A stretch of DNA of 27,559 bases from a virus. The stretch spans positions 16,169-43,727 of IMG/VR virus record IMGVR_UViG_3300001450_000054. One strand, 5' to 3'. The notes below the pieces were generated by a model, which was given only the letters and a program-made list of their open reading frames with translations, did no database searches and was not told the DNA's origin. A program made the position numbers and the translations under genes. Shown here in pieces: positions 1 through 27,559 of this stretch. Every line of letters begins with the position of its first letter. The stretch's first letter is position 1.

Positions 1-458
1 AATGTTCTATAGTTTTTTCTCCAATCTGTAGCAGTAAGATTTCCTTTTTCTTTAGATAGTTTTATGTTTTTCAAAAGATTCTCTATATCATCTATAGAGT
101 CCGAGATTACTGTTATTTCATTAAATGCTCTTTTTTCCTTTTGTTCTTGAATTAGTTTATCTCTATTCTCTCCGCTTCGAATATTTCTTTCCCTATCTCT
201 TTCTAAAGAAATAATATTATCTTTAGGCGCAACATAGTCTTCTTCTTCACTGTCACTAACACTACCCACTTCGTCTTTTGCTTTTTGAATATATTTTCTA
301 TAGGATATCATATTATTGGAGTTAATATTTCTTTCTAAAGACTTTTTAATATCAGTAGCGGTTGCTTCCTGCCTTACTAATTCAGCAGTTTCGTCATCTA
401 ATTCTACTTTGCTCAATACATATAGTAGTGATTTATTTTTAGATAACTGTAAAAACAT
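1..458 (-). CDS. Unknown protein, 3' end beyond window (partial)
   Basis: An open frame runs from ATG at 458 to the left edge with no stop (152 codons visible). AAGGTGAT lies 6 nt before the ATG, and the previous gene ends 10 bp upstream, so it is translated as part of the long minus-strand operon. The protein begins MFLQLSKNKSLLYVLSKVEL, then is helical and highly charged, with an acidic patch (SDSEEEDY) around residues 90-97 and many K/R/E residues. No domain is recognised. Its place just after the portal is where a prohead protease or scaffold often sits, but no catalytic motif is visible, so that is position-based speculation only. Confidence 0.8.
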   Translation of the reverse strand, partial: MFLQLSKNKSLLYVLSKVELDDETAELVRQEATATDIKKSLERNINSNNMISYRKYIQKAKDEVGSVSDSEEEDYVAPKDNIISLERDRERNIRSGENRDKLIQEQKEKRAFNEITVISDSIDDIENLLKNIKLSKEKGNLTATDWRKNYRT

Positions 459-467
459 AGTATCACC

Positions 468-692
468 TTAGAATGGAATGTTTTCTTTTCTATTCTTTTG
501 CTTGGGAGGTAGGGTAATTACATCCGGTATGCCTGCTGAATGCAGTTTCTTTTTTACGGAAGTATCAGCAGGTATTCCTACTGTAAAATTCCTACTAGGT
601 TTTAGTTTAGCACTTGAGTTAGCATTCATTGCCTTGACCTGTGCCAATTCCTTTCTTAATCTAATTTCTTTTTGTTTACTATCTTCTGTCAT
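468..692 (-). CDS. Small unknown protein downstream of portal
   Basis: A 74-aa protein beginning MTEDSKQKEIRL. I chose the ATG at 692, two bases after the portal stop codon; an in-frame TTG nine bases upstream would overlap the portal gene. The N-terminal 25 residues look like a charged helix or coiled coil. The middle has a short Pro-rich part (VGIPADTS) and the C-terminus is basic (PPKQKNRKE). It has no tag of the W-x-x-I-L-K type and no recognised family. Overlap with neighbours suggests translational coupling to the portal; a head-assembly accessory role is possible but unproven. Confidence 0.7.
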   Translation of the reverse strand: MTEDSKQKEIRLRKELAQVKAMNANSSAKLKPSRNFTVGIPADTSVKKKLHSAGIPDVITLPPKQKNRKENIPF

Positions 693-693
693 A

Positions 694-2331
694 TTAACCA
701 ACTCTTCTTTCTGTTCTTGTATCTACATTTTGATTTCCTGCATTTTCAGGTAATCCTGTTAATCTTTTATCCGGCCCTCTATTCATAGAAGGTTTGCTTC
801 TTGATGTTGGTGGGTTCTCTTGTGGTTTACTTAACTGTTGCTCTTGTAATTGACCCATTTGCGAAGCATCAATATTTGTTCCTGCATACGGGTCTTTTTC
901 AAATGGAACTTCTTCTTCTCCCTTTTCACCTTCTACAGGCTCTTTGGGTTCCGGTTTAGAGAAAGTAAAATTACCATCTTCATCCATATCAACATCAAAA
1001 CCCAAGTTCTTTATTTGCCCTGCTATGCCGACTTCTAATTCTCTTTTTCTTATTACTGCTATTTCATCTTCCTCTTCACTCGGAGGTAGTTTTAAATTCC
1101 AATCAGTAATTCCAAATTGTTTTATGAGGAAGGGAAAGACATAATTATTGTAAACAGTCTGTGCCTTCTGTACTGCCCTGTTAGTTACAAGTATTTGCAT
1201 ACCTTCATTATTCAATCCACCACTTGTGGTGTTATCAGCCATAAACACTTTACTTACTCCATAGAATGCTGATATTCTGTCTCGCAAATCATCTTTTACG
1301 GAAACATAGTCCATCTCTTTTAGACTGTCCATGAATTTAATCCATTCTACTGCTCCCTTTCCGCCTTCGGACTCTATTCCCATAACAGGAATAAAATGAG
1401 GGTCGGACTCCATTTTCTCTTTTACTGAACGCCAAAAAGAACGCATAGAATCCATATTTCTAGTTTGAACCGCCAGTAATCCTCTAGGCATTCTGCTTTT
1501 AGTATAAGAAGAATTAACATAATTTTCCATGGCAATCAATGTCATTATATTATTGTATAATGTCACAACTGGTGACATTCCGTATAACCTAGATGGACTA
1601 TATTTACTAAAATGTAGAACTTCCCCTTGTAAGAAATGTTGGTCTGTGCCGTTTGCTCTATTTACATAATGAACAGGAAACATATTTCCTCCGCATTGGT
1701 CACATATTTCATGAGGGTCTGTAGTTATTTTATCTCTATGAGTAACACAAGTGAAACCTTTCGTGCCTCTTTGTCCTAACTCATCAGCGTAAATAAACAT
1801 AGTAACAGGGTCGCCTCGATATAGTTCTTTGATACGATGCATTCTAATCTTACCATTACCGTCAATAAAATATTCTTTGACTAAAACAATGTATGCATCA
1901 TCCATAATATTCAAATCATCTTCTAGTTCCTGTAAGACATCAATGAATAGTTGTTCGGACTTATTCACATATCCTTCTATAAACCTTTCAGCATACTCTA
2001 ATTGTTTTATATCCGGCTTTTTCAAATTAGTTGAGCCGCATCTTAGGCATTCTTGAACAGGTCGTCGATGCTCCTTCCCGCACTCATTACATCTTGCTTC
2101 ATAGGCTTTTTCCCATATGTAGCCCCGCCTAAAAACTTCCTGCTTTAATTGAGTTATACAAGTTCTCGCTATCACAGACTGATTTATTAGATTGTAAATA
2201 ATTGGCCCAGTAATCATATGGTGCTGTTGTCTTTCTTGTATTCCCATATTATATACGGTTCTGTCCGCAGGTTTGGGGGTTTGCCGCCTAAAGAGGTTGG
2301 ATAGTTTAAATCGTCTTTTTTCATCTGCCAT
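694..2331 (-). CDS. Portal protein with inserted zinc-binding motifs
   Basis: A 545-aa protein matching the general pattern of tailed-virus portals, which form the dodecameric ring at the capsid vertex through which DNA is packaged. Visible portal-like features are the N-terminal region leading into YNLINQSVIARTCI, the central VLHFSKYSPSRLYGMSPV segment (about 238-256; portals often have an 'h-H-....G.SP' motif), a long helical region with NNIMTLIAMENYV, and RISAFYGVSKVF...GGLNNEG (about 355-380). The C-terminal 100 residues are acidic, then Pro/Gln-rich and probably disordered. Odd feature: two Cys clusters, C81-x2-C84...C95-x2-C98 and C195-x2-H198...C210-x2-C213, look like zinc ribbons inserted in the portal core. 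Assignment rests on motif pattern plus TerL nearby. Confidence 0.85.
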   Translation of the reverse strand: MADEKRRFKLSNLFRRQTPKPADRTVYNMGIQERQQHHMITGPIIYNLINQSVIARTCITQLKQEVFRRGYIWEKAYEARCNECGKEHRRPVQECLRCGSTNLKKPDIKQLEYAERFIEGYVNKSEQLFIDVLQELEDDLNIMDDAYIVLVKEYFIDGNGKIRMHRIKELYRGDPVTMFIYADELGQRGTKGFTCVTHRDKITTDPHEICDQCGGNMFPVHYVNRANGTDQHFLQGEVLHFSKYSPSRLYGMSPVVTLYNNIMTLIAMENYVNSSYTKSRMPRGLLAVQTRNMDSMRSFWRSVKEKMESDPHFIPVMGIESEGGKGAVEWIKFMDSLKEMDYVSVKDDLRDRISAFYGVSKVFMADNTTSGGLNNEGMQILVTNRAVQKAQTVYNNYVFPFLIKQFGITDWNLKLPPSEEEDEIAVIRKRELEVGIAGQIKNLGFDVDMDEDGNFTFSKPEPKEPVEGEKGEEEVPFEKDPYAGTNIDASQMGQLQEQQLSKPQENPPTSRSKPSMNRGPDKRLTGLPENAGNQNVDTRTERRVG

Positions 2332-2378
2332 TGACTACACCCCTAGATTTTCCACAAAGTACATCGGTTATAAAACCT

Positions 2379-2513
2379 TCATCTAGGTTTTCCTGCTTTT
2401 TCCCAACACTTCTTGCAGAAACCGAATGGATGAACATTCTTAGAAGTAAAACACCTACCGCAATATTTGAACTCAAGTTTTCTTTTATTTTGAACCCAAT
2501 CTTCGATACTCAA
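2379..2513 (-). CDS. 44-aa zinc-ribbon microprotein (TTG start)
   Basis: A short frame of 44 residues starts with TTG at 2513, overlapping the stop codon of the endonuclease gene (TTGA, 4-nt overlap). AGGAGG lies about 6 nt before the TTG, a strong ribosome binding site that decides this start. The protein begins LSIEDWVQNKRK and carries one four-cysteine zinc ribbon: C18-x2-C21...C33-x2-C36. The W in its N-terminus recalls the operon's tag but the I-L-K part is missing. It may be a stand-alone zinc protein, or the C-terminal remnant of a host protein whose reading frame was displaced by the endonuclease upstream. Confidence 0.6.
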   Translation of the reverse strand: MSIEDWVQNKRKLEFKYCGRCFTSKNVHPFGFCKKCWEKAGKPR

Positions 2514-3874
2514 ACTATTAGTCCTCCTATTTGCTCTAATGAATCCATAGTGGACATTTTACAATTGCCTTGTAACTTTGCTATATCTGTTAGATAAATA
2601 CCCTCTTTAAGCCAGTCATATCCTACATGGTCTTTATGATTCTCCCACTTCATTAGTTTAAATATTTCATCACAACGACCCCTATACCACTCGGTTTTCT
2701 TATGAGACTTTTTCATCCGTATTAATTCTAACAAAAGTTTAGCATTGCCTTTTTTCAATCTAAAATGAGGGAGGCATTTAGTCAGTAAATCCCTAACATC
2801 ACCTTGTGAATAAAAATTTAATCTATTAATCAGCCTAGTATTTTGCGGAGATTTTTGGTCTAAATGCATTTTACCATAACCGATAGATTTTTGCATCTCT
2901 TGCATGAAAGCCTTGCCTCTTTCTCCTGTTGCTACAAGCCCTACTCTAGGATTCATATTTCTATCTAAAGTTATAAATCCATCCGAATCAATAAATGCAG
3001 CAGTATACGCCCATATATTCTTCTTAATCATTGAAGGCATTTTGTAGTATGACCCCTTGTAGGAGGTGATATCTAATTTCTTAATAGACTTAGATATAGA
3101 GTTAGGGCTACTTAGTTTGAAAAGGGTAGATGGCATTTTCTCATGTATTTGTTTTGCAGAAATTCCTTGATTCTCACAAACAGTCTTCAGTATGAAATTC
3201 TCTTGCATTTCTTTTTTTGTTTTAGTTATAGATTGGTCGGTAATTTTATTTATTGCCCCTCTAAACCCTTTTTTAGCACTTACCATTTCTTTGTGCAAAA
3301 CGCTATATTCTTGACCATACGCCATTCCATTTTGTTTTAATTCCGCTTCCCAGTATTTACACAAATAGTCAATGGTTTCTCTTCGTAACTCAATGCTTTT
3401 CATTTTATTTAATTTGTATAGGTCTTTTTCGTTATATCTCATTTTAGATAGTGGGCTAGTATAGTCGGAGAGCCATGAAATAGAACCTATACATTTCTGT
3501 AAATGGTCAGCATAAGCATCTATCATCGTATCAATGGCTTTCGTCATTTTTTCTCTATGCTCTCCCTTTAATTTTCTTCTAGCCTTTCTCATTTTTTTAA
3601 CTAAGTCGGGAACACTTCGTTCTTGTACAACATATTCATCGGGAAATATATTTAACTGTTTTCTAGCCTCACTAGCATTTATATTATAATGATTAGATAA
3701 TTTTACTATTTCTTCATGCTCCGATAAAACACCTTGATTATGAAAGATATTTTTTAATTCTATACCCAATTGTCTTTCTGTTTCATTAACTATTTCACTT
3801 TCTTCTTCATCTAACTCAGCCAACCTTTCCATTTGTTCAGCCGCTTGGCGATATTTTTCTGCTTGTTCTGTCAT
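2510..3874 (-). CDS. Winged-helix / LAGLIDADG-type homing endonuclease
   Basis: A 454-aa protein. Residues 1-220 are helical and charged and not recognised. Residues about 228-280 fit a winged helix (ILKTVCENQGISAKQIHEKM, then SISKSIKKLD and a GSYYKMP wing). Residues 292-300, AAFIDSDGF, match the LAGLIDADG core with the acidic catalytic position, followed by a typical single-motif core and the LLTKCLPHFRLKKGNAKLLLEL stretch. LAGLIDADG enzymes cut long DNA sites and spread themselves into alleles lacking them. The gene sits between TerL and portal, a common landing site for homing genes. The start at 3874 has GGTGATGGT just upstream. The large N-terminal region could be a target-recognition domain or a captured viral gene. 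Confidence 0.75.
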   Translation of the reverse strand: MTEQAEKYRQAAEQMERLAELDEEESEIVNETERQLGIELKNIFHNQGVLSEHEEIVKLSNHYNINASEARKQLNIFPDEYVVQERSVPDLVKKMRKARRKLKGEHREKMTKAIDTMIDAYADHLQKCIGSISWLSDYTSPLSKMRYNEKDLYKLNKMKSIELRRETIDYLCKYWEAELKQNGMAYGQEYSVLHKEMVSAKKGFRGAINKITDQSITKTKKEMQENFILKTVCENQGISAKQIHEKMPSTLFKLSSPNSISKSIKKLDITSYKGSYYKMPSMIKKNIWAYTAAFIDSDGFITLDRNMNPRVGLVATGERGKAFMQEMQKSIGYGKMHLDQKSPQNTRLINRLNFYSQGDVRDLLTKCLPHFRLKKGNAKLLLELIRMKKSHKKTEWYRGRCDEIFKLMKWENHKDHVGYDWLKEGIYLTDIAKLQGNCKMSTMDSLEQIGGLIV

Positions 3875-3883
3875 ACCATCACC

Positions 3884-5314
3884 TTAGAAGTTCAATCCCA
3901 TTGGGTTGAAATTTGTATTTCTACCTTTCGGTTTAGAATCTTCAAATAAGCCCATATCGTCTAGTAAAATAAAACTATCAGTTGTTTGATAAGTGGCGGC
4001 ATTGGCCAAGGCTAGACTCATAACCATATCGTCATGCGCTCCTATTCCTTCGAATTTACCCCTTTCAGTAATAGCAAACATGGATAATTCTTCCGCTAAA
4101 ATACCAGTCACTCTCCTACTCTCTTCATTTCCGTATGGGAAATTCATCTTACCGTTCTCTAAAGTCATCTGTAGATTTAGAATAATCTCTTGTTTTTTTC
4201 TCCTAGTAGTGTTAAAATCATGTACATTTAAATCAGCCACTTGTCTAAGTTCTTGAGTAAATGATTTGGCAAAGGTATTTGTTTCAAATAATATTGCTTC
4301 CGGTCTAAACAATTTCCCTATCATCTGTACCTTCTGTATGTTTTCTCGAAATTGGACATTTTTAGCCCTATCAATATAGATTATTGATTTATTCTCTTCT
4401 TCATCCATTTCTAACACAGTTATCACATTGTAGTCTCCGTCAGTAGAAATAGCGGGGTCTACTCCTACAAAATATTTGTAGCCCTCACGCTTTAGAGGTT
4501 TCAAAACTAAATCTTTGTTCTTTGCATTATCCAAATGCTCCGGATTGAAAAGAGAAGTTCCAGTAGAAATAGGAACACACATATACTCTCTTGTGAACAT
4601 CATAGAGCCTACTTCCGCTTTACGAGCCATTAGTGCCTCATAGTTCCATCTATCAGGCCACAGAGGTTCATTAAGAGCATTAAGACAAGGATAAGTATTA
4701 ACTGTATAAGCAGGGTTTTCCGCTAATTGTTGATATATATCTGTATAACTAAAAGGAGTACCGATAACTCTTAGGGAAGCGGTGTGGTGAAGTGTTGGTA
4801 TCATATCACCATAAAACCAATCTGTGACCTTTTGAATACCAGTCATACTGAATTCTTTCAAAGGGTCATCAATAACGATTTCTTGAGGGTGGAGTCCACG
4901 AATCTGTGAACCTACTGAACGCTCTAAAATTTGATTACCGTTAGTCAATGTAATGTTTCCAATAGCCCAACCCCTAGCAGGTTTGTATTTTTTAAGCATA
5001 GGATGAATAAACATCTTATCTATATCTCTCATGTGAACCAAAGTCTGCTTTTGGTTGGAAGAAATATATAGCATTTGATAGGGCGGTTCTTCAAAAATTA
5101 ATTTCCATACTACCCAAGCATGCATGAAGACTGATTTTCCATGGTCACGACTACAAATAATTACAGTTCTTTGAGTTGATTCCATTAAACTATGCCACTC
5201 TTGAATATAAGAGGGAAAATCAAAACCCAATACATTTTGAAAGAAATAAGGAAATGAGTTTTTAGATAACTCCATATCCATTCGATGTTCGAAATTAAAT
5301 GCTTCTAATTCCAT
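3884..5314 (-). CDS. terL: Terminase large subunit (packaging ATPase/nuclease)
   Basis: A 476-aa protein, normal TerL length. It pumps DNA into the prohead and cuts the concatemer. Visible in order: a Walker A-like CSRDHGKS (54-61), Walker B IVIDD (146-150), coupling motif IGTPF (184-188), then an RNase H-like nuclease with FVGVDPAIS (D286), ILFETN (E344) and GAHDD (D428/D429). I chose ATG at 5314 because AGGTAAT lies 5 nt upstream and the previous gene stops at 5319; a longer in-frame extension would overlap the acetyltransferase gene by about 120 nt. It lacks the W-x-x-I-L-K tag found on many neighbours, as expected for a motor protein that does not stay inside the capsid. Confidence 0.95.
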   Translation of the reverse strand: MELEAFNFEHRMDMELSKNSFPYFFQNVLGFDFPSYIQEWHSLMESTQRTVIICSRDHGKSVFMHAWVVWKLIFEEPPYQMLYISSNQKQTLVHMRDIDKMFIHPMLKKYKPARGWAIGNITLTNGNQILERSVGSQIRGLHPQEIVIDDPLKEFSMTGIQKVTDWFYGDMIPTLHHTASLRVIGTPFSYTDIYQQLAENPAYTVNTYPCLNALNEPLWPDRWNYEALMARKAEVGSMMFTREYMCVPISTGTSLFNPEHLDNAKNKDLVLKPLKREGYKYFVGVDPAISTDGDYNVITVLEMDEEENKSIIYIDRAKNVQFRENIQKVQMIGKLFRPEAILFETNTFAKSFTQELRQVADLNVHDFNTTRRKKQEIILNLQMTLENGKMNFPYGNEESRRVTGILAEELSMFAITERGKFEGIGAHDDMVMSLALANAATYQTTDSFILLDDMGLFEDSKPKGRNTNFNPMGLNF

Positions 5315-5318
5315 AGGA

Positions 5319-5828
5319 TTACCTCTTAAGAATACCAAACCATTTAGAAACAGGTAATCCTTTAACTCCCCATGTTGCGCCTTTAGGATGGTTATCGTAA
5401 TACTTTCTAAAACCAGCAACAGTGGCATTATTACCATAAGCCCCTAACTGTTCATCAGTAGGGTTCATAGTCCATCCCTTATTTTCATTAATTTTAATCC
5501 ATTCTTCGTTAGGCATGGTGGTACTGCTGAATGAGGCAATATAAGGTTCCGAGAGTCTTTTATTTGCTTCCGATGCTATTTTTTTGAAGTTGCCCTTTCC
5601 TTGATATTTAGAAGAAACAAAAGTTCCTCCCCTTAAAGTAAAATTATCTTTTTTAGAATAACCAAGGCCACCAACAATTTTCTCGCCATCAAATAAAACT
5701 ATATAGTTTTCAATAGGATAAAAAGAATCTAGTGGTGAGTTTTCTGAGCGATTAGAGGGAAAAGGTTCGTCTTCTGTTTTTTTCCATAGAGAAACTAATT
5801 CTTCTCTAGGCATGTCTCTAAAAGTCAT
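5319..5828 (-). CDS. GNAT-family acetyltransferase with C-terminal tag
   Basis: A 169-aa protein. The core looks like a GCN5-related N-acetyltransferase, which moves acetyl from acetyl-CoA to an amine: a strand NYIVLFDGEKIVGGLGY (41-57), then GGTFVSSKYQGKGNFKKIA (67-85), where Y-Q-G-K-G fits the acetyl-CoA phosphate-binding loop (Q/R-x-x-G-x-G/A, last position changed), and the late strand/helix IASFSSTTMPNEEWIKINEN. The final ten residues, VSKWFGILKR, match the operon's tag but at the C-terminus rather than the N-terminus. It lies directly upstream of TerL. The substrate is unknown. Start supported by GAGTGAT 4 nt before ATG. Confidence 0.75.
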   Translation of the reverse strand: MTFRDMPREELVSLWKKTEDEPFPSNRSENSPLDSFYPIENYIVLFDGEKIVGGLGYSKKDNFTLRGGTFVSSKYQGKGNFKKIASEANKRLSEPYIASFSSTTMPNEEWIKINENKGWTMNPTDEQLGAYGNNATVAGFRKYYDNHPKGATWGVKGLPVSKWFGILKR

Positions 5829-5832
5829 AATA

Positions 5833-6066
5833 TCACTCGTATTCCTTGATTAAACTTTTAATTTCTGCTGAGACATTCCTTAATCCTTGAGCGACTTTCT
5901 TATATCTAGATGCTCTTTTCTTATCTTTAAATGCATATTGTTCTAAAACAGGAATCACTCTATTTATAGCGGCATGGAGCGATGGGGCTTTACTGAAATC
6001 AATTCTCAATTGTCTTGAGATACTTTCGGGTGACTCTTGTATTGGGGAAGTATATTCAGTTGCCAT
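5833..6066 (-). CDS. Small helical unknown protein
   Basis: A 77-aa protein, MATEYTSPIQESPESIS..., mostly helical with a basic patch (FKDKKRASRYKKVAQGLRN, about 46-64). The ATG at 6066 lies one base after the stop of the upstream gene, with GGGAG overlapping that gene's end as ribosome binding site. No family is recognised and no tag is present, which is unusual for this stretch of the operon. Between a tagged basic protein and the acetyltransferase; function unknown. Confidence 0.75.
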   Translation of the reverse strand: MATEYTSPIQESPESISRQLRIDFSKAPSLHAAINRVIPVLEQYAFKDKKRASRYKKVAQGLRNVSAEIKSLIKEYE

Positions 6067-6067
6067 T

Positions 6068-6433
6068 TTAACTCCCCTTCCGCCACTTTTTGTTTTTCTT
6101 TTCTTTGGTTTTACTTGGACTCCACTTTACTCTATCAGCCCAATACGCCGCCGACATCTTCCCACGCTTAATATTTTCAGCATGACGGGACTTAAAAGCC
6201 TCTCTTTGTCCTTTGGTTTGATTTGTCTTGACTCCTTTTTGTCCGAATTTAATGTATTTTGCTTTCTTACCTTTAGCATCCCAAGCCATTACATGGTGAG
6301 ACTTGCTTTTATCATCTCTTAGTGATTGTGGGCTATTTAATCCGGAAAGACCTTTACTCTTTGCTCTTTCCAATGCCCTCTTTCTAGGACTCTTTGGTTT
6401 TTTCTTTTTGAGAATATCCATCCAATTACTCAT
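6068..6433 (-). CDS. Small very basic tagged protein
   Basis: A 121-aa Lys/Arg-rich protein beginning MSNWMDILKKKK, a tag copy with one extra residue before W. ATG at 6433 is chosen because GGTGATGCTT precedes it; the first eight bases overlap the end of the phosphatase gene. The body has KSHHVMAWDAKGKKAKYIKFGQKG and later KRGKMSAAYWADRVKWSPSK. This last pattern (basic run, then Y-W-x-x-+-x-W) resembles small basic proteins I recall from phages and algal viruses, where the function is also unknown. High positive charge would suit DNA binding inside the capsid; that is inference. Confidence 0.75.
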   Translation of the reverse strand: MSNWMDILKKKKPKSPRKRALERAKSKGLSGLNSPQSLRDDKSKSHHVMAWDAKGKKAKYIKFGQKGVKTNQTKGQREAFKSRHAENIKRGKMSAAYWADRVKWSPSKTKEKKNKKWRKGS

Positions 6434-7001
6434 AAGCATCACCTATTAGATATCCTAATTTCTTTCCTGCTTCTATATCGCTAGGGTAATGACTACCCAT
6501 TTGCACTCTAGATAGTGAGATTCTATCAGCCATTCGTTTTAATTCTTTCTTCTTATTTGGGTATTTTTTACTTAATATTCTTTCTAAACCATAAGCCGCC
6601 ATAGAATGCCCACTAGGAAAAGAAGGTGTATCGTCTGTTGTAGTTTTTGTTGATTTTATTTTATCGCTAATTTCGTATGGTCTAGGTCTTTGGTATTTCA
6701 TCTTTAGTGACATAACATAATAATTAATATCCTTAATAAAATCTTCATACTCATTTCTATCTGCACCAACGATTTCAAACATTTCTTTTTCAGGTTTAAG
6801 GTCTGCATCTTTCATTTGTTTCGAATCAAGTGTTTTCTTTTCCATTATTTTTAGAATAGCAGGTATTTCTGTTTCTTCTTGTGGGTAACTTAATTTAGGA
6901 ATATCTACTTTTATTTTTGGGCTTCTTTCAAGCATATCTTTTTTCTTACTAGAAAGCGTACCTTGCCACTTTATTTTCTTGAGAATATCCATCCAACTCA
7001 T
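6426..7001 (-). CDS. PAP2-superfamily acid phosphatase, tagged
   Basis: A 191-aa protein with all three motifs of the PAP2/class A acid phosphatase/haloperoxidase superfamily: K100-x6-R107-P108, P129-S-G-H132, and S164-R165-x5-H171-x3-D175. H171 would be the nucleophile and H132 the acid. No membrane segments are visible, so it resembles soluble phosphatases rather than lipid phosphatases. The first residues, MSWMDILKKIKW, are the operon's tag followed by a charged linker of about 40 residues. Placed among late genes just before TerL, it may be carried in the virion. The substrate cannot be told from sequence: phosphomonoester, lipid or nucleotide are all possible. Start supported by the tag and AAGGAT upstream. 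Confidence 0.88.
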   Translation of the reverse strand: MSWMDILKKIKWQGTLSSKKKDMLERSPKIKVDIPKLSYPQEETEIPAILKIMEKKTLDSKQMKDADLKPEKEMFEIVGADRNEYEDFIKDINYYVMSLKMKYQRPRPYEISDKIKSTKTTTDDTPSFPSGHSMAAYGLERILSKKYPNKKKELKRMADRISLSRVQMGSHYPSDIEAGKKLGYLIGDAYE

Positions 7002-7005
7002 GTTA

Positions 7006-7323
7006 TCATATCCTTATAAATTGACTTGTTTTAGAACCACTAGATTTGAAATGCTCCCTAACTAATGGTGAATTTGATAGTATTTTACGACCTGTCATCA
7101 TAGCCCATCTTCTGTATACGCTTTCGAAACTTTTAGTGCTTATATTGTTGCGTCTAGTTCCATTTTTAACGAGTTGTTCTATAAACTCATTTTTTATTTT
7201 GGAGTCATTTAGCGAAAATACCTGTCCTTTAGGCATAGCCTCTACAACTTCTAATAGAGACTTTTTTGATGTTTTGAAGTTCTTACTTAGAAATGACACC
7301 TTTAGAATGCTAGTCCATGACAT
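7006..7323 (-). CDS. Tagged basic unknown protein
   Basis: A 105-aa protein starting MSWTSILKVSFL. I chose ATG at 7323, which has AAGTGAT 5 nt upstream and yields the tag; the in-frame ATG at 7359 would overlap the previous gene by 32 nt. After the tag it is a basic helical protein (KNFKTSKKSLLEVVEAM, FIEQLVKNGTRRNNIS, YRRWAMMTGRKIL) that could be a small DNA-binding domain, but no family is recognised. Confidence 0.75.
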   Translation of the reverse strand: MSWTSILKVSFLSKNFKTSKKSLLEVVEAMPKGQVFSLNDSKIKNEFIEQLVKNGTRRNNISTKSFESVYRRWAMMTGRKILSNSPLVREHFKSSGSKTSQFIRI

Positions 7324-7327
7324 AATA

Positions 7328-7690
7328 TCACTTGGGTTTATGTGTGTAAATGTCTCCATCTTGGTGTATGAAGACTTTACCTTCTTTCTCTAATTTGTCT
7401 AAGACTCTTTTGATTTCTGCCTCTTCACCAAATTGTTTTAGATTTTTCATACCTAATGCCCCGCCTTCCTTTTTAATTTCAGCAAGAATTTTAGATTCAA
7501 TATCTTCTTTATAGGAACTCATATAGTCTTCATAAGTAGGTTGTTTTTTTGGACCTGATTTATTTGCTTTTCTTCTAACTCTTCTTTCAGCCTCTTGGCG
7601 GTCTACATTTCTAAAGCGCATTTCTTCTTGAATTAGTTTTTCTTCTTCGGGCGTTAAGGGCGGTGCTTTTAGTATATTTTTCCATTTCAT
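7328..7690 (-). CDS. Tagged protein with C-terminal winged-helix-like region
   Basis: A 120-aa protein, MKWKNILKAPPLTPEEEK.... The tag is followed by a charged helix (residues 15-50) and a basic linker. Residues about 65-120 look like a small winged helix: a helix (DIESKILAEIKKEGG), a second unit (MKNLKQFGEEAEIKRVLDKLEKEGK) and two strands (VFIHQDGDIYTHK). Such domains usually bind DNA or other proteins. AAGGTAGAT precedes the start. Not matched to a named family. Confidence 0.75.
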   Translation of the reverse strand: MKWKNILKAPPLTPEEEKLIQEEMRFRNVDRQEAERRVRRKANKSGPKKQPTYEDYMSSYKEDIESKILAEIKKEGGALGMKNLKQFGEEAEIKRVLDKLEKEGKVFIHQDGDIYTHKPK

Positions 7691-7691
7691 A

Positions 7692-7955
7692 TTATCTACC
7701 TTCTACTTTACGATATTCTTTTTTAGCCGACTTGCTTCTAGGAACATGCTGTTTTCCTTTTTTCTTTCCTGCTCTTTTCTTAGCACTTTCATATTTTCTT
7801 TGATTGTCTGTAAGTGAATCTTTCACCGCTTTAGGGGCATATCTTCCCCCTTGAGTAGTAAGCGGTTGCCAATCTTCCCTATTCCATTCAACCATATCTT
7901 TTTGCTTATCGGTTAAACCTTTAAGAATATTCCACCAATTACTTTTTATTGACAA
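7692..7955 (-). CDS. Tagged basic unknown protein (probable TTG start)
   Basis: I place the start at TTG 7955, giving 87 residues, because AGGTGG lies 5 nt upstream and the product then begins LSIKSNWWNILKG, with the tag close to the N-terminus. An in-frame ATG at 7985 would add ten residues and a 47-nt overlap with the previous gene. The body includes REDWQPLTTQGGRYAPKAVKDSL and ends in a very basic tail (KKRAGKKKGKQ...KSAKKEYRK). Function unknown; the basic tail suggests nucleic-acid contact. Confidence 0.65.
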   Translation of the reverse strand: MSIKSNWWNILKGLTDKQKDMVEWNREDWQPLTTQGGRYAPKAVKDSLTDNQRKYESAKKRAGKKKGKQHVPRSKSAKKEYRKVEGR

Positions 7956-8454
7956 AACCGCCACCTCTCTCTTGATATCTTTCATTCAGTTCTTGAGATT
8001 TACGACCAGACCATTCACCCTTAGCAGTTCCATGAGTATTTTCATTAAGTAAAGTTGCGTGTATTTCTTCCCTTAGTTTCGGTTTAGTATATACACCGGC
8101 AGGGGCTTTGTATTTAGTCTTCTTTTTCTTTTTTAATATTTCTTGCCAAGACTTACCTAATGTTCTATCAAAAGTTCCATCTTGGAGTTGCCTATATCCT
8201 GCTCTAGTGGCGGCTCCTTTCATACTCATGCTAATTTTCCTAGACATTTTTTTTCCCATGTTTCTAAAAACTCTAGTAACTGCATTTTTAGAGCCTTGAG
8301 TTTCTAATTTCTTAAGCAAGTTTTCATAGAATTCTTCATACTCGTTATAATCTAATCTAAACTTATCACCTAAGTTCAGCATAGCAAATGCTTTATCTGC
8401 CGCTTCACTGGGTATCTTAAATTTTGCTTTGTTTAATATTTCTTCCAAACTCAT
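7939..8454 (-). CDS. Basic protein with N-terminal and internal tag copies
   Basis: A 171-aa protein. It starts MSLEEILNKAKF, a degenerate tag with L in place of W, and carries a full internal copy, KSWQEILKKKKK, at about residues 103-114. The N-terminal half is helical (YNEYEEFYENLLKKLETQGSK), the middle very basic (KKMSRKISMSMKGAATRAGYR) and the C-terminal 55 residues are basic too. The ATG at 8454 overlaps the stop of the 848-aa gene by one base; AGGTGAT sits unusually close, so GTG at 8457 or the later TTG cannot be excluded. The two tags may record a fusion of two tagged genes. Confidence 0.72.
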   Translation of the reverse strand: MSLEEILNKAKFKIPSEAADKAFAMLNLGDKFRLDYNEYEEFYENLLKKLETQGSKNAVTRVFRNMGKKMSRKISMSMKGAATRAGYRQLQDGTFDRTLGKSWQEILKKKKKTKYKAPAGVYTKPKLREEIHATLLNENTHGTAKGEWSGRKSQELNERYQERGGGFVNKK

Positions 8455-11000
8455 CACCTAAATTCTGCCTTAATAAGATAAACTTGGTCTGCGCTTATAC
8501 CATATTCTTTAGAAATGTTAGCATGTGAATCCTCACCTAGCACTATTTTTTCTACTTCGTGAACACTTAAATCAACTTGTTGCTCTACTTGCATTTTACT
8601 AATTAAACCAGTTATCCCTTTAGAATTAAAAACAGCCCTGCCGTGTACAACCTCTTTGCCTAATTGTTGTCTAATGATGTCATGAGCCTTCAACATCTTA
8701 TGTAATAGTACAGGTAAGTCTACTTGGACACTCTCAAATAAATCTTTTAATCTATTGTAGTGTTTTCTCTTAGTGTTATCCTTTGTTAATGCACCTTGAT
8801 TCTTATCTAACCAATAAGGTAAGGCAAAAACTGGGAAGGGTTTTCTTTGACCATGTTGTTTATAAAATTCCATAGACCTTTCTTTGAGGGTTTTTCTATT
8901 AAATTTCTTTTTGCCAAACTTTTCTAATTCCTCTTCTTCCATTGATTCTTTAGCAAAGTGATAGATGATGGCCGCACAGTAATTATTATTTTGTTCTTCT
9001 TTACCGAATATGTCAGTTAAAGCACCTGCTGCCTGTTCACCATCTGTTATAAGTATTCTATCTATTTTAACACCACTGTCAAAAATATTATCTAAGAAGT
9101 CTGCTATGTTAGCCAAATTGTCTGCTGTGGCCTCTTCTAAAGTACCTTCAAAAGACATCTCTAACGACTCGGAAAGAACTGTTTCTACACCCAAATCCAA
9201 ACTTAATAGTTGGAAGACTTTAGTACCTATGCTACTGCCGAAGGTTGGCATAGATATAGGAAGATAACCGGCATAAAGAGGATTAAAGAAATATTCAACT
9301 GCTGATTCCATCATTTTCTTTAGAGAATCCGCTACTCCTTGCATTATCTCTTCTCTAATTTGGCCTCCTCTTTGTAGCGGAACTGGAAATTCTGCAACTT
9401 GGAATGAACCTCTTTCTCTTCTATCTATTACACTACCTCGCATACCAGTAGAAGACCTAACACCTACTTCTTCTCTAAAGATATCATCCGATAAAATCTT
9501 ATACAAATCTTCAAAGAAATTTTTAATTTTATCTAAGTTATCCAAACTTATTTTTGTATCATTCGCAGCCTCGAAACTATCCCCAGTATAACTTTCGGCA
9601 AAATAATTATTAGACATCACTGAAATAGGTAAAGCGTAAGACTCTATACTTATGTTGGCTTCATTATTATCTAAATCCTCTTGTTCGATAACTGTGGTAT
9701 CTTCCACCTCACTAACCCATCTTTTCAAATCGTATTGAGTATTTATGGACAGTGCCACAACTCCTCCATCCATACTCTCTCTAGAGGAAAGGCTTTTCTC
9801 TATTTCTTCTAATAAATCTAATAATTCTAATTCAGCCTGTTCGGATATGGCGACTAATTTATTATTAGTATTATCTTCATATATTAGAAGAGGGTCTGCT
9901 ATGCCTCTTATGGATTGAACCTCTCCTTTATATTCAAACCCTTGATTAGTTTCTGTCTTATATCTTCCTAGACTTTCTCCGGATAGAGTTTGTCCTCCCC
10001 CATCTCCACCGCTAGAAATACTACTTGTTAGTTCACTTGTTAATTCTTGATTAACATCGGAAAAACTGGCAGGGTCGTCTTCATATCTTTCTTCCATAGC
10101 ATCTTTATCAAACAAATCTTCTGCAACCATTATGTTAAATAAAATATTCCAAAACTTTTGTCTACGGTTGGTAAATCTCTTGTCAACTTTTGGAAAATAA
10201 GCCACATACTGTAACTCATCTAAGTTTATTTTTAAAATATCTTCTAGCGTATCCATTGCTTCATCGGGTAGATTTAATTTTTCAAAGTTGTCAAACAGTT
10301 CTTCTGTGTTTGTTTTAAACTCGTCAAACTTACCAACTACGCTATTCCAAAAGTCATAAACTGCTATTCTAGTTGTTTTTTTAGATACATCAGCAACACC
10401 TAAAAACTTTCTAACTGGGAAATTTTTAACTTCTATTATTTCTCCCGAATCTTGTTGCATATTGTCTTCTAATAAACTAATAACAGTATCATAATTTTCT
10501 GCTAATATTTTTAATTTGTCATTTTGCGATGATGCTCTAATAGCAGTTTTTAAATTTTCATCTTCCAATAAAGATATATCGGGATTTCTAATATCGACAT
10601 TAGTTCTATTAGCAAGCCTTATTTTTACTAAATCATTATAATCAACCAAAGCACCGCCTATGTAGATATTCATATCTAATAGTGGTTTAATTACAGATTT
10701 TATTTGGCCTAGTTTTCCTTCTATAATAGTTCTAGTTCCTCCACCCTTTAAGCCTCTTATCTGCTTTCCTAAATCTTTAACCAGTTCATCTTTTTCTTTG
10801 GCTATGTATTTTTTTCTGTCTTCTAGAATTTGTTTAGTTTCTTCTGCCTCTTGGTTTGGTCTATCGGGATATTTTTCCTTGGCTTCTTGTTCTATTTTTT
10901 CTATATGTGGGGCTAACAGCCTTCCACGAATAGCCCTTGCTTGAATTCTATTGGCATCACTTAGGAATTTAAGTTCATCTTCTTCAAATTTTACTTTCAT
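8454..11000 (-). CDS. Large unknown protein (848 aa), probable structural
   Basis: An 848-aa protein beginning MKVKFEEDELKFLSDANR. It has a charged coiled-coil-like N-terminus (30-90), long acidic helices, a Gly/Ser-rich flexible stretch near residue 330-350 (SSISSGGDGGGQTLSGESLG), and a C-terminal part resembling a small helix-turn-helix (VHEVEKIVLGEDSHANISKEYGISADQVYLIK). There is no N-terminal tag; FWNILFN near residue 285 resembles it weakly and is probably chance. ATG at 11000 overlaps the stop of the 769-aa gene (ATGA), with GGAGAG upstream, so the two large proteins are probably made together. Size and position suit a structural or injected internal protein, but no known fold is seen. 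Confidence 0.8.
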   Translation of the reverse strand: MKVKFEEDELKFLSDANRIQARAIRGRLLAPHIEKIEQEAKEKYPDRPNQEAEETKQILEDRKKYIAKEKDELVKDLGKQIRGLKGGGTRTIIEGKLGQIKSVIKPLLDMNIYIGGALVDYNDLVKIRLANRTNVDIRNPDISLLEDENLKTAIRASSQNDKLKILAENYDTVISLLEDNMQQDSGEIIEVKNFPVRKFLGVADVSKKTTRIAVYDFWNSVVGKFDEFKTNTEELFDNFEKLNLPDEAMDTLEDILKINLDELQYVAYFPKVDKRFTNRRQKFWNILFNIMVAEDLFDKDAMEERYEDDPASFSDVNQELTSELTSSISSGGDGGGQTLSGESLGRYKTETNQGFEYKGEVQSIRGIADPLLIYEDNTNNKLVAISEQAELELLDLLEEIEKSLSSRESMDGGVVALSINTQYDLKRWVSEVEDTTVIEQEDLDNNEANISIESYALPISVMSNNYFAESYTGDSFEAANDTKISLDNLDKIKNFFEDLYKILSDDIFREEVGVRSSTGMRGSVIDRRERGSFQVAEFPVPLQRGGQIREEIMQGVADSLKKMMESAVEYFFNPLYAGYLPISMPTFGSSIGTKVFQLLSLDLGVETVLSESLEMSFEGTLEEATADNLANIADFLDNIFDSGVKIDRILITDGEQAAGALTDIFGKEEQNNNYCAAIIYHFAKESMEEEELEKFGKKKFNRKTLKERSMEFYKQHGQRKPFPVFALPYWLDKNQGALTKDNTKRKHYNRLKDLFESVQVDLPVLLHKMLKAHDIIRQQLGKEVVHGRAVFNSKGITGLISKMQVEQQVDLSVHEVEKIVLGEDSHANISKEYGISADQVYLIKAEFR

Positions 11001-13306
11001 TGTTCTTCTCTCCTAATTAGTAATCCTGTTTGTGATAATTTATCTAGAACTTGTTTCACCATGGTATCTTCGAACTTTTCGGGGTTTTCTGCCAAGTTTT
11101 CTAAAGTAACTTTGAATCCCTCAACTATGTCCTCTCTCGCCTTATTTAGTATGTCAGCCATTTTGCCATTTAATTTTTCCGCTTCTTTTTTTGCTATTTC
11201 GGGCTTACTTTTGATATTGGCATCTATTACTTTAAATGATTTTTTAACTTGGTCTTCTCTTATGGCGTTAATACTGGCCAAGAAAATCAAACTTCTTTCT
11301 GCGCTGATAATATTTAATGCAGTTTTATCTCTTTTAAGAGAAGTAGCATGTTCCATTAGATTATTATCTTTAGCAAAATCAATCAAGAAAGAAGGAAAGT
11401 TACCTTTAGAATTTATTTGGTTTCTTAATTTTTGTGTGGCTTCCCCTATATCTCTATCAAGGTCTTCCTTGAGTTGACTTTCTAAAGCCTTCATTTTCTT
11501 TTCTAACCTTTCAATTTTCTTTTTTAGTCTTTCGGGGTCTTTTGAAGTTTCTACTGAGTTTCTACTTGTTTCTAACTCCTCTTTGATTTCCGTTAGTTTA
11601 CTAGAAATTTTTTCTTTCACATCGCTAGTTTTTTGTGCTGTAGTTACTTCTATGCCCTCTTGTTGCGCCGCTTCATCAAAAGTAAGTTCAGTAAATTCAT
11701 CAGTATATTCATCTAAAAGTAGAATTTTAGCACTATCTGCTCTATCTGCGCCATCATATTCTTTAAGACGGATAGAACCATCAGCATTTCTAACAACATT
11801 GCCCTGTTTATCGTACTCTCTACCTTCATAAGCAGCCTTAGAGCCTCTTCGATAATATTCTATTTTTATTTCTTCTTCCGGAAAGCCCTCGGCTAAAAGG
11901 TGTCTTTTGATGGCCATTGCTTCCTTGATAGTGTATTTATTTTTTAGAAATTGGTATCTTTCCTCTCTCAAGGTGTCTACTGTACCTCTCACTGATTCTT
12001 CTGCGGTGTCTCTTTCCTTCAAAACATCATATACTTTCTTTTTTAGTTTATCAAACTCTAAATTTACATTTTCTATCTCGGTTCTAAATATTCTTAGGGG
12101 TATGTTATATTCTTCACTAGATGATTTATTCATAACTGGTAATGTTCTAGCAATATCTTCAACTATGAGAGTCCTAGCATCAGTAACACTAAGACTACCA
12201 TACGACCTAACTTTGTCAAAGAAAACATCCGCCCATGTAGCAGATTGAAATATATTCTCTATGACTATTTCAGCATAAGGATTGAAATTGAAACTCTTTT
12301 TACTACCTTTTTCCAAAAATAGAATACTAGGTAAGCGAATGAGCGTCCTATCATCTTCTCTAAAGCCTTTAGGCTTAAAGGAAGTGACTTTTCCTTGTAC
12401 TCTATCTATAACTGCCATGTATTTTTTGATTGAATCGGAGGTAAAAGGCTCGACTACAATATATTTTACTTCTTTAGCCGCTAAGGTAGTGGCTTCTATC
12501 TTTTTAGGGTCTATTTCTACAGATTTTGAATCAATATTAAGCGAAATACCATTACTTGCTTTAAATTCATTATATAATTTCAAAGCCAGTGCCTTTTCTT
12601 TGACAGTATTATCATTATCTAAGACTTCGACCTCGCCGTTTTTATTTCTTTTTATATTTGGCTGTAAAAGTTTAGTAAATTCATTAAGACTTTTGACATT
12701 TACAAGAATAATGTCTCCTTCCACCTTGGCAGCCTCTTGGTTCGACTTTCCTCCCAACAATTCTGCAAATTTTTCCATTTGTGATTTCGTAGGTGGGCTA
12801 TTTTTGAAATAAATGTAGGATTTTTCAGCATCCAACCGTAAATATTTCAGTTTGGCTTTAATTTTGGGTTGCTTGTTTAGTGTTCTAACTCCTAGAGAAC
12901 CATACTTATCAATTCTAGATAAAATTTCTTTAACTTTTGTGTGATTACTTTCATTTTTGTACCGAATGGCCTCTTCAATTAGTTTTAGAATCTCACTTCT
13001 TGTTAAAAATTGTAGTGTTTCTGTTAATTTATTTAGATTTTCTTGAATTTGCGGCACAGTTAAGTCCATGTGTGGTGAATTTGACCACTGTTCTATGAAT
13101 TTCTCTAAAGATAATTGATTTGTTCCCACCTGTCTAAGCAAATTAGATAATGAATTAAGAGAACCTTCCTCATTTGCGTCTCCACTTGCTAAAGAATCTT
13201 TAACTTCTTGTAGGTATTTTTCGAATTGCGCTTGGTTTACTAAATTGTAGGCCACCATTGTATTATTAGAAGCCACAGGCATCTTCAAAATAGTTTGCCA
13301 AGTCAT
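10997..13306 (-). CDS. Large tagged coiled-coil protein (769 aa)
   Basis: A 769-aa protein starting MTWQTILKMPVASNN, one of the largest carrying the tag. The interior is mostly helical with mixed beta parts (IDSKSVEIDPKKIEATTLAAKEVKYIVVEPF around 255-285). A strong coiled coil covers roughly residues 560-640 (EELETSRNS...LKKKIERLEKKMKALESQL). There is no signal peptide, membrane segment or recognised enzyme motif. AGGTGAGG lies 5 nt before the ATG. Coupled by a 4-nt overlap to the 848-aa gene. It may be an internal or tail-associated structural protein; this is inference from size, coiled coil and location. Confidence 0.8.
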   Translation of the reverse strand: MTWQTILKMPVASNNTMVAYNLVNQAQFEKYLQEVKDSLASGDANEEGSLNSLSNLLRQVGTNQLSLEKFIEQWSNSPHMDLTVPQIQENLNKLTETLQFLTRSEILKLIEEAIRYKNESNHTKVKEILSRIDKYGSLGVRTLNKQPKIKAKLKYLRLDAEKSYIYFKNSPPTKSQMEKFAELLGGKSNQEAAKVEGDIILVNVKSLNEFTKLLQPNIKRNKNGEVEVLDNDNTVKEKALALKLYNEFKASNGISLNIDSKSVEIDPKKIEATTLAAKEVKYIVVEPFTSDSIKKYMAVIDRVQGKVTSFKPKGFREDDRTLIRLPSILFLEKGSKKSFNFNPYAEIVIENIFQSATWADVFFDKVRSYGSLSVTDARTLIVEDIARTLPVMNKSSSEEYNIPLRIFRTEIENVNLEFDKLKKKVYDVLKERDTAEESVRGTVDTLREERYQFLKNKYTIKEAMAIKRHLLAEGFPEEEIKIEYYRRGSKAAYEGREYDKQGNVVRNADGSIRLKEYDGADRADSAKILLLDEYTDEFTELTFDEAAQQEGIEVTTAQKTSDVKEKISSKLTEIKEELETSRNSVETSKDPERLKKKIERLEKKMKALESQLKEDLDRDIGEATQKLRNQINSKGNFPSFLIDFAKDNNLMEHATSLKRDKTALNIISAERSLIFLASINAIREDQVKKSFKVIDANIKSKPEIAKKEAEKLNGKMADILNKAREDIVEGFKVTLENLAENPEKFEDTMVKQVLDKLSQTGLLIRREEQ

Positions 13307-13312
13307 AATTCC

Positions 13313-13555
13313 TCACCTGTATAAAGTGTAAGACCCTTTCTTTTTTGCCATGAGCCTTAAAGTATCATAAATCTCGCCTTTAACAAAATCTTCTTCTTTC
13401 CATAGGTTAAACATAATCTCGATAATATTATGGTCTTTATGCTCTTTATTATTTTCTAACCATTCACGAATAGTATTAGCATGTTCTTGTACAACAGTGA
13501 TATAATTACCTTCCTTATCTTTAGGGCGGTGTTTAATTATATCTTCCCAATTCAT
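13313..13555 (-). CDS. Tagged unknown protein
   Basis: An 80-aa protein, MNWEDIIKHRPKDKEGN..., with the tag followed by a helical, mixed-charge domain (ANTIREWLENNKEHKDHNIIEIMFNLWKEE) and a basic C-terminus. Its start overlaps the stop of the upstream gene (ATGA), and the 35 bp around that junction are nearly the same as the junction 300 bp further upstream. The AGGTGA at its own end serves as ribosome binding site for the 769-aa gene. No family recognised. Confidence 0.78.
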   Translation of the reverse strand: MNWEDIIKHRPKDKEGNYITVVQEHANTIREWLENNKEHKDHNIIEIMFNLWKEEDFVKGEIYDTLRLMAKKKGSYTLYR

Positions 13556-13854
13556 TGTAACTTCTCCTGCATTTGGTATAAATCGTATAGGTGGCGTTCA
13601 AAGGCATTTTTCTTACGCAGTAAATTGCTTCTTTTTGGTTCTTCACTACTACCAATACCCGCTATCATAACCTCTAAATCTTTAATTAATTTTTGATAGG
13701 ACTTTATGTTTTTTCTAAGATATGTTTTTAATCCAATGTCCTCCGCCAATTCTACCATTGAATCTACATTTTCGTTTCCTGTTATGTCTTCTAAACGCTC
13801 AAGAGATTCCTTTAATTGTGATAAATCTTCTTTTAATATATCTCGCCAACTCAT
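13552..13854 (-). CDS. Tagged coiled-coil protein
   Basis: A 100-aa protein, MSWRDILKEDLSQLKESLERLED..., predicted almost entirely helical with heptad-like leucines. The last six residues, MQEKLQ, are identical to the end of the upstream TerS-like protein, because the DNA at both gene ends (coding plus embedded AGGAGAA ribosome binding site) is duplicated. ATGA overlap with the previous gene. Function unknown; a tag plus short coiled coil suggests an adaptor or scaffold-type part. Confidence 0.78.
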   Translation of the reverse strand: MSWRDILKEDLSQLKESLERLEDITGNENVDSMVELAEDIGLKTYLRKNIKSYQKLIKDLEVMIAGIGSSEEPKRSNLLRKKNAFERHLYDLYQMQEKLQ

Positions 13855-14516
13855 TGTAATTTCTCCTGCATTTTTTGTTTAATCTCTAACCATATCTGCG
13901 GATTGTTTTGTGCTAACACTTCTTGGACTATCTGCATTTGGTGGACTATAATGGTATCTTGTCTCTTATGGATAAGTTTTCCTTTGAATTCCATAAGATA
14001 CTTCAAAGATTCTCTAATCTCTCTTGCTAACTTAGTTAAGGCATCAATCATCTTAGGGTCTAAATCATTTCCTAAGTCGTTGAATACTTGTTCTAATCTT
14101 ACATCTAATTTAGAAACATTGTTAGAAAGTAATTCAACTTCATTGACTTCTTTTCTTGCTATTATCATAGCCGCACTCTCTTGAACAATAGGCATAAGAT
14201 GATGTTTCATGTGTCTTTGGATTTGCTCCTTAGTAGTGTCCAATGCTGTAGCAACTGCTTCACTTTCAATACTGCCTTCGCTAATCGCCTGTTCGTAATG
14301 CTTTCTCATTGGGTCTACACACAATTTACACTTTGGATTGGAACTCATCTTGTATTCACCCATATGATTTCTTTGGTGTTGGGCAGCAGTACCGCTTCTC
14401 CAACCGTACTTTTCATCTAAAGCATCACAAGTTATTTCTCCGGAGTCGAGCATTTGCTCCAATTCTTCTCTAACTTGGTGTTGGCACATACCACACCTTT
14501 TTCGGCTAACGGCCAC
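13851..14516 (-). CDS. Tandem zinc/HTH protein, candidate small terminase
   Basis: A 221-aa protein with GTG start at 14516 (GGAGATAAA just upstream). Two copies of a C-x2-C ... helix-turn-helix ... (R)H-x3-H unit are visible: C8-G-M-C11...HQRNHM (about 8-52), and C62-K-L-C65...IQRHMKHHL (about 62-107). Units of this type (C-x2-C, a small HTH, then R-H-x2-3-H) are familiar from phage DNA-binding proteins. The C-terminal half is helical (NNVSKLDVRLEQVFNDL...LAREIRESLKYLMEFKGKL) and suits oligomerisation. DNA-binding HTH followed by a helical oligomerisation region is the layout of small terminases, but it lies 8.5 kb from TerL, so the role is inferred. It carries no tag. Confidence 0.65.
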   Translation of the reverse strand: MAVSRKRCGMCQHQVREELEQMLDSGEITCDALDEKYGWRSGTAAQHQRNHMGEYKMSSNPKCKLCVDPMRKHYEQAISEGSIESEAVATALDTTKEQIQRHMKHHLMPIVQESAAMIIARKEVNEVELLSNNVSKLDVRLEQVFNDLGNDLDPKMIDALTKLAREIRESLKYLMEFKGKLIHKRQDTIIVHQMQIVQEVLAQNNPQIWLEIKQKMQEKLQ

Positions 14517-14517
14517 T

Positions 14518-15813
14518 TTATCTCCTCCAAAGATTTTGTTGCCATAACTTAGAAATTACCTTTGTATCGGGAGAATATTTAGAATCCTTGCTATCTACGC
14601 TATCGCCAAACTTTTCCCTTGCCGTTTTTCTATAATCAAAGCCGCCTCTTCTAGCATTCTGCCACGCTCTATATCCGTTTGGTGCTTTCTTATCCTTTCC
14701 TTTGAATTTTCTTTTTAAGGCTAAATCTACTAAACCAATAACCGGACTAGCAGTAGAAGTTAATCTCATAGCATCAAAATAAATTATTAGCCCATCGTCG
14801 GAATTTGAACTCTCTATACCTGCTAATTCTCTAACTAACTCTTGGTCGGAATTGCCTAAAGATAAATCTGTAGAATTAAGTCCTTGTCTAACTTTGTTTA
14901 CTAATAGTCTACCACCGGCGTTCCATAGCGCAGAATTTGTAATTACTTTATCGAAGTAACTCCTAACAGATTGTATTTTATCTAATTCCGAAGCCGAGGT
15001 TCTAGGAGGTAAATTGTCTAAACGGATTTTACTAGGCTCTCCTTTAATCTTATCTAACTCTTCTTCAGCCTCTCTCATGATAGCAAGAAGACCTTTAGGT
15101 TTAGAAAATTGAGTGCTTGTTTCGGAAAACAGTGCCAAGTGTGGTGGATTTTTACCCGCTAACCAACTAGGCTCTACTCCTTGTCCTTCTCCCCCTGCAA
15201 AATTATCAGTCTTATAATGCCCTTGAACTTCTTTTTCTTCTATTATTTCACCAGTATCGGGGTCTTTTATTTTATCAGTAAATAATATAAAAGCAGGGTC
15301 AAAGGCTGCGGTTCTACCTCCTGCGTCTTTCCCTGTGTCTTTGTATTTTTCCAAATCCTCGGCAATAAGAGTAATTAGTTTGGCTTCTCCTTTAGTAAAA
15401 AATTTATTACCATCGCCCACAATTTCTTCAATCTTGTCCAAAAACTCCATAGTGCCTTTACCTGCTCTACCTTTATTTCTGCTACCATCACGAATCATGT
15501 CTTCTTGTCTCAAATGCGCTTTAAGAAATTTGTAAAGGTCGCCCACTCCTTTGGTTTCTAAATCACCATCACTGATATTAGAGCAATTGTTTTTCCATTC
15601 TTCAAACTTAGCAGGGAAAGTATAGGTAGGGGCATCGACAGGATTTCCATTGATTTCAATTTCATCCTTCTTTTTATCTTCATTCTTTAGGAGTTTATCT
15701 TTCTTTTTCTTCTTTTTAGAATAAGAGGTGCCAAACATAGCAGGAGCAGATGCGGTGGTTACGGCAACCGTCATCTTTTCTTCTTCATCCTTTAGAATAT
15801 TTTTCCATGACAT
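14518..15813 (-). CDS. Tagged unknown protein (431 aa)
   Basis: A 431-aa protein starting MSWKNILKDEEEKMTVAV. A very Lys-rich, probably disordered segment follows (about 32-52). The remaining 370 residues look like a folded domain with motifs such as APTYTFPAKFEEW, RTAAFDPAFILFTDKI, SDDGLIIYFDAMR and a basic C-terminus (GYRAWQNARRGGFDYRK). No known family is recognised. Start at 15813 has AGGTAATTAAT upstream. The next gene (TerS-like) starts 2 nt after its stop. Function unknown; a tagged candidate internal protein. Confidence 0.78.
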   Translation of the reverse strand: MSWKNILKDEEEKMTVAVTTASAPAMFGTSYSKKKKKKDKLLKNEDKKKDEIEINGNPVDAPTYTFPAKFEEWKNNCSNISDGDLETKGVGDLYKFLKAHLRQEDMIRDGSRNKGRAGKGTMEFLDKIEEIVGDGNKFFTKGEAKLITLIAEDLEKYKDTGKDAGGRTAAFDPAFILFTDKIKDPDTGEIIEEKEVQGHYKTDNFAGGEGQGVEPSWLAGKNPPHLALFSETSTQFSKPKGLLAIMREAEEELDKIKGEPSKIRLDNLPPRTSASELDKIQSVRSYFDKVITNSALWNAGGRLLVNKVRQGLNSTDLSLGNSDQELVRELAGIESSNSDDGLIIYFDAMRLTSTASPVIGLVDLALKRKFKGKDKKAPNGYRAWQNARRGGFDYRKTAREKFGDSVDSKDSKYSPDTKVISKLWQQNLWRR

Positions 15814-15818
15814 ATTAA

Positions 15819-16004
15819 TTACCTCTTAGTAAAAACGCTTCTAGCCCTAGACTTTTTGTTATTTTTCTTTTCCTGCAAAACTTCAAAGTCTTTTTCATCT
15901 ATCTTATTTTCGGGAGGTGCTTGTTCGGCTATCTTCTTTTGATTGCCAAACAATTTCTTTTCGAATTGTTCTTTCTCTGCTTTTAGCACCTTTTTCCATG
16001 ACAT
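15819..16004 (-). CDS. Small tagged basic protein
   Basis: A 61-aa protein, MSWKKVLKAEKEQFEKKL..., with ATG at 16004 preceded by GGAGTGA at good spacing; an in-frame GTG three codons upstream overlaps that ribosome binding site and is unlikely. The product is a charged helix after the tag and ends in a basic tail (NNKKSRARSVFTKR). A 52-bp gap separates it from the upstream gene, the widest in this part of the operon, with no clear promoter. Confidence 0.75.
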   Translation of the reverse strand: MSWKKVLKAEKEQFEKKLFGNQKKIAEQAPPENKIDEKDFEVLQEKKNNKKSRARSVFTKR

Positions 16005-16056
16005 AGCGTTCACTCCTTATTTATTCGTTAATGTCCCTGTGTTATAGATTTAACTG

Positions 16057-16422
16057 TCACAATGTTTCTAATAAATGTAAAAAGTATCTAGAATAGGCTC
16101 TAGCCTCTTTAGGAGTAATTGTGAAATACTCTTCCTTGGCATGAGTGGTTCCTTCTATTGAAGACATTTTTGTATCTGCCGATTGTCTCTTTTCTAAATA
16201 ATCATCAATGGCTTGTTTAATAGTTTCATCTTGCATTACTTCTACCATTCTACCATATTTTTTAACTTCCGGCGTTGTAAGACTGTTTAATATTTCTCTA
16301 GCGAGTGAAACAGGCATACCTAGATTTACTACCTTTCTACTTAGAATTCTTTTCTCAACAGGTCGCCTCTTAAGGACAGTTTGCCAATCTTCATTAGAGG
16401 CTGTGGTTTTTTTCAAATCCAT
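16057..16422 (-). CDS. Unknown protein with offset tag
   Basis: A 121-aa protein, MDLKKTTASNEDWQTVLKRRP.... The tag (DWQTVLKRR) begins at residue 12 rather than 2. The start at 16422 is supported because the 20 bp before it (TTAGCGAGGGCTTGATATG) are almost identical to those before the next tagged gene upstream, at 16747. The remainder is helical (RKVVNLGMPVSLAREILNSL, PEVKKYGRMVEVMQDETIKQA) and ends ARAYSRYFLHLLETL. No family recognised. Confidence 0.75.
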   Translation of the reverse strand: MDLKKTTASNEDWQTVLKRRPVEKRILSRKVVNLGMPVSLAREILNSLTTPEVKKYGRMVEVMQDETIKQAIDDYLEKRQSADTKMSSIEGTTHAKEEYFTITPKEARAYSRYFLHLLETL

Positions 16423-16423
16423 A

Positions 16424-16747
16424 TCAAGCCCTCGCTAAATTTTTTTCAAGAGTATCTTCATCAAAGAAACTATCGGGCAACATAGGTAAATTGCTAACAT
16501 CCATTTCATCTAAGAGCAAGTCTTCTAATTTATTTATTCTATCCTTATGTTTTTTAGGATTGTCTTTATATGATTCCAACTCATCATAAATTCGATTAAA
16601 CTCATCTAACTCATACTGTTCATGTTCTTGCCTATTTTCGTAGTCTTCTTGATACAAAGAACCAAAATAATTATTCCCCCAACCTTGTAAATCATAAAGG
16701 TAGTCCTCATAGACTTTATCCTTTTTAACAATAGAAAACCAACTCAT
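16424..16747 (-). CDS. Tagged acidic, Tyr-rich protein
   Basis: A 107-aa protein beginning MSWFSIVKKDKVYEDYLYDL. After the tag it is acidic and Tyr/Asp/Glu-rich, contrasting with its basic neighbours, and mostly helical (EHEQYELDEFNRIYDELESY). The start overlaps the GAGGGTTTGA end of the preceding gene. Its own last residues, NLARA, and the following DNA repeat the end (SLARV) of the upstream gene. Function unknown. Confidence 0.75.
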   Translation of the reverse strand: MSWFSIVKKDKVYEDYLYDLQGWGNNYFGSLYQEDYENRQEHEQYELDEFNRIYDELESYKDNPKKHKDRINKLEDLLLDEMDVSNLPMLPDSFFDEDTLEKNLARA

Positions 16748-16748
16748 A

Positions 16749-16976
16749 TCAAACCCTCGCTAAACTGCCCAATATTCTTTTGATAGTATCATCAGTAGCC
16801 TTATGCAATCTATGGTATTCTCCGGCTAAGTCTTCAAACTCCTCGCCATTAATCATTTCTTCATCATGAAACTTTCTAACCATGTCGTGCAATTCTTTCA
16901 AAGAAACTATCTGCATTCCAATTTTAGCAATGGCATTTTGAGTCGTTTGCATTTTTAGTATATCTTGCCAACTCAT
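16749..16976 (-). CDS. Tagged small helical protein
   Basis: A 75-aa protein, MSWQDILKMQTTQNAIAKIG..., helical throughout (SLKELHDMVRKFHDEEMINGEEFEDLAGEYHRLHKATDDTIKRIL). AGGTGATAAGAA before ATG 16976 is a strong ribosome binding site. Its start codon overlaps the stop of a 35-codon frame upstream (ATGA). Ends SLARV, duplicated in the next gene. No family recognised. Confidence 0.75.
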   Translation of the reverse strand: MSWQDILKMQTTQNAIAKIGMQIVSLKELHDMVRKFHDEEMINGEEFEDLAGEYHRLHKATDDTIKRILGSLARV

Positions 16977-17080
16977 TTCTTATCACCTGTAACAAAACAT
17001 TTCTTTGACTTCGACTCTTTCTCATCTACTTCTTTTGATTTGGCATCAAACCAAGCATCTAAGTTATTGCACCTTGTCAT
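16973..17080 (-). CDS. 35-aa microprotein with two cysteines
   Basis: A small frame fills the otherwise empty 106 bp between two tagged genes. ATG at 17080 follows GGGCGATAATT (a GGTGAT-like site) directly after the stop of the upstream gene, and its stop overlaps the next ATG (ATGA). The product begins MTRCNNLDAWFDAKSKE, is strongly charged and has one Cys near each end. The tight fit on both sides argues that it is translated, but it is short and unrecognised. Confidence 0.5.
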   Translation of the reverse strand: MTRCNNLDAWFDAKSKEVDEKESKSKKCFVTGDKK

Positions 17081-17082
17081 AA

Positions 17083-17391
17083 TTATCGCCCATACTCTTT
17101 ATTTAATTTCATAACAAAATCCGCTACTAATCCTTCCATCTCTTCTAAATCTTGTAGGCTATTAGAATCATCTACCATTTCTCGTATAGTATCTAGGTCT
17201 TGTTTTATTTGCCCTCTCACAAAAGCCATATCTGTGATAGAATCCGCCTTATTCATTTTTGTATCTTCGAATTGCGGAATAAGAGGATATTCTTTTGACG
17301 GTAATCCTTGCTTAATTCTTTCTCTTGCTCGCTTAACATCTATCGGTAGTTCTTCTTCTTCTTCTTCTTTGATTATTTTTTTCCAACTCAT
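17083..17391 (-). CDS. Tagged acidic helical protein
   Basis: A 102-aa protein, MSWKKIIKEEEEEELPIDVKRAR.... An unusual run of six Glu follows the tag. The rest is helical (MAFVRGQIKQDLDTIREMVDD, LEEMEGLVADFVMKLNKEYG). A 1-bp gap separates its start from the stop of the gene upstream. No family recognised. Confidence 0.76.
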   Translation of the reverse strand: MSWKKIIKEEEEEELPIDVKRARERIKQGLPSKEYPLIPQFEDTKMNKADSITDMAFVRGQIKQDLDTIREMVDDSNSLQDLEEMEGLVADFVMKLNKEYGR

Positions 17392-17392
17392 A

Positions 17393-17899
17393 CTATCTAC
17401 TCCTAATATAGTCGCTCATCCAAGCGGCAGGATTACTATCAAACAAATCTTGAGGAGGTAATTCCTTCGATTGTTTATCTTCTGTAGGTTCCTCTCTACA
17501 TTTATCCCATTCATTCAGCACATCTTCTACTTCGTTGTAATCGAATAGTTCTGCCAAAAATCCTCTTTTAGCATCCTTACTCATTTCTACAAATCTTTCA
17601 ATAGAATCGTATAATGAAAAACAATCTTCTTCGGATAGAATGGAAACTGTGCTTTCTAAAGCCTCTCTATTACCTTTATTGTAATCTTTAATGAAGTCAT
17701 CCAACGACATATTACTTCTTCTCATGTACGGTTCAGCAAACCTTCTAAAATTATCATCTACCATTTTATCAAGGTGTTCCGGAGTTCCTATTTTTTCAAT
17801 GGCCTTTTCAAAAATATTTACTATTTTAACTCTAGCCTCTTCACAACACATATCGTCTCTATTAATTTCTAGGTTTTTGAGTATATCTTTCCATGTCAT
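17393..17899 (-). CDS. Tagged unknown protein (168 aa)
   Basis: ATG at 17899 follows AGGTGAATA and gives MTWKDILKNLEINRDDMCCE; an in-frame upstream start at 17908 would overlap the ribosome binding site. The body is helical with hydrophobic segments (ARVKIVNIFEKAIEKIG, SLYDSIERFVEMSKD, FLAELFDYNEVEDVLNEW), an adjacent Cys pair near residue 18, and a polar tail (EEPTEDKQSKELPPQD). Function unknown. Confidence 0.76.
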   Translation of the reverse strand: MTWKDILKNLEINRDDMCCEEARVKIVNIFEKAIEKIGTPEHLDKMVDDNFRRFAEPYMRRSNMSLDDFIKDYNKGNREALESTVSILSEEDCFSLYDSIERFVEMSKDAKRGFLAELFDYNEVEDVLNEWDKCREEPTEDKQSKELPPQDLFDSNPAAWMSDYIRSR

Positions 17900-17904
17900 A
17901 TTAT

Positions 17905-18300
17905 TCACCTAATAGACTCCATTAAATCATCTGCTAAATCGGTAAATTCTTTGGCTCGTCTTTCAAGATACTTCCTGCTCTCCGCATTTCTTCTCGAAAA
18001 TTCGCCATATCCCTCCATGTCTCCGCCCGATGATACATTATCTGTTGAATCACCAACACCATATTTGAGATAATTAGCATAAACCCTCAAAGCACCAACT
18101 ATTCCTCCTATTACCTCTTGGGCTTCTTCTTTACCTACTAATTGTTTTAGATATTTAGCATTCTTATTAAAAGTGTCAGCAATCTGCATGAGGCCACCTT
18201 TCATATTCTCAAGTTGCTTTTGATTCAATCCCTCTAACATTTCAAGATTTCTTCTTGGCCCTTGTTTTGGTTCTTTTTTTACTATATCTTCCCATGTCAT
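17905..18300 (-). CDS. Tagged unknown protein (131 aa)
   Basis: Starts MTWEDIVKKEPKQGPRRN at 18300 with AGGTGAATA upstream. The middle is helical (LNQKQLENMKGGLMQIADTFN, YLKQLVGKEEAQEVIGGIVGALRVYANYL) and resembles a short helical bundle; a Gly/Ser-rich loop follows (DSTDNVSSGGDMEGYG), then a charged helix. No family recognised. Confidence 0.76.
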   Translation of the reverse strand: MTWEDIVKKEPKQGPRRNLEMLEGLNQKQLENMKGGLMQIADTFNKNAKYLKQLVGKEEAQEVIGGIVGALRVYANYLKYGVGDSTDNVSSGGDMEGYGEFSRRNAESRKYLERRAKEFTDLADDLMESIR

Positions 18301-18306
18301 ATTATT

Positions 18307-18356
18307 CACCTTTTATTTTAAACTACTTTTTCAAAAATTTTTCTAGGAATTTTTTT
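18307..18356. repeat. Duplicated gene junction, copy 1 (pair at 19766-19815)
   Basis: About 50 bp here match 19766-19815 with only a few changes. In reading direction (minus strand) the unit holds the last codons of a gene (K-N-S-stop), the AT-rich spacer AAAAATTTTTGAAAAA, then GTTTAAAATAAAAGGTGA, leading into the next ATG and tag. The two flanking coding regions are otherwise unrelated, so this is copying of a junction and not of a whole gene. Confidence 0.85.
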
Positions 18357-18609
18357 CCTTCTTAGGAAACTCTTCTCCTGCTATACTTGCCATTTCTCTT
18401 TGTGCAAAATATTTAGGGTCAGTGGCTTGCTCCCTTCTAACTCTTTCATTTATGGCTTCAAGTTGAGCATCAGCACTTTTAGCATCTTCTTCCTTGAACT
18501 TTCGGTATTCTTCTTCATTATATCCCGCCATTCTACGGTCTAATTCATCTCGTTCCTCATCAGTCATATCTTCATATTTCTTTGATTTCAATATATTTTT
18601 CCATGTCAT
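18343..18609 (-). CDS. Tagged charged helical protein
   Basis: An 88-aa protein, MTWKNILKSKKYEDMTDEER..., made almost wholly of charged residues in helices (EERDELDRRMAGYNEEEYRK, AQLEAINERVRREQ). It ends KKEKNS; the stop codon lies within the duplicated 50-bp junction shared with 19766-19815. AGGTGATATT precedes the ATG. Function unknown. Confidence 0.76.
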   Translation of the reverse strand: MTWKNILKSKKYEDMTDEERDELDRRMAGYNEEEYRKFKEEDAKSADAQLEAINERVRREQATDPKYFAQREMASIAGEEFPKKEKNS

Positions 18610-18621
18610 AATATCACCTCC

Positions 18622-18954
18622 TTAATTTTTTTCCTGTCTTTCAAGAAAACTAATTGCTAACGCCAATTGTTCTCTTAGGACTTTTTCGTTTACTATTTTT
18701 TTAATTGCTGGCATAGTATTCTCTATAAAATCCTGTAATTCTTCTAACATTTCTCTAACAGTATGAGTTCCTATTTTGTTAAAGTGTTCCATTTTTTCTC
18801 TAACAACGGGGTCAAAAGTATCATCTCTATCTCTTTGAACACTATTGTCCGAACCTCGCTCTCCCGTTTGAAATTCTTCATCATAGTCTTCTTCTAGCAT
18901 TTCTTTCATATCTTTATCCGATATTTCTTTTCTAATCATACTTTTCCATGTCAT
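18622..18954 (-). CDS. Tagged acidic helical protein
   Basis: A 110-aa protein from ATG 18954, MTWKSMIRKEISDKDMKEML..., where the tag has M-I-R in place of I-L-K. It continues acidic (EEDYDEEFQTGERGSDNS) and then helical (VREMLEELQDFIENTMPAIKK). AGGTGAATA upstream supports this start rather than the frame-open extension to 18993, which would overlap the previous gene. No family recognised. Confidence 0.76.
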   Translation of the reverse strand: MTWKSMIRKEISDKDMKEMLEEDYDEEFQTGERGSDNSVQRDRDDTFDPVVREKMEHFNKIGTHTVREMLEELQDFIENTMPAIKKIVNEKVLREQLALAISFLERQEKN

Positions 18955-18967
18955 ATTATTCACCTTT

Positions 18968-19399
18968 TTATATTCCAAATTTTCTTTGAGCATTAGGGTC
19001 GCCTTTTGAGGCTTGAATCATATCTCCCATTCTTTCAACTTTAAAGCCTAATTTTTCTAATTCGGGAATGCCATGAGTTGCGATAAAATTAGCATCAAAC
19101 TTACCGTCATAATGGTTCAAATCATATACCAACCCTCTCTTTTTTCCATATCCGTCGCTTCCATCTGTGCCTTTTGGTATATCTTGAGTATTTACTTTAA
19201 TAGCAAATTTTCCTGCTTTTTGAAACTCAGGGTCATTTCTAAATTGAGTAACTATATGATGCATTCTTTGTTTAGCAAGTTCAATAATATTCTGTTGATT
19301 ACCAGTAAGTTTAGGTTCAGCAGGAGTTTTATCCCTTTTAAATCTACCAAATGGTGCTTTCTCTATTTTGTCTTTTTTCAATATATTTTCCCATGTCAT
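18968..19399 (-). CDS. Tagged unknown protein (143 aa)
   Basis: Starts MTWENILKKDKIEKAPFGRF at 19399 with AGGTGATTA upstream. A basic linker (FKRDKTPAEPKL) leads to a compact alpha/beta region: LTGNQQNIIELAKQRMHHIV, FAIKVNTQDI, RGLVYDLNHYDGKFDANFI, ELEKLGFKVERMGDMIQASK. The alternation of helix and strand with a final 'KLGFKVERMGDMIQA' strand suggests a small folded domain, not just a tag carrier, but no family is recognised. Confidence 0.76.
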   Translation of the reverse strand: MTWENILKKDKIEKAPFGRFKRDKTPAEPKLTGNQQNIIELAKQRMHHIVTQFRNDPEFQKAGKFAIKVNTQDIPKGTDGSDGYGKKRGLVYDLNHYDGKFDANFIATHGIPELEKLGFKVERMGDMIQASKGDPNAQRKFGI

Positions 19400-19400
19400 A

Positions 19401-19760
19401 TTAATCACCTTTTTTATTCGGGTTCTTTGTATAATCTCTATCCTTTTCAGTTTCACCGTAAATTTTCTCAGAAACTTCTATTATTTTTTCTCTTTCATCG
19501 GGTATAGTAAATGTAGAAAAGCCATCATAACCGCTTGGGTCTTCTTCGTTTAAATAAACAATTACCTTTACTCCGTCAATAATATATCCTCTAGCATGGT
19601 CTTCTGTGCCTCCGTATAATTCCGATAAATCAAATGTATCATATTTACCTGCTTTAATTTCTTTGACTGTTCTAGCACTTAGAGGCATTTCCGCATAAAA
19701 AATATTTTCAGGGGTCAAACTTGAATCTTTATTTTTTCTTATCGTATTTTTCCATGTCAT
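19401..19760 (-). CDS. Tagged unknown protein (119 aa)
   Basis: ATG 19760 with AGGTGATATT gives MTWKNTIRKNKDSSLTPEN; the longer frame to 19793 would start inside the duplicated junction. The body is alpha/beta: AEMPLSARTVKEIKAG, DLSELYGG, ARGYIIDGVKVIVYLNEEDP, STFTIPDEREKIIEVSEKIYG. It ends in a polar tail. No family recognised. Confidence 0.76.
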   Translation of the reverse strand: MTWKNTIRKNKDSSLTPENIFYAEMPLSARTVKEIKAGKYDTFDLSELYGGTEDHARGYIIDGVKVIVYLNEEDPSGYDGFSTFTIPDEREKIIEVSEKIYGETEKDRDYTKNPNKKGD

Positions 19761-19765
19761 AATAT

Positions 19766-19815
19766 CACCTTTTATTTTAAACGCTTTTTTCAAAAATTTT
19801 TCTAGGAATTTTTTA
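19766..19815. repeat. Duplicated gene junction, copy 2 (pair at 18307-18356)
   Basis: Near-identical to 18307-18356: gene end K-N-S-stop, AT-rich spacer, and GTTTAAAATAAAAGGTGA ribosome binding segment before a tagged start. Differences are confined to about three positions in the middle and to the bases just before ATG. Confidence 0.85.
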
Positions 19816-20185
19816 GTGGGACTGACATATTATCTTGTTGTTCCGAACCCCTAGATATTACCTTGAAATCACCTTGTAATTCCAACATAGTTCTTCTTGG
19901 TAGCATCACTGTCCCATCTTTGTCATGTTCTGCAACTAAACCATAGTCTCCGAAAACGCTTTGATGTGTTGCTCCATCAATTTTATACTGGTTTCCTTTT
20001 TCTAGTCTTGCTTGTCTACTCATAGATTCGGTGTGAGGAAGAACAGGCAACTTCATACTCTTTGAACCTGTATATTCAACAACTGAACCAAATGGTACAG
20101 TCTCACCATCAAAGAAACTAAAGTACATTTTGTAGTCGTCGTGTCCTTTTATTGGGCTTTTTCTAATTATATTTTTCCAATCCAT
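19802..20185 (-). CDS. First gene of the long operon; tagged beta-rich protein
   Basis: A 127-aa protein if started at ATG 20185 (MDWKNIIRKSPIKGHDD), the choice that puts the tag at the N-terminus; the ribosome binding site (GTTGAT) is weak. An in-frame ATG at 20245 would add 20 residues before the tag. The body looks beta-rich and barrel-like: YFSFFDGETVPFGSVVEYTG, KGNQYKIDGATHQSVFGDYG, GTVMLPRRTMLELQGDFKVI. It ends LKNS inside a duplicated junction. First gene of a minus-strand run of 33. Confidence 0.75.
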   Translation of the reverse strand: MDWKNIIRKSPIKGHDDYKMYFSFFDGETVPFGSVVEYTGSKSMKLPVLPHTESMSRQARLEKGNQYKIDGATHQSVFGDYGLVAEHDKDGTVMLPRRTMLELQGDFKVISRGSEQQDNMSVPLKNS

Positions 20186-20416
20186 GTTATCAACTCGTTT
20201 TTCCCCAAAAATGTGGTGGAATTTTTTTGGCACTTGCGCCCTCATTTTTTTCTATAGATTTGTATTCCCACAATAAAAACATAGACATTAAATCAACAGG
20301 GTTTAATTTGTTAGATTTAAACAACCTGCTTTGTATCATATAAAATCGCCCGTTTTAATTGCCCTGAATAACAGTATTATCTAGCAGTATAGCCTTTATA
20401 TCCAAAAGGGCTGCTT

Positions 20417-20530
20417 TAAAGTTAATGAAATGAGTAGGATAAACTAGTACCGGATTGTTTAGATACATAGGTTATCAAGTACGGGGAGACAGACATAGAA
20501 TATAATATATTCGGTTCTAAAGTTAATGAA
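20417..20530. repeat. 13-bp direct repeat pair and AT palindrome
   Basis: TAAAGTTAATGAA occurs at 20417-20429 and 20518-20530. Between them lies GAATATAATATATTC (20498-20512), a perfect odd palindrome. The second repeat copy is also part of a CTAAAGT/ACTTTAG stem. They may be protein-binding sites of a control region or origin; the sequence alone does not decide. Confidence 0.7.
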
Positions 20531-20833
20531 TAAAGAGTTTTTTGTTTACTTTAGGGCATTAAAATGATATGTTTTAAATGCATATAAAATAAAAAATTTG
20601 GAATACAAAGCATATGGTTGTAGATTAGAATATGCAAAATGCATAGAGGACTATTATTCTGAAGGTTAGGAATTGATTGTTTATAGCGCATAATAAATCA
20701 ATAAAAAAGGCATTACGCAACTGTTCAATGTTTTATTGTCAAGCCTACATCTTTCCTAAACAATGCCCCTGTTCAACATTCTCTAATTATGCACACTGAA
20801 TTGTCATCGCATGTCCTCAATTGCCATTACACT

Positions 20834-20843
20834 ACCATATGGT
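20834..20843. promoter_or_regulatory. ACCATATGGT palindrome, site 1
   Basis: Core palindrome with a right arm CTTTG at 20848-20852; the left arm CAAAG is missing. It lies 35 bp beyond the 3' end of the leftward gene ending at 20878, and marks the left limit of the palindrome-bounded gene array. Confidence 0.8.
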
Positions 20844-20858
20844 AATACTTTGGGTGTA

Positions 20859-20869
20859 CCCCGAAGGGG
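20859..20869 (-). terminator. GC hairpin after gene 20878-21189
   Basis: CCCC/GGGG stem with a 3-nt loop, 9 bp beyond the stop codon of the leftward gene. No T-run follows, so it may be a terminator or RNA-stabilising stem. Part of the pattern of a hairpin at the 3' end of genes in this array. Confidence 0.45.
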
Positions 20870-20877
20870 GCAGAAGC

Positions 20878-21189
20878 CTATTCAATGAGAATTTTCTCAC
20901 CAGTCCACCATTCACCATTTAAGAACCATTCAAAATTTCTTTGAACTATATTTACACCATTTAAGCCGTTTAAGCGTTCTTTTGTGGTGCTTGTGAAATA
21001 CCCGCAGTTAGAAATCAAAACTTTAGTTTCATCCATATAGGCTATAGTATGGCCATGAAGTATAAGCCTTGATTCGTTGGCTTGATTGACTTCAACTCTT
21101 GTATTACCTCTTTTGAAGTTTGTTCGATTATAAAAGGCTCTTATTGCATCTTGTGTTATTTTTCGCATGGTAATAGTATTTTTACTCAT
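20878..21189 (-). CDS. Conserved viral hypothetical with GYFTSTTKERLN motif
   Basis: A 103-aa protein, MSKNTITMRKITQDAIRAF.... The sequence order (KITQDAIRAFYN...F+RGNTRVEV...LILHGHTIAYMD...ISNCGYFTSTTKERLNGL...WFLNGEWWTGEKILIE) fits a small family I recall from many marine phages and other viruses, with the conserved G-W/Y-x-T-x-TTKERLN-x-L and a Trp-rich end; its function is unknown. Start at 21189 or the in-frame ATG at 21168 (MRKITQ) are both possible. A palindromic site lies 27 bp upstream. Single-gene unit between palindrome sites 1 and 2. Confidence 0.8.
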   Translation of the reverse strand: MSKNTITMRKITQDAIRAFYNRTNFKRGNTRVEVNQANESRLILHGHTIAYMDETKVLISNCGYFTSTTKERLNGLNGVNIVQRNFEWFLNGEWWTGEKILIE

Positions 21190-21204
21190 ATACTAGGTTG
21201 TGAA

Positions 21205-21234
21205 CAAAGACCACAACCATATGGTTAGGCTTTG
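21205..21234. promoter_or_regulatory. Palindrome site 2 (CAAAG-ACCATATGGT-CTTTG)
   Basis: Complete 30-bp site: CAAAG at 21205-21209, core at 21216-21225, CTTTG at 21230-21234. It lies 16 bp upstream of the ATG of the leftward gene and past the 3' end of the next one (21295). Confidence 0.85.
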
Positions 21235-21294
21235 CCGATAAACCCTACCTATATACGGCAAAATGCCGATATAGGGATTACGGGGAGGTATTAC

Positions 21295-21684
21295 TCACTC
21301 CTCTTCAAGTATAACCTTCTCCTCTAGTAGTAGTCCGACTTCTAAGTTACTTACTTTGGTCACATCTACACGATAGTACCATGCTCTAACCAATACATTC
21401 AACAGTTCGCCGTTGTTTAGTATCTTTTGAATCATAATCATATTATCTCGGTCTAATACACCAATTTGGCCACTCTTTTCTAATCTGCCATCATAGCCCA
21501 CTCCGAGCATGCTTAAATGGTCGAATAGCATTCTTAAGTGGTTAATACTACCACTACCAAATTCATCGAATAGCATACCAAACAGTTTATTCACATCTTT
21601 ATCTTCCTTTATATCTTTAATCCTTGACATATCTAACCTTATATCTGCATTACTTACGGTAATACCACAAAGTTCCATTACCAT
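21295..21684 (-). CDS. Unknown protein with acidic C-terminal tail
   Basis: About 129 residues if started at the ATG inside the palindrome (21684; next ATG 21678 gives MELCGITVSNADIRLDMSR). An open extension to TTG 21729 would run through the whole site and is less likely. The protein is helical (DVNKLFGMLFDEFG, INHLRMLFDHLSMLG, MIMIQKILNNGELLNVLVRAW) and ends EEKVILEEE. No family recognised. Its start codon region forms part of the palindromic site, so regulator binding and translation start coincide. Confidence 0.7.
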   Translation of the reverse strand: MVMELCGITVSNADIRLDMSRIKDIKEDKDVNKLFGMLFDEFGSGSINHLRMLFDHLSMLGVGYDGRLEKSGQIGVLDRDNMIMIQKILNNGELLNVLVRAWYYRVDVTKVSNLEVGLLLEEKVILEEE

Positions 21685-21697
21685 ATGGTTGGCTTTG
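21668..21697. promoter_or_regulatory. Palindrome site 3 (30 bp), divergent genes
   Basis: CAAAG at 21668-21672, core at 21680-21689, CTTTG at 21693-21697. It covers the start of the leftward gene and sits about 40-50 bp upstream of the rightward gene at 21735, so one site could control both. Confidence 0.85.
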
Positions 21698-21734
21698 CCC
21701 AACCTAGTATTGATTATAAGATAATACAAATGGT

Positions 21735-21965
21735 ATGGCGTTTTGTAGTTGCGGTATATGTAGAGCGAAGTTTAATGGTGATAAGGCTCATCATTATTCG
21801 GATAATGAAGGTTTAGACCACCATCCTAAATGTAATCACATTTTAGAAAAAGAAATCCATAGAGAACAATATTATGATGAAGAACTACAAGATATGGTTA
21901 TTTTGTATGAATGGTATTATTGCACCTGTGAAGAAGAATATGCTAAAGAGGAGGTAGAAGAATAG
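21735..21965 (+). CDS. Cys/His-rich zinc-binding protein, acidic tail
   Basis: A 76-aa protein, MAFCSCGICRAKFNGDKAHH.... Cysteines C4, C6, C9, then H-rich stretches (KAHHYSDNEGLDHHPKCNH) and a late C-x-C (YYCTCEEE) could bind one or two zinc ions. It ends EEVEE. The only plus-strand gene between leftward genes here; a TTATAAGATAATA stretch 12-24 bp upstream may be its promoter. Function unknown. Confidence 0.72.
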   Translation: MAFCSCGICRAKFNGDKAHHYSDNEGLDHHPKCNHILEKEIHREQYYDEELQDMVILYEWYYCTCEEEYAKEEVEE

Positions 21966-21983
21966 GCCGTGAGGCCATTTACC

Positions 21984-22013
21984 CAAAGTTTCATGACCAT
22001 ATGGTTGGCTTTG
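21984..22013. promoter_or_regulatory. Palindrome site 4 (30 bp), between convergent genes
   Basis: CAAAG at 21984-21988, core 21996-22005, CTTTG 22009-22013. It lies between two genes that converge, where a promoter operator is not expected. The left half with core (from CAAAGTTTCATG) is repeated exactly at site 8, 2.9 kb away. Confidence 0.85.
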
Positions 22014-22022
22014 CCATTCGTA

Positions 22023-22062
22023 GAAGAAACCCCGTTAAGGGTGCTTGGCGAGTAGTTTCTTC
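22023..22062. terminator. Stem-loop between convergent genes
   Basis: Perfect 8-bp arms GAAGAAAC (22023-22030) and GTTTCTTC (22055-22062), with CCC/GGG inside the loop. It lies 5 bp after the stop of the leftward gene ending at 22067 and could act for both convergent genes. Confidence 0.55.
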
Positions 22063-22066
22063 AACA

Positions 22067-22573
22067 TCACTCTTCTTCCGTTACCTCCATTTCGGCTTTA
22101 ACCGGAGGTGGGGTCATTAATGGCACATTGCCATCCATTTCACCTGTCCAACGACCTTCTTTATATCCAGTCACTAGATTTCTGTATGCTTTTGCTGCAT
22201 ATTCTTTAGCAATTGCATCCATATCTTTGTATGCTCCGCCAGTTCTCCCATGTGGTAGTATTGTTGCCAAAATGATTTGGGGGTTAGTAATTGAAACAAA
22301 GGCAGAATAAACCGCATTCATTACAGAAGTGGCACTTGCTTCCATTTCGTCGGGTAATGCCGATTCTCGACCTCTCCTTGCTTTTGGGAAATCATCAAAA
22401 ATGCTCCCAATAGAACGAATGGCTGTCCAATATGTTGAACGCAAATCGTCGTTATTACAGTTATTTCCGAGAGTAATTGATAATGTTATCGCTTGACCCT
22501 CATCGCCTCTATCCTCTAGATTTAGCCAGTTACTGACTTCTCCAATATTCTTATTCCAGTTTTCTATCTTCAT
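22067..22573 (-). CDS. Unknown paralogue family, member A, acidic tail
   Basis: A 168-aa protein, MKIENWNKNIGEVSNWLNLE.... Clear paralogue of the gene at 23556: both share LRSTYWTAIRSIGS, ARRGRES, PHGRTGG-x-Y and KEGRW-x-G in the same order. It ends KAEMEVTEEE. AGGTGAATAATT before ATG is a strong ribosome binding site. GAGTAGTTT in its leader (22608-22616 on the plus strand as AAACTACTC) is complementary to its 3' untranslated region. Function unknown; conserved Arg/His/Gly motifs with an acidic tail could fit nucleic-acid binding, which is inference. Confidence 0.8.
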   Translation of the reverse strand: MKIENWNKNIGEVSNWLNLEDRGDEGQAITLSITLGNNCNNDDLRSTYWTAIRSIGSIFDDFPKARRGRESALPDEMEASATSVMNAVYSAFVSITNPQIILATILPHGRTGGAYKDMDAIAKEYAAKAYRNLVTGYKEGRWTGEMDGNVPLMTPPPVKAEMEVTEEE

Positions 22574-22670
22574 AATTATTCACCTCAAAAAAATAGTAAT
22601 GTTTCCAAAACTACTCACACAAGCAATAGATTACGAGCGCATCAGTATAGGGTTGGTATCAAGGCAAGGG

Positions 22671-22704
22671 CAAAGCCATACCAACCATATGGTTGTAGAC
22701 TTTG
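22671..22704. promoter_or_regulatory. Palindrome site 5 (34 bp)
   Basis: CAAAG at 22671-22675, core 22684-22693, CTTTG at 22700-22704. Wider arm spacing than sites 2-4. About 110 bp upstream of the leftward gene at 22573. Confidence 0.82.
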
Positions 22705-22879
22705 TAAATGAAATGTAAACCCCATGTGAGAAAATCCGGCTACTAATTCAAGTCACCTAGTCACGCCGATTCTTAAATCAAAGGGATAGACAGAAATTAA
22801 CTAGTATTCTCTACCTTGCCTTATCATGTATATTCTACCGAATTACACATTGTGTTACTTGACTTTCGCCTTCATTTCT

Positions 22880-22909
22880 CAATGGGGTTATGGCCACTAA
22901 TAGCCATTG
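22880..22909 (-). terminator. Hairpin after gene 22914-23159
   Basis: CAATGG (22880-22885) pairs with CCATTG (22904-22909), with an inner ATGGC/GCCAT alternative. It begins 4 bp beyond the leftward stop codon. No clear T-run. Confidence 0.45.
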
Positions 22910-22913
22910 GAAT

Positions 22914-23159
22914 TTATTCCTCTTCTTCTCCTATTATTGAATCATAATGGTCTAGTGCTTTAACATAGGTTGTACAGGTTATGGTCAATTCATCTCTTCT
23001 AACCTGCCAATCATTTAAGTCGCTAGGTGGTCTACCGTCCCAAACTTCATCCTTGAAATATAGCATCATTGACACTACATCCTCAAAAACATATCTTGTC
23101 TTCAAGGCAATAGTCCCATCATTGTGTATGGTGTTTCCAAATTCTTTTATTACTTTCAT
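22914..23159 (-). CDS. Small unknown protein with EEEE tail
   Basis: An 81-aa protein, MKVIKEFGNTIHNDGTIALK..., started at ATG 23159 (AAGGTTGATTAAA upstream). It looks beta-rich early (ALKTRYVFEDVVSMMLYF) with a Trp-containing middle (DEVWDGRPPSDLNDWQVRRD) and ends DSIIGEEEE. It is 11 bp downstream of the 23171 gene, with which it forms a two-gene unit between palindrome sites 5 and 6. Function unknown. Confidence 0.75.
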   Translation of the reverse strand: MKVIKEFGNTIHNDGTIALKTRYVFEDVVSMMLYFKDEVWDGRPPSDLNDWQVRRDELTITCTTYVKALDHYDSIIGEEEE

Positions 23160-23170
23160 TTTAATCAACC

Positions 23171-23386
23171 TTAATCCACATGTTGAAAGATAGTTGTTAC
23201 TACTCTTTCTCCTTCTTGTACTTTGTTTAGAGCATTTGCTGATATAATCAGTGGGACATATACTTCCCCATCGGCTGTTGTATAGGTTTTACAATCTTCA
23301 AATGCCTTAACATTGATTGAAACTTTGATTTGTCCACCTGCATTGGTCATTCTTACATATCCTACTAATGTGTTTGTGTTTAACAT
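23171..23386 (-). CDS. Small beta-rich protein, archaeal-virus-like
   Basis: A 71-aa protein, MLNTNTLVGYVRMTNAGGQI.... The pattern GYVRMTNAGG-x-IKVSI, YTTADGEVYVPLIIS, and GERVVTTIFQ-x-VD suggests a compact beta domain. I have the impression of similar small proteins in marine archaeal sequences but cannot verify that here. ATG at 23386 follows GATTTGGT; the palindrome core is 49 bp upstream. Function unknown. Confidence 0.75.
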   Translation of the reverse strand: MLNTNTLVGYVRMTNAGGQIKVSINVKAFEDCKTYTTADGEVYVPLIISANALNKVQEGERVVTTIFQHVD

Positions 23387-23422
23387 ACCAAATCTAACTC
23401 AGTTCATATTGGGGTTCACCGT

Positions 23423-23453
23423 CAAAGACACCTTACCATATGGTGGTGCTTTG
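23423..23453. promoter_or_regulatory. Palindrome site 6 (31 bp)
   Basis: CAAAG at 23423-23427, core 23435-23444, CTTTG at 23449-23453. It lies 37-67 bp upstream of the leftward start at 23386. Confidence 0.85.
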
Positions 23454-23481
23454 CTTTCACCCCGCTAAAATAAATGGGGGA

Positions 23482-23517
23482 GGCAGATATTAGTAGGGTT
23501 GTTTACTAATACCTGCC
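23482..23517 (-). terminator. Long stem-loop beyond gene 23556-24071
   Basis: Left arm GGCAGATATTAGTA (23482-23495) pairs with TACTAATACCTGCC (23504-23517): 13 of 14 positions pair, around an 8-nt loop. It lies between the 3' end of the leftward gene and palindrome site 6. Strong enough to be a terminator stem, RNA end protector or cruciform. Confidence 0.6.
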
Positions 23518-23533
23518 CCATGAATGGTGGCGA

Positions 23534-23553
23534 CTCAAGGGCTAAACCTTGAG
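23534..23553 (-). terminator. 7-bp hairpin directly after the stop codon
   Basis: CTCAAGG (23534-23540) and CCTTGAG (23547-23553) with a 6-nt loop, ending 2 bp before the leftward stop codon. The same DNA (23532-23547) is also complementary to the leader of the same gene at 24102-24118, so two alternative RNA pairings are possible. Confidence 0.6.
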
Positions 23554-23555
23554 CC

Positions 23556-24071
23556 TCACTCTTCTTCTTCTCCTTCGTCGGCTTTGACGACTGTTGGGGT
23601 TATTTGTGGAACACCTTTCTTATTGGTGGTTGTTCCATCCCATCTTCCTTCTTTGATTGCTTTCATCATGTAACTGTTTCCTGCTTTCTTGTAGTTGTTT
23701 GATAGTGCGGTAAAGTCTGAATAGACCCCACCAGTTCTTCCGTGAGGTACAATCACAGACAGTAGTAGTTCTTGATATTCAGTAGGGATTGACGCAAAAG
23801 CATTCTCTAGTCCCATATTCACAGCATCCACGGTAATCTGTTGTTCTTCTGTGAGATTGCTTTCTCGACCACGACGGGCGGCTGGAAAACCTTCTTGAGT
23901 AGAACCGATTGAACGGATTGCTGTCCAATATGTACTTCTTAATTCATCGCTTGATGCGCTATCACCTAGTGTCAAAGATAGCATAATTGCTGCTACCTCA
24001 TCACAAGGTGCTTGGGATTCAGCCCAAGTCCTGACCTTATTTGTATTCATTATCCAATTATTCATTTTCAT
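23556..24071 (-). CDS. Unknown paralogue family, member B, acidic tail
   Basis: A 171-aa protein from ATG 24071 (AGGTGAATACT upstream), MKMNNWIMNTNKVRTWAESQ.... Paralogue of the 22067 gene (shared LRSTYWTAIRSIGS, ARRGRES, PHGRTGG-x-Y, KEGRWDG) and more distantly of the plus-strand gene at 25428. It ends VKADEGEEEE. Inverted repeats flank the gene: GACTCAAGGGCTAAAC (23532-23547) and its near-complement (24102-24118). Function unknown. Confidence 0.8.
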   Translation of the reverse strand: MKMNNWIMNTNKVRTWAESQAPCDEVAAIMLSLTLGDSASSDELRSTYWTAIRSIGSTQEGFPAARRGRESNLTEEQQITVDAVNMGLENAFASIPTEYQELLLSVIVPHGRTGGVYSDFTALSNNYKKAGNSYMMKAIKEGRWDGTTTNKKGVPQITPTVVKADEGEEEE

Positions 24072-24101
24072 AGTATTCACCTTTTTAGATGTGTGACTCC
24101 T

Positions 24102-24118
24102 GTTTAGCCCTTGAAGTC
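24102..24118. repeat. Inverted repeat partner of 23532-23547
   Basis: GTTTAGCCCTTGAAGTC is the reverse complement of GACTCAAGGGCTAAAC at 23532-23547 apart from one extra base; 13 bases match without a gap. In the mRNA of the gene between them the leader and 3' end could base-pair. Confidence 0.75.
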
Positions 24119-24155
24119 ATTAATACTCTAGGTAGGTGTATATGGTAAGACCAAA

Positions 24156-24191
24156 CAAAGTAGTTCTTACCATATGGTAATGTAATCTTTG
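24156..24191. promoter_or_regulatory. Palindrome site 7 (36 bp), divergent genes
   Basis: CAAAG at 24156-24160, a 14-bp perfect palindrome TTACCATATGGTAA at 24167-24180, CTTTG at 24187-24191. A half-site TATATGGTAAG lies about 30 bp to the left. It stands between the leftward gene starting at 24071 and the rightward one at 24228. Confidence 0.85.
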
Positions 24192-24227
24192 ATGCAATAC
24201 CCCAATACTGAACGATTTTATTTAACC

Positions 24228-24374
24228 ATGAAGACCTATAAAATAATAAGATTTAGACAAGGGGAAGAAACAAAGACAATTCAAACGGGATTAACACTTG
24301 AAGAAGCGCAAGCCCATTGTCAAGATGATGAAACAAGAGGAGACGGTTGGTTTGACGGTTACACTGAAGAATAA
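24228..24374 (+). CDS. Small conserved viral protein (GLTLEEAQAHC)
   Basis: A 48-aa protein, MKTYKIIRFRQGEETKTIQT.... It fits a short protein common in phages: M-K-x-Y-+-I-I-R-F...GLTLEEAQAHC...ET...GWFDGY. The function is unknown in those viruses as far as I know. I chose ATG 24228 to match the usual family length; ATG 24192 in frame would add 12 residues. It ends GYTEE. Palindrome core lies 50-59 bp upstream. Confidence 0.82.
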   Translation: MKTYKIIRFRQGEETKTIQTGLTLEEAQAHCQDDETRGDGWFDGYTEE

Positions 24375-24466
24375 ACTCATTAACATTGTATCACTTGAAT
24401 GTTCTAGAACAGACCATAGGCATGATTTGAAACATTGTAAGATTTGTATAAAAGGAAGGAAAAAGA

Positions 24467-24712
24467 ATGACTAGAGAAGACGAAATTCATTGGGAAGAAG
24501 AAATAGAAACAAAGAGGTGCTATGTATGTGATAAATTCAAGGGTACTCATGCAGGCTATCAAATTCATATTCGGCTATTTACTGAAAAATACAGAAACAC
24601 AGCAAACCCTTTAACTGATTTCAAAGATATTTGTGTTTCTTGCCGTGACAGACCTAGCGACATGAAACCGCTAGGCAGAAAACGAACAGTATTTGATGAT
24701 ATATTTGGTTAA
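24467..24712 (+). CDS. Small zinc-ribbon protein
   Basis: An 81-aa protein, MTREDEIHWEEEIETKRCYV.... C18-x2-C21 and a later C-x2-C (ICVSCRDRP) make a four-cysteine zinc ribbon with a His-containing insert (GTHAGYQIHIRLF). It ends in a basic stretch and DDIFG. GGAAGGA precedes the ATG, and a TATA-like TTGTATAAAA lies about 18 bp upstream. DNA- or protein-binding role possible; not identified. Confidence 0.72.
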   Translation: MTREDEIHWEEEIETKRCYVCDKFKGTHAGYQIHIRLFTEKYRNTANPLTDFKDICVSCRDRPSDMKPLGRKRTVFDDIFG

Positions 24713-24776
24713 TATTCATGGGGCAGTATCGAAACGAGTTTGAATAGAATGAACATACGGGAATGAAAAATTACCC

Positions 24777-24792
24777 CGCTTAGGGTTAAGCG
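24777..24792 (+). terminator. Hairpin after gene 24467-24712
   Basis: CGCTTA/TAAGCG with GGGT loop, 65 bp after the stop. No T-run, so terminator function is uncertain. Confidence 0.35.
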
Positions 24793-24856
24793 ACGATAAC
24801 TCCTGAGAAGCCCCGCCTCCTAAAATTAAATAGGGTGGCTCTAGGGTCACTCGTCA

Positions 24857-24878
24857 CAAAGTTTCATGACCATATGGT
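24857..24878. promoter_or_regulatory. Palindrome site 8 (left arm and core only)
   Basis: CAAAG at 24857-24861 and core 24869-24878; no CTTTG arm on the right. From CAAAG through the core and two more bases it is identical to site 4. It is the last copy to the right and borders the origin-like region. Confidence 0.8.
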
Positions 24879-25035
24879 TGTAAAAGAGCAACAAACTGCT
24901 ATTACAAAGATATCAATCCAATAGAAATAGGTTTGAGTTTACATAACCCATCAGAGGGGTTCTCTTTATGCATCTTTTCCAATTGACCTAATTAAAATTA
25001 ATATCTTAATATAATAGATAGGAATCTTGAGGTCG

Positions 25036-25306
25036 TCTCATGGTAGGAAAGAAGTGAGATGAGACAAGACAGGTGAGAAATTAGAGGGTTGTGTAACATA
25101 AGGTATATATTATATCATACTATCTCATTATCTCATTATCTCATAATAATAATGATGATGAGAGAGGGTGAGTGAAAATACCCCCTATGAGGTATATATG
25201 AGATTTGATGAGACGAGATGAGACAACCCAAAAGTGTTGGTTTAGGGAAGTTTCATAGGGGTTGTGTTGCATAAGTCATTGTCTCACATTGAGACAAGTG
25301 ATGAGA
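25036..25306. other. TGAGA/TCTCA motif cluster, candidate origin
   Basis: About 15 copies of TGAGA or its complement TCTCA occur in 270 bp, including three direct TATCTCAT-type repeats (25121-25143), several GATGAGAC copies, and a perfect inverted repeat TTGTCTCA/TGAGACAA (25279-25297). GGGTTGTGT-x-x-CATAAG occurs twice (about 25086 and 25258). An AT-rich stretch lies just to the left. Arrays of short repeats beside AT-rich DNA are typical of initiator-binding origins; a transcription control region is the alternative. Confidence 0.55.
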
Positions 25307-25397
25307 ATGGCAAGGGGTTGTTTCATTTGTCGGATTTATCTTGAAGATTAAATCGTAATATATTAATGCTTGAGTGAAAATGAATTAATTAGACTCC

Positions 25398-25405
25398 TTT
25401 AAATA
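25398..25405 (+). promoter_or_regulatory. Archaeal-type TATA box for a leaderless gene
   Basis: TTTAAATA centred about 26 bp before ATG 25428, the spacing at which archaeal TATA boxes place transcription start at the first base of the start codon. No ribosome binding site precedes this ATG, consistent with leaderless translation. Confidence 0.65.
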
Positions 25406-25427
25406 TGGGATGATTTATGAGTATAAC

Positions 25428-25895
25428 ATGGAAGAAATAGAATGGCAGAGTTTAGCAATAGAAGTAAGGGAATATTTAGCAGCAGATGAAACACTAGATG
25501 GTGGATTGGCACAAGTTGTCAAACTGAATCTACAGATTGGTGATAATAATCCAAGCGAAAGAGTTGCCGCTTTAGGTGCTTTGAAGGCTCTATTGAAAGG
25601 AAGAGATGGGACACCATTCAAAAGAGGGCAGAAGTCCTCAGTACCTGCCTTTGTGAGAGTTACTATTGACAAGGCTGTTGCCATAGTAGAGCAAAGTGCA
25701 TTAGACTATTATAATTCAAATCCTATCATACCAAAGGTTTTGCGTAAACATATCAAATCCGGTGGAGGAGAATATGCTAACGCTGAAGACTATGCTCATT
25801 CGGTTGGTAAAAGAAGCAGAAATGCTCTCGCTAAAAGATATAAAGACGGCGAGTGGGATGGAAATTTTGAATTTCAACTAACTACGACAGAATAA
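25428..25895 (+). CDS. Unknown paralogue family, member C
   Basis: A 155-aa protein from ATG 25428 (leaderless by TATA spacing), MEEIEWQSLAIEVREYLAAD.... A second in-frame ATG at 25410 is possible. It is a distant relative of the 22067 and 23556 proteins: a shared helical core (ERVAALGALKALL, corresponding to STYWTAIRSIGS), FKRGQKSSVP in the ARRGRES position, and GGGEYANAEDYAHSVG...YKDGEWDG matching GGVY-x-D...KEGRWDG. The HGRTGG motif is reduced to SGGGE. It stands next to the origin-like region, with hairpins at its 3' end. Confidence 0.78.
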   Translation: MEEIEWQSLAIEVREYLAADETLDGGLAQVVKLNLQIGDNNPSERVAALGALKALLKGRDGTPFKRGQKSSVPAFVRVTIDKAVAIVEQSALDYYNSNPIIPKVLRKHIKSGGGEYANAEDYAHSVGKRSRNALAKRYKDGEWDGNFEFQLTTTE

Positions 25896-25910
25896 CGGTG
25901 GTGCGTTATT
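25891..25910 (+). terminator. Hairpin overlapping the stop codon
   Basis: AATAACG (25891-25897) and CGTTATT (25904-25910) pair perfectly around GTGGTG; the TAA stop of the preceding gene is inside the left arm. Confidence 0.5.
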
Positions 25911-25915
25911 CACTA

Positions 25916-25987
25916 GTGGGATATTAGGGTGTTTTCTTTTCTCTTTTTTAGGCGTTTGCGTGTTTTCGATAATGCCCTAATATCTCA
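25916..25987. terminator. Long-armed inverted repeat with T-rich loop
   Basis: GTGGGATATTAGGG (25916-25929) pairs with CCCTAATATCTCAC (25974-25987), 13 Watson-Crick pairs and one G-T pair. The 44-nt loop is T-rich on the plus strand. Likely a transcription end or cruciform; it separates the 25428 gene from the next transcript. Confidence 0.5.
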
Positions 25988-26005
25988 CACCCCTAGGTGA
26001 TTATT

Positions 26006-26032
26006 ATGAAAAAAAAACAAAAAGGTGATTGA
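26006..26032 (+). CDS. Possible 8-codon leader peptide
   Basis: ATG 26006 follows AGGTGATTATT and encodes MKKKQKGD, ending TGA directly against the next ATG (26033). Its GGTGAT codons double as the ribosome binding site of the next gene. It could be a translated leader that couples to the membrane protein downstream, or chance. Confidence 0.3.
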   Translation: MKKKQKGD

Positions 26033-26281
26033 ATGCGATTAGTAGAAGAAGTATATATCAAGGCTGACAAAGACGAAATATGTCAAAAATGTGGCATAGA
26101 TATACCGGAAGGCAGTAATTTCCTAATGGAAAGTTACATCCATAGGGGTAAACTTTTAACGAACACCTACTGTCTCAATAAGAAATGTAACCCTCCTAAC
26201 AATGTACGCATTAGGCTTTTTTGGGGAACAATAATTCTTAGCATAAGTGCTTGGATTATTTACGGCATATACTTTAGATGA
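26033..26281 (+). CDS. Zinc-ribbon protein with C-terminal membrane segment
   Basis: An 82-aa protein, MRLVEEVYIKADKDEICQKC.... Cysteines C17-x2-C20 and C47...C52 form a likely zinc site; residues about 61-80 (LFWGTIILSISAWIIYGIYF) form one membrane helix ending at the C-terminus. A small tail-anchored protein with a soluble zinc head, possibly acting at the host membrane. GGTGATTG precedes the ATG. Not recognised. Confidence 0.72.
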   Translation: MRLVEEVYIKADKDEICQKCGIDIPEGSNFLMESYIHRGKLLTNTYCLNKKCNPPNNVRIRLFWGTIILSISAWIIYGIYFR

Positions 26282-26309
26282 TTCTCATTTAAGGTTGTAG
26301 TTGCTCGAT

Positions 26310-26352
26310 GACCCTGTACCACCCCTTATATACGGATGTGGGTCGATAGGGT
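26310..26352 (+). promoter_or_regulatory. TATA box centred in a dyad
   Basis: TTATATA (26326-26332) lies near the centre of GACCC (26310-26314)/GGGTC (26340-26344), with further CCAC/GTGG and ACCCT/AGGGT pairs. A promoter with overlapping operator would look like this; the transcript would start near 26355. Confidence 0.4.
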
Positions 26353-26384
26353 GTATCAAGTGGTTGAGGTTTGCAGAATCAAAC

Positions 26385-26450
26385 ATGCAAACAAAAAAAA
26401 TAATAGAAGATTTGTTTCAACAACAAGAAATGATACGCAATTATCTATGA
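26385..26450 (+). CDS. Possible 21-aa microprotein
   Basis: ATG 26385 to TGA 26450 encodes MQTKKIIEDLFQQQEMIRNY plus L, a plausible charged helix. There is no ribosome binding site, but a TATA-like box lies about 55 bp upstream. Weakly supported. Confidence 0.2.
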   Translation: MQTKKIIEDLFQQQEMIRNYL

Positions 26451-26604
26451 GGGATAGTGTAGTCAAGGCGACTCAAGAAGTTACAGTTTAAATTCACCTC
26501 AACTGTTTCATTGTCAATAAGTTCTCAACCTTCTTCTATTTATCTTACTGACTGACTCCTATCCCTCTCCGATTCACAAAAAGAATAATAATAGAGGAAT
26601 AATT

Positions 26605-26766
26605 ATGACACATGAAAAATATGGATATAATAGCAAGAGCCAATTAATTTTGGACTTAATGAGCGCACAAGAACTAGACGAATTATTAGCCGAGTTGATT
26701 CAACTTGATGAAACTGGCTTTATTCATGAACTAGTTGGCGAATTAACACAAAACTTGGAGGAATAA
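26605..26766 (+). CDS. Small acidic helical protein
   Basis: A 53-aa protein, MTHEKYGYNSKSQLILDLMS..., with AGAGGAAT before ATG. The body is two acidic amphipathic helices (SAQELDELLAELIQLDE, GFIHELVGELTQNLEE) and it ends in EE. Directly followed (2 bp) by the next gene. Not recognised. Confidence 0.65.
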   Translation: MTHEKYGYNSKSQLILDLMSAQELDELLAELIQLDETGFIHELVGELTQNLEE

Positions 26767-26768
26767 AT

Positions 26769-27559
26769 ATGAGAGAACTAGGAAATGGACATTGGGATAA
26801 AGCATTAATGAGAAACATGGTGCATTTATCTACAGCAGATAATTACGAAGAAGCAAAAGATGAGTGGTTAGCAACTGGTAATGTTTGGTGGACAGGTAAT
26901 GGAGAAATACCCGATTGGGTTTCCGATACAAATCACCAAGCAAAGTGCCTTTGTGGTCATAGAATCGTCTATCATTTTGAAATTCTTAATACCACTAATG
27001 GTTCTAGAGAATGTGTTGGTAGCGACCATATTAATTCATACTTAATTATGCGTCAAATTGAACAGGAAACTGGTAGAGACATTAACACTATTACTGATAA
27101 AGAAGTAGAAGATTGGAAGAACAAAAGAGTTGGTTCCATGAAAGCAGAAGCATGGTGGAAAGAGAACGGTGTTTCTTTTGATTTGATGTTTGAAAAGGTA
27201 AAGGAAATTGATTTGTGGCACAACACTAGGGTAACTCAGCGATTCTATAATAGTAAACTCAATCTTTGGGACAATGTAACTGAATTAAGAAAGAGAGCAG
27301 AAGGAATTTATGGTCAGGCTGATTATAAAATGGCTTCAGTTGTATGGCGATGGAATCATGAAAGCAATTCAAAGGCTCAATTTAGAACAAGAGGCTATCC
27401 AAATGATAGGCTATTGCAAGATTTAGCCTTGTTGTTTATTAAATCGGATGGTATCATAAAACAATACGAAGCCCATAAGTTAGAAAGACAATTGGCTCAA
27501 GAAGCATTCGATACTAGAGTTCGTATTAGAACAGAAGAAAGAGAGGCTAGAATACAAGA
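26769..27559 (+). CDS. Zinc-domain protein, 3' end beyond window (partial)
   Basis: Opens MRELGNGHWDKALMRNMVHL and stays open to the right edge (263 codons seen). GGAGGAATAA precedes the ATG, inside the end of the previous gene. Residues about 60-95 read CLCGHRIVYHFEILNTTNGSRECVGSDHI, the C-x-C-G-H ... N-x-x-(N/G)-x ... V-G-S-x-(C/H)-I pattern of small zinc domains found in many phage and bacterial proteins. The rest is helical, Trp-rich and charged (KAEAWWKENGVSF, YKMASVVWRWNHE), ending in a charged coiled coil at the edge. Function unknown. Confidence 0.72.
   Translation, partial: MRELGNGHWDKALMRNMVHLSTADNYEEAKDEWLATGNVWWTGNGEIPDWVSDTNHQAKCLCGHRIVYHFEILNTTNGSRECVGSDHINSYLIMRQIEQETGRDINTITDKEVEDWKNKRVGSMKAEAWWKENGVSFDLMFEKVKEIDLWHNTRVTQRFYNSKLNLWDNVTELRKRAEGIYGQADYKMASVVWRWNHESNSKAQFRTRGYPNDRLLQDLALLFIKSDGIIKQYEAHKLERQLAQEAFDTRVRIRTEEREARIQ

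What the first reader, a model, noticed from the sequence alone, without database searches (positions are those of the whole stretch)
5319..20185. A shared W-x-x-I-L-K peptide tag on about 23 unrelated viral proteins
Between 5.3 and 20.2 kb, about 20 proteins of very different length and composition begin M-(S/T/N/D/K)-W-x-x-(I/V/T/M)-(L/I/V)-(K/R), and three more carry it slightly inside or elsewhere. Examples: MTWKNILK, MSWQDILK, MNWEDIIK, MDWKNIIR, MSWMDILKK (phosphatase), MTWQTILK (769-aa protein). The pattern places W, I and L on one face of a short helix with basic residues after it. Tailed viruses such as T4 mark internal head proteins with a short N-terminal capsid-targeting sequence that is later cut by the prohead protease; a common tag on so many late proteins suggests an analogous packaging or docking system here. 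I know of no description of it in this form, but could not search.
Basis: partly seen in the sequence, partly recalled or inferred. Interest (0 to 1): 0.9.

Follow-up and report, generated by a model that had tools for sequence, protein, structure and literature searches.

The report
Shared docking tag on archaeal-virus cargo proteins
Abundant tailed viruses of marine archaea put the same six-residue peptide tag (W-x-x-I-L-K) on hundreds of otherwise unrelated late proteins, most likely as an address label that loads them into the virus particle for injection into the host, so the sequence alone would list a virus's delivered proteins.

Summary
In the window 23 of 26 late ORFs between 5.3 and 20.2 kb carry W-x-x-[IVTM]-[LIV]-[KR]: 21 at or near the N-terminus, one between domains, one at the C-terminus. 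The window belongs to a magrovirus-like archaeal tailed virus. In 80 relatives 693 of 1618 late-strand ORFs carry the motif against 44 expected; 562 against 4.8 lie in the first 25 residues, spread over about 190 unrelated families (about 290 in the wider set). Only the hexamer is shared: 171 non-homologous proteins have no common residue after K6. Codons vary freely, so selection is on the peptide. The tag is confined to the late, virion-side gene block, absent from replication genes and host genomes, and essentially exclusive to this virus lineage (terminase identity down to 58%). It is appended outside known domains and can sit at either end. The best reading is a docking tag that loads accessory cargo into the head, working like phage T4's capsid-targeting sequence, with the same aromatic-x-x-hydrophobic-hydrophobic spacing. 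It is not homologous to it, not strictly N-terminal, and shows no cleavage site. Virion localisation and the receptor are inferred, not shown.

The parts
5319..5828 (-). 169-aa GNAT-like protein with the tag WFGILK at its C-terminus (tag 5325-5342)
   Evidence: Acetyltransf_1 E=0.0018, below Pfam cut-off; family of 64, 62 of them tagged, C-terminal or interdomain
5833..6066 (-). 77-aa ORF without tag; some relatives of this family are tagged
   Evidence: cluster 24 (4 of 11 tagged)
6068..6442 (-). 121-124-aa very basic protein, tag WMDILK (6407-6424) at start MSNWMDILKKKK
   Evidence: cluster 0
6426..7001 (-). 191-aa PAP2-type acid phosphatase, tag WMDILK (6978-6995)
   Evidence: PAP2 E=1.6e-13 over residues 97-187; PDB acid phosphatases 7f18 E=2e-11, PhoN 2akc E=2e-8
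7006..7323 (-). tagged protein, WTSILK (7300-7317); ATG at 7323
7328..7690 (-). 120-aa tagged protein, WKNILK (7667-7684)
7692..7985 (-). 97-aa tagged protein, WWNILK (7920-7937)
   Evidence: family of 32, all tagged (cluster 13)
7939..8457 (-). 172-aa fusion: N-terminal domain, then tag WQEILK (8131-8148), then DUF5872-like C-terminal domain
   Evidence: phrog_17747 E=2.5e-10 on residues 109-168
8454..11000 (-). 848-aa conserved untagged protein (cluster of 77 in the 80 relatives), mostly helical; fold not recognised
   Evidence: pLDDT 76; no PDB match; no phage match
10997..13306 (-). 769-aa conserved protein, tag WQTILK (13283-13300); Trp3 nearly invariant in the aligned family; residues 1-9 low-confidence tail in the model
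   Evidence: pLDDT 80; no PDB match
13313..13555 (-). 80-aa tagged protein, WEDIIK (13532-13549)
13552..13854 (-). 100-aa tagged protein, WRDILK (13831-13848)
13851..14516 (-). 221-aa untagged Cys-containing protein; possible small terminase/DNA-binding protein
   Evidence: weak DNA-binding-domain PHROG 867 E=0.013
14518..15813 (-). 431-aa tagged protein, WKNILK at N-terminus (15790-15807) and a degenerate copy (WQQNLWRR) at its C-terminus; relatives carry the tag at the C-terminus instead
15819..16004 (-). 61-aa tagged protein, WKKVLK (15981-15998); ATG at 16004
16057..16422 (-). 121-aa protein, tag WQTVLK at residue 13 (16369-16386)
16424..16747 (-). 107-aa tagged protein, WFSIVK (16724-16741)
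16749..16976 (-). 75-aa tagged protein, WQDILK (16953-16970)
17083..17391 (-). 102-aa tagged protein, WKKIIK (17368-17385)
17393..17899 (-). 168-aa tagged protein, WKDILK (17876-17893)
17905..18300 (-). 131-aa tagged protein, WEDIVK (18277-18294)
18343..18609 (-). 88-aa tagged protein, WKNILK (18586-18603)
18622..18954 (-). 110-aa tagged protein, WKSMIR (18931-18948)
18968..19399 (-). 143-aa tagged protein, WENILK (19376-19393)
19401..19760 (-). 119-aa tagged protein, WKNTIR (19737-19754)
19802..20185 (-). 127-aa tagged protein, WKNIIR (20162-20179); first gene of the tagged block
3884..5374 (-). large terminase subunit (untagged), directly downstream of the main tagged block
   Evidence: phrog_38 E=4e-53
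694..2331 (-). portal protein (untagged)
   Evidence: PF04860 E=6e-11, phrog_18178 E=1e-62

Best explanation
W-x-x-[IV]-[LI]-[KR] is a short linear docking motif used by magrovirus-like tailed viruses of marine archaea. SHOWN: it is peptide-level, modular, placed at the N-terminus, the C-terminus or between domains, and restricted to late genes on the virion-morphogenesis strand. It sits on roughly 10-25 accessory proteins per genome that otherwise share nothing. INFERRED: the motif forms a short amphipathic helix (W1, I4, L5 on one face, K6 beside it) that binds one common partner in the assembling head, most simply the scaffold/protease core or the inner capsid wall. Every tagged protein is thereby co-packaged, and is then ejected with the DNA to act early in infection, for example against host defence. 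It works like phage T4's capsid-targeting sequence but arose independently.
For: (1) Huge enrichment over shuffles; consensus sharply limited to the hexamer, with information 6.9/1.4/1.3/3.2/2.7/3.1 bits at positions 1-6 and at most 0.34 after. (2) All leucine and isoleucine codons are used at the tag, so it is not a DNA element. (3) About 190 families in the first 80 relatives and 287 in the wider set; aligning 122 of them yields only MxWxxILK. (4) Whole ~95-kb relatives have 6-14 matches to an N-terminal tag DNA pattern each, all on one strand, with 0 in the reversed control. The late block holds the N-terminal tags and the replication block essentially none. (5) The tag is appended outside the domain: DUF5872 starts MAKSKSTVNKAGNYTKP in pelagiphage HTVC033P but MSWQDILKKKKKKSTVNQAGNYTKP here. 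A CCA-adding enzyme (PDB 4wby E=7e-21, homology from residue 11) carries it at both ends. (6) It can move: family 16 is tagged C-terminally in relatives and N-terminally in the window with a decayed C-terminal copy. C-terminal enrichment is 50 observed versus 8.6 expected in the last 10 residues. (7) T4's tag has the same aromatic-x-x-hydrophobic-hydrophobic spacing, with residues 4 and 7 decisive (PMC9026906). T-even internal proteins likewise share only that leader and block defence nucleases (PMC12373910). (8) An S78 head-maturation protease and SU10-type MCP are present. (9) Tagged genes form a variable accessory pool: 111 of 188 tagged clusters are singletons, while 10 of the 12 clusters with 40 or more members are untagged.
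Against: I found no virion proteomics for any magrovirus, so location in the particle is not shown. No receptor was identified: the two large conserved late proteins had no recognisable fold. No cleavage consensus follows the tag, unlike T4. The related Druskaviridae virus HVTV-1 lacks the tag in its head genes. Tagged proteins as a set are not basic (median net charge 0). Most have no known function; the counter-defence reading rests on few annotated members, one of them (SAM lyase) below cut-off.
Confidence: 0.7

Rival explanations
1. The motif recruits a host protein (for example a clamp, protease, chaperone or RNA-polymerase subunit); tagged proteins are late intracellular effectors that dock to one host hub and never enter the virion.
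For: A W-x-x-I-L-K helix is a typical docking-motif design. Several tagged members are enzymes or inhibitors plausible inside the cell: GNAT-like, PAP2, CCA-adding enzyme, pentapeptide repeat.
Against: Tags are confined to the late virion strand and absent from early and replication genes, which would profit most from host docking. Conserved late proteins next to portal and terminase also carry it (769-aa family; the large protein after the portal in L152).
Confidence: 0.13
2. The tag docks accessory proteins on the outside of the virion (capsid decoration or tail/neck), not inside.
For: Position in the late block fits any virion location; the motif cannot tell inside from outside.
Against: Cofactor- or substrate-dependent intracellular enzymes (CCA-adding enzyme, GNAT-like, PAP2) make little sense on the outer surface. 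Hundreds of unrelated cargoes are unlike known decoration proteins (general knowledge).
Confidence: 0.1
3. The shared start is a DNA or RNA element (start-codon context, or a recombination handle for swapping cassettes) and the peptide is a by-product.
For: Most copies lie at start codons, and the block is a variable cassette hotspot.
Against: Synonymous codons vary freely at all degenerate tag positions. The tag is also enriched at C-termini and between domains. Trp is not replaced by other residues beyond a few cases.
Confidence: 0.03
4. All tagged proteins are diverged paralogues of one ancestral protein that keep only its N-terminus.
For: Tandem paralogue arrays exist (six tagged copies in relative G003).
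Against: Members include unrelated known folds (PAP2, CCA-adding enzyme, pentapeptide, DUF5872), some with untagged homologues elsewhere; the tag sits at different ends.
Confidence: 0.02

Closest known systems
Phage T4 capsid-targeting sequence (CTS) of internal proteins IPI, IPII, IPIII
   Same: A short N-terminal peptide is the only thing shared by otherwise unrelated, largely non-essential proteins; aromatic residue and hydrophobic residue three positions later (T4 residues 4 and 7); phage-encoded head protease; accessory hotspot.
   Different: W-x-x-I-L-K instead of Y/F-x-E-F-I/T; no conserved cleavage site; also C-terminal and interdomain; roughly 10-25 tagged proteins per genome and 190-290 families rather than 3 in T4 and about 10 reported; archaeal viruses of a different lineage.
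Polyvalent proteins and other head-packaged, injected effectors (P1 DarA/DarB/Ddr, N4 vRNAP; Iyer et al. 2017, PMC5512222)
   Same: Accessory, often multidomain, conflict-related proteins encoded near portal and terminase genes and thought to be injected.
   Different: No common short peptide tag appeared in the passages read; here loading appears to depend on a six-residue motif.
Encapsulin cargo-loading peptides (from general knowledge)
   Same: Short terminal peptide on diverse enzymes directs them into an HK97-fold shell.
   Different: Different motif, cellular compartments rather than virions, usually one or two cargos; not tested here.
Magroviruses (order Magrovirales: Aoguangviridae, Apasviridae)
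   Same: Gene content and layout of the virus: TFB, ATP-dependent DNA ligase, S78 protease, portal, terminase; replication and morphogenesis modules in opposite directions.
   Different: None of the magrovirus papers found in the open library mentions a shared N-terminal motif in what was read or searched.

Membership tests
T4 CTS / internal-protein packaging system | Short peptide shared by otherwise unrelated accessory virus proteins | tested here: met
T4 CTS / internal-protein packaging system | Aromatic residue followed at +3 by a hydrophobic residue as the targeting determinant | tested here: met
   W1, I4, L5 pattern; T4 Y/F4, F7, I8/T8. A resemblance of pattern only; that these residues do the targeting here is untested.
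T4 CTS / internal-protein packaging system | Sequence identity with T4's MKTYQEFIAE | tested here: not met
   Trp is near-exclusive here: 460 W versus 8 F and 2 Y; Lys instead of an acidic residue at the end
T4 CTS / internal-protein packaging system | Strictly N-terminal propeptide | tested here: not met
   C-terminal and interdomain tags
T4 CTS / internal-protein packaging system | Removal by the prohead protease at a conserved site | tested here: not met
   protease gene present, but no shared residue or motif after the tag; actual processing not testable
T4 CTS / internal-protein packaging system | Late expression with head genes | tested here: inconclusive
   same strand and block as portal, terminase, protease and MCP; no transcript data
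T4 CTS / internal-protein packaging system | Tagged proteins located inside the head and ejected | not testable with these tools
   needs virion proteomics
T4 CTS / internal-protein packaging system | Binding to a gp22-like scaffold core | tested here: inconclusive
   848-aa and 769-aa conserved proteins have no recognised fold; complex prediction not available
Magrovirus (Magrovirales) | 90-110 kb genome, replication and morphogenesis modules in opposite directions, archaeal replication/transcription genes, S78 protease, HK97-type MCP | tested here: met
   relatives of 91-97 kb; TFIIB zinc ribbon, DNA ligase, S78 protease, SU10-type MCP; opposite strands. The window's own record is a 49-kb piece.
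Magrovirus (Magrovirales) | Host is Poseidoniales (MGII) | tested here: inconclusive
   TFIIB ribbon and haloarchaeal-virus-like MCP indicate an archaeal host; no close terminase in 390 genomes of the phylum of a genome titled Thermoplasmatales archaeon

The most novel reading that the evidence does not exclude
Magrovirales possess a universal, position-independent cargo-loading code (W-x-x-I-L-K) that packages a large, fast-changing arsenal of roughly 10-25 injected proteins per virus. Several hundred protein families, including tRNA repair and putative anti-restriction enzymes, are thereby marked by sequence alone as virion-delivered effectors.
Probability: 0.6. Interest if true: 0.9.

Novelty: new variant of a known kind. 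Interest (0 to 1): 0.8.

Why it matters
[quoted passage not shown] A tag readable from sequence would name, in any metagenome, which of their proteins are delivered into archaeal cells. That is a direct catalogue of candidate counter-defence and takeover proteins against a host group whose immunity is hardly studied. It would also be a second, independent case of a T4-like capsid-targeting code, in another domain of hosts, with far more cargo and free choice of terminus, and it offers a short portable peptide for loading proteins into a viral shell.

Tried and rejected
Chance and composition: rejected by shuffles and strand controls. DNA-level or regulatory element: rejected by codon variation and C-terminal/internal copies. 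Conserved cleavage site: no residue or gapped triplet after the tag beats the shuffle null. Common motif in host genomes: the N-terminal DNA pattern occurs about 66 times in 145 genomes of the phylum containing a Thermoplasmatales archaeon, about as rarely as the reversed control, against 78 times in eight viral genomes. Basic DNA-binding cargo as the common feature: net charge of tagged proteins is not raised. Tag in the sister family Druskaviridae or in a methanogen virus: not found in the head genes checked; a virus-like contig from a Thermoplasmatales MAG with 33% terminase identity has none. Receptor by fold: AlphaFold models of the 848-aa and 769-aa families gave no PDB match with E below 0.3. 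Reference magrovirus records (PP497040, ON649702, OR863078) are not held. A first L102 query had wrong coordinates.
Full report
WHAT THE WINDOW IS. The window is bases 16169-43727 of a 49.3-kb IMG/VR virus record. On the minus strand it holds a large terminase (3884-5374), a portal (694-2331) and, beyond the window, a Peptidase-S78 head protease, an SU10-type HK97-fold major capsid protein and an ATP-dependent DNA ligase. On the opposite strand are genes including a TFIIB zinc-ribbon protein. The MCP's nearest named relatives are haloarchaeal Druskaviridae (24.8% identity) and methanogen viruses. Relatives found by terminase include many contigs of 90-97 kb, with replication and morphogenesis modules on opposite strands. 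All this matches the published description of magroviruses, order Magrovirales (PMC10160649, PMC10768690, PMC12999244). The host is therefore very probably a marine archaeon, but no host genome with a close copy was found.

CHECKING THE OBSERVATION. 23 of 26 minus-strand ORFs between 5319 and 20245 carry W-x-x-[IVTM]-[LIV]-[KR]: 18 directly as M-x-W after a start codon with a ribosome-binding site, three slightly further in, one between two domains and one at the C-terminus. In 80 relatives (terminase identity 80-94%) 693 of 1618 ORFs on the late strand carry it, versus 44 in shuffled proteins; 562 versus 4.8 have it in the first 25 residues. In eight relatives with records of 91-97 kb the N-terminal DNA pattern occurs 6-14 times each, always on one strand, and never in the reversed control. 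In 145 genomes of the phylum that contains a Thermoplasmatales archaeon it occurs about as rarely as its reversed control.

WHAT IS CONSERVED. The consensus is M-[SNT]-W-[KEQF]-[DEN]-[IV]-[LI]-K. In 171 mutually non-homologous tagged proteins the information content is 6.9, 1.4, 1.3, 3.2, 2.7 and 3.1 bits for positions 1-6 and falls to 0.34 or less afterwards; no downstream triplet motif exceeds the shuffle null. Aligning 122 representatives gives only MxWxxILK. Trp is hardly exchanged: 460 W against 8 F and 2 Y at that position. All synonymous codons are used, so selection is on the peptide. In the model of the 769-aa family the first nine residues are a low-confidence tail with a short helix at 3-7, as expected for a docking motif that folds on binding.

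WHERE IT SITS. The tag is modular. In the last ten residues of proteins a relaxed form is found 50 times against 8.6 expected. In family 16 the relatives end with WQDILRW, WMDILRN or WQEIMRA. The window's member has the tag at its N-terminus and a decayed copy (WQQNLWRR) at its C-terminus, as if it had moved. In the GNAT-like family next to the terminase it is C-terminal in one-domain members and interdomain in longer ones. It is appended outside known domains. DUF5872 is untagged in pelagiphages and other marine phages and tagged here. A CCA-adding enzyme (PDB 4wby, E=7e-21, homology starting at residue 11) bears a tag at both ends. The PAP2 phosphatase domain begins about 80-90 residues after it.

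WHICH GENES. The tag marks the accessory pool of the late strand. Of 188 tagged clusters 111 are singletons; 10 of the 12 clusters with 40 or more members are untagged (terminase, portal, 848-aa protein and others). In the whole genomes G003 and G007 the N-terminal tags lie in the morphogenesis half and the replication half has essentially none. The wider set gives 287 tagged families. Few have known functions: PAP2 phosphatase, GNAT-like, pentapeptide repeat, CotH-kinase-like, DUF5872, CCA-adding enzyme, and weak hits to SAM lyase, HsdM N-domain and HalA. The SAM-lyase match stays below the family cut-off.

HOW WIDESPREAD. The tag persists to 58% terminase identity. A scan of 2.9 million viral contigs for the DNA of MSWKDILK (the pattern also admits Phe at the Leu position) found 77 stretches. 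About 70 have further tags or magrovirus homologues around them; five have neither, two more are short tag-bearing pieces without recognisable homologues, and most contigs with unclear context proved to carry the same terminase and MCP. The tag is thus a property of this virus lineage, not of its host or of marine viruses generally. A virus-like contig with 33% terminase identity and the head genes of HVTV-1 and of a methanogen virus lack it.

MECHANISM. Steps shown: peptide-level selection, modularity, late-block restriction, lineage exclusivity. Inferred: the motif is an amphipathic helical plug that binds one partner in the assembling head, so that any protein bearing it is loaded and later ejected with the DNA. 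The strongest outside support is T4. There the internal proteins share only a leader (MKTYQEFIAE in IPII and IPIII, MKTFKEF in IPI; read), residues 4 and 7 decide targeting (PMC9026906), and the proteins are injected inhibitors of diverse restriction nucleases in an accessory hotspot (PMC12373910). W-x-x-I-L has the same spacing. The differences are real: no cleavage site, either terminus allowed, far more cargo, different residues. It therefore works like a capsid-targeting sequence but should not be filed as a T4 CTS.

LIMITS. ORFs were called by a simple longest-first rule. Many loci overlap or come from near-identical viruses, so raw counts are not independent; the non-homologous representatives address this. 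I found no virion data. The literature search covered open-access papers only; none of the papers listed or read describes this motif.

VERDICT. Observation confirmed, interpretation supported in its core and corrected in detail. Confidence about 0.95 that it is a genuine shared docking motif and about 0.7 that it loads proteins into the virion.

Noticed in passing
L094:14197-17376, L094:18557-22564, L094:22542-23018 (HVTV-1 gp113, gp115, gp116): Three head-region proteins of the haloarchaeal virus HVTV-1 share a different element around Y[VI]....EAPE, possibly another family-specific shared module on late proteins.
   Followed up: no
window 2510-3874: 454-aa ORF between terminase and portal, present in essentially all 80 relatives, with a weak HNH-endonuclease PHROG match at its C-terminal half (E=2e-5); an endonuclease-like gene kept as a core late gene is unusual.
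   Followed up: no
G003:C1:56915-60859 (L091/L092; also L057 from 36): Six tandem tagged paralogues of about 200-240 aa sharing a start like KNVITQ.RVKEIEDIDID and then diverging strongly.
   Followed up: partly
L152:12025-14346: In the most divergent relatives the large variable protein encoded after the portal itself starts with the tag (MSWENVIK), and the 769-aa-protein equivalents have a variant W-x-x-L-L-I-R-E tag.
   Followed up: partly
L101 and genome G010 (MAG titled Maricaulis sp. isolate IN14): This bacterial genome bin contains at least three magrovirus-type terminase contigs (94, 71 and 55% identity), which looks like bin contamination.
   Followed up: no
L269:207-1055 and L271:2395-3234: 279-282-aa untagged ORF (IYEVGPRDGLQN start, HMG-CoA-lyase-like) inside or beside the tagged block in several relatives.
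   Followed up: no
window 2379-2513: 44-aa ORF with two CxxC pairs between portal and the 454-aa gene; a similar short Cys-rich gene recurs in relatives (cluster 17).
   Followed up: no
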